64,000 nucleotides of DNA, taken from Patiria pectinifera (taxonomy: Eukaryota; Echinodermata; Asteroidea; Valvatida; Asterinidae). Within the stretch, counting starts at the first letter, position 1; each line of letters begins with the position of its first letter. The stretch covers positions 28,398,392 to 28,462,391 of the forward strand of contig CM057142.1 of assembly GCA_029964075.1 (NCBI GenBank), in the 5' to 3' direction. The position numbers and the translations under genes are program-made. The notes under the pieces are model-generated. The model did no database searches. It saw only the letters and a list, made by a program, of their open reading frames with translations, and was not told the origin of the DNA. This document shows, in pieces, positions 1-64,000 of the stretch.

Positions 1-300
1 CCAGGGGATATGACAAATGGTGGATGAGGCGAAAAGAGCCGGGCTGATGCTTAGGGACAAGCCCAATGGGTAAACATTGGAGATTCGGAAAAAGGCGATG
101 AATGAAAGGTCCCGCAATGCGGCCCAAATCGATTTCGTTTTGCAACTTCTTAAGAATTACATCAGTCCTATCTGTTACAGATTGAAGGCAAGTGGAATCC
201 CTGCCAACCCTAACACCCTGGTAACCAAGGGGAAAACCCCGTAAAAGCCTTGTTCAAGAAAAGCAGCTGCCGATTTATCTGGATAATATGACAACCATTT
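1..300 (-). pseudogene. DIRS-type reverse transcriptase, N-terminal part, frameshifted and cut by window edge
   Basis: Read on the minus strand from about 300 towards 1, one frame gives an AAAFLEQGF segment. After a one-base shift within a run of G, T and C near 230-240 another frame continues open to the edge with GFPLGYQGVRV, a KKLQNEIDLGRIAGPF segment, PIGLVPKHQPGSFRLIHHLS and so on. This GF-LGY-G-R, then GRIAGPF, then GLVPK...RLIHHLSYP succession is the characteristic start of the RT domain in DIRS-like and related retroelements. The catalytic YxDD box would lie outside the window. Confidence 0.8.
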
Positions 301-736
301 CCGTAAAACGACCAAATTAATGGGTGTTACTGTTGGAGGCACGAACATTTACGTGTGCGTTCCCTTTATTCCACTGCTGGTTGCCGGTGATCGTGCTCGT
401 TTTTGGCCCCGCATTGGCCGGACGAAGTGCCTGCTGATGTACGCCCAACGTCGCAGACGGAGTCTTTGTGTAGCGCGTATACGTTGCGCTAGCGGGGGTG
501 GTCGATTGCTTCGCGGGGGTGCCTTGAGCGGCAGGCCCCACGCCCACTCTTCACGTCGACGCGCTGTGATCAAATTGTGTGCACCGGCTGCAAGTATAAA
601 CGTACCGGCAGGGATTCCATCGGCAACCTGATAGGGCATTAAACGCAAAGCAGACGTTCTTCGGCAAGTGGTTTCGAGCGGCTACCGCGGTGGTACTTGC
701 AGCGGGTAGCATGCTGCCGGCCGCAGCGACAGTAAC

Positions 737-1165
737 CTACAGCTCCATATCCATCGACGCCCAGGAGCGTGAGGGGTTCGCCTCCATGCGCAAGCGGAAT
801 TGTTCGTCGTAATTGCGCCAGCCAAGACCGGGGAACTGTACAGCCGCGGTATGAACAATTTCTGCATACTTGCGTAACTCAAGGAAACGCCCCGGATGAC
901 GCGTAGCATAAATCGCCATAAACACATGAAAAGCGCTTGACCACTTATCGATTGAATCTACTTTACGGGGGTGCGGTGTCGCCAGACGAAAAACCACCTT
1001 GCCTTGCTCGACTGCCATGGTTAATTCAGATCCACTCTCCGTGGAAGTCAGTACCCTAGTTGCATTGTCGCGATATAACGAAGCTAAATCAACGTACTGT
1101 CCGTTCCAAATCTTCTCTTTTGATGGCTGGAGGGATGTGGACATCAATAGGGGCATCGTTCCCAA
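737..1165 (-). pseudogene. DIRS-type gag, conserved core
   Basis: This 142-codon frame contains the hallmark gag core of DIRS/Ngaro-like elements: KIWNGQYVDLASLY near the start, then a Trp-x-x-Ala-Phe segment (WSSAFHVFMAIYATRHPGR), an EL-x-KY-x-x-I-x-x-x-A segment, and near the end WRNYDEQFRLRMEANPSRSW. In related elements these motifs belong to one gag protein together with the preceding basic region. The expected Cys/His-rich C-terminus lies further along on the minus strand (about 317-736) but is spread over several frames with stops. Assembly of the ribonucleoprotein particle is the family role. Confidence 0.75.
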
Positions 1166-1865
1166 AAGATTGCAGTGGCGCGGGTCGACCCATCATGCCC
1201 GAATAAGCAGATAGGCCCCCTAATGGAAAACTAGTAGTACCGGCTTGGTCAAGTGGATTTAGGCCTATTGCTAGGTTATTGTTACCGATCGGAGGGACTG
1301 GAATTGCAGGTGCTAGTGAGTTACCGATTACGACATCTCTACCGGTCGTACCGCCAACGTTATTGATTATACCACTACTAGCATCAGCCCTACTGGAATT
1401 GACTGGATTAAAACCTAAGCCCACACTTAAATTACTATTATTGGTAACCAAACAGCTCGGGGGATTAGGTTGCAGTCCGCTTGTAATAGCTCTCGAGCTT
1501 GACTCACCACCCATAGCCACGCTTGCTCCGGTAGAGTTTGGACCTCCGCTGAAACCCGCCGCCGAGACGATCTGGTTGGGCGCTGGGCGTGAGGCGAGCG
1601 CGCGCTGATCCTCCGCTGACTGACCGCTTACTGTTGCGGTGGTGGACGGCGGCGCGTCAACCGGGGCCGTGGCGCCGATCACCGCGGTGCTCTCATCGTT
1701 GGTCGCAGAGTCGACCGTCACTAAAGTGCGGGGACGTCCGGGCCCGCGGCGACGACCACTGACATACGGGGGAGGTGTTCTCCGGGCCTGCTTCTTGTAC
1801 CGTTTAGGGCGTGACATCTCAGGGAAGACGAAGAACCCAACCAGACGGAATGGGTTAAATTCCAA
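1089..1865 (-). pseudogene. DIRS-type gag, N-terminal portion (AT-hook-like basic region)
   Basis: An open frame of 258 codons. Near the N-terminus is a basic stretch with RRRGPGRPR, an AT-hook-like motif, followed by a long low-complexity region rich in Ser, Thr, Asn, Gly and Pro. The frame ends shortly after IKREDLER, where the gag core continues in another frame (next entry). The 77-base overlap of the two frames with continuous homology shows that one ancestral ORF was split by a single-base shift. A programmed frameshift is possible but less likely, because other parts of the element are also broken. The start used is the first Met of the open frame; an inner Met (MSRPKRYKKQ) is equally plausible. 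Confidence 0.6.
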
Positions 1866-3056
1866 CTTACGCTAGCTGTATCGCACTCAAACAGTCCAGA
1901 GTCGGTCCTGAAATGTCTGTGACTCGTTCAATAATAATGCATTTTATATTGTAGTGATACAATAAAATATTAACCCACCACCCCATCAGCCACCTTTGGT
2001 TTGTCCCTCTTTTCTTCTCTTTTTTTTCGGGTTGAGAAGCTCCGCTTTCTTGTACTTGTTTGGCGTGTCGTCCCCACATAAACACTGGTTCTATCCGTCT
2101 ATTAAATCAATTATCTCAGCTTATTTCTGGAAATGTTATATGATTCTATCAAACAGTTTTAAAATGTGTCCTGAATTGTCAACAAGGTTATATTTTATTA
2201 TGTGATATTAATGTTGTAATTTTTCTGGTACTTGAAAGGAAGTTGTTGAATTGTTTGAAACTTAAAGGAAATTATATTTAAGCATTTAGTTCAGTCTCAT
2301 ATGTCTTGAATCTGAGTTGGAACTAGTAATACTGTGTTGATTCTTTGGCAACTATGCTTTACTATGAAAAATGTAATATTGGTTTGGAAACAAATACAAT
2401 CTGTAAAATGAACGTTTTCTTGCAATGTATTGATTAATCTACATAAAACTGCAAATTTTAAATAAAACATCAAAGATAAATAATATACAATGATTCTTCG
2501 AATCAGCTGTAAATTTCTTTCTCAATTTTTTTTTCAAAAGCCATGCCATTTTAGACTATTTTTATAACACTATAACACTTTATCTTCAACAAGTTTCAAA
2601 TTTCATTGAACGCGTGCTACTTTTATACACGTATGTATCAAATGAATTCTCGAGCGGGACTGAAATCCAAAGCGCAAGAAATTCAACCCAAAGTCACGTA
2701 ATTTTAAGCCTACTTTTTTTACTTGTAAATGGAAATACTCTGAAAAATTGTGAACTTTCGCTAAATTCAACTGGATGTTAAAAATGCTTGACCATTTTCT
2801 TATGTACATTACAATATTGAATGAGCAAGGTGTGACATTTGAAATTTGAAGGACTTACTACTCAAGCATAAGTAAATTTCGTGAAAAATCGAACAATGTG
2901 CCATTACAATAGTTTGTCATTGAACAAATTCAAAGTGGTCATTGAAAAAATTCAAAGTGAGAAAAAAAACTTATTAGTTCATCTTAATTGTTAAATAAAA
3001 TATTATTCCTTACTGAAGTATAAGGCGTAACCAGTCTTCCTTCGTATGTTTTTCAG
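1866..3056. other. Non-coding flank and intron of the first C1q unit
   Basis: AT-rich DNA without a credible gene. Parts are paralogous to 24870-25920 in the second unit; for example the block around 2650-2700 (GAGCGGGACTGAAAT, then CGCAAGAAATTCAA) recurs near 25320-25370. This supports reading it as the intron before 5' UTR exon 3. The junction with the retroelement on the left cannot be placed. Confidence 0.5.
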
Positions 3057-3116
3057 CCTTCACTGAACTCCTTGTGATCTCTTCTTGGACCTGATCTTCA
3101 AGAACGAACCATCGAT
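3057..3116 (+). other. 5' UTR exon 3 of C1q-like gene 1
   Basis: A 60-base block after a polypyrimidine tract and CAG acceptor (3051-3056), ending at a GTAAGT donor (3117). The same exon recurs at 25923-25983 and 49493-49552, always before a C1q coding exon, while flanking intron sequence is less conserved. It has no conserved reading frame, so it is a non-coding exon. Exons 1 and 2 of this gene are not in the window. Confidence 0.65.
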
Positions 3117-3494
3117 GTAAGTGTGGTGAGGTTTAATTAATAACTCTATTTGCTGTGCCCCTCCCCCCAAAAAAATCTATAGCTCCGGCACGTTTCATCC
3201 TATCGGCATGCAATTTGCTGACCTTTTTCTAAACGTAAATCGGCCCATTGCCCCCTAATACGCCACTGTTACAAAACAAAGAACACATTCTCTGAACAAT
3301 AATTTCTCCAATCTCATGTGTGTGCGTGTTTTTTTTTTATCCGACGGCGGATTGTCATAAGGTTTAGATTAATTCTCCATTTTATCTTACCTCATTTTTT
3401 GTCTACTCTTCCCTATTTTGTAAACTATTTTTTTCTTTTACAAATTTCCACCTGTATGATTTGTTTCAGTTTAATCACTGTTTTTCTGTAAAGT

Positions 3495-4316
3495 ATGAAG
3501 ATCTGCGTGGCAACCGTTCTTTCAATCGCCCTCATTTTGGGTAACTCCGTCAACCTCCGAGCTTCCGTTACTGGGCCGGTTCCCTCGGACGGTGATGGTC
3601 CTGCGTCTCATCAGGCGTGTCCGATGTGCTGCCAGGGTCAGGCTGCAATACCCGGCATACCAGGTCTGCCAGGGTCGTTCGGCCAGCCAGGGTCCAAAGG
3701 TGATGTGGGTGAGCAAGGTCAAAAGGGCGATATTGGTCCTATAGGACCTATGGGTGAGCGTGGAGCAGTTGGGGACACTGGGCCTAAAGGACACGAAGGC
3801 ATAGGACAGCCTGGAGAAATAGGACCAAGAGGTATCCCCGGTTCAGTAGGGCTAACAGGGGAACCTGGTGTCAAAGGTCAAAAGGGTGAGCCAGGGGAGA
3901 CACCAGATGACTCCAACCAGCGGGTAGCATTCACCGTGGTGAGGACGAGCATCTCGGATACCTCTACGAGTTACGACTACCGTTTGACCTTCCAGAAGAC
4001 AGAGACGCTTCTGCCGGGTACCAGCTTCGATCTCGAGACCGGCACGTTCACGTGTAGTGTGCCGGGCACCTACGTGTTCATGTTTTCTGTGCTGAAACAT
4101 CCTTCCAGCAACATCCTGTACATTTATCTCCGGAAGAACGGCGACGTGGTTGTCACTGGCCATAGCATTAATTTGAGTCACTATGACCAGGTGTCTGGGA
4201 GCGCGGTGGTGGTTCTGCAGCGAGGAGACACTGTGTATCTCGCCATGCGCGGTAGGGCGTTTGGTGATTCCTATTGCTACACCTCATTCAGTGGCTTCCT
4301 CCTTTACCCCGCCTAA
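3495..4316 (+). CDS. Secreted collagen-stalk C1q-like protein, gene 1 (long stalk)
   Basis: The 273-residue product has a hydrophobic signal peptide (about residues 1-23), a short Pro/Gly/Ser linker, a Cys cluster CPMCC at 42-46, a collagen-like stalk of G-x-y triplets at about 54-135 with one interruption near 101-104, and a C1q head from about 143 to the end. The head shows the family pattern AFTV...LLPGTSFD...CSVPGTYVF...LRKNG...SGSAVVVLQRGD.VYL...SFSGFLL. Such proteins form trimers through the head and higher oligomers through N-terminal Cys, and act outside the cell as pattern-recognition or structural proteins. The coding part is one exon: CAG acceptor ends at 3469 and the Met codon is 25 bases inside it. 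An AATAAA follows at about 4682. The specific ligand cannot be inferred. Confidence 0.93.
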   Translation: MKICVATVLSIALILGNSVNLRASVTGPVPSDGDGPASHQACPMCCQGQAAIPGIPGLPGSFGQPGSKGDVGEQGQKGDIGPIGPMGERGAVGDTGPKGHEGIGQPGEIGPRGIPGSVGLTGEPGVKGQKGEPGETPDDSNQRVAFTVVRTSISDTSTSYDYRLTFQKTETLLPGTSFDLETGTFTCSVPGTYVFMFSVLKHPSSNILYIYLRKNGDVVVTGHSINLSHYDQVSGSAVVVLQRGDTVYLAMRGRAFGDSYCYTSFSGFLLYPA

Positions 4317-5900
4317 CAAAACAATCCCAACACATACAGATACACGAGCATCGAATTGCTGATTTGTTGAATCACTTTCCATTTTGCCGAAACAATAACC
4401 GATGAATTAAAACAAATAATGTTCAATGACAATGTGACAAAAGTAATATACTATTATTAATGCATGCGCCGATCTGTATACAACAATGGATTCGCCTTTT
4501 TTGACTTTTTGCAAAACAAAATATTTATGCATGAGTATTGAGATATAGTAAAAAGTCTGCGTTAAGTTTTTTGACATCATATTTTTTTGGTATCCATTGT
4601 AGACCTATCGAAAAGTATTTTGATGGAATTTTTTTTTCAAAGCAAGATAGGTCATTATTTATTTTAGAAACAAAATATTTGCAATAAAGCAGTACCACCA
4701 TGTATCCAGAAATGTTATCAACTAAAAAAATGTGTCAATAGTGTTATCCCGACCAACCTGGATTTGTTAGGCCAAGTTTCCGACCGCCGTTTTTGTATTG
4801 CCTGGTTTGGCCAACATATAAAAAAATATATATGCGACTTGTTTGTGGTTTTGGGTATTGAATCAATAAAACAGATTAATTGAACAGAATACCTTTATAG
4901 GTATCATAAAGCAAACAAACTTAGTATTAAAGACATACCGACAAACAATCAAAATATTTTGCTACCTGGATAATTTTAGGGCTTTACTGTAACATTTTGT
5001 TTTCTTCGCCTTATGTTTCCTGTATGAACAGCACAATAATGTCAATTAAATCAATCCCATGTATAGGCCTAAGTATCAATTTTATTTCATGTCATGACAA
5101 AAATTGTCAAGTACTGAAATCTGATTTCCTTATTGACTTAAAGCTTGGCATTTGGAATAATACTTGTTTGAAATATTTTAATGCCAAATTCATAGCAATT
5201 GGTTGAAACGTTGAAACTTGCATGTAAACTGTAACAGTTTACAGGTGCTTCAAAAAAAAATAGAATACACTGTTTTTTAATTAAATGATTGCATTATTTT
5301 TGACATTATAATAATTATGTAAGAATTATGTACAAGTAACAATTGACTGGCTATGAAAACAGTGTGCATAAAAACCTCATTCTGAGGATTACGAAAAGCA
5401 CCACCATTTTTGATGAATTCTTTTTTCGCTTGGCTTCACTATGAAACAAAAACATTTTTCCTACTTTCAGTTGAAACAGAAACGTGCCCCCCAAAAAATG
5501 GAAAAAGTGGAGTTGGCTGTAGTTTTTAAAGCCTGCAAAAAGGCCGACAACTGTTTGTTTATTAAAAGACTCCAAATTATTTGAAGACTTTTATTGTTCT
5601 TAACCAGCATTACTTGAAAACATCAGTGAAAGATGGGGAAAAAATCTTAACGAAATCAATTAATACAAAGCACAAATTCTATTCAAATAAGGGAGGGTCT
5701 TTCTACTGGTTGGAATTGTCTTTTCTACCCTTCAGCACAAATTGGAGGGTGTCCTTTTCATGTCTTAACCCCCCCCCCCCCCACATTAAAAAACGACCTT
5801 GCTACGCCACCGACATTCCATTGATGGTCAGGTGTTGCAATAAAGTCACCTGCTGAAATCGTGCTATCTCCATAGACATTAAAAGTCATTTTCACAGCTC
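4317..5900. other. 3' flank of C1q gene 1, partly duplicated downstream
   Basis: No gene seen. It includes AATAAA at 4682 and 4866. From about 4920 to 5880 the sequence is a diverged copy of 7920-10990 (shared landmarks: AAAGACATACCGACAAAC at 4928 and 7925, CCTCATTCTGAGGATTAC near 5375 and 9650), and both match 54960-56000 downstream of gene 3. A run of C lies at 5769-5782. Confidence 0.6.
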
Positions 5901-6639
5901 TCAAATAACGAGCGTGGAACTAACAACTTGGTTTTACAGGGGTGGATCTGGGTGCCCTTAATTTGTACCTTATGTAATGTAATATATTTTGTATGGAATG
6001 TGTCTCTGCCATTGGACTTTGTATGCACGGCGATCCTATTCGTAGCCCATTACTAATATTATGTTTCATAGCTTCGTTTACTGCTTAGAACTATACATGT
6101 ATGTTATTGTTTTTTTTCTGTCATTATTCGTCTGTTTTGTGTAATGGCATGCTTCATACAAGTTATGCTTGAAGGTTCTGCCAATTCTAGCTGCCTTTGT
6201 ATTTTGTTTCAATACTTGTATTACTTTTTCATTTCTGTCATGAAGAGGAAATAAATGTGATTTGATGTGATCTTGCATCGTGCTTAGTGGTCACGTGATT
6301 TGACCACTAACTACAACTCGCCAACAGTGAAATTCCCGTCAATCATTGTAAAAGCAATAGCGCGCGGGGCACAGGTGGCTTCGGTCAATTATTTCATTGT
6401 TAATTCAGTGCATACACCTGCAACGTACTCGAGCTTGTCTAGCGGCTAGAGGGGGGGGGGGGAGGGGGTAACCATAACCCAAGGTTGGTTTGTAAACTAT
6501 TTGCACCGCCATGCACATCTCGGTCTCCTGTCTCGTTAAGGCTTAGATATGGGTGGAAACGATTCGAGAGTAGAAACCGAGATGAGGATTCCTCATAGAC
6601 CGAAAAGGGGTGGGTGGGTGGGGAATCAAAACAGACAAA

Positions 6640-7914
6640 GTCATACTTACAACCGTAGTGCCGACTACACTTACCGCACAGAATCAGTCAACCATCCTCT
6701 CCCATCTCGCCAGAATCGCGACTGACATTGCGTCAGTCGCCCTCTACGTCCACAGCTGGGGGAGATCCACTCCCGGTCGTGCCGCCTGAGGCGCGCTCGG
6801 ACGGTTTCCCGCCCCCGGTATATGGGCAAATCCAGCCTGGGGGCGCCCCGAATGGAAGGCCGCACCAGTCGTATCCATGTAAGCACCGAGTGGTGCTTCC
6901 ATGTGGGGCCTAGCACTATTTTCATGAGCGTATAGGGGTTGTGGGTTGCCCCAGGACGAAAACCCGCCCCCGCTGCATCAACCAGCACAGCTCCGAATCG
7001 CTCCGAATGGAACAATCGAGACGTCTGCTGCGCCAGCGTCTAAAGGACGGGGCGGCCCCTCGCGGGACCTGGCATGTACTTTGTTATTACCAGCAAACTG
7101 GGGTATGTCCCGACGAAGCCCCGCCCCCGCTGCATCGGACAGCACAAATCGGGATCGATCCGAGTGGAACGAACCGTCTGTTGCGCCATCGTCTACAGCA
7201 CGGGGCGGCCCCTCGTGGGACAGGGTACCAGTCATTGATAATTTATGGTAATGAGCATGCCCACCCCCCGCAGGGGTAGACGTACTACAATGACTTAACC
7301 CCTCGCCAAAGTCCCGAATTTCCACGTTACCATTCCCCACATCCTCCCTCACGAGCAAATCCTGTCTCAGAAACCCCTTTGTTTCCCCTTTCTTCCCACC
7401 AAAACTCCCCGGACTATCCCGCAAGAAGAATTCCAACTCGTCCACCGTGACGAAAGCACTACCGGCCGCTCCGGTCCACTAGACGGGCCCCCACTCCGTG
7501 AGCCCGCACTCCAGCCTGCCTCCTCGCCGTGTGGCGAGTTGGGTGCCATACTTCCGTAATCTCCTGATTTCATTGCAGAAAATCTCTGAAAAAAATACCT
7601 GTTTTTCCGCCTTCTGCGTGCCGCCGCTGCCACCAAAGTAGCGTAAAACAATTCTGGGGTTCCTCACACGCACTCAAAAAGGACTCCAACACAGGTATAC
7701 TCGTTTCTGCTGGCTCTAGGCTGTTTATTCCTCACAAAAAGGTACACCGCAAAACACAACTATTCTCTTCAGCAACGAGGCAACCACAATACTACTGCGC
7801 ATGCGCCGCCCGGAAGAACGGGCCTCCTTGGCTGGCCACCAGGGTCTCCACTGCGCGGCTCCACCGTGGAACCGCGCTGGTGCCCTCTGGCGGCCGACCG
7901 GCACGGACGCCACA
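6640..7914 (-). mobile_element. LTR retrotransposon remnant: 5' LTR, primer-binding site and start of gag
   Basis: On the minus strand a GC-rich LTR-like segment begins TGTGGCGTCC at 7914, carries AATAAA (about 7725) and ends near 7636. It is followed at once by TGGTGGCAGCGGCGG (7621-7635), which looks like a primer-binding site complementary to a tRNA ending in CCACCA, of tRNA-Leu type. Beyond it are frames opening with MKSGDYGSMAPNSPHGEE and, in a second frame, VDELEFFLRDSPGSFGGKKG, a gag-like start broken by a frameshift. The right edge abuts paralogous unit DNA, since TATAAAAGACATACC follows. Layout and GC content (far above the surroundings) fit a Gypsy-like element, but no pol is present. 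The left limit is approximate. Confidence 0.55.
6945..7230. repeat. Tandem duplication of about 150 bp inside the LTR-element remnant
   Basis: Two GC-rich copies in tandem (about 6945-7080 and 7095-7230). Shared landmarks are CCCGCCCCCGCTGCATC, GTCTGCTGCGCC/GTCTGTTGCGCC and GGGGCGGCCCCTCG. A third, more diverged and partial block lies near 6770-6900. It resembles the short variable tandem repeats of LTR-element leaders. Confidence 0.6.
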
Positions 7915-8088
7915 GTATGTATAAAAGACATACCGACAAACAAACAAAATACTTTGCTACCTACCTGGATAATTTTAGGGCGTTTACTGTAACATGTTAC
8001 TTTCTTTGCCTTATGTTCCCTGTATGCCCAGCACAGATAATGTCAATTAAATAAATCCCATGTATGTATCAATTTTTATTTCATGTCA

Positions 8089-9475
8089 TCACTCTAAAAA
8101 CATAGTGTAAATTGGTGTTGGGGAAAGTTGTTGGGTAAAATAATTGAGTAAATTTTTAAAAAAATATTGATTTAAACCCCAAAACATTATTACGCATCAC
8201 TTGTGTAATAACAAAATACGAGTTTTCCCCTTTCACACGGTAAATTTGGCTCAATAAAGCGAAGCCGTGAATCGTACTCCAAAAAGTTGATAAACGCGTT
8301 GTTGTTTACTCCGAGTTGGGCAGACGTTTACTACAATGTGTGAGTAAACATTTAGACATCCGCATTGTAGGCGCGCGGGCGGGGATTGTTCAACATGGAG
8401 GACGTACGCGAGACTTTGACGTCGTTGGGATTGGCAGAACTCGTCCCCATTTTTTAAGGAAAGTGTGAACTACGAGAGTTTTAGCTCACGACATGCAGCC
8501 TTCTACACATCGAAGACTATTTTGGTGTGGCAAACGTGCGATCATCATGTATTTTTCATGCTAAATTACGGTTTTCATTTTCTCTGAAGTCCATGCTCTC
8601 ACAGAGTCTGTGTGTGTGCAGGATATGTAACGCAGGTACCGAAGGCATCCAACACGTACACGTACAGCCAAACCGTTGTGTTGTGGAGTCGCGCTGTAAT
8701 ATTATGCGTATAAATAACCATTCATCAATCAAATTTCTGTGCAAAAAAAATCTATACGGCAATAAACTGGCTATAGTCTTTGCAAACGGAAGGATCCCTT
8801 CCAGATAACGGCTTCGCTGTACGTGTTGGATACCTTCGGTACCTGTGTTGCATATGCACAGTACCGACAGACTGACTCTGTGAGAGCATGGACAAGAGCA
8901 TGGACTAAGATCAATGAAAATGAAAACATGAATAATTAGCATGAACAATACATGATGGTCACAGGTTTACTACACCAGAATAGTCTACGATATGTAGAAG
9001 GCTGCATGTCGTGAGCTAAAACTCTCGGAGTTCAAACTTTCCTTCAAAAATGGGTACGAGTTCTGCCAAATCCCCACGACGTCAAAGTCTATTTTTGTCC
9101 CTGAGCAAAATAAGAAATAGCAGCGAAAAAAAACATAAACAATAAAGGGGAAAAATATTGTTTTGCATATTTTTGAGAAACATTTGAGTACAATGTAACG
9201 CAACATATGATTAAAGTTTTACTCCACATTGAGTGAGCAAGACTTAATCAACATGATGGGTAAACAAAAATATTACTCTTTTTGGGGGTACTTTTTTAAA
9301 CATATTTTTTTGAGTAAAAGTTAACGTCTTTTATGCGTGAAATGGTTACACAGTACAGGACTAAAATTCGACACAACAGAAGCTGTGTCAAGTTTACCCC
9401 CATAACGACCATGTTCCCTTCTTACTGCCATAAAGAGTACTATTTTACCCAATATCTTTTTCTTAGAGTGCACGA
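8089..9475. mobile_element. DNA-transposon-like element with terminal and internal inverted repeats
   Basis: The left end starts CACTCTAAAAAC and the right end finishes TTTTTCTTAGAGTG, an imperfect terminal inverted repeat. Internally about 8400-8660 pairs with 8810-9090 in inverse orientation (for example GGTACCGAAGGCATCCAACACG against the complement near 8820-8845, and CTCACGACATGCAGCC near 8487 against 9000-9015). In the paralogous blocks near 5095 and 55155 this whole segment is missing, so it is an insertion. No transposase frame is present; it is a non-autonomous element. The target-site duplication is unclear, so the superfamily is not assigned. Confidence 0.6.
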
Positions 9476-10086
9476 AAAAAGTCTCGAGCTTGGCATTTGG
9501 ATTAACAACTGTTTGAAATATTCTAATGCTTTTCACAGCAATTAGAATACACTGGTTTTTATTAAATGATTGCATTATTTTAAACGTTATATTATGTGAG
9601 AATTATGTAAAAGTAACAATTGACTTGCTATAAAAACAGTATGCATAAAACCTCATTCTGAGGATTACCAAAAGCACCACCATTGTTGATAAATATTATC
9701 TTTTTTCGCTTGGCTTCGTTATGAAAAAAAAACATGATTTTAATTACTTTCAGTTGAAACAGAATCGTGCCCACTGTTTTTAAAGCCCGTAAAAGTGCGA
9801 CAAGTGTTTCTTGATTAAAAGGCTCCAAATTATTTGAAGACTGTTATTGTTCTTAAGCAGTATTACTTGATTGTATTCAAGAAACTCACTTTAAAAACAT
9901 CAGTGAAAGTGTGATTCCGTTAGATGGTAAAGAAACAATCTTAACGAAATCAATTAACACAAAGCACAAATTCCATTCAAGTGAGGAGTGTCTTTCAACT
10001 GGTTGAAATTGTCCTTTGTTCCTAAGCTGCTATCAGTTTGGACCATCTCATGGTATTTCAAGTGAAATTATTTTTATTGACTGTTA

Positions 10087-10216
10087 TTAGGATACCATAA
10101 TTTGGTCAGGTGATGCAATTAAGTCCCCTGCTGACAGCATATCCTTGGATAATGTCTCCAGCCAGCACATGTACATGTAAGCTGAACAAGTACGCTTCCT
10201 GGTAATAGGTAGACTC
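10087..10216 (-). pseudogene. SLC12-like last exon, unit 1
   Basis: After the acceptor TTCTTGCAG the frame reads SLPITRKRTCSAYMYM, then CWLETLSKDM and a divergent tail to a stop at 10087-10089. SLC12A1/2/3 proteins end with SLP-x-x-RK-x-x-x-x-x-x-YM-x-WLE-x-LSKDLPP, so the match covers the family's C-terminus. The final FYS tail is replaced by unrelated residues. The first base of the exon completes the codon begun in the exon at 11290-11357. Confidence 0.8.
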
Positions 10217-11289
10217 CTGCAAGAAATCAAAGAAAAGGTTATAGTGGACCCTTCCTGCATGTCAATCAACAGTGCACATTGGCCATTCAGATCACCACTT
10301 TTGATCAGGTGACCACAGTAGCTCAGTCAGACTGGGTCACAAGCACTGTTAGATCTATTACATTACAATGAAAATACGTCTCATCATGCAACTGTAGCTG
10401 AGAATGATGGGGTGTTTTTTCATTGTAATGCCCCCCCCCCTTCAAAGATGGCGGTATCCGCGAAACGGCTCATGGAATTTTGTACGTTAATTTTTGTTTG
10501 TCTCAGATTTTGGCGTTCCGCGTCCATTTGTATATCACGTTTAGACAATATTTCACAAGCTGCGTTGACGCAATAATTGTCCGATAGTGCTCATTATCGC
10601 CGGTTTTAAAAGCCCCCCATTGGAAGATGGTACCCAGCCCCGTCCCCCTACGCTCCGCTTTTGGATTTTACGGAGGCCGGGTGACTAGTAAAAAAACACC
10701 GTCTACATGTACCTTCAGCACGAATAGGCGAGTGCCCTTTTCATGTCTAAATGCCCCCCCCCCCAATAAAAAAACAACCTGGCTTAAAATCGTGCAATCT
10801 CTATAGACATTAAAAGTAATTTTCACAGCTCTCAAATGACGAGCATGTGGTTTTACAGTGGTGGATCTACATGTATAGGCGGTCACCTCCCCCCCCCCCG
10901 GCGCAAATAATATAAACATTTTCCAGATCCCCCAACTTGACATCGCACCCCCAGCCAAAGCTAGATCCACTCCTGTTTAGGATTTCACGCTAGTTTCTGC
11001 TATAGTAGGTTTGCGTAATTGTGAAGTAAGTGCCCTTAGATTAGCCACTCATTATTTTCTCGGGAATTGCCAACACAACATACATTTTTGCATGACACAT
11101 AGAAATTACGGCTTTTCCAAAAGTGTAAACAATCAGTTACAGGGGATTGCTTCTGTGCTTACAGGGATAGTGCAGGATTTCTGTGCTAGCGTGCTGTAAG
11201 CACAGAATGAGGATCATAAGCACAGAATTGCGTGCTGAATAAACCATGAGATTGAGTCTATTGAGTTAGTAGTGGCTTTGTGTACTTAC

Positions 11290-11357
11290 CTGACAATGAG
11301 CTGAGCCTCCTGGGAATGTTGGAGAAGCAATTCAAGGATCCGCATCCGTCTGTTGGT
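11290..11357 (-). pseudogene. SLC12-like penultimate exon, unit 1
   Basis: A 68-base block between a TTTCTTTCAG acceptor and a GTAAGT donor encodes TNRRMRILELLLQHSQEAQL and one more complete codon pair. It corresponds to the KTYRQIRLNELLKEHS-type segment just before the SLP motif of NKCC proteins. The joined codon is AGG here, where unit 3 gives ATG, the family residue. Confidence 0.8.
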
Positions 11358-11814
11358 CTGAAAGAAAAAAGATTGCATTCGAAACAATGTAGTGATTTAT
11401 TGATGTTTAATAAAGTCGAGTTCCATGCACTTGGCAAATCAAATGAACTGAGAGTTGTACGGAAAATGGATTGAAAGTGATCAATCTCATTATTGAAAAT
11501 CACCCACCAGAATGCCAAAGGTTGGACATAATTAACAAATGTTGCAAGACTGGACTTAAAATCACACAAACCAGGGACTAAGCGTAAAGTGGATACTGGG
11601 AAAGCTTTAAGTGTATTGTCTCCATGCATAGACAAAGAGGGTGCTTTATGGTCAAACAAGCAGAAGCCGGAATGAGGGACACTTCACTGGTTCACTCAAG
11701 CTGGTTATCGTGTAATTGGTACCAGCATTTACAAGCCACGATGGCGCCCAAATGGCCCTCGTTTATAGTGTTCTCTGTGGGGGGTCGTGCTTGAGCGCAA
11801 GAAGGAGAGTCTAC

Positions 11815-12105
11815 CTTCTCGTTGAGCGTAGTGAATTCTTTACTTGCTGATCTTCCAAGGAAACTTCTCCGTGGTCTCCCCTGCTTCTTCATCCAGCATC
11901 CAGGGTTTGGACAGCTCCTTGAACCGTCTCAGGCTCTACTCCTTGGGCTTCTTGTTCAGGTCCGGGATGACCTCCGCGTCCCAGCAGTTGATGCGGAACT
12001 TGCTGAGCATGTTGTCCATGTTCGTCTTCTCCCTGTCCATTTGCTCCTTCTTGCCCGTGGTGGCAAAGACGCGCAGCTGGCATTTCTACCAGTTGGGTTT
12101 CATGG
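11815..12105 (-). pseudogene. SLC12-like C-terminal-domain exon with two stops, unit 1
   Basis: The frame reads CQLRVFATTGKKEQMDREKT, then MLSKFRINCWDAEVIPDLNK, KPKE, a TAG stop, SLRRFKELSKPWMLDEEAGE and KFPWKISK before a TAA. NKCC C-termini have the same order: RVF...GKINR, LLSKFRIDF, GDINTKPK, FEEII-PY-L-E and PWRI. A further TAG lies just before CQL. The stop after KPKE is shared with unit 2. Confidence 0.8.
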
Positions 12106-12282
12106 AGATGAGGTGAGGGATGAGTAGGGTCAAGAGGTGGGGGAGGGGGAAGGTGGGGACGGGGTCAAAAACAAAAATTATACAGAGCATTATTTCCTTT
12201 CGACATAAAGCATGTGTTTCCTTAGACATGCAGCCATGAAAGGCTCCATGAAATGAATTGGACACTGAAACAAATATTAAAA

Positions 12283-12822
12283 ATAATAAGACTAGCCAAG
12301 AACAAAAAGAATTCTGTTTTCTATTACATATATAAAAACATCTGTGTGGTAGGGTAGGTAAAAATCTGTTTTGGGGGTTTGACATTTCTATAGCTAAAAA
12401 AATTAGGGTGGGATGATAGTCATTAAAATTTACTTTTTTTCCTCTATTGTGCATGCATAAGTTAACATGTGAATCATTCTGCACTATTGACCAACTTACA
12501 CAAAAATAAATATGAAGCTTATAGTTTTCGCTGTGCTTTCACATATATTAAAAGAATAAGGCCAACCAAGAACAAAAAGTGTGGTGTTTTCTATGATATA
12601 TATAAAAACACCAACTGTGTGGTAGGGTAGGTAAACATCTGTGGGTTTTTTTTTTGGGGGGGGTTGACATTTCTAAAGCCTAAATATATAGGGTGGGATG
12701 ATAGTCATTAAAATTTACTTTTTTCTCTCTATTTTGCATGCATTAGTTAACATGTGAATCATACTCTACTACTGACCAACTTACACAAAAATAAATATAA
12801 AATTTATAGTTTTCACTGTGGA
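12283..12822. repeat. Tandem duplication of about 270 bp between SLC12-like exons
   Basis: Two diverged copies (12283-12529 and 12556-12822) share GTGGTAGGGTAGGTAAA, GGGTGGGATGATAGTCATTA and GTTAACATGTGAATCAT. A third related copy lies near 39500-39730 in the second unit, just right of the 9 kb insertion. Confidence 0.7.
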
Positions 12823-12823
12823 G

Positions 12824-13005
12824 GGGGTGCTTGAGCGCAAGGAGGAGATTCTACCTTCACTTTGAGCGTAGTGACTTCTTCCTTGCTGATCTTCCAAGGA
12901 AACTTCTCTGTGGTCTCCAGGCTGCTTCCTCATTCAGCATCCAGGGTTTGGAAAGCTCCTTAATGATTGTGTTGGTCTTGCTCTTACGCAACCCACCAAT
13001 CTAGA
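12824..13005 (-). pseudogene. Variant partial duplicate of the SLC12-like exon
   Basis: About 140 bases repeat the 11790-11930 block (ELSKPWMLNEEA). Here they are joined upstream to GGLRKSKTNTIIK after a possible CTAG acceptor, without the stop after KPKE. It may be an older alternative copy of the exon produced by the same local duplication that doubled 12283-12822. Confidence 0.5.
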
Positions 13006-13829
13006 CGGAAACCAATCAGAAAGGAAAATTTGAATGCATTTGCTCTAAATAAATTGTATCCAGGTCTTGGAGAAGACCAACGTTAGCGCTGCAAAAAGCA
13101 AAAAACCTGGACAAATCTGGTTTAATGATCTTGTTCTACGTTTTGCAACTTTGACTTATTTTTTTTTAAGACCTGCTTGCATTTTACTCAAACTGTTCAT
13201 CAAAATTCATTCCGCAAAGTCTTCTTCAAGTACTCAACTGTGAGTACACATTTCGGTACTCAAAATACTCATCGAAATATTCATTATAATAATTCACCTG
13301 AGGTACACAAGACTTGTAAAAAGGTACTAAGCTAATACAAAACCTCAGGATTCATTGAAAACAAATGAATCGACTCATAAAGTAGTACTCATTAAAAAGT
13401 AGTCTACTTGTCAAAAAAACAAAACTACTCAACTCATACTCAACTTATCGCAGACTGCTTCACTCGTCAAGCAGACTCGACTTAAACGACCGAAGTTATC
13501 AAACAGTACCTCAATCCATTTAAAACTGGTGTTCCAGAGTCCCTAACCTAACTCAAATAAACTCAACTTAAATAGATTCAAGTTTTAATTAATGTTGTAT
13601 TAATTTTCCATTGATTAGACGCTAGAGTCATTCTGAGCGTCTGCAACACTCAATCTTTGGACGACTTTCATGTGTAGTCGCTCCTCAATTTTTCAAACGT
13701 CAAACTTAATTCAACTCCTTGGAATAATTTAGTTCGACACTTCTATTCTGAAACGCGTGTAGTTGTCAAAAGGTACACAACTCATCAAAATGCACAAAAC
13801 TTGAGCTATCCACGCATACTCAGGTCTGA
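13006..13829. other. Intronic/intergenic DNA, no gene seen
   Basis: Low-complexity sequence rich in ACTCA/TACTC words (13220-13800) without open frames or splice-flanked blocks. Confidence 0.4.
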
Positions 13830-14322
13830 CCTAGCCTTTAATCAAGTCCCACGCGCCTATGCCCGGACCATCCGGAAACGTAACGCACCCTGGATGCTGG
13901 CACGTAAAAAGACTAGCACGAGCGGCAAAGCTGCGAGGGCCTTTACTATCTCGTGGAACTAATCAATTATTCATGTATTCACGCAATAAAAATCAAGCAA
14001 TATAAACCAATCATCTAACGGTGGTTTGCGGTTACCAGCAACAGCACGCGCGCCATGGCTGTCTGGCGCCAGACGATGGCTGCATGATTTACGTTAGTAA
14101 TTCTGCATTTTCATTGGTCAATTCACAACGGGTAATGCATTATGCATGTCTACCAAATCGGAAGACAAATGTAAAGAAAAACATAAGCGTTCTCCACGAG
14201 ATGGTAAAGGCCCTCGCGGCTACACCGCTCGTCCTAGTGTTTTTACGTGTCAGCATCCGGGGTGCGTCACGTGTCCGGGTAAGCGCGTGGGACTTGACTA
14301 AAGGCTAGGTCTGACCCTGATC
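13830..14322. mobile_element. MITE-like element with ~140 bp inverted-repeat arms
   Basis: Left arm 13830-13967 and right arm 14192-14322 are inverse copies: GGTCTGACCTAGCC at the left end against GGCTAGGTCTGACC at the right, then the AAGTCCCACGCG and AGGGCCTTTAC blocks. GC content is higher than the surroundings. The right edge lies about 16 bases from the splice donor of the 14339-14473 exon. No transposase and no clear target duplication. Confidence 0.6.
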
Positions 14323-14338
14323 CCCCTCATAAGCCTAC

Positions 14339-14473
14339 CTGCATGAGTGCCTGTACCCCGGTTCTTAGCGTAGGGCTTGCTACCATGGCTGGGAATGCCT
14401 TGATCGTCTGAACATCCACCCATTTCCCGTGAGAGTCTGTCAGAAGCTCCATCAAATGTGTACTCTGATCACC
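14339..14473 (-). pseudogene. SLC12-like C-terminal-domain exon (45 codons, open)
   Basis: Between a TTTCATACAG acceptor and a GTAGGC donor, 45 codons are open: LMELLTDSHGKWVDVQTIKA, then LRTGVQALMQ. SLC12 members have an -H-KWL-x-x-x-x-IKAFY...DLR-GVQ-LMQ segment here. The next expected residues (AAGLGRMKPN) would be on a following exon that is not seen. Copies are absent from units 2 and 3. Confidence 0.75.
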
Positions 14474-15494
14474 CTGTATGAAAGGCGGGACAAATGTTTC
14501 CCATGAAAGCTTAGCATCTATACTTTACTAAAGAAATTAATACTAAAATAATAATAAAAACATAATATCTCTCAAATTTTTCACACAAAAAAGACAAATC
14601 ACCGACTCTTTATGACATTTATGTTTATGCTACAAACAACTTGCAACTTTAGCAGATTACTTAAGATCTGCAACGCTAGGTTCTGATCCCACTGCTTCAC
14701 GAGGACAAACTTTTGTCAAATCACAGACAACTTGCAACCGTAGCAGATTACTTAGCAGATGTCTCTGTTAAGAATAGGCATTGGTCAGAGTTGTAATGAC
14801 TCGAGTCACAATTTTATGCAAAATTTATGTTCACGTTACATTGCGAATACAGTACGCTACAGTAGCCGCTTGTAGTGTACAAACATACAACGTGTCACAG
14901 ACTCCCGCCTTGTGGTTTTGAAACGCATAAAATAATATTCCGGAACCGGACTTTAACACTTTTTCCAATCCGTGGTTTCATCATTGGCTTTGGGAGATTT
15001 CTTATTAAGCTATAGGATTCGAACACCGTCTAAATGTTTACCCTCCTTTTAAAAATGAAAAAGATACTTGCCCACTTTAAATATTCAGAAACAGTTCTGT
15101 ATAATGCAATTTGGTTTTGATGTTGCCAGCGATCAGCAACACCTCATGTGCGAGCTTGTGCGGTTCAGTTTCTAAAGAATGAGTGTCATATTTGGTAGAA
15201 TTCTGTATTCCATTGTACAACACTGTATTTATTCCTGGATGAATCCATACAACCATAGAGTGCTGGGGCGGTTTGGGGCGGTATAAGGAGTAACAGGCAG
15301 GGCACTTTGAGGGGCAGGGACTAATGGGTTCATTGGATTATGCTTAGTGCTTTGTTTAATCATTTGGATAATGGCTAAGTGAACATGCTTCTATAAACGA
15401 GCTACGTTCATTTATCATTGATTATCTGGTGATCCTAAATTGAAGGTTATGCGACTGTGCAAATATCACAAGAAGGAAGATTGTGTTGACTTAC
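14474..15494. other. Gap where further SLC12 exons would be expected; none seen
   Basis: About 1 kb of AT-rich sequence with no open splice-bounded block. Roughly the last two membrane helices and the first part of the cytoplasmic domain would have to be encoded here in an intact gene. Confidence 0.5.
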
Positions 15495-15615
15495 CAATGC
15501 TAAGCAGGCAGCTGTGAGAAAGAACGCCAGGATGTGGGCTCGATGTGGCTTATCCCCGGCCTAGAACCAACAGCACAGAACTCCATCTTGGGCAAAATCT
15601 TGTCCTTGTATCAGC
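15495..15615 (-). pseudogene. SLC12-like late membrane-helix exon, frameshifted
   Basis: From a TTTCTGCAG acceptor one frame reads YKDKILPKMEFCAVGSRPG. After a one-base shift near 15560 another frame reads GDKPHRAHILAFFLTAACLA up to a GTAAGT donor. NKCC proteins have QDNIYP-x-x-x-x-FAKGYGKN-EP-RGYILTF here. A TGA precedes the first frame. The donor is sound, the reading frame is not. Confidence 0.65.
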
Positions 15616-15889
15616 CTGCAGAAAAAGAAAAACAAGTCAATTGTTGTTAAATGATCGTTAACTTGGTTATCGTTAAGATCGGAGTAAACCTGAAGTTAAC
15701 ACAACCTAGCTATACCTCACGGTATACCAAACGTTAAATCTGACACCGTGGCAGCGTGGAGATTTCGACCTTTCTATGAATATGCCTTTGAATGAGCATG
15801 ACGACTATTTATAAAAGATATAGGTCATATATCATACTCGGCAATAGGGATAGTCAGTGGAAAGAACTTGGGACAGGTGTGTACAATAT

Positions 15890-17218
15890 TACGCCTAAGA
15901 CCCAAACTTTTGATAAGCAAATTACTGAGAAGACGACCATCTTGGCTAGGAGGATAATTTCTTTTAGAAGGGAACTATGGAGGAGACTATAACGAGCTCG
16001 GCTCGGAGGGTGTTTTTTTAGAAGGAAATTATGGAGGAGACTAACCATCTTGGCTAGGAGGATATTTTTAGAATGATACTATTTAGAAGGGTATTAAAGA
16101 GGAAACTAAGCATATTGGCTTGGAGGATATATTTTTAGGAGGTAATTATTGAGGGGACTAGCCATCTTGCCAAAGAGGATATTAATTAGAAGGGAATTAT
16201 GAAGAAGACAAACCATCGTGGCTAGGAGGATATTTTTTAGAAGGGAATCATGGAGGAAATTGACCATCTTGGCTTGGAGGTTAGAAGGGCACTATGGAGG
16301 AGACTTACCATCTTGGCTAGGAGGATATTTTTTTAGAAGGGAACTATACAGGAGACTAACCAGCTCGGCTCGGAGGTTTGGTTTTTTTTTAAGGGAATTA
16401 TTGAGAAGACTAACCATCGTGGCTTGGAGAATATTTTTAGGAAGGAATTATGGAGGAGACTTACCATCTTGGCTAGGATGATTTTTTTCAAAGGGAATTA
16501 TGGTAAAGACCAACCATCCTGGCTGGAGAGTATTTTTTTTAGAACGGAATTATGGAGGAGACGATCTTTCATGGTTAGGAAGATTTTTGTGAAGAATTCA
16601 TGTTAGGAAGATTCATGTAGAAGACTAACCATCTTGGCTAAAATGACATTTTTAGAAGCAATTTATGGAAGAGACTAACTATCCTGGCTATGAGGATTTT
16701 TTTTAGAAGGGAACTATGGAGGAGATTAACCATCTTGGCTAGGAGGATAATTTTGAGAAGGGAATTATAAAAGAGAGTAACTATTTTTGTTAGGGGGATA
16801 TTTTGAAGGGAATTATGGAGGAGACAAACCATATTGGTGAGGAAGATCTCGTTTGAAATGGAATTATGGAGGAGACTAACAATCATGGCTAGGAGGATAT
16901 TTTTTGAAGGGAATTATGGAAGAGACGAACCATATTTGTGAGGATATTTTTAAGGGGAATCATGGAGGAGACTAACCATCTTGGCTAGGAGGATATTTCA
17001 GAAGGGAATTATGGAGGAGACTAACCATCTTGGCTAGGAGGATATTTTAGAAGGGAATTTTGAAGGAGATGAACCATCTTGGTTAGGAGGATATTTTTTA
17101 GAAAGGAGTTATGGGGAAGAACTATCTCGGCTAGGAGGATATTTTTAAGAAAGGCCTCATGGAGGGGGCGAACCATTTTGGTTAGGAGGACATTTTCTAC
17201 AAGGGAATTATGAAAGGG
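15890..17218 (+). repeat. Minisatellite A, ~50-bp unit, about 26 diverged copies
   Basis: Imperfect tandem copies of a unit containing GAGGAGACTAACCATCTTGG, then CTAGGAGGATATTTTTAGAA, then GGGAATTATG. Copies differ by substitutions and by the length of the T run. The array ends where the paralogous unit sequence (GTCGACAATTCAATTTCAACG) begins. Open frames inside it are repeat artefacts. The same unit forms the array at 44860-47040 in the opposite orientation. Confidence 0.9.
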
Positions 17219-18156
17219 ACCGTCGACAATTCAATTTCAACGGGACACACTGAAAACACAGCGCGGTGCTCACACAATCAATAGACCGCTGAAATATTGA
17301 ATCTTTCTGGAAGTCAAATTATGCATAATGATGCAGCGTGAACCATGCACAAAAATTTCCATTTGCAAGGTTCATGCCGCTCACGCTTCGTGTATGCTTT
17401 GTGTATGCATCCAGGACACCTAAATTTGTTCTGATTTGCTGTTTCAACCATGGCAATATTTGTTGCATGTCTGATGTATTTTAACAAATGGTTGAATTAC
17501 AAGTTTCCGAATGTCTGAGCGATTCCATTTCAATGCTGGCCCAAAGCTGGCCGAACGCCGGCGCAGCGTTACAGAAACACCGATATGGCCTGAAATGTGG
17601 TGAGTTCAATGCTGTTTTCTGGGATAGCATCGCACGGGCCACAAATACTCCCATTTTACAAGTTTCCGATTTTGTCAGTGAATCGGTTTTTATTGCTGAG
17701 CCTAATGTGGGCCCGATGTCGGCGCAGCGGTATAGAAATACTGATATGAACTGATATTTGGTGCGGGGTTACGCTGAGGCCACCGTGCAGTTTTCTAATG
17801 TAAGGGGATGCAACCGCTCAGGCCACAAAATCACCTAAAACCGCGTTCGCTGAGGGTTATTGCAGATGACAGTTGAATTTGTATTATTGCGGATGATGGT
17901 TGATTTGTATTGAATTGAATGGGAAATCGGCGCGGTTACACAGGCGATCCTGAACCGCCAGAATGCTGATTTTTCTGCATTGTGGGCCCTGGATCTTCCT
18001 TGCAAAGGATCCACAAAGTCGCTGATAAAGCAGCAAGACGGAGGCAAATGTATCCCCCACCCTCAGTGGAATCCACCCCCGCCCCATTTTGTATACAAGA
18101 ATTAAAATATTATTCACTGCTGTAATAATAATACGTTTATTTTGCATTTATTGCAG
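17219..18156. other. Intergenic part of the segmental duplication
   Basis: Repeated with divergence near 40995-42440 and 58465-59672. Landmarks: CACACTGAAAACACAGCGC, GTGAACCATGCACAAAAA, TGGCCTGAA and ACCGCGTTCGCTGAGG. No frame is conserved across copies. Confidence 0.6.
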
Positions 18157-18305
18157 CCTTTGAAAAAAATAACGCACCCCAGGTTCCCTACCCCAAGTTA
18201 AACCCCAAGTTTCTCCGCTGGCTTGAGTACGATTTAATTCCTCATATAATCCCGAATATATCCACACAATTTAAAAGACTGAAGCGCCAACTGTACATTG
18301 AATGA
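18157..18305 (+). CDS. C-terminal coding exon of an unidentified protein, copy 1
   Basis: After a TTTATTGCAG acceptor, two bases and 47 sense codons lead to TGA (18303-18305). The peptide includes QVPYPKLNPKFLRWLEYDLI, then PHIIPNISTQFKRLKRQLYI and a final Glu. The family is not recognised. It recurs upstream of each C1q promoter: 42441 is damaged, and 59673 is open over the same peptide with mostly conservative changes. No upstream exons could be identified, so it may be a relic carried along with the duplication. It ends about 360 bases before the TATA box of the C1q promoter. Confidence 0.5.
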
Positions 18306-18339
18306 ATCACGGCCAGTGTATACGTCACTTGTCTATCCA

Positions 18340-18605
18340 CCAATCACAGTTTGTCGGTGACAAGTCGGTGACGACAAGTCGGTGACCACAAGTGAGTGGT
18401 CTGTGACTGGCAAGTTGTGTGTGTCAATCATAAATTCCATGTTTGGATGTGTCACCGACATCCATACAATATCCACCAATAAGAAGCGGCCATTTGAATG
18501 TCGGTGCCAAGTTTTTTTATGGTGACTTTATAGCCTCAACGACATTAACATTGCTTTCATATCATTAATATGAAGCGAGTCGGTGATGTGTGATTGACAG
18601 CGCAT
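18340..18605 (+). promoter_or_regulatory. Upstream regulatory region with repeated GTCGGTGAC motifs, C1q gene 2
   Basis: GTCGGTGAC or GTCGGTGA occurs at about 18353, 18366, 18379 and 18580, with the inverse GTCACCGAC near 18456. The cluster is repeated before the other two promoters (42620-42860 and 59865-60080). The spacing to the TATA box is kept, and GTGATGTGTGATTGACAGCG is shared. It is inferred to bind a common regulator; the factor is unknown. Confidence 0.55.
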
Positions 18606-18668
18606 AGGGGCCATGCAATCACAAACCAGGTCCCAGTTTTTAGTCACTGCACAGGAAATCGATGGCAC

Positions 18669-18676
18669 TATTTAAG
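18669..18676 (+). promoter_or_regulatory. TATA box (TATTTAAG) of C1q gene 2
   Basis: TATTTAAG lies about 30 bases before the start of conserved exon 1 sequence. The same box precedes exon 1 at 42938 and 60155. Confidence 0.65.
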
Positions 18677-18699
18677 ACATATGGGACCGTCCACCCCTC

Positions 18700-18775
18700 A
18701 CAGCAGCCAAATCTCATCACCACCTTTGGACGTCAACCAGATAGAGAACTGACTGCAAGAACAAGATTGTGCTCG
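18700..18775 (+). other. 5' UTR exon 1 of C1q gene 2
   Basis: The start is estimated from the TATA box; the end is a clear donor GCTCG|GTGAGT. The block with GACGTCAACCAGA and ACTGACTGCAAGAACAAGAT is strongly conserved in all three copies, including the donor. It has no conserved frame. Confidence 0.65.
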
Positions 18776-19626
18776 GTGAGTGTTTGAAACAATCATTTTT
18801 CCTCTGAAGAAATATGTTGTCTTTTTTACAATGTGTTTGAATCAATGCGGGATTCAGACTTTGTTGAATCGATGCTGATTCAATGATTCTCCAACAGTGA
18901 GCGCGGTGGTAGGCTTGATGGTTCCCAATCTGTATGTGTTTGTCAAATAGTTGCTTTAGGACTGAAAAAAATACCAAGATTTTCATGGAAAAAAAGGTTC
19001 GATTCCAATTAACCCTGATACTGATACACGTTTGCCAACAGCAAAACCAGCGCGCTAATTTCCGATCCAGAGGTTGTACCTTTTCCCAACAACCACTTTG
19101 GAATTGAAATACATTAATTCGATAATTTACATGCTTTAATCAATGCCCGTCTAAACGAGTTAAGTAAATTATCGAGCTATTTGATTTTAGCTCTTAGTGT
19201 AAACAGTTGGTGCGGATGCTGACCAAGGTTTTGTGAGGTCAAATTTTAAGGCAATAAAAATGCGGAATTCCTGACTGGCAATATTTCCGCTACTACTTCT
19301 AGTGTGCACTCTCAAAAATAAATTGTCAACCTACTGACTAGTTTCTCTAGTTCTTGAAAACAAAAATCGTTTTGATTCGTGTCGAAATCGAAGGCACACT
19401 ATAAAATAACTTTTATGGACGTGTTTAGTGTAAAAAAATACGGCTGTTCAGGTTTTACTGTTTTCTAGACACATATTCCTGCTTGATCTAAATTATATTT
19501 AATTCGACAGAGTGTTTTTTTGGGGGGGGGGGGGGTTGGGGTGTTTAGTACTTTTAAAATTCAGCTGTGCCTCCCCACCAACCTTCAAGTTATATTCTAG
19601 AGGATTATTAATGACTTTTTTTTCAG

Positions 19627-19687
19627 CCAGCAATTCGCTCAAGTGTTGAGGAATGCTTCCGCGTTATAATTCAAGAACTGTGCTTAG
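19627..19687 (+). other. 5' UTR exon 2 of C1q gene 2, first copy
   Basis: Bounded by TTTTTTTCAG and GTGAGTGTCT. The matching exon of gene 3 is at 44562-44622, and a diverged second copy lies at 24123-24179 in the same gene. Non-coding. Confidence 0.65.
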
Positions 19688-19701
19688 GTGAGTGTCTGTT
19701 A

Positions 19702-20059
19702 GGCCAACAAAAATAAGTTCCGGTTTCTGGTATGGAGCTTGCCCGAAAAGTGGTGCGGCGACGCGTCTATTTTTTTACCCGTTTTTTGCTTCAAATGTCG
19801 GCTTATGACTGCAAATGGTGCCCGACTAAACTTAGTGCAAATATACGGGAGTCCAGAAAGGCCACATAAAGCTTATTCTCGATCATAACCCCATCTAAAA
19901 ACACGTTAAAATTTTGCAGCAGCAGGATTCTAGTCAAACCAGTGAGTTTGGTGGTTGAGACATCATCTTTCATTGAAAAAAAAATATGTTTATTTTGCCG
20001 ACGCGCATTGCTACGGCGACGTGCGCGCATACCACAAACCGGAGACTTTTTTTTGTGCC
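19702..20059. mobile_element. PIF/Harbinger-like MITE, copy 1 (TSD TTA)
   Basis: Starts GGCCAACAAAAATAAGTTCC and ends GGAGACTTTTTTTTGTGCC. Its terminal inverted repeat carries CCGGTTTCTGGTATG at the left and CATACCACAAACCGG at the right. It is flanked by TTA (19699-19701 and 20060-20062). The empty site survives in two paralogs (GTTATTTGACATTTTC after the donors at 24180 and 44623). A 3-bp TWA target duplication with GG-starting ends is typical of PIF/Harbinger. No coding capacity. Confidence 0.8.
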
Positions 20060-20680
20060 TTATTTGACATTTTCTTTATTCAAGCATCAGAATAGGACAG
20101 TGATTTGGTGGGAGGCTGTTTTTTTCTTAATATGCATTAAGATGTATACACAGGTCAAAACTAAAACCAAAAAACGTCATTCTATAAAAAAAAGAAGAGT
20201 AAAAGTGATGTATACACAGGTCAAAACTAAAAACAAAAACGTCATTCTATAAAAAAAAAAAGAAGAGTAAAAGTGATATATACTCCCACCGTAGAACTGT
20301 GCCTACCATTTCGGGCAATCGTTGCTAAGCATATACCTCTTCGAACTTTTTTTTTGTCATAGTGTTTGAATCAACATGATTCTGAGGATTAGTGCTGACA
20401 CAATTATTTGACAAACAACGAGCGCGGTGGTAGGCTTGATATTTCTCCGATTAGTTGTGTGTTTGTGATGAGCTGTAGTTGTTTGATGACTGAAAACAAG
20501 ATCGTTATGAATACATTTTCAATTGAAACTGATCTTGGGTGAATATGATACAGAATTGTCATTGCTATTTGCAAAACCAATGTGCTTATTTCTGATCCAG
20601 AAATCGTACTTTTCCCCAACGGATAAACGAATAAATGCGGTTATGTTTTGCACTGCAATTAGTTAAAATTTAATACCCGA

Positions 20681-20699
20681 TGACGTCATCATGACGTCA
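20681..20699. promoter_or_regulatory. Paired CRE-like palindromes TGACGTCA, unit 2
   Basis: TGACGTCA occurs twice with three bases between (20681-20688 and 20692-20699). The pair and its flanks (GTTCAAGGTTT-CA-GTTTAT) recur at 47573-47591 and 62839-62857. CREB/ATF proteins bind this octamer; activity here is inference. Confidence 0.45.
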
Positions 20700-20876
20700 G
20701 ATTAATGTACAAACTTCGAAATCAGGGTTGATGTCTGTTCAAGGTTTCAAGTTTATGCCAAGTAATGGTTGGAAAAAAAAGTTGCGGAGAACTTTTGTCT
20801 GAAAAAAAACCAGGAAAGAATGGGATAATCGGCCCACCCGATTACCCAAATAATATTTTTGCAGAGCGGATCACAT

Positions 20877-20971
20877 ATTGTCAGCCAGGAATTCTAAATT
20901 CCGAGCAGTAAAACCCTGATATATTATATCAGGGTTTTACTGCTCGGAATTTAGAATTCCTGGCTGACAAT
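20877..20971. repeat. Perfect palindrome, two 47-base arms with a 1-base centre
   Basis: ATTGTCAGCCAGGAATTCTA... on the left is matched base for base by the inverse on the right, around a single T at 20924. Paralogous sites near 47790 and 63040 carry only the right arm in native context (ATATATCAGGGTTTT..., then CTGTCTGACA). Confidence 0.9.
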
Positions 20972-21844
20972 AATATTCCGCTACTACTTTCATTGTGCAC
21001 CCTGGACTCAAAACAAATTGGTTCAAATACTGACTGCCTTTTTTTAGTACTTGAAACATTATTTGAATTCTTGTTGCTGTTCTTGTCTGATATAACACTA
21101 TATATTCACGAAATAATTTATTTTCAAAAACAAGGTTGTTCAGGTTCGACTTGTTTTGAATCAAATTTTGGATTTTTTTTTTCAAGAGGTCATTACATCA
21201 AGTTCCCTGCTGTGATTCACAATAGATAAAATCGTTCATGACTCGTACTATTCAAAATAATTCACGCACTTGTAATAGTTCAGGTGAACTAAAAATTGCT
21301 GAGTTAATATTTCGGTATAAAGGAAACAAATCTTGCGCAAGTTCCACTATTTACAAACTGAACAGTATATGATCAACCACCCCCTTATTTTCTGCCTCAT
21401 TTTTTTCCCCCTGTTTAATTTATCATTTTCATTTTCAAATATGAAATCCCGATGCGATGTGCTCACATGGCATTCCGGCAATCACTCAAACTAATTCAGG
21501 ATGAAGAGTTGTAGGGAAGTTGGTCACGGAAGAACGTTTATCAGGAAATCCGGACAACTCAAACATGCCTGTCGTATTTTGTGTTATCAGTAAGGTTAAT
21601 ATATAGTTAATATATAGAATTCCCAATACCTTTTGAACTTTGTTGTTAAACTTTGTCATTTCGCTAGAGGACACAGCGCGCCATTCCGGTTTGGTCATCA
21701 AACCGTAAGCATTGTAGGATAAACGTGTCACTGAATATACAGTTTTATTCAAGTGCAAATTGCTTTATCTGGTTGGATTCATTTGTAGAAATAATGTATA
21801 GCGTTGATGTCTGTACAAATTATTCGTTCCTTCTGTTTTGCTGT

Positions 21845-22132
21845 CAAGGGCGGATCCAAAACACAATTTGTATTCCTTTTTTTTGGGGGGGGGAGGGGGA
21901 GCCCCCCCCCCCCAAAAAAAAATGCCTCCCAAAAAATGGGTCCAAAAATTATGACGTGGGGTTGGGGCCCATTTAATTAATTATTTGTTTAAACATTTTA
22001 AATGCTCTGTGGTGCAATCATTTCTGACCATTTTATCCATTTTTTAATAGGAAAAGATAGTGGTGTACCCAGTGCATGCCTTTATTGCGACGTCACTTAA
22101 TTGTCCCCCCCCCCCCCTCAGAGCCACCCTCG
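21845..22132. mobile_element. hAT-like MITE family 1, old copy
   Basis: Begins CAAGGGCGGATCCAA and shares the family interior (AAATGCTCTGTGGTGCAATCA, ACCATTTTATCC, GCCTTTATTGCGACGTCA) with the copy at 37499-37832. The right end is diverged. Flanking octamers TTTGCTGT (21837-21844) and TCTGTTGT (22133-22140) agree at six of eight positions. Confidence 0.65.
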
Positions 22133-22439
22133 TCTGTTGTTCGCCTTAAAATATGAAGCACAAGCTCCAGGATGAATTCAGCCACGTTTCCATGTGGACA
22201 TTTTAAAATAGCGATAGCGCTATTTGTTTAATTAATACTTTTATGATGTTTGGTTAGTTGGTACACCAATAATGAAAACAAAATATGGGACACTATTCGG
22301 TATGGTGGCTGATGCTAATAGCCAAACCTGGGGGGGGGTCGAACATTCCCCCTGAGAGGTTGTCAATTTTTGTGTGGTTTTTTTTATTATTACTGTTTGT
22401 TTTTTTTTTTAAATATATGACGATTTGGCCTAGGTGATA

Positions 22440-23225
22440 TAAATGTAGCCTGTGGCTGAGTAGTTCTTTCCATGAAGACTCTTAGATTCCATGGCCCTTG
22501 ACTATGGAATACCATTGACACGAAGGTTAAGGCTCAGTCGTCCGTGGGTGGATTCAAATCTGCTCACAAGAGGTTCCTCATCTCCCATTACGTGACATAG
22601 CTTTGGTTTCTTTCCGTTTCGTTATTTTTCTCGTTTATGTTCTTTGTTTACTTTATTTATTCAATGTAGTTTTTTTGCTATTTTTTATCAATTTATTTAT
22701 TTACCTACTTATTTACTTCATTTTTTTTTTATCGTTTTTCTGATTTATCTATTTTCTGATTTATGTATTTATTGATAGGTTGATTAATTGATTGATTGAT
22801 TATTTGTTGGTCTCTCCTTTATTCGCTTTTCTATATTACCATTTTTCGCCCTGTTGATTGCTTTGTCATTTCGCCCTCTGTTTTTACCACTCCGTAGGCT
22901 ACTTTGACTTTATTTTGATTCAATTTAATCGCAAGTTTTAAGGCCTTGTCCGTCCGTTGTTTCCGCCTTGTCCTAATTGTTGTTGTTGTATTCACATATT
23001 ATCGTTTCTTTTCACTTACTGAATGTTTTTGTTTAGGGCATATTCGATACAAGCCCCGGCTTTAAGAACGTGCCCCATACTCTGTTTAAAGTTAATACCT
23101 ATTTCTTAATATCATGTACATTTATTGACCCTTTTTGCTTATTATTATTTCATCTCGGGTTAATTTTTTTCGTTATATTATGTATATTATTTGCGTTTGT
23201 ATAGAGAGTTGAATGAATGAATGAA
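22440..23225 (+). mobile_element. LINE (CR1/L2-like) 3' end with TGAA tail
   Basis: At about 22475-22602 one frame reads TLRFHGP, a TGA stop, then LWNTIDTKVKAQSSVGGFKS, AHKRFLISHYVT and a stop. This is the usual C-terminal motif of non-LTR retrotransposon ORF2 (R-x-x-GP-x-LWN-x-x-P...K...S-x-x-x-FK-x-x-x-K-x-x-L). An AT-rich 3' UTR and a TGAATGAATGAATGAA tail (about 23209-23224) follow, typical of CR1/L2-type elements. Strongly 5'-truncated and decayed. Confidence 0.7.
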
Positions 23226-24122
23226 AAGTATAATAGGGGTGTCAGTGGCCCCACCAGCGTCAAAATAGGCCGCCCCTAAAGAAAGAATTTTTTTTCTGCA
23301 GTCAACAATTTTGGGCAAATTTGTTGGCAAAACAATTCAACTTTTAACACATTTCTAAAAAGAAATTAGCCCCCCCCCCCAAAAAAAAATATAAAAAATC
23401 TGGGTGCGCCACTAATTTCCGTCACTACTTCCTTGGTATGAGATTGATTTTCCTTGGTAATGCAAAAAAATAGTATGCTCATTGTGATTCCTACAATTTC
23501 AAATGCCAGCAATTTTTAAGAACATGGGATCATTTGCTTTCGATGCATTGTTTTTCGTGAGAAGCAACAAAAATGGCTTAAAAACTTAAGAAGGTTGCAA
23601 CAAACCTGTTGAAGTTTCAGCTCAGTGGATACTATCATTGAGGAAAAGAAACAAAGAAAACGTATGCACTATTTTGTTGAATCTCGTAACTTGACTCCGT
23701 TGCTGTATAACACTTTAACTTTTTTTATTTTTATTTAAAACACCTCCAACGTTTTCAAACGATATATCAGACGAAATAACTTCACTGAGTTTTTGATACC
23801 AGTTTTGTCTTCACTCTCAGCATTGCAAGGTTGCTGCCGTTAAATCGCTATGTCCTTTCCCGGGTAATTGCAAATACGTGGCCTTCAGTTGTTTTCTCTC
23901 AGAAAATCTGGGTTTTTTTTGGTGGCTACTGCGTTTGATTCGAAAATAGTAAATTCTTCAACAAAGACATGAATGTTGCTCGTGCGTGGGACTAGTCAGG
24001 GCCGTTGCATGGAAGACGCATTCCGCTCGGAATAAATTATCAATCCAGATAACATTTCGCCAGAAAGACATTTTGTTCAGGGGGTGTTTTAAATGACTCA
24101 TTTTCGTTGGTATTATTTCCAG
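23226..24122. other. Intron DNA, no gene seen
   Basis: AT-rich, with C and A homopolymer runs near 23371-23390. Some stretches match 48180-48440 in unit 3. Confidence 0.4.
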
Positions 24123-24179
24123 CTCGCAATCTGCTGGAGTGTTGAGGATTAGAATTCAAGAACATTACAATTCATCAAG
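24123..24179 (+). other. 5' UTR exon 2, second copy, C1q gene 2
   Basis: Bounded by TTATTTCCAG and GTGAGTGTCTGTTATTTGAC. Diverged relative of 19627-19687 (shares AGTGTTGAGGA and AGAATTCAAGAA). Either copy could be used as an alternative exon. Confidence 0.5.
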
Positions 24180-25603
24180 GTGAGTGTCTGTTATTTGACA
24201 TTTTCCTCAATCAATCATCAGAACAGAGCAGTGATTTTGGTGGGACTTTGTATTTTTTTCAATATATTTATACACCATTGCTCAACATTTATAACAGGAA
24301 ACATCGCTCAAGTGATATATTAGAGAAGTGAGGAATTCCCTCCCCTAACACGCACCGTAGAACGGTGTCTGACATTTTGGCCTGCAGTCTTTGCAAACTC
24401 CTCGTCAAATTCATCAGGGTGCCTTAAACTAATGGCGGATACACGCTAAAATTTCCTTTCACATTCTTTTTATGGACGTTCATAAGTTTGTCAAAAAAGA
24501 TGAAATAAGATGAAAATTGATCTTATCAATGTTTAGTGATTGTGTAATCTGATTTGTTTGGCATTTATCTTCTTTTTGTATCCTTCCTTGTTCATCGAGT
24601 TCTCTTTTTTTTAATCGAAATTGTGTCCACAATCATTGTCCTAATTCATTGTCCTAATTGATCGTTGATCACGTTGTAATTCGTTGGTGATTGTTTATCA
24701 CGTTCGGGAATCATAACATTTAGGTTTTCCCGTCCAATTTCGCAACTTGTTCATTCAATCAAACAGACTGTTTGTTACACTGCAAAAGGTCGCAGTCAGA
24801 GCATTCGATTGTATTTAAATAGTTACACCCAGCAAAGAGTGTAGGAAACTTTTTTTACAAAAGATAATCAATGTCTTTGTTGGTTCTCGATTTTGCACTG
24901 AGTATAGGCGATTCCATTTTGAATTCGTTTTATTTCTCTAAACGTCAATTGTATTGGCCACAAAAAAAATATTTGTATATGATTTTCATTTTTTTAAAAA
25001 TATATTTTGTTTATCTCCACGGAGTGATTACAACGATTAAAAACTGGTCAAATTGTCCTAGAAAAAAAATTGTACTTTAAAACAGTATTTCAAAATGCAA
25101 TTCCTTATACCACCATAACACTATACGATTCTGTTCTGCATTTTTCATATTCACTTCCCAGGCATTCAATTTTTTTTCTACGAAATAGCTGTAAATTCCT
25201 TTATGCAATCTTTTTAAAAGCCAGGTCATTATATACTCTAAAACACGAAATCTTGGCAATGCAATTTCCAAATATCACTGAACTGTGTTACTTGTGTATA
25301 CGTATACATCGAAGCGAATTCCCGAGCGGGACTGAAATTCAAAACGCAAGAAATTCAATGCACAACTCACGTAATTTGCTGCTTACTTTTCACGCGTGAA
25401 TATACCTATAATATTTCATACTGCGATATTAAAACAGGTTGTTTTTTGTTACCAATTCGACCGAGTAAACCTGTTATTTTAATTACTTGACCCTTATTAA
25501 TGGGTGAGGAACATTTCCTGTTTTGGATGCCAATTCATCCAAATGAGAAAACAAATCTCACTATTTTTTTTTTTTTATTATAAACAAAAATTTACTTTCC
25601 TAA

Positions 25604-25877
25604 GGCCAAAAAAAGTCTCTCCGGTTTCTGGTATGCGCGCGTCGCGCCGCCATGCCGCGTCGCAAAAATGAAAAGTTTTTTTCAATACAAGATGATGTTT
25701 CAAAACCGCCAAACTCACTGGTTTGACTTTCTGCTGCACAATTTTTTTTAATTTTTTTTAGAAGTTATGATCGAGAATATAAAGATTATGGTGGCTTCTT
25801 TGGACTCATATATTTTGCACTAAGTTTAGTCGGGCACCATTTGCAGTCATCAGCCGACATTTGAGCCCCAAAAAGCC
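25604..25877. mobile_element. PIF/Harbinger-like MITE, copy 2 (TSD TAA)
   Basis: Begins GGCCAAAAAAAGTCTC, followed by CCGGTTTCTGGTATG. Interior GATCGAGAATA and AAGTTTAGTCGGGCACC as in the other copies. Ends CCCCAAAAAGCC. TAA flanks both sides (25601-25603 and 25878-25880). The right terminal repeat is shortened. Lies 45 bases before 5' UTR exon 3. Confidence 0.7.
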
Positions 25878-25922
25878 TAAAGTGTGAACGTAACTGTTTT
25901 ATTTGTTGGTATTTTTTTTCAG

Positions 25923-25983
25923 CCTGCACTGAACTCCTTGTGATTCTATTATTGGACCTGATCCTCAAGAACGAACCATCAAG
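25923..25983 (+). other. 5' UTR exon 3 of C1q gene 2
   Basis: Acceptor TTTTTTTTCAG, donor AAG|GTGGGT. Shares ACTGAACTCCTTGTGAT and TCAAGAACGAACCATC with the gene 1 exon. Confidence 0.7.
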
Positions 25984-26446
25984 GTGGGTGTGGTCATGTG
26001 TGAATAATGTTCTATCAGGATTGGGGAAAGGGCAAGATGTGCGAAAAAAAATACTATAGCTCCAGAACGCTTCACCGTGTAGGCATGCAATTTGGTGACC
26101 TTTCTTGACTTTTATCGGCCGGCAAAATAATAACATAAGCAATTTGATGGGTTGCCAATCGAAAAAAAAACACACTTGGTTTTTCATAAATGTTAGCCCT
26201 TGCCCCCTAATACGCCACTGTTATATCACAAAGAACTCATTCTTTGAACAATGATTTCGCCAATCTCTTGTGTGTAATTTTTTTTTCAAATCTGACCGCG
26301 GATTGTCATGAGTTTTAGACTAGTTCTCCAGTTTATCGGACCTCAATATTTTTCCCTACTCTTCCCTATTTTAGGAAAAAACTACTTTATTTAAAACAAA
26401 TTCTCACCTGATTTGTTTCAGTTTAATCATTGTTATTCTGTACAGA

Positions 26447-27151
26447 ATGAAGATCTGCGTGGCAACCGTTCTTTCAATTGCCCTCCTTCTGGGTAACTCT
26501 GTCAACCTCCGAGCTTCCGCTACAGGGCCGGTTCCCTCGGACGGCGATGGCCCTGCGTCTCAGGCGGGCCAAACGTGCTGCCAGGAAACAGCTGCAATTG
26601 TAGGAATTTTACAAGGGTCAAAGGGTGATGCTGGTCAAAAAGGTCAAAAGGGTCAGTTTGGACCGGTTGGCCCGTGGGGTCTGAAGGGAGCACCAGGTGT
26701 CAAAGGTCAGAAGGGTGAGCCCGGGGAGAAATCAGGCGACTCCAACCAGCGGGTAGCATTCACAGTGAAGAGGACAACCCCCTCTGATACCTCTCGTAGT
26801 TACGACACCCGTTTGCCCTTCGAGGAGAGCACGACGCTTCTGCCGGGTACCAGCTTCGATCTTGAGACTAGCACGTTCACGTGTAGTGTGCCGGGCACAT
26901 ACGTGTTTATGTTTTCTGCGTGCAAATATTATCCCGGCAGCAGCGAACTGACCGTTATTCTCTGGAAGAACGGCGTCGTGGTTGTCGCTGGCACCAGCCA
27001 TGATTCAAGTTATCATGAGCAGGTGTCTGGGAGCGCGGTGCTGGTTCTCCAGCGTGAAGACACGGTGCATCTCACTATGCAAGGTAGGACGTGGAGTCAT
27101 CCCACCTATCACCAGACCGCATTCAGTGGCTTCCTCCTTTACCCCGAATAA
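26447..27151 (+). CDS. Secreted collagen-stalk C1q-like protein, gene 2 (medium stalk)
   Basis: A 234-residue protein. The signal peptide (residues 1-23) and linker are nearly identical to gene 1. Cys pair CC is at 44-45. The G-x-y stalk of about 13 triplets spans 57-94, including a KGQKGQFGPVGPWGLKGAPG stretch. The C1q head spans about 102-234 with AFTV, LPFEESTTLLPGTSFDL, CSVPGTYVFMF, LWKNG, SGSAVLVLQREDTVHL and AFSGFLLYPE. The CAG acceptor ends at 26421 and the Met codon follows 25 bases later, as in gene 1. An AATAAA overlaps the stop codon and another is at about 27547. Promoter and exons 1-3 lie at 18669-25983. Expected to be secreted and oligomeric. Confidence 0.93.
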   Translation: MKICVATVLSIALLLGNSVNLRASATGPVPSDGDGPASQAGQTCCQETAAIVGILQGSKGDAGQKGQKGQFGPVGPWGLKGAPGVKGQKGEPGEKSGDSNQRVAFTVKRTTPSDTSRSYDTRLPFEESTTLLPGTSFDLETSTFTCSVPGTYVFMFSACKYYPGSSELTVILWKNGVVVVAGTSHDSSYHEQVSGSAVLVLQREDTVHLTMQGRTWSHPTYHQTAFSGFLLYPE

Positions 27152-28544
27152 ATAAAATAATACCAAAACATAAAGATACACGAGCCTATCATTATTTTTA
27201 AGGTTTCTGCATTGCACACGCGCCGATCTTTATACAACAATGGATTTGCCATTTTGGAATTCGCCAGTAATGAGATCAGTGAAAATTATGCATTTAGTTG
27301 AACACGATTATTTGTTTCCATTGTAGGCCTTTAGGGAAGTATTTTGAAGGAATATTTCTTTTTTCAAAGCAAGGTCATTAATTCTTTTCAAATGCACTAA
27401 ACCATGCAGTGCCACCATGTGTCCAGAAATGTTAACATGTAAAAAATAATAGTGCTTATGGTGTTATCTCGACCAACCTAGATTTTTTGTTTAGGCCTAC
27501 TTTCCGACCGCCATTTCTTTATTGCCATATTTGGCCAAACATATACAATAAAGTATTTTTTTCCGAAAATAGAAGTGACCTTTTTATGTGGTTATTGGGT
27601 AATTAATCAATAACAGAGTTTAACTAAACAGAATACCTTGATAGATATCCTAAAGCAATCAAAGTAAGTATAAAATACATAAAAAAAATATTTCCTATCT
27701 AGCTGCATAATTTTAGGGCATTTCTGTACACGTTACTTGGCCTTATGTTCCCTGTATCACCAGAACATATGATTCCAATCAAATCAATCCCATATATGCA
27801 TCAATTTGGGTTTTTTTCAAGTCTAGAAACAAAATCTCGAGTGATTGAATCTGATTTCCCTATTGACTTAAACTTAGCGTTTGGAATAATTCTTTGAAAT
27901 ATTGTAATGCTATTCATAGCAATGTGTGGAAACGTTGAGACTTGCTTGTAAAATGATACAGTTTACAGTTGCTTTGATAAAAAATAGAATACACTGATTT
28001 TTACTAAATGATTGGATTATTTTAAACATTATAATATGTACGAATTGTGTATCAGTAAGAATTGACTGGCTAAGAAAACAGTATGCATAAAACCTCATTC
28101 TGAGGATTACGAAACGCACAACTATCTGTTATAAATACCTTATTTCACTCTGCTTTATTATGAAAAAACAACAACATGATTTTGATTACTTTCAGTTGAA
28201 ACAGAAACGTGCCCACAAAGTGGACAAATTGGCTTTAGTCTTTAAAGCCCGCAAAAAGTGCGACAAGTGTTTCTTGATTAAAAGACTCCAAATTATTTCA
28301 AGACTTTTATTGTTCTTAACCAGCATTACTTGAATGCATTTAAGAAACTCTCTTTGAAAGCCGGTTAGACGGTAAAGAAACAATCTTAACGAAATCAATT
28401 AATACAAAGCACAAATTACATGCAAGTAGAAGGGTCTTTCAACTGGTAGGAATTGTCCTTTGTTCATAAGCTGCCATCAGATGGGATCACTTTATGGTAT
28501 TTCAAGTGAAATTCTTTTTTTCATTGACGTTTATTTTGATACCA
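27152..28544. other. 3' flank of C1q gene 2
   Basis: No gene. Paralogous to the 3' flanks of genes 1 and 3 (for example TTTCCGACCGCCATTT, AAAACCTCATTCTGAGGATTACGAAACG). Confidence 0.6.
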
Positions 28545-30345
28545 TATTTGGTCAGGTGATAGATGCAATTAACTCCATTGCTGAAAGGAGCATATCCTTG
28601 GATAATGTCTCAAACCAGCACATGTACATACGTAAGCGGAACAAGTACGCTTCCTGGGAATAGGTAGACTCCTGCAAGTAATCAAAGAAAAGGTTACAAT
28701 GGACCCTTCCTGCATGTCAATCAATAGTACACATTGGCCAATCAGATCACCACTTTTGATCAGGTGACCACAGTAGCTCAGTCAGACTGGGTCACAAGCA
28801 CTGTTAGATTTACCCTCCCCCTTTTTTTCGAACCAGCGGTTAACTCCCCCTCCGCCATTTTTTAAAGAGTGCCTTTTTGACACAAGTGCCCTTTTTCTTT
28901 TTACACGAGTGCACTTTTTTATTCTTGTTAAAAAAAAAGTGTTTTTTTTTATCAGTGGCTTTTTAAGCATGTTTGGAACTTTGTGCAAACGTCGGCAATT
29001 GTGCCGCCATGAAAAGCGCCACATATTGTCCAATAGTGCCCATGATTGGCCCGTTTGAACAGCACCCCAAAGGAAGATGGTGTCCACCCCCTCCCCCTCC
29101 CCACCCCTTCGCTCTTTTTTGATTTTATGTTCGCCGGGTGACCGGTGAAAAAAATACCTGTCTTCCCTTCAGCACGAATTGGCAAGCGGCCCCTTTTCAT
29201 GTTTAACCCTCCCCCGTCCTCGCCCACGTACATTCCATTGATGGTCAGGCGTTGCAATTAAGTAACCTGCTGAAATCCTGCAATCTCCATAGACACTAGA
29301 AGTGACTTTTACAGCTCTCTTTCATGAGCTAAGTCTCCTGGGATGGTGAAGAAGCAATTCACGAATCAATATCTCTGTGTTGGTCTGAAAGGAAAAACAG
29401 AAGTATTTCATGGGGGAAAAATGAACTGGTTTATTGATGTTTAATGTGTCGAGTTTCACTTGGCAAATAAAATGAACGGAGAGTTGTTCAATGTGAATTA
29501 AAAGTGATCAATTCTCATTTTTGAAAATCACTCATCAGAATGTCAAAGGTTGGACACAATTAACAGATATTGCAAGACTGGACTTAAAATCACAAAAACC
29601 AGGGACTAAGCGTAAAGTGGATACTATGGGTGGAACAGCTTTAAGAATATTGTCTCCATATATGGACAAAAGAGGGCGCTTTACAGCCAACAAGCAGACA
29701 CCGAAATGAAGGACACTTCACTGGTTTACTCACAGTGGCGTAACCACGGGGGCGTGGAGGCATGAAACTTTGTCAACCCCCCGTCGCCCCCCCGCCCCCA
29801 CTGAGATTTTGAGTTTCTAAAAAAATTATCATTGATCTACATGACGCCCCCATGAAATGTTCCAGCCCCCCCGAGCGCCCCCAAGCGTCCCCCAGCGCCC
29901 CCACTGAAAAACTCTTGGCTACGCCACTGTTCACTCATGTTGCTTACCGTGTATATAATGTATGGGTACCAGCATTTATAGGCCACAATGGTGCCTTAAT
30001 GACCCTCGTTTATAGTTTTACTGTGGAAGGGCGGAGGGGGGTGCTTGAGCCCAAGGATGACATTCCACCATCTCTTTGAGAGCAGTGAATTCTTCCTCGC
30101 TGATCTTCCAAAGAAACATCTCCGTTGTCTCCCCTAGTCCAGCATCCAGTGTTTGGACAGCTTCTTGGACCGTCTCAGGCTCTACTCCTTGGGCTTCTTG
30201 TTCAGGTCCGGGATGATCTCCATATACGAGCAGTCGATGCGGAACTTGCTCAGCATGTAGGCCATGTTCATCTTTTCCATGTCTATTTGTTCTTTCTTGC
30301 CCGTGGTGGCAAATAGGTGCAGCTTGCATTCATCCCAATTGGATG
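28545..30345 (-). pseudogene. SLC12-type cotransporter pseudogene, unit 2 copy (3' end only)
   Basis: Three minus-strand blocks remain. About 30345-30050 reads DECKLHLFATTGKKEQIDME, then MLSKFRIDCSYMEIIPDLNK, KPKE and the same TAG stop as unit 1, with more damage after it. 29384-29319 keeps the TTTCAG acceptor, but the block is degraded and the GTAAGT donor is gone. 28671-28545 starts SLPIPRKRTCSAYV and then shifts frame through an extra two bases. It cannot encode a transporter. It lies convergent to C1q gene 2, as in unit 1. Confidence 0.8.
29733..29929. mobile_element. hAT-like MITE family 2, copy 1
   Basis: Terminal inverted repeat CAGTGGCGTAACC / GGCTACGCCACTG. Flanking octamers TTTACTCA (29725-29732) and TTCACTCA (29930-29937) differ by one base. 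The empty site in unit 1 near 11690 reads GGTTCACTCAAGC. Interior contains GAGATTTTGAGTTT and ATCATTGATCTACATGACGC, shared with 48988-49174. Confidence 0.8.
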
Positions 30346-32744
30346 AGTAGTGTGACGAAACAGGGGTAAAGGTGGACAAGTATGCAAGTCTAGTTAAGAA
30401 CCAGCACGTCGTGCATGTCGTGCATGTGCACAAGGCTGATCGGCATGTCTGGTTAAAAGTATGCACGCGTGTACCGCGTGAACAAGTTCGTGAAAGCGCG
30501 TAACGACCAATCAGCAGCGCGCACCCTGCTCGGCCCTTGGGTGATCACCCCATGGTCGAGCGTGGAAAAGCACTCCTGGGGAAAAAAAAATCGATGTATT
30601 AACAGCTGTTATCGTGTGCTTTGCATCAAGCGAGAATTCAACGGGGGGGTGACCGAACCAAAGCGGGGAAAAGACCCATCTAGCGCCCTGGTGTGATCGG
30701 TCAGTGTAGCCGGATTTAGTTGCTAGCATTACCCTGTTATTTAAGAGTAATTTCGTGTAAATACTTCATACAAGTGTCCACGCTCAAAAAATCGAATTTT
30801 TTAAAACTTTGTGGGATGAAAGGACTTAGGGAGCAAGTAACCAAAATAGACTTTTTAAACTTTTATTTTGCCCGTTGCCATGGTTACGGGCCATTATGTG
30901 TTTTAGCCATTTTTCGGCAATTTTGAGGCTGCAAAAATTCATTTTTCGCGTTATTTTCAAAGGTCATCCAGCCAAACTGCAAAGTAATGTCACAAAAGTA
31001 ACTATATCACGACAAAGTATCATCCTTACCCTTACAAGAAAAAAATAAAAACACTTCAGAAAAATCTGCTTTATACTATTTTAGACCCTATAATACAGCA
31101 TGTTTTTACAACTATCAAAACTGCATATTTTACCCCATTTTTATCCCTCCAAAATGGGACTTGCCAGGGCACTCAGAATAATTTCCCTTCGGCTATGGTT
31201 AGTTCAGACATTGGTCTTTTCATATCTGGTGAGAAAATTTTGGGTTATTGTATAGCCTTTGTGCAGCAGCGCTCCAAAAATGGTAAATTTCACAAAAACG
31301 TTAAAAAGTGTATTTTCAGTGTTTTCCTTTGTTTTGACTAATAACTTGTATAATTGTTTTTTTTCATGAATCTAGCACATTTTTACAAACAGAATTAGAC
31401 TGTGTATCATTTTTAGACGATTGGATGAATAGTAGGTCGTGTACTTCCCCCCTCCCCACACCTGGCTAGGCCCCGCCCACTCCCCCTGTGCCACTGAATT
31501 TTGAACTTGTATGTTGCATAACAAAACAAATGTAAATATGCAAGTGAACACTTTAGAAATAACATAGAGTTCCTTTTCACAGCCTCCCCTTCCCCCACCA
31601 CGGGGCATTGCTTGGGGTTGAGGGTGGGGTGTGACCACCCACCAATAACTTGGCATTGTCGGTACAATCATTGTCACATGGGCAAAACTCATGTGTTTGC
31701 AAGCCGCAATGAATAATTGCCATATCAATTGTTCTCTGATTGAAGTGCACCATCATTCTAATGATGTCCAGTCCTCCCCTCCCAGCTAGGCCCCGCCCCT
31801 TCCCATGCCACCAAATTCAGATTTTGATTTCTGCATGTATTTGCCTAAATTAATATTGTAAATAGATGTCAATTTGCAAGTGAAGCTTTCATAATTTACA
31901 CCAACAGGCGTACCCGTCTCACAGCCCAACCCCTGCCATTCCTTTTACTACTCCAGTGCTCATTATGAGCAACTACCTCTCCCCTCCCAAAGAATTGTGC
32001 AGAATTTGTATTATTGTTAAGGTTACATATTGCCTTGCGGAAAGTCCACATATTTCCATACACTATGTAGGTTTCGCTATTTTTTTTTTTTGTCAACGTG
32101 GGAGTGGTTTGGAATATCTGGAAAGCCCGGGGGGGGGGTTGTAATATGGATACATGTACATTGTAAGTATATATAATGCTGATTTTTTTTTAATACAATT
32201 GCATTTATTTTATTATTTTCAATACAGAGAAGTGATATGGCGATTACGGGAGCAAATAACTCATATTTTTATATTAAAATACATGTACTTTAAAACAACC
32301 ATCACTCTAGTGAAAACTCAAAATGGCCTCTATATTGATTGATTGAATTTAATGTGTAAATATGGTCAGATCAAGCACATATAAAGTCGAATATAGTACC
32401 GTTATGGGTGCTGCTATGCCCTCCAAAATTGGAATTTCGTAATCAGCATGACATTTTGAGTCTCTTCCAAACTGTCATCAGCATTCAACATGGCCACACT
32501 TCTGTGGTGCATCCATTGTTACATGGCAAGCAATTTAAATGTATTGGTGCTTATATATTACAGGTTTTTTTTGTATACAAGCAGGGAATGTTTTGTTAAT
32601 GTGTTAATTAAAAAAACAAACCAACTTCCCCACCGAACCACAAGTGCTTACAGATTGTATCCCTTTCTGGCAAGTATTTGAGTTTTTTCTGAAAGGGAGG
32701 GGTACAGCACACTGTGATCCAGTGTTGGAGCAAAGGCTTTGACC

Positions 32745-32870
32745 CTCAAGGCCAAGGCCAAGGCCAAGGCTTTGACCGTCAAGGCCAAGGCCAAGGCTTT
32801 GACCCTCAAGCCTCGAGGCCAAGGCCAAGGCTGAACCCTCAAGGCTAAGGCCAAGGCCAAGGCCCTGTTT
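32745..32870. repeat. (AAGGCC)n-rich tandem repeat
   Basis: Iterated AAGGCC and GGCCAAGGCCAAGG with the spacer word TTTGACCCTC. A related block lies at 33795-33935. Both are in the left arm/central part of the 6.5 kb element and are absent from the right arm. Confidence 0.85.
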
Positions 32871-32928
32871 TATGAAATGACCACTGATATAGAACTAATT
32901 ATAGTCACATGAGTGACACATCATCATG

Positions 32929-33233
32929 CAAGGGTGGATCCAGAACACAATGTGGGGGGGGGGAGAAATTTGGGTCCCCCCCAAAAAAGTGGGTCAAAAA
33001 ATTACGGATTGGGCTTCGGGGCCCGCTTAAGGGCCCCGAAAAAATTTTGGATTCGAGATGCTCTGTGGTGCGATTTGAGGCAATTTCTGACCATTTTAAC
33101 CGATGTTTTTTGAGGAAAAGATGGTGGTGTTCTCATTGCCTGCCTTTATTACGACGTCACATAAAAAAAAAATGGTTTCGGGTTTTTTTTGGGGGGGGGG
33201 ATGGCCCCTTTTGGCCCCCTGTATCCGCCCTTA
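32929..33233. mobile_element. hAT-like MITE family 1, copy 2
   Basis: Starts CAAGGGTGGATCCAGAACAC and ends CTGTATCCGCCCTTA. Flanking octamers TCATCATG (32921-32928) and TCATCACG (33234-33241) match at seven of eight. Interior as in 37499-37832. Nested in the left arm of the 6.5 kb inverted-repeat element. Confidence 0.8.
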
Positions 33234-33794
33234 TCATCACGAATTGCTCGTTACGAAGAACATTTCTTTAATTGCAATCAACATGCTTGCATAGGCCTAC
33301 ACCGTTTTATGACTGCACTGTATCCATTAAAGTATAAGTTTAGGTCTTCAATATGGTTTAACTTAACAAAATAATGATTTACTTCTATATTGACACACAA
33401 TTCTCCCAAGTGTAACAAAAGGGGGATCCAAGAAACTGATTTGGGAAATTTTTATTTGCTGGCCCAACATGGTCAGATATATCAGCATTATCTAAAGCAG
33501 ATACATGCAAATCTTTAGCACTTATCAGGGAGACATATACAACCAATCAGATCTATTCCATAATTATATGCAATTAAAGTGATCATCTCATTAGCCCCAC
33601 AAGTGTACGGAATATTGTTGCATCAAATCTACCACAATGGTAACAAAATGTGATGCTACAAAAGTGGAAGTGTGCCCAACACACATATCTATAGGGTGCT
33701 TTTCTCCTCCATGCATGGTAATACGATTAAAATGGTAACAGCAAAATTTCGAACAGATTTATCTGGAAAATGCAAAAATCTATGGGCCTTGAAG

Positions 33795-33935
33795 AGCCTT
33801 GACTCAAAATTGCAAGGCCCTGAACCCTCAAGGCCAAGGCCAAGGCCAAGGCTTTTGCCCTCAAGCCTCGAGGCCAAGGCCAAGGCCCTAAAATCCAGCC
33901 TTAAGGCAGCCTTAAGGCCAAGGCCCAGCATCAAG
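33795..33935. repeat. (AAGGCC)n-rich tandem repeat, second block
   Basis: Same composition as 32745-32870 (CCCTCAAGGCCAAGGCCAAGG, CCTCAAGCCTCGAGGCC), ending in AAGGCAGCCTTAAGGCC variants. It gives open frames of Ala/Leu/Gly type that are not genes. Confidence 0.85.
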
Positions 33936-34083
33936 GCACTACATCACTGCTGTGATCCCATGTTGATTTGCATATACTTTGACCAATTTTCCTACAACCG
34001 ATTTGGCAGGAAAATATTGGTTGACCATTACTCTATAATATGACATTCTTGGTTCTATTGCTGTTACCACTAGAGGTGTTTTT

Positions 34084-34961
34084 TATGGTGTTCTATATCT
34101 GCCATCTCGCGTGGCGGATCTCGCGTGGCGGATCTCGCGTCGCGCCTCGCGGATCTCGCGTCGCGCCTCGCGCGTCGCGGATCTCGCGTCGCGGATCTCG
34201 CCTCGCGGATCTCGCCTCGCGGATCTCGCCTCGCGGATCTCGCCTCGCGGATCTCGCCTCCCCGATCTCGCCTCGCGGATCTCGCCTCGCGGATCTCGCC
34301 TCGCGGATCTCGCCTCGCGGATCTCGCCTCGCGGATCTCGCCTCGCGGATCTCCCTTCGCGGATCTCCCTTCGCGGATCTCGCCTCCCCGATCTCGCCTC
34401 GCGGATCTCGCCTCGCGTTTTTTTTCTTCTAGGTGTTGCGCATGCGCATTTCTTACGCACATTTTTATTCACAAGCCAATCTATAGGAGAGGCGTCTCTG
34501 AATGAGATATAGCCATCATTTCTCTTATATATATGCGCATGCGCAACACCCAGAAGAAAAAAAACGCAAGGCGAGATCCGCGAGGCGAGATCGGCGAGGC
34601 GAGATCGGCGAGGCGAGATCGGCGAGGCGAGATCCGCGAGGCGAGATCCGCGAGGCGAGATCCGCGAGGCGAGATCCGCGAGGCGAGATCGGGGAGGCGA
34701 GATCCGCGAGGCGAGATCCGCGAGGCGAGATCCGCGAGGCGAGATCCGCGAGGCGAGATCCGCGAGGCGAGATCCGCGAGGCGAGATCGGCGAGGCGAGA
34801 TCCGCGAGGCGAGATCGGCGAGGCGAGATCCGCGAGGCGCCACGCGAGATCCGCGAGGCGCCACGCGAGATCCGCGAGGCGCGACGCGAGATCCGCGAGG
34901 CGCCACGCGAGATCCGCCACGCGAGATCCGCCACGCGAGATGGCAGATATAGAACACCATA
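34084..34961. mobile_element. Foldback element built of 12-bp repeats (FB-1)
   Basis: Ends TATGGTGTTCTATATCTGCC and its exact inverse GGCAGATATAGAACACCATA. Flanking GTTTTT (34078-34083 and 34962-34967) is a likely 6-bp duplication. Both arms consist of tandem GGATCTCGCCTC units (about 25-30 per arm, with GCGTGGCGGATCTCGC-type variants at the outer ends) and face each other across a spacer at 34450-34530. That spacer itself begins and ends with inverse copies of GTTGCGCATGCGCA. Since 12 is a multiple of 3 and stops are absent, long frames of Arg/Asp/Leu/Ala/Ser arise on both strands; none is a gene. Confidence 0.85.
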
Positions 34962-37498
34962 GTTTTTTATATATTTTTCCAAACTCTTGTCTAGATAACA
35001 TTTTGGGCATAATTTCTGTATTTCTGTGTAAACATTCATCCCAGTCAAGCAATTGTATGCATCCATTGTCACTGCCATAGGGACTTATAATTACTGATTT
35101 TATTCCAAAAATGTGTGGGTTTTCAACCCGAATTGGCAAAACTAAAGTAAATATACACAATTGTGGTGACGTTATTTAATGCTCTGCAATTGATTCATGT
35201 AATAACTAAAAGAAACGTATACATCAAAACAAACAAAATGGTACAGATTGAGAGGTGAAAATTACATGCGCTTCTCGCACCAATGGCGGCCACGCTACAT
35301 ACTGAGCATGTATTGTTGTTAATTATATAGCCATGAATTTCAGTCATAGGATAATACTTCCGTGATAGGCTTTGAAAATGGAAGTATTTTTGACTTTAGT
35401 TTATGAGCACCGATGTCTTTACAACGGTTGCCATGGTAATAATAAGCACACTACAGAAGTGTATTTGGTGCCACAAAACTTCATGTTGATTAGGCAAATA
35501 CAAATTTGGAGGACACTCCCATTAAAAAATACTTCAGACCCTAACTACATGTATATAGCCAAGTCAAGTCAGATTGAAATTCATGCAATCAAATTGATGC
35601 TGTGTTCTCTCGGAGCTTTCACTTGAGTGATCGTTGTTTTAAAGTACATGTATTTCAATATAAACAAACAAATAAGAGTTAGTTGCTCTCTAAATCGACA
35701 GATCTTTTCCGTTTTGAAAATAATAAAATAAACGTCATTTTGTTCACCACACCTTTTACTGTAATTCCAAAGTAGCTTGCAATATAAACAAATGTGTACA
35801 GCGTAAATGCGTGTGTCCAGATCACCCTTCCCACCCCACCTACCCCGCGACATACACACCCCTTCTCCTCCTCACTTTTCGGATATTTCAAGCTGCCCCG
35901 TGTTGTAAAAAAGCCACCTTACATAATTCAGACTTTCCCCAAGGCCATATGCATGTAAGTAATCTCAACAAAATTGTTCTTGTTGACTTGTTGGGGAGGG
36001 CGTGGTTATCTTTGAGCTTTGGGAGTGGGGGTGGCAGGGAAAGGGGCTATCTGTGAGACGGCTGTTGGTGTAGATCGTAAAAGGTTCACTTTCAAATTGA
36101 TATCTAGTATTTACAATTTAATTTAGGCAAATACATGCAGAAATCAAAATCTGAATTTGGTGGCAAAGGAAGGAGCGGGGCCTAACTGGGAGGGGAGGAC
36201 TGGACATCATTTGAATAATGGATGCACTTCAATCAGAGGACAATGGATATGGCCATTATTATTCATTGCGGCTTGCAATCACATGAGTTTTGCCCATGTG
36301 ACAATGATTGTACCGACAATGCTAAGTTATTGGTGGGTGGTCACACCTCACCCTCAACCCCAAGCAACGCCCCGGGGGTGGGGAAAGGGGAGGCTGTGAA
36401 AAGGAACTCTGTTATTTCTAAAGTGTTCACTTGCATATTATTTATTTACATTTGTTTTGTTATGCAACATACACATTCAAAATTCGGTGGCACAGGGGAG
36501 TGGGCGGGGCCTAGCCAGGTGTGGGGGAAGTACACTACCTTCTATTCATCCAATGGTCTAAAAATGATAAACAGTCTGATTCTGTTTGTGAAAATGTGCT
36601 AGATTAATGAACAATACCGATTATACAAGTTTAATACCCAAAACAAAGGAAAACACTGAAAATACACTTTTTAAGGTTTTTGTGAAATTTACCATTTTTG
36701 GAGCGCTGCTGCACAAAGGCTATACAATAACCCAAAATTTTCTCACCAGATATGAAAAGACCAATGTCTGAACTAACCATAGCCGAAGGGAAATTATTCT
36801 GAGTGCCCTGGCAAGTGCCATTTTGGAGGGATAAAAATGGGGTAAAAAATGCAATTTTGCTAGTTGTAAAAACATGCTGTATTATAGGGCCTAAAAATAA
36901 TATAAAGGAGATTTTTCAGAAGTGTTTTTATTTTTTTCTTGTAAGGGTAAGGATGATACTTTGTCATGATATAGTTACTTTTGTGACATTACTTTACAGT
37001 TTGGCTTGATGACCTTTGAAAATAACGCAAAAAATGAATTTCTGCAGCTTCAAAATTGCCGAAAAATGGCCAAAACACATAATGGCCCGTAACCATGGCA
37101 ACGGGCAAAATATCGGATTAAAAAGTCTATTTTGGTTACTTGCTCCCAAAGTCCTTTCTTCCCACAAAGTATTAAAAAATTCGATTTTTTGAGCGTGGAC
37201 ACTTATATGAAGTATTTACACGAAATGACTCTTAAGTCTTATTTACTAAAATTTTGGTGGGTTCTTGTAAGTGAGAAATTTGGGGTTATTAAAGATTATT
37301 TGAGCGCCTCATTAGGAGAATAGTCGGACCCTGGGGTGAACCTGAGTTGGGAACCAGTGTAGGCCTAGTTCAGTCCGAAGGATTGCTTTCCGTTGTCTGT
37401 GCCATCTGGTGTAGCTGCGGCATCGCGTCCCTAGAGGTCTGGGAGCACTCTCTATTAGGAGATAACGTGGCTGTATAAATGCTGTTCTGAAGGTCTGC

Positions 37499-37832
37499 CA
37501 AGGGCGGATCCAGAACACAATTTTTTGGGGGGCCCAAAACAAATTTTGGTCCCCCAAAAAAGTGGGTCAAAAAAATTACGGCGTGGGGTTCGGGGCCCGC
37601 TTAAGGCCCCCGAATTTTTTTTGGGGGATTCTAGATGCTCTGTGGTGCGATCTGAGGCAATTTCTGACCACTTTAACCAATGTTTTTTTTGAGGAAAAGA
37701 TGGTGGTGTACTCATTGCCTGCCTTTATTGCGATGTCCAAAAAACAAAACAAAAAATTGGTTTCGTTTTTTTTTTGGGGGGGGGGCATGGCCCCCTTTGC
37801 CCCCCCCCCCCCTCCCCCTGGATCCGCCCTTG
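37499..37832. mobile_element. hAT-like MITE family 1, best-preserved copy
   Basis: Perfect 15-bp terminal inverted repeat CAAGGGCGGATCCAG / CTGGATCCGCCCTTG and an exact 8-bp duplication AGGTCTGC (37491-37498 and 37833-37840). Length 334 bp; G and C runs near the ends; interior GATGCTCTGTGGTGCGATCT. An 8-bp duplication with C-A-rich ends is typical of hAT. No coding capacity. Confidence 0.9.
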
Positions 37833-38334
37833 AGGTCTGCCTGCCGTTGGACGGTCGGGGCGACCTGGACACCTGAAAGCTTGTCCTTTCTCCTGCCGGG
37901 GAATGGTTCACCTGACTTTAGAGGGAATTGCGTGCCGTTGTTCCGTGCCTAGCTGCGGTTGGGTTGCCCTGGCTGATCTGAGCGCTAACGATTTCCAAAG
38001 ATTTACTGGGTAAGCTTCCAGAACCTTGCGGAGGGAACTACGAGACATTTATCACCCTCTAAATAATCACGGGGTTACCTTGAGAGATTGGATATAACTT
38101 GCCGAGTGTGTGGGTTATTTAAGAGTCGCAAGTACCTCATTTTGCAGTTTGGCTTATGGGATTGTCGAGCAAGTCACCTAGGATTATTCGTGTATAAATC
38201 TAGCTTGTTTATTGTAGCCATTTATGTTATCTTGAGTTAATTGAAAGAACATGTCCCAATTATTTCGTTCAGTGGTGCAGATGTCCACTTGTTGATAAGT
38301 AAAACAAGTTCTAATACCAGTTGAATATAGTTCT

Positions 38335-38445
38335 CTATATTTGAGGTATACATACCGAAGTCCTGAGATATATTTGAGGTATATTTGAGGCACATAATTC
38401 TGAGGTATATTTGAGGCACATAATTTAGAGGTATATTTTTTGGGC
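38335..38445. repeat. Short tandem repeat, GAGGTATATTTGAGG type
   Basis: Four or more imperfect copies of GAGGTATATTTGAGGCACAT, period about 30-33 bp, inside the LTR-like insertion. Confidence 0.7.
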
Positions 38446-38835
38446 ACACCGTTCTTAAGTCTTTTATTGAATTATTAGGTAAAACATAACCCTTAAGTGT
38501 TATATTGAAATACAAAGTCAAAGTTATAACTCGTTAAATTTTATATTGATTCATAAAGAGAAAGACAACTCTTAAGTTTTGCATTGACTCACAAAGTGAA
38601 ACATAGACCCTTCAGGTTTATATTGAATTAATAAGTAGAAGTTAACCCTTAAGGTTAGTATTGAATACAAAGAACAAGTTAACGCCTTAAGTGTCATATT
38701 GAATAACTAAGTAAAAGAGAAGCTCTTAGATTGTATTTTAAACCTTGAAGTAAAGGTTAACTCTTAAGTTTTATATTAAGTTTTCAAATATAGGTTAAGC
38801 CTTAAGCTTTATATTAAATTAAGTTTAGGATAAGT
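38446..38835. repeat. Diverged ~57-bp tandem repeat, CTTAAG-containing
   Basis: About seven copies carrying AACCCTTAAG or ACTCTTAAG followed by TTTATATTGAATT and AAGTAAAAGTTA-like sequence. Similar wording (GACTCTTAAGTCTTATTTAC) lies exactly at the right edge of the nested 6.5 kb element at 37226. Confidence 0.65.
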
Positions 38836-39339
38836 CAAGGGTATGAAGTGGTGCAGTTGACCACTCGGTTATAATAAAAGAGACTTGATCCTTGCTAAGA
38901 TTATTTGTATACGCTAGTAGCTTATCTTTGTATAAGTTTGCCGTTGTATATACATGTATACATGTCAAGTGTGAGCCTGGATTAAAAATAATTGATCATC
39001 GTCTTTGGAATCACTTGTCACTGTGAAGCTTGTGTAGTCCAGCTCTCTGTGGGACATATCTGAAGTAAGTATATAAGTTAGTCCTCTCTATTGTCAATAA
39101 AGTATATCGCTGAAGAACAGATCGGTGGTATATTTCTGCCAAACGAACTGCCCCTAGGCTTAGTTCGTTAACTATATGCCCCTTACGTCTGTGTAGCCGT
39201 TCATCCTTGCGTGAGGTGAATACATATGTTTGTGGGTTAAGGCCAGGTCTAATTCCATCCTTCAATCAGGTGAGACTGTAAATTGTGTCATCTAATTATT
39301 CCCACCACAAAGGGTGTATAGCTCATTTCGCCACAGTAG

Positions 39340-39980
39340 GGTCAAGCCTTGGTGGGGGGGGGGGAGTCTCAATCATTAATACGGAGCATTATTTCCCATT
39401 GACACAATGTGTTTGCTTGGACGTGCAGCCATCCAGAATAACCTTAGAGGTCTCTGAAAGGCTCCATGAAATGAATTGAAAAATGAAACATATTTCTCCG
39501 AAAAAAATATAATAAGGCCAACCAAGAACAAAAAGTGTGGTGTTAGTCTGTTACATGTTTTTTTGTTCTTTTTTTTTTGGGGGGGGGGGGTTGACATTTC
39601 TATAGCCAAAACAATAGGGTTGGAAGATAGTCGTTACATTTTTCTTTTTTTCTCTATTTTGCAGGCATTTGTTAACGTGAATCATTATGCACCACTGACC
39701 AACTAAAAAAAATATAAACATGTAAATAAACTTTGTCTGCAAAAACTAGGATGGGGCAACACCACAATTTGTTGTGAACAAATATATTTCGGTTCAGCAT
39801 TAGTTTCTAGGCTGGGTGGGGTAGTAAGAAACAGCCATTTATTTCCTTTGGCCGAAGACTGACTTTACAGTTTAAAGGTTTCAGTACACAATTCGGATAC
39901 CCACTATTTCTTAGAGGCAAATGCTGTTCCTAGGCCTATTATTACTTGGAAGCAAGCGGGGTTGAGGTGGCTTGCCAAAG
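39340..39980. other. Unit DNA right of the 9 kb insertion
   Basis: Continues the homology to 12125-12830 of unit 1 (CATGAAATGAATTG, CCAACCAAGAACAAAAAGTGTGG). No gene. Confidence 0.6.
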
Positions 39981-40086
39981 GATACATAGCATGAAAATAG
40001 TTGGATTAGAACCCTTGACCCTCTGATCATGAGTGACAAACCCTAACTTCTAGGCCACACTTACCCATATGACTCAAACCCACACA
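39945..40086 (-). mobile_element. tRNA-derived SINE fragment
   Basis: On the minus strand GTGTGGCCTAGAAGTTAGGG resembles an internal A box and GGTTCTAATCC a B box, about 40 bases apart. They are followed by CCTTTGGCAAGCCACCTCAACCCC, the GGCAAG-CAC-T-ACCC word common in 3' parts of animal SINEs. It is a decayed head-plus-body fragment, not a functional tRNA, since acceptor stem pairing is lacking. Confidence 0.5.
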
Positions 40087-40406
40087 TTGCTACAACTACC
40101 GGCAAGATGAGGTAGGAGTTTGTCACAACCGACATTTTAAGAATGGCACACCTATCAAATCGCTGCGTCGAAATATACGTCTTGTCTAAAGCTATTGTCT
40201 AGGTCATGGTATCAAACTCTGACTAGTCTAGTCACGGACTCCCGTTTTTGTCTTTACCCAATGTGCATGATGGATTGACGGGAAGTTGTGGTCGCAATTT
40301 GTGATTGTATTATGATCATTAATTTGCATTTCAAAAAGCCGTAAATTGAACTGCTGTTGTTTTGTTTTCTCAAATCACTTATTTATTCCCCCTATAAGAT
40401 CCGTCG

Positions 40407-40717
40407 CAGTAGCGTATCCAGCTTTTGTTGTCAGGGGGCAACCGCACTTCTGAAAATGTAGACTTTTTTTTCTCTGGACACTTAGCCTTTGTAAAATCGT
40501 CAAGGGGGGGGGGGTAGATATCTTCCAAATGGGGGCGCTCTTCAAAAGTGTACATTATTATGCATACTGGACAATATATGCCGATTTTCACGGCGTATTG
40601 TGATGCTTTTGGAGCCGTGGTTTTTTCGTGTCTGAACTATCTAAGCATTTTGAAAGTTATGTAGTAACTGAAAACAAATCTTTTAAAAAATCCCCCCCCC
40701 CCCTGGATACGCCACTG
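40407..40717. mobile_element. MITE-like element with CAGT(A/G)GCGTATCCAG ends
   Basis: Left end CAGTAGCGTATCCAGC, right end CTGGATACGCCACTG, with G and C runs inside. The ends resemble hAT-like family 2. The adjacent octamers do not match. The right end (CTCTGGATAC...GCTGCATGG) is also present near 58235, so the insertion may predate duplication of the unit. Confidence 0.55.
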
Positions 40718-40989
40718 CTGCATGGTGCAGTATTCGAACTGTGTAAAGCTAAATAATTGGTACTTTTTATGACGTGGTTTCAATTCTATCAGTGTTTGCT
40801 GTGTGTTGTTCATCAAAAATGAGTAACAAACCAACCCATTTATTTGATTTCATGTTACGGTTTAAAGGTGTCGCTGAAATCGGGAACAACATATAGGCCA
40901 CCGTGCAGTTTTTATAATGCGAGGGGGCAACACCGCACGGGCCACAAAATCCCCCGAAACCGCGTTCACTGGGCGTGATGTAAAGGTAC

Positions 40990-42440
40990 TTGTGGAGCCG
41001 TCGACAGTTCAATTTCAACGGGACACACTGAAAACACAGCGCTGTGCTTACACGATCAATGGACGACTGAAATGTTGAATCTTTCTGGAAGTCAAATTAT
41101 GCATAATGATGCAGCGTGAACCATGCACAAAAATGTCCATTTACAAGGTTCACGCCGTGTGTGCTTCGTGTATGCTTGGTGCATGCATGCTGTTTCAATC
41201 AGGGTAATATTTTGTTGCATGTCGGGTGTATTTTAACAAATGATTGAATGTGCGAGTTTCCGAATGTCTGAGCGATTCCGTTCCAATGCTGGCCGAACGT
41301 TGGCGCAGCGTTACAGAAACACCGATATGGCCTGAATGTGGTGAGTTCAATGCTGTTTTCTAAAGTGAAGGATAAGGCCCCCAAAAAAGTCTCCGGTTTC
41401 TGGTATGCGCGCGCGTCGCCGTAGCCATGCGCGTCGTCAAAATGAAAACGTTTTTTTTTCAATGAAAGATGATGTCCCAAAACCGCCAAACTCTGGTTTG
41501 ACTGGAATTCTGCTGCTGCGCAATTTGAACGTGTTTCTAGATGGGGTTATGATCGAGAATAAGCTTTATGTGGCCTCTCTGGACTCCCATATATTTGCAC
41601 TAAGTTTAGTCGGGCACCATTTGCAGTCATCAGCCGACATTTGAAGCAAAAAAGTCGGGGAAAAAAAAGCCGCGTCGCCGCACCACTTTTTGGACAAGCT
41701 CCATACCAGAAACCGGAGACTTTTTTTTTTGGCCTAAGCAACGTACGTGCCACAAAATCCCCGCAAACCGCGTTCACTGAGGGGGTTAAATGCGGTGTGG
41801 CGGCAGTGAGCGGGTGAAACGGCCACAATGCCGATGTTTCTGGACGGCCAATTTATTCAAAGCAATGCAGCGTGAACCATGCACGAAAAACTTCACTTTC
41901 AAGGTTCACGCTCTGTGTGTTTTGTATGCGTAGAGCTAACAACAATTTGCCCCAATTCACTGTTTTTATATGGCATTTGTCTATTTGTGCAGCAATACTT
42001 CCATTTACAAGTTTTCGAATTTCTCAGTGAATCGGTTTGATTGATGGGCCCACCCGATGTCGGTACAGAAACACTGATATGACCTGATATTTTAGTGCGG
42101 TTTACGCTGAGGCGACCGTGCTGTTTTCTAATTTAAGGGGATGCAACCACGCAGGCCACAAAATCAACTAAAACCGCGTTCGCTGAGGTTATTGCGGATG
42201 ACGGTTGATTTGTATTGAGTTGAATGAGAACATCGGCGCGGTTACACAGGCGATCGTGAACCGCCAGAATGCCGATTGTTCTGCCTTGTTGGACCTGGAT
42301 CATTCATGATAAAGCACCAAAACGGAGGCACACGTAACCCCCCCCCCCTCAGTGGAAGCCCCCCCACCCCGCCCCATTTTCAAAACCTGAATTAAAATAT
42401 TCACTGTTGTAATAATACATTTATTTTGCATTTAGTGCAG
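40990..42440. other. Intergenic part of the segmental duplication, second copy
   Basis: Matches 17219-18156 and 58465-59672. Interrupted by the MITE at 41376-41734. No gene. Confidence 0.6.
41376..41734. mobile_element. PIF/Harbinger-like MITE, copy 3 (TSD TAA)
   Basis: Starts GGCCCCCAAAAAAGTCTCC and ends GGAGACTTTTTTTTTTGGCC. Terminal repeat includes CGGTTTCTGGTATG. TAA flanks both ends (41373-41375 and 41735-41737). It is the most complete copy and shows a second inverted word (AGTCGGG-AAAAAA...) near the right end. Confidence 0.85.
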
Positions 42441-42572
42441 CCTTTGAAAAAAAAAATAACGCACCCCAGGTTCCCTACCCCAAGTTAAACCCAAGTTTCT
42501 CCGCTGGCTTGAGTACGATTTAATTCCTCATATAATCCCGATTAACTGAAGCACCAACTGTACATTGAATAA
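42441..42572 (+). pseudogene. Unidentified C-terminal exon, copy 2 (damaged)
   Basis: Begins as copy 1 (acceptor TTTAGTGCAG, then CCTTTGAAAA) with three extra A. It loses one C in AAACCCAAG (frameshift) and lacks about 30 bases after CATATAATCCCGA. Compared with 18157-18305 it cannot encode the peptide. Confidence 0.6.
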
Positions 42573-42609
42573 ATGAATCACGGCCAGTGTATAAGTAACT
42601 TGTCTATCC

Positions 42610-42860
42610 ACCAATCACAGTTTGTCGGTGACAAGTGGGTGACAACAAGTCGGTGACCACAAGTGAGTGGTCTGAGACTGACAGGTTGTGCGTGTCAATC
42701 ACAAATCTCATGTTTGGATGTGTCACCGACATCAAAACAATATCCACCAATAAGAAGCGGCCATTTCAATCTCAGTGACTAGTTTTTATGGTGACTTTAT
42801 AGCCTCAACGACATTAACATTGCTTCCGTATCATTAATATGAAGTGAGTCGGTGATGTGT
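42610..42860 (+). promoter_or_regulatory. GTCGGTGAC-motif regulatory region, C1q gene 3
   Basis: GTCGGTGAC near 42624 and 42649, GTGGGTGAC near 42637, the inverse TCACCGAC near 42723, and AGTCGGTGA near 42847, in the same order as upstream of gene 2. Confidence 0.55.
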
Positions 42861-42937
42861 GATTGACAGCGCATAGGGGCAATGCATTCACAAACCAGGT
42901 CCGAGTATTTAGTCACTGCTCAGTAAATTGATGACAC

Positions 42938-42945
42938 TATTTAAG
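42938..42945 (+). promoter_or_regulatory. TATA box (TATTTAAG) of C1q gene 3
   Basis: Same box and spacing to exon 1 as at 18669 and 60155. Confidence 0.65.
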
Positions 42946-42967
42946 GCATTTGGGGCCTTCTCACCCC

Positions 42968-43045
42968 TCACATCAACCACAGGTCATCACCACCTTCGGA
43001 CGTCAACCAGAGAAAGAACTGACTGCAAGAACAAGATTTTGCTCG
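42968..43045 (+). other. 5' UTR exon 1 of C1q gene 3
   Basis: Start estimated from the TATA box; donor TTTTGCTCG|GTGAGT. Conserved GGACGTCAACCAGAGA and ACTGACTGCAAGAACAAGAT. Confidence 0.65.
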
Positions 43046-44561
43046 GTGAGTGTTTGAAACAATCAATTTTCTTCTGAAGAAATTTGTTGTTTTTTGCACA
43101 ATGTGTTTGAATCAATGCGGGATTCAGATTTTGTTGAATGATGCCGATTAAATGATTCTCCAACAGTGAGCGCGGTACGCGGTAGGCTTGATAGTTCCCA
43201 AACTTTGTGTGCTTGTGAAATGTAGTTGCTTTAGGACTGAAAAAAATATACAAAGATTTTCATGGACAAAATGCTCGATTTCAATATTGACTCTGATACT
43301 GATACACGTTTGCCAGCAGCAAAACCAGCGCACTAATTTCCGATTCAGAGATTGTGCCTTTTCCCAACCACTTTGGAGTTGAAATACATTAGCTCGATAC
43401 TTTACATGCATTAATCAAGGCTCGTCTGAACGAGTTAATTTTAACCAAACACTTTTGAAAAATTATCGAGCTATTCTATTTCAGCTCTTAATGTAAACAG
43501 TTGGTGCGGATGCAGACCACGGTTTTGTGACGGCAAATTTAAAGGCAACAACAATGAGAAATTCCTGTCTGGCAATATTTCCGCTAATACTTTCATTGTG
43601 CACTCTCAGAAATGAATTGTCCAAATACTAAATTGTTTCTTTACTTCTTGAACAAAAGTCATTTGGATTCTTGTCGATATGGATAATACACCATAAAGTC
43701 ACATTTATTGCCTTTTTTTATTTAGGTTTGACTAGTAGCTTGGATTGTTTTCTGACCGCAGTTTTTCGCAAGTGTAAAAAATCAAGTTCCCTGCTATGAT
43801 TCAGAACAGTAAATATTTATTGTTCATTCAAACTAATAATTCAGAGGAACTACAAATCGGTGTTTCACATTTCGGTTTCAAAAAAAAAAATCTCGCAAAA
43901 CCTGGACTCTTAATAACATGGCCAATATTTTTGGCATGATCAAGCACACTCTTTTTGTGTGCCTCATTTTATCCCATTGACATTATCACTTCCATTTTCA
44001 AACATGAAATCCTAGTGCAATGTACTCACATTATTTCCGGATATCACTCACACTCAATCAGGATAAAAAGTTATGCGGAAGTTGGTCACGGAAGAACGTA
44101 TACAGGTATCCGGACATCTCAAACATGCCGATCGTATTTGTGTTATTAATGATGTGGATATTCTCAGTACCTTTTAACTTTGTTGTTAAACGGTGTCATT
44201 TCGCTATAGTTCACAGTGCGCCATTCCGGTTTCCTCAAGTTACTTTTAAGCATTGCAGGATAAAAGTGTCACTGGTCAGAATAGACTAGCGGGCGCAAAT
44301 ATAAACGCACTGGATGATGATGATGCACACAGTTTTATACAACAACAAGTTCAATAGCTGGATGCATTTTTGTAGAATTCATGGATAGATTTGATTTTTG
44401 GAAAACGCATTTTAAATAGTCTACCCAAAATTACATGTCTACTATACAGACTTTTTTGGCCGTATTGTACTTGTGGAATTCAGCTATGCCTCCCCACCAG
44501 ACTCCAAGTTATCTCCTAGAGGATTTTTAATGAGTCATATTTTTGTTGGTATTTTTTTCAG

Positions 44562-44622
44562 CCAGATTTCCTCTCAAGTGTTGAAGAGTGCTTCCGCGAT
44601 AGAATTCAAGAATTGTGCATAG
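44562..44622 (+). other. 5' UTR exon 2 of C1q gene 3
   Basis: Acceptor ATTTTTTTCAG, donor GTGAGTGTCA. Matches 19627-19687 (CTCAAGTGTTGA, GAATTCAAGAA). Confidence 0.65.
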
Positions 44623-44859
44623 GTGAGTGTCAGTTATTTGACATTTTCTTCATTCAAGCATCAGAACAGAGCAATGATTTGGTAGGAGACTGTACGTTTT
44701 TTCTATGCATTAAATCTTTTTGGTCAAAATTAAAAACCAGAAAACGTCATTCAGTTACCTCTACGAAAAATATTATCCTGGCCATTACGGTCAGGCTTCT
44801 CAATTATTATTCATTCTAAAAAAAAAAAAAAAAAATCTAAGCCGTGATGGTTTGTGCAT

Positions 44860-47040
44860 TCAATAATCTCGTCTAAAAAAATATCATCCCAGTCATGATG
44901 GTTAGTCTCCTCAATTATCCCTTCTAAAACATATCCTCCAAGCAATGATGGTTTTTATTTCATTAATCCCTTCTACAAATTATTCTCCTAGCCGCGATGA
45001 TGACTCTCCTCAATTATTATTCATTTTAAAAAAATTGCTTCTAAGCCGTGATGGTTTGTGTGTTCAATAATCCCTTCTAAAAAAAATATCATCTCATTCA
45101 TGATGGATTGTTTCCTCAATTATCCCTACTAAAACAATATCCTCTAAGCCATGTTGGTTTTTATTTCAATAATTCCTTCTACAAAATATCCTTCTAGCCA
45201 TGATGTTTAGTCTCCTCAATTTTTTCTTCTAAAATATCCTCCTAGCAGTGACGATTATTTTCCTCAATTATCCCTTCTAAAATATATCATCCAAGCCATG
45301 ATGGTTTCCATTTCAATAATCTCTTCCAAAAAAATCCTCTTAGCGGTTATGATTAGTAAGTCTCCTCAATAATTATCACAGCTAAAACATATCTTCCTTG
45401 CCAGGATAAGTCTCCTCAACTGTCCCTTTAAAAAAAATATCCTCCTAGCCATGAAGGTTAGTCTCCTCAATTATCCCTTCAAGAAAATATCCTCCAAGCC
45501 ATGATGGTTAGTCTCTTAGTTATCTCTTCTTAAGAAATATCCTCCAAGTCGTGATAATTAGTCTCTTCAATTATCTCTTCTACAAATATCCTCAGAGCAA
45601 TGATGGTTTTCATTTCAAAAATCCCTTCTAAAAGTATCCTCCTAACCGCGATGATATGTTACCCAAATTATCCCTTAAAAAAACCTCCTAACCATGATAG
45701 TTAGTCTCCTCAATTATCCCTTCTCAAAAAATGCCACCCTAGCCATGATGGTTAGGCTCTTCAATTACCATTAAAAAAAAATATCTTCCAAGCCGTGACG
45801 GTTTGTCTGTTCAATTATCTCATCTAAAAATACCCTCCAAGCCATGATGGTTTTATTTGAATAATCCCCTAAAAAAAATCTTCCTAGCCATGATGGGTTG
45901 TCTCCTCAAGTATCCTTTCTAAAACAATATCCCCCTGGCCATGATGGTTAGTCTCCTCAATTATCCCTTCAAAAAATATCCCCCAAGCCATGATTTCATT
46001 CAATAATCCTTCCACAAATATCCTCCTAATCGTGAAAATAAGTCTCCTCAATCATCCCTTCTTAAAAAAAATCCTCCTAGCCGTGATGATTAGTCTCCTC
46101 AATTATCCCTTCTAAAAATACCCTTCTAGCCATGATGGTTTGGCTCCTCAATTATCCCTTTTAAAAAAAAATCATCCTAGCCATGATGGGTTGTCTCCTC
46201 AAGTATCCCTTCTAAAACAATATCCTCCTGGCCATGATGGTTAGTCTCCTCAATTATCCCTTCTAACAATATCCTCCAAGCCGTGATGATTAGTCTCTTC
46301 AATTATCCCTTCAAAAAATATCCCCCAAGCCATGATTTCATTCAATAATCCTTCTACAAATATCCTCCTAACCGTGATAATAAGTCTCCTAAATTATCCC
46401 TTCTGAAAATATCCTCTTAGCCATGATGGTTAGTCTCCTCAATTGTCCTTTCCAAAAAAAATAGCCTCCTAGCTGTGATGATAAGTCTCCTCAATTATAC
46501 CTTAAAAAAATCATCGTGGCCTTGATTGTCAGTCTCCTAAATTATCCCTTCTAAAGAAATATCCTCCAAGTCATAATGGTTAGTCTCTTTAATTACCCCT
46601 TGACAAAAAACCTCTTTTGCGTGTTGATTCGTCTCCTGAATTATCCCTTCTAAAAAATATCCTGTTAGCCGTGATGGTTAGTCTCCTCTATTATCCCTTC
46701 TAAAAATATCCTCCTTGCCATGATGGTAAGTCTCCTCAATAATTATCACATCTAAAAAGTACCCTCCTTTGCCAGGGTGATAAGTCTCCTTAAATATTCC
46801 ATTCTAAAAAGTATCCTCCTAGCCTTGATGATTAGTGTCCTCAATTATCCATGATGGTTAGTCTCCTTAATTGTCCTTTCTAAAAAAAAAAAAAAAAATA
46901 GCCTCCTTGTCATGAGTGTTTGTCTCCTTTATGATCCCTTCTTAAAATTTCCTCCAAGCCATGATGGTTGGCCTCCTCAATTATCCCTTTGGAAAATATC
47001 CTCCTGGCCATGATGATTAGTCGCCTCAATTAGCCCTTCT
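44860..47040 (-). repeat. Minisatellite B, ~49-bp unit, about 44 diverged copies
   Basis: Imperfect copies of GTCTCCTCAATTATCCCTTC, then TAAAAATATCCTCCTAGCCA, then TGATGGTTA. This is the inverse complement of the unit in minisatellite A. The array lies in the intron between 5' UTR exon 2 and exon 3 of C1q gene 3. Some copies are truncated and some blocks of several copies are themselves repeated (45880-45990 and 46160-46360). Confidence 0.9.
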
Positions 47041-47572
47041 AAAACAAAATGCTCTCTGATGAATATTTTGAATGCTTTTTGTTGTGCAGTTGGCAAACAT
47101 TTTCCAAATGGTAAAGAATTTACAAGACACATTCGGTTGACACTTGACAAACATATGGTATGTCTGGGAACAAAAGCTTCTGCCTGAGGCAATGTCCACA
47201 ACATTACAAAAAGTGGGAACGCCACTTTTCCTTTGTAAAGTAAGAATTCAAAGTAAATTTGACCGCAAATCGTTTGACATACCCGCTGACGGCATGATGT
47301 CGTCACAACTTTTTTGGACCAGGGTTCAAGTTCATCCGTTTTCCTTGATCCGTTTCGAAGGAATTAGGTTGGTTTTTAATTAAAGGTTAATTGTTTGCAT
47401 AAATGTTGAATGTTACCGTCATAACCCCGGAAGGAAAGGTCAGACGACTTTGTTGTCGAAAATCACAAATGTTTATCAAGGTATCCTCTATCAGATTACA
47501 AAGTGTAAACATGATTGTTCTTTTTTTGTTCATAAGCTTTTGGCATGGAAATAGTTTGTAATTTGGTACCGA

Positions 47573-47591
47573 TGACGTCATCATGACGTCA
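47573..47591. promoter_or_regulatory. Paired CRE-like palindromes TGACGTCA, unit 3
   Basis: TGACGTCA at 47573-47580 and 47584-47591, same spacing and context as at 20681. Confidence 0.45.
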
Positions 47592-48469
47592 GAGTAATAG
47601 ACTCACTTCGGAATCATGGTTGTTGTTTGTTCAAGGTTTTCAGTTTATACCATGTACCGTTGAGAAGAAAAGTCGTACAGAATTATTGCCTGGAAAAGAA
47701 AAAGAAAAAACAAAAAAGGAAAGAAAGGGATAAAATAATGTTTGGCATTTTAAAACCGTGATCGGGTCGTACACAATTACACAAATATATCAGGGTTTTG
47801 TTGTTTGAAATAAGGAATTCCTGTCTGACAATATTTCTGCTACTACTTCCATGTGTACTTTTCAAAACGAAATTGTCGAAATAATAACTGTTTTTTATAC
47901 TTCTTCGCAAACTCATTTGGATTCTTGTCGCTATGGATAGCAAACTAAATCATTGGAATATGTTATTGTCAACAACACGGTTGTTCAGGTTGGACTGGTT
48001 TTAATCACATTACGGCTGATTTTTTTTTTTCAAGGGTACATTACATCAGGTTCCCTGCTGTGATTCAGAGAAGAGGAAATTTATCGAGATTCGTACTTGT
48101 TCAAAATACTTAACGCACTTGTGATTTACATCAGGTTTCCTCCTGCAATTGTTACTTTATCATTTTCATTGTCAAACATGAAATTCTGGTGCAATGTACT
48201 CACACTTTTTTGATTAATTAAAGCAGAATATGTATGCTCGTTGTGACTCCTGCAACTTCAAATTCGAGCAATGTTGAACAATAAAGACGAACATAGGATA
48301 TTTTGCCCTTGGTGTGTTATTTTCGCTAAAAGCAACAAAATTGATCAAAATCTTAAGTAAAGGGTGTATATCTAGTAACCTGTTGCAATTTCAGCGCATT
48401 CTATACTGTTGAGAAAAGAGAAGACGTAGACTCGAAGGTTTGCGGCAACACCATGTGAATAATATCTCT

Positions 48470-48930
48470 TTTGAGTTGTGTGGTTCTGAGAAGAACCAGC
48501 GGTTTGAACTCCACGTGTCGACAGTGTGGTTTGTTCGTCATCAGGAGACTTTTATGTGACATGTTCTTCTATGTGACATGGTCCAAGATGGGACTACGAT
48601 AAGTTATCCATCATCGAACATTCCACGAACCAATTCCCGCCCTCATGATTTCTGCCTAGGGGTCTCCTACCCTTGGCACATTGCACCCCTCGATGTTCAT
48701 CCCAGCTGTACCACCATCCTTCTGACATGCTTCAGTGAGGGTACAGTCCACTTCAGCATCCTACATGGCAACTTAGAATCCTCTTCCAGAATTTCTCACC
48801 TTCACATTCCTCTGAGCTAATCTCCTGCTGTTAAGTTGCAAGTTTCAACTACTTGTACACCAGCAAGCGTCCAGCAGTCTCCTGATGACAAACAGAGCAC
48901 ACTGTTTGAAACGTCGATTTAAAAAAAAGA
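48470..48930. mobile_element. Small element with inverted ends and a hammerhead-like core
   Basis: AGTCTCCTGATGAC appears at 48876-48889 on the plus strand and inverted at 48537-48550, each followed by an ACACTGT word. At the right end CTGATGA (48882-48888), a potential 6-7 bp stem with loop AGCACA, and GAAAC (48908-48912) followed by GTC match the conserved core of hammerhead ribozymes. Such motifs are known from the ends of Penelope-like elements and retrozymes. Stem I is weak, so activity is uncertain. The interior has no convincing protein. Confidence 0.4.
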
Positions 48931-48987
48931 AAGATTTTGTTTGGTTAAATGTGATCTGGATGGTTAATCAATGGCCCTGCTCCAGCT

Positions 48988-49174
48988 CAGTGGCGTAGCC
49001 GGCAGGGGGGGGGGGGGGGGGGTTGCCCCCTCCCCCAGTCGCCCCCCCCCCACTGAGATTTTGAGTTTATAAAACAAATATCATTGATCTACATGACGCC
49101 CCCCATGAAATATTCCAGCCCCACAGCGCCCCCCCCCCAAAAAAAAAAAAAAAAAAATTCTGGCTACGCCACTG
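48988..49174. mobile_element. hAT-like MITE family 2, copy 2
   Basis: Terminal inverted repeat CAGTGGCGTAGCC / GGCTACGCCACTG with an exact 8-bp duplication CTCCAGCT (48980-48987 and 49175-49182). The interior carries a G run near 49003-49022, several C runs and an A run, plus ATTGATCTACATGACGCC shared with 29733-29929. Confidence 0.9.
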
Positions 49175-49492
49175 CTCCAGCTCAACCAGCAGTCATGTCT
49201 TTTTGGATTTTTTTTTTTTACTATTTTCGACTCAAAAGAAGTAACCAATGAAAAACGAATGAGACATTTTTATGCAAAATCTAGTTAAATGTTTATGAAA
49301 TCGTTTTTAATTGGCCGGAAAAGAAGTTGACTTAATAACATAAACTGTGAAATTATGACGCCACCTTTGTTGAAAAAAGGAAGGTGTTTTTAAAATAGTG
49401 TGCCAGCGGGCGCACTCTTTTGCGTGTGTTAGTAACTGCATACAGTTACGATAATCTAAAAAAAAGTGTTAATGACAATGGTATGTTTTCAG

Positions 49493-49552
49493 TTTACACT
49501 GAACTCCTTGTGATCTCTTCTTGGACCTGATCTTTAAGAACAAACAGTCGAG
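49493..49552 (+). other. 5' UTR exon 3 of C1q gene 3, donor changed
   Basis: Acceptor TATGTTTTCAG and body ACTGAACTCCTTGTGATC...CCTGATCTTTAAGAAC as in the other copies. The expected donor position reads GAG|ATGGGT instead of AAG|GTGGGT. A nearby GG|GTTTGT could serve, adding four bases. Confidence 0.6.
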
Positions 49553-49654
49553 ATGGGTTTGTTTATATAATTGTGGCACTCTGGAACGAGGCCGAAATAA
49601 ATGGGCGGAGGAGAACGGCACTTGAATTTCCTGTCTTCACAGGTGTTTTAATTC

Positions 49655-50392
49655 TCTCTGTAAAATCGAAGAGGGTATGAGAGACATGTGTATTAGTGCC
49701 TCTGGCATGAAGTATGAGTGTGTGTCTATTTACAATAAAGTATAACATTAACAAGAATTAAATTAATTAAGACATGTTGAAAACAAGATTACAAAATGGC
49801 GGACAAAGGTCTGACAAAAGCAAATAATCTGAAACGTAATTTACAAGTTACTTAACTGACATCCTCAAGCAATCGATAGGTTAATAAGGACATTATTGTC
49901 AAGGAAAGCAATTAATGGATGCTTTACATGAAAATGGTGCAATAATGGATCATTTAAAGGAAACATAGTTTGGCACCAAAACCTTACGTGACGGCCGCCA
50001 TCTTGCGGACGCATCAAAATTTAGAAAAAGTACATCTAAATCACCAAATCAATGAATTGAACTTAGTAAATGAAATAAGGAACCCTCTCTAATGCGTTAT
50101 TAATTAACACATTACTAAAAGTAAAAGTTAAAGTAAGATATTTACAAAAGTGAACTCGCTCAGGTTTACTAACGGAAAGGGACAAGGTTTTAGCATAAAA
50201 ATACAGATTTCATGGCAATCTTGTCCTTATAAATAAATACCTAAATACTTAAACATGAGAAAGTAACAAAATGTATTGACAGTATATAATTGAAGTGAAA
50301 ATAAATCAAAGGTATTTACCTGTAAAATCGGAGAGGGTATGAGAGACATGTGTATTAGTGCCTCTGGCATGAAGTATGAGTGTGTGTGACGC
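49655..50392. repeat. Direct repeat of about 68 bp bracketing ~660 bp
   Basis: GAGAGGGTATGAGAGACATG, then TGTATTAGTGCCTCTGGCAT, then GAAGTATGAGTGTGTGT at about 49672-49731 and again at 50335-50389, nearly identical. The block is absent from the matching intron of gene 2. It may be a small retroelement with short direct repeats or a tandem duplication. No gene inside. Confidence 0.55.
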
Positions 50393-50929
50393 CGCTGGTG
50401 GCGCCAAACTAGGTGATTGCGTAATACAGAAGTGGGTGGATGGATAATGTGCTAAAGAAATAGTCCCTTACTTAAAGAAACTAAATATACAAGAAATACA
50501 AAAAAGTAAAGGGGGGTCATTTTTTCGCACCTGTCACATAATTATCATGTCAGCACCGGGAAAAGGGCGCAATGAGCACCCCCCGACAACAACAACAACA
50601 AAAGTATCTCTAGAATGATCAGCCCGATCGGCGTGTAATTTTGTAATCGGCGGGCACAGTAATAACAGTGCAATATGAGATGGGTTGCATTGGCAGCCAA
50701 ATATATAAACTAGGCGTTTTAAAAGTTTTACTACTGTTATATCACGCCGAACACATTTTCTGAGTAAATTCAAAATATCTAGTCCTACATGGTTTTCAAA
50801 TGACTGCGGATTATTAAGAATTTACCACTTATTGTACAATTTATCCGAGTTCAGTATTTGAACATATCTTCTTCTTTTTTAACCTTTTCCTCGGATTTGT
50901 TTTAATTTCAGGATTTTTTTCTGTACAGA

Positions 50930-51535
50930 ATGAAGATCTGTGTGGCAACCGTTCTTTCAATCGCCCTCCTTCTGGGTAACTCTGTCAACCTCCGAGCTTC
51001 CGTTACTGGGCCGATTCCCTCGGACGGTGAGGGTCCTGCGTCTCAGGCGTGCCCGACAAGCTGCCAGGGGCCTGCAGTTTTAGGAACAATTTTACAAGGG
51101 CCAAAGGGTGATGCAGGTGAGCCATGTCAAAGGGGTGATCGGGTAGCATTTACTGTGACGAGGACGAACATCGCGTTTGCCTCTACGAGTGGCGACACCC
51201 GTTTGCCCTTCCAGGAGACTGAGACGCTTCTGCCGGGTACTAGCTTCGATCTTGGGACCGGCACATTCACGTGTAGTGTGCCGGGCACCTACATGTTCAT
51301 ATTTTCCGTGAACAAACATTCTTCCAGCAGCGGCCTGTCCGTTTATCTTAGGAAGAACGGTGACCGGATTGTCACTGGCTATACCAATGATTCAGGTCAC
51401 CAGGAGCAGGTGTCTGGGAGCGCAATGCTGGTTCTTCTTCGAGAAGACACGGTGTATCTAACCATGTACGGTACGGCGTATAGTGGTTTATATCACTACA
51501 CCTCATTCAGTGGCTTCCTCCTTTACCCCGAATAA
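50930..51535 (+). CDS. Secreted C1q-like protein, gene 3 (very short stalk with RGD)
   Basis: A 201-residue protein. The signal peptide (1-23) and linker are as in genes 1 and 2. Cys residues are at 41, 45 and 66. The remnant stalk GPKGDAGEPCQRGD spans 57-70, where the Gly of one triplet is Cys. The C1q head starts at 71 (RVAFTV) and runs to 201 with LPFQETETLLPGTSFDL, CSVPGTYMFIF, LRKNGDR, SGSAMLVLLREDTVYL and SFSGFLLYPE. Relative to gene 1 an in-frame loss of 63 codons joins the stalk start directly to the head. Acceptor TTTAATTTCAG ends at 50911. The head is intact, so a functional secreted protein is likely, probably without a collagen triple helix. Confidence 0.92.
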   Translation: MKICVATVLSIALLLGNSVNLRASVTGPIPSDGEGPASQACPTSCQGPAVLGTILQGPKGDAGEPCQRGDRVAFTVTRTNIAFASTSGDTRLPFQETETLLPGTSFDLGTGTFTCSVPGTYMFIFSVNKHSSSSGLSVYLRKNGDRIVTGYTNDSGHQEQVSGSAMLVLLREDTVYLTMYGTAYSGLYHYTSFSGFLLYPE

Positions 51536-53856
51536 ATAAAAACAAAAATAATAATAAGCACAAAAAGATAAACGAGCATCAAGTAAGTTGCTGATTTTTT
51601 AGCCGTTTGCAATTTTAATTAGAAATAGCTTTTGTTTTCTTCAATTTGTTTTCCTTTTTCTTTTTTGTTTGTTTTGTTTTTCCGCTAAAGATGAAAAAGC
51701 GATTCTTTTTGTTCGCATTATTTGGCTTTGATAAGTGTGTGGCGTCATTGTGATGTCATACAAATGCAATGTTTTAAATTACATAAATATGGCTAAGCCC
51801 GATCGTCTTTACACTTGATGGCTAGGTATATAATATTACTAGTTCGTTAAATTCAAATTGACATTATGATTACGTCATCACCAGATATTTATTAGTTTTG
51901 TATTATTGTTTACATTTCCTTATACTAGCAAAATATGACATAAAATGCAATCCGATTGACCTTAAACTAGGGACAAAGAACCGATGTTTAGCTGTCCCTA
52001 GACAAGTGATGTCATCATGAGGTCATCAATAGTCTTTTTAGTTATTTTAAAGGTGTATATTTTAACATTTTATATTATTTTGTTAGAACCTCGTATGAAC
52101 ATTTTGACTGGAACGTGTTGCAGACACAAATTGGGGTAGCGTCTTTATGGCGTCCTAATGGTTCATTCGACGTCAACTTACAGGTTCAAATAAAGTCCTT
52201 TATCTGAAGAACTTAGTCATGGAACTACTTTCTAGCAAACAATTTACCTAACTTCATATGGACAAAAACCAAACAAAAATCCATACAAGAAAAACAGACA
52301 CTGTGGTTATAACTGAACAATCACAGGGCTGTTCCCAAAATGATTTGTTAATTGTCTATTGGAGAGTACAAATGTATTAATGATTTTTTAAAAATGTGTA
52401 AATAATGAATTTGAAATCATAATCTTTACTGATTGCACTTCATGTACAACCGGAAAGTAGGGGTCGCACGAGCGTGACATTGCAGTAGGTGTATTTGTTC
52501 ATGTCCAATATGAGGAACTGTGCAAAGAACTGGAATCGTTCCTTATCGTATTGTGGAGAAATGATGGCTACAAAATTGCCTCATTAAATATTCATGACGT
52601 TTCCTACTACTGTAGGGTATCAACCCGATTTGGTTAAAATTCATGAGATATGACAATAAGGGTCTAAAATTAAATCCGGAAGTAAAGTCACATTGCCTCG
52701 ACATACCATTGCTCATCTATAACACTTCCCTGTCTATGTAGATATCAAGGTTGAGATCCAGCGGTCAAATATTTATACAGTTATAAGACCGTAAACAAAT
52801 AAACATTTATATTGATGTCACGTGACCACCGATGACGTCACGATACCAAAGGGGAAATCTTAACGAAAATAAAAGCTGTTCCCAATTGAAATTGTGATGG
52901 CATTACCATAAGTTCGAAGGCTATGTTAACCGTGCTATTTTAAGCAAAACATCTGAATTATATCTCTTGCGGTTAAATTTTCCGCATTTTTTTTAAGTTT
53001 AAAAGTCTTTTCATTGTAATTTCCGGCTTGGTGACGTCATCAATCTTTATTCTCTTTAACTTGTTCTTAGCATGATTATATTCTTCAATTATGAAGCGAT
53101 TTCAGCCAACGTCACCACACGCAACAGCTGATTATTCATTTTAAACATTTTTCCCATCCTGCCGATAGAGGGCCCTCTAACCTTTATGACATCACCGTTT
53201 CTTGTTTTGTAAAGTACAGCCAGCCAACGACTAACATCGTCGAAAGCAAGTCACATTTCTTTTCCACATTTAAATTATTAGGCACTTTCGGTTTGGACCG
53301 GAAGAACGGGTCACGTGACGATTTGGCATGCAGGGAAAAAACTGAAAATCATGGATTATTCTATCGATTGCCGCAAAAGTCAAGTTCAGGTCTGTCTCGG
53401 TTGATGTTATATTGATTTTCAAAGACTAAATCAATACATATTAAAATTCTTGTAATTTGATGCATGATAACGCCATTATGACGTCACCTCCCGATCTACC
53501 TGGATACCAAGTTGGATCTCTGTTAACCAAATTCACTCTTACAGTTCTCTAGATATAGAGCTTTATAGTTTGCACATTTACTATGACGTCACGTGACCAA
53601 TGATGACGTCATCATAAAGTGACTCTAGTTCTCTATGGGGTCTTTACATAGGTTAGGTTTTATGAGAATACGAGTCTGTTTTAGGTCCAAAATGCCGCGG
53701 TGAATAAATGTGTGCAAAGGCTATTGGATTTGGAGTGAAACAAAAAGAAAACAAGAAACAAAGTAGAGCTATGTCTGTTGGATGAACAGAACACAGGTTT
53801 TTGCGCATTGAAACAATTACATATATATAATAATAATTTCACGAAATGGGGGCCCA
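51536..53856. other. 3' flank of C1q gene 3, no gene; many TGACGTCA-like sites
   Basis: AT-rich sequence with no conserved frames. TGACGTCA or close forms occur repeatedly between 51860 and 53620 (for example 52833, 53033, 53480, 53584 and 53604), several next to CACGTGAC. They may be regulatory, or part of an old repeat. Confidence 0.45.
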
Positions 53857-53859
53857 TTA

Positions 53860-54883
53860 TTTCAAGACACCAATGATTTCCTCCGTAAAATTGAACGCAT
53901 CAATGAATCTAGTCCTCTGCCCGCCAACACCCTCATTGCTACCATGGATGTCAAGTCTCTATACACCAACATCCCACACAACGAAGGCATCAGCGCATGC
54001 GCCGAAACACTCAATAATCGCCCTAGCCACTCACCCTCGACTCCCACTCTCACCAATCTCATCAGTTTAATCCTCACCCTCAACAACTTCGATTTCAACG
54101 GCACACACTACCTCCAGGTACACGGCACAGCCATTGGCACAGCAATGGCCTCCAACTATGCCAACCTGTTTATGGGCCGACTAGAGTCCAATATTCTATC
54201 ACAGACCCCGTACAAGCCCCTACACCGGTGGCGATACATTGATGACATCTTTCTTATCTGTATGCTCGGATGACAACATCTTTGGGATGCGTCTTTCTGA
54301 TCTCAAAACACAACGCTCTAACCGAGGCTATCCCCCTAAGATCATTGATGCAGCTTACACCATAGCACGTAACCTCAGCCGGCAAAGCACACTCAAGCCT
54401 AACAGTAAGGAACGCAATACCGGTAACCAACGTATCCCCCTATGCATTCAATACGATCCATCACTCCGATACACTAGGGAAATACTGAACACCAACTTTC
54501 ATATCATACAATCCTCCGACAGACTCAGATCCTGTTTTTTCACACACCCCATTGTCTCTTTAAAAAAAGCCCCATCTCTCAAAAACATCCTCGTCTCCTC
54601 CTCTCTCAAACCCATTGACTCCATGCCACTCGGATTTTTGAAATGCTCAACAAAACGATGCATAACCTGCAAACATGCAAAAAATGACACCCAAATCAGC
54701 AGTACCTCAACAACGGGCGAAACATTTCCCATGAAGGCAAACTGAACATGCACCTCACAAAACATAGTTTACTGCATCACATGCACCAAATGCAATCTGC
54801 AGTACATTGGGGAAACAAGTACTTCACTCACCACCAGATTCAGAGGGAACCGATCAGACATTTCCCGCAATAAAAATGACCGT
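53860..54883 (+). pseudogene. Penelope-like element reverse transcriptase/endonuclease, truncated and internally deleted
   Basis: One frame (53860-54273) reads TNDFLRKIERINES...ATMDVKSLYTNIPHNEG, later FDFNGTHYLQVHGTAIGTAM, ASNYANLFMGRLES and RYIDDIF, the RT catalytic box of Penelope-like elements. Then the frame changes and reads CSDDNIFGMRLSDLK, RGYPPKIIDAAYTIAR, RIPLCIQYDPSLRYTREILN and KRCITCKHA. After one in-frame TGA (54743-54745) comes NIVYCITCTKCNLQYIGETS, a GIY-YIG-like endonuclease start. Roughly a hundred or more residues normally between the YIDD box and the linker are missing. The 5' part is absent and the 3' part ends abruptly where unit DNA resumes near 54884. Dead copy. Confidence 0.88.
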
Positions 54884-55899
54884 TTTTGTGTTATTCAGTA
54901 ATTAATAAATACAAGAGGTTAATTCAGCAGAATACATTTGTACGTTTCCTAAAGCAAACAAAGTACGTATCCTAAAGCAAACAAAGTAACTATAAAAGAC
55001 ATACAGACAAACAAACAAACTATTTTTCTACCTACCTGGATAATTTTAGGGCGTTACTGTAAACGTTACTTGGCCTTATGTTCCCTGTATGCCCACCACA
55101 GATGATGTCAATTAAATAAATCCCATGTATGTATCAATTTGTATTTCATGTCACAAAAACATTCTCAAGTAATTCGATTGGATGTCCTTATTGACTTGAG
55201 GCTTGGCGTTTGGAATAAGAATTGTTTGAAATTTGGTTATGTTATTCATAGCAATTTGTTCAAACGTTGAGACTTGCGTGTCAACTGTTACAGTTTACAG
55301 GTGCTTTGAAAAATATAGAATACACAAGTTTGTATTAACTGATTGCATTATTTGTAACAGTATAATGTTTAAGAATGATGTATAATTTACAATTGACTGG
55401 CTAATAAAACAGTATGCATAAAACCTCATTCTGAGGCTTACGAAACGAACATGAAACAAAACGTTTTATTACTTTCAGATGAGAAAAAATAATTGACTTT
55501 TCTCATTTTCAGAAACAGAACCGTGCCCACAATAGTGGAAAAGCGGAATTGGCTGTAGTTTTTAAAGTCCGCAAAAGTGCGACTAGTGTTTCTTGATTAA
55601 AAGACTCCAATTTACTTGGACGTTTATTGTTAATAACCAGCATTACTTGATTGCATTCAAGAAAGTCGCTTTGAAAACATCAGTGAAAGACTGAACCCCA
55701 TAGATAATAAAGAAACAATTTTAACGAAATCAATTGATACAAAGCACAAATTCCATTCAAGTGAGGAGGGTCTTTCAACTGGTTGGAATTTGGTCCTTTG
55801 TTCCTAAGCTGCCATCAAATGGGATCACTTTATGGTATTTCAAGTGAAACTCTTTGCATTGACTTTATTTTGATGCCTTATTTGGTTAGGTGATGTAAT
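54884..55899. other. Unit DNA after the Penelope-like insertion
   Basis: Paralogous to 4850-5700, 7920-9900 and 27600-28540. A short repeat, TACGTATCCTAAAGCAAACAAAG type, is doubled at 54945-54985. No gene. Confidence 0.6.
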
Positions 55900-57415
55900 T
55901 TAGTCCCCTGCTGACAGCATATCCTTGGATAATGTCTCCAGCCAGCACATGTACATGAAAGCTGAACAAGTACGCTTCCTGGGAATAGGTAGACTCCTGC
56001 AAGAAATCAAAGAAAAGGTTCTAATGGACCCTTCCTGCATGTCAATCAACAGTGGACATTGGCCAATCAAATCACCACTTTTGATCAGGTGACCACAGTA
56101 GCTCAGTCAGACTGGGTCACAAGCAGCACTGTTAGATTTATTGTTCACCCCGCCCCAATTTTTTTGCACCAGAGGTTAACACCCCCCCCCCCAGTATTCT
56201 GTAAAGAGTGGCCTTTTTACACAAGTAACTTTTAGTTTTTACATAAGTCTCCTTAGTTTTGTTTAAAAAGTTTCTAATTGTTTCGCCAGCGGCTTTTTAA
56301 GAATTGTTGGTATTTCGTGTAAACGTCAGCAATTGTGCCGCCATAAAAAGCGCCACCCATTGACCTACCGCCGTTTGCGAGTTAACCACGCCTCTTAGAC
56401 AACTCTATAAGCCTTTTCGCCGATTCCGCCATCTTTGAATTATTGGTTTCTGGGGGGGGGGGGGATTGCAATAAAAATACGTCTCATCATGCAACTGTAG
56501 CTAAGAATGATGGGATGTCTTTTCATTGTAATCCCCCTCCGCCATTTCAAAGATGGCGGTATCCGCGAAATGGCTCATGGAATTTTGTACATTAATTTTT
56601 GTTTGTCTCACATTTTGGCGTTCTGCGTCCATTTGTATATCATGTTTAGACAATAGTTCACAAGCTGCGTTGACGCAATTCCACTGTGATAGGTTAATTG
56701 TCCGATATTGGCCATTATTGCCTGTTTGAAAAGCACCCCATAGGTAGATGGTACCCAGCCCCGTCCCCCTACGCCCCGCTTTTTGATTTTACGGAGGCCA
56801 GGGAACTAGTGAAAAAACCATATCTACATGTACCTTCAGCACAAATTGGCGAGCGCCCTTTTCATGTCTAAACGACCCCCCCCCCAATAAAAACGACCTG
56901 GCTTAAAATCGTGAAATCTCTATAGACATTAAAAGTAATTTTCACAGCTCTCAAATAGCGAGCGTGTGGTTTTACAGTGGTGGATCTATAGGCGGTCCCC
57001 CCCCCCGGCGCAAATAATCGAAACATTTTCCAGATCCCCCAACTTGACATCGCACCCCCCCCCAGCCAAAGCTAGATCCACCCCTGTTTAGGATTTCACG
57101 TTAGTTTCTGCTATAGTGAGTAGGTTTGCGTAATTGTGAAGTAAGTGCCCTTAGATTAGCCACTCATTATTTTCATGGGAATTGCCAACACTACAACAGA
57201 CATTTTTGCATGAGACTTAGCAATTATGGCTTTTGCAAAAGTGTAAACAATCAGTTACAGAGGATTACTTCTGTATTTACAGGGATAGCGCACAATTTCT
57301 GTGCTAGCGTGCTGTAAGCACAGAATGAGGATCATAAATACAGAATTGTGTGCTTAAACCATGAAATTGAGTCTATTGAGTTATTGTCTATTGAATAGTG
57401 GCTTTGTGTACTTAC

Positions 57416-57483
57416 ATGACAATGAGCTGAGCCTCCTGGGAATGTTGGAGAAGTAATTCACGGATCCGCATCTGTCTGTTGGT
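57416..57483 (-). pseudogene. SLC12-like penultimate exon, unit 3 (intact splice sites and frame)
   Basis: 68 bases, same length and phase as 11290-11357. The final codon split is AT|G, giving the family's IVMSLP junction. It is the best-kept block of the three copies. Confidence 0.8.
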
Positions 57484-57670
57484 CTGAAAGAAAAGAAAAA
57501 AACGATTTAAGGCGAAAAAATGAAGTGATTTGTTGATGTTTAATAAAGTCGAGTTCCATGCACTTGGCAAATAAAATGAACTAGAGTTGTTCAATTTGCA
57601 CTGAAAGTGATCAATACTCATTTTTGAAAAATCACCCACCAGAATGTCAAAGGTTGGACGCAATTAACAG

Positions 57671-57967
57671 ATTTTTTTTTACCTGACTTTTTGCTTCAAA
57701 TGTCGACTGATGATTGCAAATGTTGCCCGACTAAACTGAGTGCAAATATACAGGAGTCCAGAGAGGCCACATAAAGCTTATTCTCGATCATAACCCCATC
57801 TAAAAACACGTTAAAATTGTGCAGCAGCAGGATTCCAGTCAAACCAGTGAGTTTGGCGGTTTGAGACATCATCTTTCATTGAAAAAGAAAAACTTTTTCA
57901 TTTTGCCGACGCGCATGGCTACGGCGACGCGCGCGCATACCAGAAACCGGAGACTTTTTTTTTGGCC
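57671..57967. mobile_element. PIF/Harbinger-like MITE, copy 4 (left end lost)
   Basis: The interior GTGCAAATATACAGGAGTCC...GATCATAACCCCATCTAAAA matches copies 1 and 3. The right end CATACCAGAAACCGGAGACTTT...GGCC is complete and followed by TTA (57968-57970). The left terminal repeat is missing. Confidence 0.7.
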
Positions 57968-58195
57968 TTATGTATGGGTACCAGCATTTACAAGCCACGA
58001 TGGCACCTAAATGGCCCTCTTTGATAGTTTCCACTGTATGGGGGGGGGGTGCTTGAGCGCAAGAAAGAGATTCTAACTTCTCTTTGAGCGTAGTGACTCT
58101 TCCTTGCTGATCTTCCAAGAAAACTTCTCCGTGGTCTCCCCTGTTTCCTCATCCAGCATCCAGGGGTTTGTTAGCTCCATAAACCGTCTCAGCCC

Positions 58196-59672
58196 CGGGC
58201 GAGGGGGGGGGGGGTTAAAGGTACCCTCCTCTCTGGATACAATGCTGCATGGTTCAGTACGTATTGCGTTTCATGTTTTTCACTCTGGAGTTTGGGACAA
58301 ACAAAAAGAGTGTCGCTGAAATTTGGAACAGCATTGAAACGCTAGTATGGGCCTGATATGTGTCGAGGTGTACCCAAGGCGACCATGCAGTTTTCATAAT
58401 GTAAGGGGCAACAAAATCCCCCGAAACCGCGTTTGCTTAGGACCTGATGAGGCGGTACTTGTGGAGCCCTCGACAGTTCAATTTCAATGGGACAGACACA
58501 CTGGAAAACACAGCGCGGTGCTCACACGATTAATGGACCGCTGAAATATATTGAATCTTTCTGGAAGTCAAATTATGCGTAATGATGCAGCGTGAACCAT
58601 GCACAAAATGTCCATTTACAAGGTTCACGCCGTGTGCGCTACGTGTATGCAGTGTGCGCGCATCAAAGACAGCTAAACATTTTCTGATTCGCTGTTTCTA
58701 CCATGTCAATATTTGTTGCATGTCTGATAATTTAACAAATGATTGAATTTACGAGTTTTCGAATGTCACAGCGATTCCGTTTTAAAGCTACCCAAAGCTG
58801 GCTGGCCCAAAGGCGCAGCGTTACAGAAACACTGATATGGCCTGAAACGTGGTGAGTTTAATGCTGTTTTCTAATGTGAGGGATATAGCACCGCACGCGC
58901 CACAATCCCCTCAAACCGCGTTCAATGAGGGGTTGATGCGGCGCAAAGAGTGGACCGCTCACCGTGCATTATTCAATGGGAACGTGGAAACAACGCGGTG
59001 TGGCAGTAAGCGGGTGAAACGGCCACAATGCCGATGTTTCTGAACGGCCAATCTATTCAAAGAAAGGCAGCAAGAACCATGCACGAAAAACTTCTCTTGC
59101 AAGGTTCACGCTCTGTGTGTTTTGTATGCGTAGGATCAGCTAACAATTTGTTCCAATTCACTGTTTCTATATGGCATTTGTCTATTTGTGCAGCAAGATT
59201 TCACAAATACTTCCATTTTACAAATTTCCGATTTTGTCAGTGAATTGGTTTTATTGGTGGGCCTACTGTGGGCCCGATGTCGGTATAGAAAGACTGATAT
59301 GACCTGATTTTTGGTGCGGTTTACGCCGAGGCGACCGTGCAGTTTTCTAATGTAAGGGATCCAACCGCTCAGGCCACAAAATCACCTAAATACGCGTTCG
59401 CTGAGGGTTATTGCGGATGAGGGTTGAATTTGTATTGAGTTGAATGGGAAATCGGCGCGGTTACACAGGCGATCGTGAACCGCCAGAATGCTGAATTTTT
59501 TGCCTTGTGGGGCCTGGATCTTCCTTGCAAAAGGACCCGTACAAAGTCGCTGATAAAGCACCAAAACAGAGGCACACCCACCCTCAGTGGAAGCCCCCCC
59601 CCCCCGCCCCATTTTGAAAACCTGAATTACATTCACTGTTGTAATAATACGTATATTTTGCATTTAGTGCAG
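58196..59672. other. Intergenic part of the segmental duplication, third copy
   Basis: A G run near 58205 marks a junction; then the sequence parallels 40700-42440. No gene. Confidence 0.6.
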
Positions 59673-59822
59673 CCTTTGAAAAGAAATAACGCAGCTCAGG
59701 TGCCCTACCCCAAGTTAAACCCCAAATTTCTCCGCTTGCTCGAGTACGATTTAATTCCTCATATAATCCCGAATATATCCACACAGTTTAATAGACTAAA
59801 GCGCCAACTGTACATCGAATGA
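59673..59822 (+). CDS. C-terminal coding exon of an unidentified protein, copy 3
   Basis: After acceptor CATTTAGTGCAG an open stretch gives NNAAQVPYPKLNPKFLRLLE, then YDLIPHIIPNISTQFNRLKR, QLYIE and TGA (59820-59822). It agrees with copy 1 at all but a few residues (P-A, W-L, K-N). One extra base near the 5' end changes the entry phase. Conservation of the peptide over the long silent spacing suggests past or present selection. No parent gene recognised. Confidence 0.5.
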   Translation, partial: PLKRNNAAQVPYPKLNPKFLRLLEYDLIPHIIPNISTQFNRLKRQLYIE

Positions 59823-59859
59823 ATCCAGTGTATACGTCACTTGTCTATCCACCAATCAC

Positions 59860-60085
59860 AGTTTGTCGGTGACAAGTCGGTGACCACAAATCGGTGACCA
59901 CAAGTGAGGTTGTGTGTGTCAATTATAAATTCCATGTTTGGATGCGTCATCGACATCCATTCAATATCCACCAATTAGAAGCGGTCATTTCGGTGACTAG
60001 TTTTATGGTGACTTTATAGCATCAACGACATTAACATTGCTTTCGTATCATTAACATGAAGTGAGTCGGTGATGTGTGATTGACA
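59860..60085 (+). promoter_or_regulatory. GTCGGTGAC-motif regulatory region of a fourth C1q-like gene
   Basis: GTCGGTGAC near 59864 and 59877, TCGGTGACC near 59890, AGTCGGTGA near 60064, with the same neighbours as before genes 2 and 3. The inverse site has changed (GTCATCGAC near 59946). Confidence 0.5.
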
Positions 60086-60154
60086 GCGCATAGGGGCCAT
60101 GCAATCACAAACCATGTCCCAGTTTTTAGTCACTGCTCAGGAAATTGATGGCAC

Positions 60155-60162
60155 TATTTAAG
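60155..60162 (+). promoter_or_regulatory. TATA box (TATTTAAG) of a fourth C1q-like gene
   Basis: Same box, context GATGGCACTATTTAAGACAT as at 18661. Confidence 0.6.
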
Positions 60163-60184
60163 ACATTTGGGGCCGGCCACCCCT

Positions 60185-60263
60185 CACAGCAATCAAATCT
60201 GATCGCCATCTTCGGACGTCAACCAGAGAGAGAGAACTGACTGCAAGAACAAGATTTTGCTCG
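60185..60263 (+). other. 5' UTR exon 1 of a fourth C1q-like gene (continues beyond the window)
   Basis: Conserved exon 1 body and donor TTTTGCTCG|GTGAGT. No exon 2 or coding exon is found before base 64000, so the rest is expected to the right. Confidence 0.55.
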
Positions 60264-60371
60264 GTGAGTGTTTGAAACAATCAATTTTCTTCAGAAGAAA
60301 TGTTTTGCCGTTTGCACAATGTGTTGGAATCAAAGCGGGATTCAGAGTTTGTTGAACGTTGCTGATTAAAT

Positions 60372-61225
60372 TATGGTGGCCCTGAAGGGACATCACATAT
60401 CGCAAACGAGTGCGCATACGTATGCGATGTCGCGAAATTTATCGCAAATGTGTGCACACGTATGCGATGTCGCGAAATTTATCGCGAATATATGCGCACA
60501 CGTATGCGATGTCGTGAAATTAATCGCGAATATGTGCGCACACGTATGCGATGTCGTGAAACAATTCGCGAATATGTGCGCAAACGTATGCGAATTTGTT
60601 TGCAATGTCGTGAATTTTATTGCATACCTTGTCGCATACCTTTCAGTAAAATTCCTAATGAACTGGGGAGGTGTAGCAGCTAGTCTGGAATCTAGACGGA
60701 CTGTTTGCGCGCGCAAGTTTCAAACTTTCGCGCGCAAATTTCAAAGTTGCGCAAGTAGCAAGCTTGCGCTCGACAGTACTAGTAGTAACGATTGCACGAG
60801 GAACAGCGTGCGCGCGAAGGTTTATTAGTCAGACCCTATTTATATCTAACAGTACGTCTAGATTCCAGACTAGCTGCTACAACTCCCCAGTTCATTAGGA
60901 ATTTTACTGAAAGGTATGCGACAAGGTATGCAATATAATTCACGACATTGCAAACAAATTCGCATACGTGTGCGCACATATTCGCGAATTGTTTCACGAC
61001 ATCGCATACGTGTGCGCACATATTCGCGATTAATTTCACGACATCGCATACGTGTGCGCATATATTCGCGATAAATTTCGCGACATCGCATACGTGTGCG
61101 CACATATTCGCGATAAATTTTGCGACATCGCATACGTGTGCGCACACATTCGCGATAAATTTCGCGACATCGCATACGTATGCGCACACGTTTGCGATAT
61201 GCGATGTCCCTTCAGGGCCACCATA
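60372..61225. mobile_element. Foldback element built of 42-bp repeats (FB-2)
   Basis: Ends TATGGTGGCCCTGAAGGGAC and its exact inverse, flanked by TTAAAT (60366-60371 and 61226-61231). The uninterrupted site survives in unit 3 as GATTAAATGATTCTCC near 43146. Arms hold tandem 42-bp units with CGTATGCGATGTCGCGAAA and TTATCGCGAATATGTGCGCA (about five per arm) around a GC-rich centre (60690-60850) with CGCGCAAGTTTC words. The 42-bp period keeps frames open, giving 'CAHVCDV-K-IANM' peptides on both strands; these are not genes. It sits in intron 1 of the fourth C1q-like gene. Confidence 0.9.
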
Positions 61226-61909
61226 TTAAATGATTCTCCAACAGTGAGCGCGGTGGTAGGCTTGATGGTTCCCAATCTTTGTGTGCTTGTGAAATGTAGT
61301 TGCTTTAGGACTGAAAAAAAATTACAAAGATTTTCATGGACAAAATGTTCGATTTCGATTGACTCTGATACTTATACACGTTTGCCAGCAGCAAAACCTG
61401 CGCGCTAATTTCCGAACCAGAGAATGTGCCTTTTCCCAACGACCACTTTGGAGTTGAAATACATTAGCTCGATAATTTACATGCATTAATCAAAGCCCGT
61501 CTGAACAAGTTAATTTCAAATACTTTTGTAAATTATCGAGCTATTTTATTTGAGCTCTTAATGTAAACAGTTGGTGTGGATGCAGACTACGGTTTTGTGA
61601 GGTCAAATTTCAAGGCAATAAAAATGAGGAATTCCTGTCCGGCAATATTTCCGCTACTACTTCCATTGTGCGCTATCAAAAATAAATTGTCAACCTACTG
61701 ACTAGTTTCTCTAGTTCTTGAAAACAAAAATCGTTTGGGTTTTTGTCGGTATGGATATAGCACACTATAAAGTCACCTTTATAGACGTTTTTATTGTCAA
61801 AAAAGCCGGCTGTTCAAATATCACTGCAGTTTTTTTAGAGTGTAAATCAATCAAATTAGGTTTTGCACTTCACCGACGTTTATACACTGTATACTCAGTG
61901 TGTTGCCTC

Positions 61910-61965
61910 CCGAGTTATGATAAAATTCATTCGGGTGGGACTCGAACCCACGACCTCCTGCTTTC
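61910..61965 (-). other. tRNA-like B-box fragment
   Basis: The minus strand reads GAAAGCAGGAGGTCGTGGG followed by TTCGAGTCCCACCCG, a T-arm-like hairpin with a perfect B box (GGTTCGAGTCC). No acceptor stem or D arm is seen. Probably part of a tRNA-derived SINE. Confidence 0.35.
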
Positions 61966-62838
61966 AAATTCTCCCTATTATAACTTCCGTTTGATGACGT
62001 CACGATCCTGAAACGTCCTAAAGTCGTTTGCGGTAGTCCAATCTACGGGTGCAGACCAGCAAATAAACTGCCATATACGTCAGTGATAAATACCCCCACT
62101 TCTAAAGATCAGGAGAAATACTCACAACTTTCAAATGTGTTTGAGACACCCTTTGAAATAAAGCGTATTTCATCATTTTTCATTTTTGCGGTATAATCCG
62201 ATGACCTTTTTGAGGAAAAATATTCCATCCAAAGATGATGACCCTGTAGTCCTGTAGCCCATCGCCCAAGGCACAAACTGCCACTTCACAAAACAATGCA
62301 CACTCAGATTTATTAGGACAAAAGATATTGCTAAAACAGGGGCGGATCCAGGAATTTTTGCAGGGGGAGGTTCAGGCTCCTAAACAAAATGTATGTCCAA
62401 TTGTTATGACAGGCGAACATATAGGTAACAAATATTGCTATAATTGTGATATATTTGTATGTGTGTGTCACAGCGGGGGCGGGGAGGGGGGGTTCTCCCC
62501 CCCCCCCCTCCCACCCAACCCTCTAGATCAGCGCCTGTCAAACCATTTTGTCAAATTTGGACCTGAAATGCTTGTGATTTGATGTAAGATTTGCTGTAAA
62601 ATATCTTGCTAAGGTTCATGTTCGTACCAGGTTTCATATCTCTGCGGCTTGTTTGTTGCATTTTGAATTCACCTAAAAAAACTACCGGTAACCCTGGAAA
62701 GAAAGGTCAGACGATTTTGTCTTCGAAATTCAAAAATATTTATCAAGGTATAGTCACTCAGATTTCAAAGTGTCAACATGATTGTACATTTTGGTTATGA
62801 GTTGTTTGCAGTGAAATCGCTTGTAATTAGATACCTGA

Positions 62839-62857
62839 TGACGTCATTATGACGTCA
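62839..62857. promoter_or_regulatory. Paired CRE-like palindromes TGACGTCA, unit 4
   Basis: TGACGTCA at 62839-62846 and 62850-62857, with the same three-base spacing and flanks as at 20681 and 47573. Confidence 0.45.
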
Positions 62858-63283
62858 GAGTATAACAAAGGTACATCTAGGAGTCTTGATGTTCGTTCAA
62901 GGTTTCAAGTTTATACCATGTACTGTACGGTTCAGAAGAAAAGTCGCAGATAATTATTGTCCGAAAAAAAGGGAAGAAAGAAATGTGTTTCTTAACATTT
63001 CCAAACAATGATCGGGTAGTACCCGATCACCCAAATATATCAGGGTTTTGTTGTTCGGAATGAGGAATGCCTGTCTGACATTATTTCCGCCTATATTTTC
63101 ATTTCGTATGTTTAAAACTAAATTATTGTTCATACTGACTGGTTTAGTTTTTGAAAAAGTTGAAATCTTGTCACTATATGGATAGCACACTGTACATTCA
63201 TGAAAAGTTTTATTGTCAAAACACGTGTAGGACTTTTTCTAGCCATATCTGATTGCAGTTTTTTGAGGAGTTAAAACATAAAA

Positions 63284-63574
63284 TGCCCCCCCCCCCGAAA
63301 AACAACGAACCCATTTTTTAAAGTGACGTCACTATAAAGACCGGCACTGCGTACACCACCATTTTTTTTCTTCAAAACGATTTGATTAAAGTGGTAAGAA
63401 ATTACCTCAGATTGCACCAGAGAGCATCTAGAATCCATACATTTTTCCGGGGCCCTTAAGCGGGCGCCGAATCCATCGCCGTAATTTTTTTGGACCCACT
63501 TTTGGGGGTACCAAATTGTTTTTGCCCCCCACCCCCACCCCCAAAAAAAAAATTGTGTTCTGGATCCGCCCTTG
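63284..63574. mobile_element. hAT-like MITE family 1, reverse-oriented, left end lost
   Basis: Ends CTGGATCCGCCCTTG at 63560-63574 preceded by TTGTGTT, with GGGGCCCTTAAGCGGGCGCC, CATCTAGAATCC and TCGTTTTGAAGAAAAAAAAT as inverse counterparts of the family interior. A C run marks the broken left end. Confidence 0.7.
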
Positions 63575-64000
63575 CTACTTTCATTGTGTACTGTCAAAAC
63601 AAAATTGTCCAAATACTGACTGGTTGCTCTAGTTCTTGAACAAAACTCATTTACGGATGTCTAGGGTCGACTGTTTTCTTGTTCAATCGGACTGCAGTTT
63701 TTGCTACAGTGTAAATATCAAGTTCCCTGCTGTGATTCAGAATAGTTAAGATTTATTGTGATACCTTCTAATTTAAAATAATTCACGCATTTGTAATATT
63801 CCAGCTAAACTAAAATGCTGCTCGGACGTTTTAGCTCAAAGAAAAACATTTCGCGAAAGCTCAACTCTTGATTACGTGGCCTGGCTGTATGGTCAACCAC
63901 CCTCTTATTTGTGTACGTCGTTTTTTTACCCCTATTTTCTTTTTTTCCAGCAATTACTTTTTGATTCAGGAAGGATTGAGAAGTTATTGGTCACAGAATA

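Follow-up and report, generated by a model that had tools for sequence, protein, structure and literature searches.

Most foldback elements have been placed in the Mutator superfamily, and Galileo in the P superfamily (PMC4079207). As described in the available excerpts of the literature, Galileo is a foldback-like element of the P superfamily with arm tandem repeats that hold transposase binding sites (PMC3688188), and Tetris is a Mutator-type foldback element with arm tandem repeats, a target site duplication (TSD) of 8-10 bp and no coding copy found (PMC4079207). The IS3EU transposons are described there with a 6-bp TSD and with termini TA..TA, in detail TAYGG..CCRTA (PMC10045372, PMC12730594). 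Two oyster satellite repeats are labelled similar to IS3EU (PMC8268682). Therefore, tandem repeats linked to IS3EU have been seen before. In the sea-urchin TU elements, the inverted repeats consist of short tandem repeats and the TSD is 8 bp. Long inverted repeats are reported for TU (Lieberman 1983).

The window, 64,000 nt of Patiria pectinifera DNA (contig CM057142.1, 28,398,392-28,462,391), contains two foldback elements, FB-1 and FB-2, whose coordinates in the first-pass annotation proved exact for both. Each probably represents one copy of its own high-copy, non-autonomous foldback family, mobilised in trans by an IS3EU-type transposase. Their features are as follows.

34078..34083, no strand: FB-1 left TSD, GTTTTT (sequence read)
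34084..34961, no strand: FB-1, non-autonomous foldback element, TATGGTG...CACCATA (ends, TSD, folding, genome-wide copies)
34104..34417, plus strand: FB-1 left arm, tandem units of 14 and 21 bp (repeat analysis)
34084..34103, plus strand: FB-1 left end, TATGGTGTTCTATATCTGCC (753 matches to the 23-bp end in the genome)
34418..34564, no strand: FB-1 boundary tracts and asymmetric centre, GCGCATGCGCATTTCTTACGCACA... (comparison with other copies)
34565..34941, minus strand: FB-1 right arm, inverted array of the left-arm units (repeat analysis)
34942..34961, minus strand: FB-1 right end (sequence read)
34962..34967, no strand: FB-1 right TSD, GTTTTT (sequence read)
60366..60371, no strand: FB-2 left TSD, TTAAAT (sequence read and empty sites)
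60372..61225, no strand: FB-2, non-autonomous foldback element (ends, TSD, folding, genome-wide copies)
60372..60394, plus strand: FB-2 left end, TATGGTGGCCCTGAAGGGACATC (611 genome-wide matches)
60410..60593, plus strand: FB-2 left arm array, 42-bp unit (repeat analysis)
60650..60702 (approximate), plus strand: FB-2 inner non-repeated arm segment X, mirrored on the right (arm comparison)
60703..60850 (approximate), no strand: FB-2 asymmetric centre (arm comparison and other copies)
60960..61199, minus strand: FB-2 right arm array, 42-bp unit (repeat analysis)
61226..61231, no strand: FB-2 right TSD, TTAAAT (sequence read)
18879..18884, no strand: FB-2 empty site in the paralogous unit 18255-19450 (these 6 bp are the exact overlap of the flank matches)
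43148..43153, no strand: FB-2 empty site in the paralogous unit 42545-43718 (flank matches)

FB-1 is 878 bp long with a perfect outer repeat of 57 bp. Its repeat units are 14 bp (ATCTCGCCTCGCGG, ATCTCGCGTGGCGG) plus 21-bp variants, and not the 12 bp read at first. FB-2 is 854 bp long, and a perfect outer repeat of 23 bp is followed by near-perfect arms of about 370 bp; the 42-bp units reported for it were borne out. Both elements fold end to end (z -34 for FB-1 and -58 for FB-2, each against 20 shuffles). At the two empty paralogous sites of FB-2 in the window, the flank matches overlap by exactly the TSD. The same architecture of tandem-repeat inverted arms, short centre and TSD was found in the other copies read. 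Perfect terminal inverted repeats (TIRs) measured 31-126 bp in the short FB-1 copies (n=20) and 29-120 bp in the short FB-2 copies (n=10). The ends are constant across copies and the centres mostly so in both families: the 24-base probe from the FB-1 centre, listed above, was found in 19 of the 20 other short copies read, and a 20-base probe from the FB-2 centre in 10/10. Across copies, FB-1 arms hold as few as 2 and as many as about 190 units. One FB-1 insertion is present as four duplicated copies on C4.

A genome-wide search for further copies, as the first-pass annotation had also proposed, found hundreds of dispersed ends in each family. With up to 3 mismatches allowed, the 23-bp FB-1 end gave 753 matches (control 1) and the FB-2 end 611 (control 0). 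Within 264 kb around the window, an exact 6-bp TSD accompanied a TAYGG..CCRTA pair in FB-1 and FB-2 alone, and the reversed motif gave 0. Chance is thus excluded by these two comparisons, 2 against 0 and 753 and 611 ends against 1 and 0. Among the first 100 ends listed for FB-1 and for FB-2, there were 43 and 35 converging pairs under 8 kb, and 0 and 1 diverging neighbours. A looser pattern, TATGGTG with TATG 10-20 bases further on, was uninformative (1901+1893=3794 against 2958+2972=5930 in the control), and none of the eight loci taken from it held a TAYGG..CCRTA pair flanked by exact 6-bp TSDs.

An exact 6-bp TSD, as in IS3EU, was present in 39 of the 40 elements read at both ends (FB-1 25/25, FB-2 14/15), and the last one matched at 5/6. 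Apart from this one mismatch, these 40 elements all combine fixed ends with exchangeable tandem arms and a 6-bp TSD; neither a lack of further copies nor a failure of the TSDs, the two outcomes named beforehand as speaking against the family, occurred. In principle, inverted duplication of satellite arrays could have produced the palindromes where they stand, or they could be an assembly artefact, and the satellite-like arms and the fourfold duplicated insertion on C4 would suit such an origin. It is refuted by TSDs with different flanks (36 independent insertions), by the fixed ends and by the empty sites of FB-2, and we regard it as practically dismissed.

The 36 independent TSDs have in common a weak palindromic target, STATAS. 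The bias runs in the same direction in both families, with p ~1e-4 for each of the three symmetric position pairs when the families were pooled and the test was done after the pattern had been noticed. The TSDs had been called T/A-rich and about 6 bp long. The length stood; at 65.7%, the A/T content is only mildly raised over the 59.5% of the 264-kb region around the window, and a palindromic preference was found instead.

Both window elements end in TATGG..CCATA; the other 38 elements were found by their FB end, and thus show TAYGG..CCRTA termini by selection. A TIR above 30 bp, which is stated for fungal IS3EU families, is seen in the 57 bp perfect repeat of FB-1 and in FB-2, where 23 perfect bp run on into the near-perfect arms. 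FB-1 and FB-2 have the same TSD length and the same termini as the IS3EU (and GingerRoot) superfamily, as excerpted. Since end motif and TSD length match the published IS3EU rules, the ends are no new type; the earlier impression that they seem distinct fails, and the description of the most novel mobile system in the window was too strong. FB-1 and FB-2 differ from IS3EU in encoding no transposase and in their long tandem-repeat arms, and the excerpts of IS3EU descriptions contain no foldback members.

No coding element with TATGGTGTTCTATATCTG or TATGGTGGCCCTGAAGGGAC ends was found among the long pairs read: for FB-1, 3 of 5 listed at 2-8 kb, and for FB-2, 3 of 16 listed at 2.4-8 kb. The transposase element carrying these ends that the first-pass annotation had anticipated thus did not turn up in this part of the listed pairs, and no transposase was recognised in the element copies read. 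The FB-1 pairs (5.5, 3.1 and 2.5 kb) owe their length to expanded arms; in the 5.5-kb copy there is a foreign insert of about 1.45 kb as well. The FB-2 pairs (4.6, 4.1 and 2.5 kb) contained no recognised transposase, with open reading frames judged by eye; a frame in one of them is presumably akin to the end of a LINE reverse transcriptase. The genome encodes an IS3/IS481-type DDE protein, whose match to the IS3-type HTH_21 is weak (E 0.001, below the Pfam cut-off). Genome-wide, the IS481 profile brought up 2155 first-look candidates, of which 68 were scored; many lie in long open frames that we take to be like Gypsy integrases. The group with P0001-like sequence on C15, C4 and C22 is IS3/IS481-like. 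Its transposase-bearing repeat has more than 6.5 kb in common at ~97% between the C15 and C4 copies. Inside the fetched pieces, this repeat showed no TAYGG..CCRTA ends with a 6-bp TSD, and blastn did not match it to any of the tested FB loci.

The coding partner missing from the pairs read and the small scored share of the profile candidates leave some room for another superfamily with 6-bp TSDs as the source of movement, be it Polinton/Maverick, an IS481EU-like group or an undescribed one; Polinton also makes a 6-bp TSD according to the excerpts. Such an origin is rather improbable, because TAYGG..CCRTA is stated for IS3EU and the TSDs given for IS481EU are ~4, 15 or 25 bp, again as excerpted. 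Polinton ends are AG..CT, unlike the TA..TA termini of FB-1 and FB-2.

By architecture, FB-1 and FB-2 can be likened to several of the foldback systems, as these appear in the excerpts. Galileo likewise combines a terminus that is short and conserved with long, internally repetitive inverted arms of variable content; it has a P-type THAP transposase and belongs to another superfamily. Tetris has the same foldback architecture and tandem-repeat arms, but its TSD of 8-10 bp, the Mutator-type length, differs from the 6 bp seen here. The Mutator-type Tm1 and FARE also have foldback architecture. Likeness to TU lies in the long tandem-repeat inverted arms, as described, and the 8-bp TSD of TU would be a difference.

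FB-1 and FB-2 gave no match to each other (blastn, E 1e-3), and their ends are identical over the first 7 bp only. The proposal of one foldback family thus stands as to the foldback system and gives way as to the single family: two families fit better because the two have in common only 7 terminal bases, the TSD length and the target preference. Homogenisation of arms within an element was tested and gained no support, since the two arms of one element resembled each other no more than arms taken from different elements did (FB-1 0.971 within and 0.974 between, 16 elements; FB-2 0.961 and 0.960, 11 elements). L035-L037 represent one insertion together with L034 and were left out of the FB-1 comparison, as were two elements shorter than 400 bp and three long copies (L029, L050 and L051).

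A single transposase for both families is unproven because the ends agree in the first 7 bp only. The chances are about even that FB-1 and FB-2 use two different transposases and that TATGGTG reflects convergence within the end consensus of one superfamily. The unmatched arms behind 7 common terminal bases agree with this, and the IS3EU consensus TAYGG, as excerpted, alone covers 5/7 of these bases. The common TSD length and palindromic target bias speak for one enzyme, though both may be superfamily traits. Two transposases are compatible at the superfamily level with movement by IS3EU-type enzymes, and the two likelihoods are not exclusive.

Under the preferred reading, movement by an IS3EU-type transposase, a cut-and-paste enzyme (DDE, IS3/IS481-like) supplied in trans would recognise the FB ends and make 6-bp staggered cuts. 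The arms would have arisen from subterminal sequence that was repeated through slippage or unequal exchange. Their units may act as multiple docking sites for the transposase, as reported for Galileo, or may be simply tolerated. It is a more speculative and doubtful idea that one such transposase reads only the 7 terminal bp and, as a docking array, units of 14, 21 or 42 bp, and so moves families with unrelated arms, the arrays being swapped or rebuilt and very long interiors carried.

As to very long interiors, two end pairs, of 24.5 kb on C10 and 39.7 kb on C7, have matching 6-bp TSDs; about 1 kb was read at each end of each pair. In the C10 pair, about 23 kb of other sequence lies inside the left-arm array. 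Because the array is interrupted in this way, a later nested insertion is the simpler reading. The inner flanks of the C7 pair match the 4.6-kb element L052 at 94.6% and 92.8%, which is likewise compatible with nesting.

The pairing of foldback arms with IS3EU-type ends did not appear in the literature searched, to the extent of its excerpts, and is apparently unreported there; a Repbase entry for these families is possible. The paper that labels the two oyster satellite repeats as IS3EU-like mentions foldback in its excerpts solely within a cited title. The literature searched held nothing on IS3EU together with sea urchin, and no echinoderm paper on IS3EU was among the matches listed. Foldbacks with the IS3EU end signature support the view that the foldback form arises repeatedly from different transposons. 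The strong palindromes of these elements may promote rearrangement, by analogy with Galileo. Two many-copy families with different arms and the same target preference offer a natural comparison of the role of the arms, and arm length can be tracked across the duplicates of one insertion.

A scripted search of the window for TATGGTG..CACCATA pairs of less than 5 kb with identical 6-bp flanks recovered two elements only, both exactly at the coordinates and with the 6-bp target site duplications (TSDs) claimed for them in the first-pass annotation.

FB-1, 34084-34961, foldback element with TATGGTG..CACCATA ends, TSD GTTTTT
FB-2, 60372-61225, foldback element with TATGGTG..CACCATA ends, TSD TTAAAT

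A looser rule (TAYGG..CCRTA, exact 6-bp TSD, at least 11 of 16 end bases matching) was applied to 264 kb around the window and again returned only FB-1 and FB-2, while the reversed motif, used as a control, gave 0 pairs in the same 264 kb. Folded as single-stranded DNA, each element forms a near-complete hairpin, at -545 kcal/mol for FB-1 (20 shuffles averaged -249) and -465 kcal/mol for FB-2 (shuffles averaged -140). In FB-1, a 20-bp end is followed by arms whose units are 14 bp long, or 21 bp in variants (not 12 bp, as first described), then by a T-tract boundary and a centre that is short and asymmetric. Its arm order is layered and mirrored, and runs through 14-bp A units, 21-bp units and 14-bp B units to the T-tract, most clearly in short copies. 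FB-2 has a 23-bp perfect end, arms whose units are indeed 42 bp long, a centre, and an inner segment outside the repeats (segment X) that is mirrored on the two sides. When the window was searched at high sensitivity with FB-1 and FB-2, each matched itself only. Therefore, their arms are unrelated at that sensitivity, as had been claimed for the inner repeats.

Elsewhere in the window, two further tandem units are 85-87% identical to the flanks of FB-2. In both units the element is absent, and the match to its left flank shares exactly 6 bp with the match to its right flank.

FB-2 empty site 1, 18879-18884, overlap of the flank matches
FB-2 empty site 2, 43148-43153, overlap of the flank matches, sequence inspected

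Therefore, of the three duplicated units a single one holds FB-2, flanked by a 6-bp duplication. The other units could also have lost the element without a trace; the empty sites are clean, and we favour the entry of FB-2 after the units were duplicated. The flanks of FB-1 gave no paralogous site in the window. The window itself consists in part of duplicated units. Three ORFs, at 3492-4316, 26375-27151 and 50906-51535, are similar to one another; we take them to combine a signal-like start with collagen-like repeats and a C1q-like tail. Compared by eye, two long arrays at 16082-17212 and 44836-47044, ~28 kb apart, have a similar ~50-bp unit (TTAGAAGGGAATTATGGAGGAGACTAACCAT...) in opposite orientation, and the ORFs at 53812-54745 presumably resemble the reverse transcriptase of a Penelope-like element.

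The further copies foreseen for this system were found in the 613.5-Mb genome, which includes the window. With up to 3 mismatches allowed, the 23-bp FB-1 end gave 368 + 385 matches against 0 + 1 for the control, and the FB-2 end 297 + 314 against 0 + 0. Among the first 100 listed ends per family, all exact matches, 43 converging FB-1 pairs of less than 8 kb (86 ends) were counted with 0 diverging and 1 same-strand neighbours, and 35 converging FB-2 pairs (70 ends) with 1 and 0, respectively. Among these listed matches, FB-1 pairs are 227-5543 bp long (median 988), and FB-2 pairs measure 590-971 bp (18), 2.5-4.6 kb (15), 1.6 kb (one) and 7.5 kb (one). Both ends were read in 25 FB-1-family elements (the window copy, 20 of the 23 further pairs listed at up to 1,047 bp, three long copies and a 24.5-kb pair) and in 15 of the FB-2 family (the window copy, ten of the 18 listed pairs below 1.1 kb, three long copies and a 39.7-kb pair). 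The 6-bp TSD proved exact in 25/25 and 14/15 elements, respectively, with a single mismatch in the remaining FB-2 copy (L071), in a sample skewed to better-preserved copies by the choice of non-window copies on exact end matches. Four FB-1 elements on contig C4 (L034-L037) are copies of one insertion, which leaves 22 independent FB-1 TSDs. The end regions read place the 24.5-kb pair at C10:8322168-8346693 (L055/L056, TSD GGAAGA) and the 39.7-kb pair at C7:21065560-21105293 (L060/L061, TSD CTTTTC). A further FB-1 end (L057), read from a single side and left out of the counts, has almost no arm and is followed by an apparent nested inverted-repeat element of ~770 bp (positions 135-900 of L057, by eye).

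The 36 independent exact TSDs are 36 different 6-mers whose consensus, STATAS, is weakly palindromic. Among symmetric pairs, T2/A5 and A3/T4 each occur in 37/72 and S1/S6 in 45/72, all with p about 1e-4 for the pooled families, computed once the pattern was seen, from local base composition and with positions as independent. Both families lean to the same target.

Among short copies, the centre probe was present in 19/20 for FB-1 and 10/10 for FB-2, and segment X lay on both sides in 8/10 FB-2 copies. Long FB-1 copies have one layer expanded: 131 uninterrupted A units in L050 (arm total ~187), runs of 47 and 54 units in L029, and 32 B plus 41 D units in one arm of L051 against 2 units in the other. 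The C4 duplicates L034-L037 measure 571, 741, 421 and 571 bp. Therefore, FB-1 arms alter after insertion. The arm unit strings of L037 are those of L034 in reverse, yet the two elements differ at 36 ungapped positions in 631. Two loci, L053 and L054, share their first 26 bp with FB-2 and have a different 42-bp unit (30/42 positions identical between two representative units), which indicates that arms diverge under a fixed end. No arm homogenisation within an element was seen, as arms of the same element were no more alike than those of different elements.

Parts of one account state that all complete families of IS3EU, a DNA transposon superfamily, have TA..TA termini, usually along with 6-bp TSDs, with GingerRoot similar (PMC10045372), and parts of another give TAYGG..CCRTA termini and TIRs above 30 bp for fungal IS3EU (PMC12730594). 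FB-1 and FB-2 match the IS3EU description in termini and 6-bp TSD. An IS3/IS481-type protein encoded in the genome, P0001, scored 4e-11 for rve, 0.001 (under cut-off) for HTH_21, and 1.5e-28 and 1.8e-14 against the IS481 and IS3 profiles, both under curated cut-offs; as expected, such scores are what a distant relative would give. The repeat carrying P0001 (L058, C15:11183116, plus strand; L074/L075 on C4) exceeds 6.5 kb, is ~97% identical between C15 and C4, and has an ~84-bp tandem repeat inside the ORF next to the transposase frame, an ORF that we take to be OTU-like. The pieces examined of the C15 and C4 copies did not reveal where this repeat ends and gave no link to FB ends, and for this reason the probable membership of FB-1 and FB-2 in IS3EU is supported by ends and TSD rather than by a transposase.

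The evidence shows insertion with a 6-bp duplication, with fixed ends and elastic arms. No transposase was recognised in the FB-1 and FB-2 copies read, and an IS3EU-type transposase would move them in trans. The arms might bind extra transposase; alternatively, they may be passive. For Galileo, parts of one report describe a footprinted transposase site in the arm, and its authors identify further sites in the tandem repeats (PMC3688188). The foldback form may arise independently from different transposons, and most known cases appear Mutator-like according to parts of another (PMC4079207). No IS3EU-ended foldback was found in the literature searched, a scope outside which Repbase and most subscription journals lie. 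The observation of FB-1 and FB-2 is confirmed. Their reading as a foldback system is right, not as one family, but as two families with ends of a known type.
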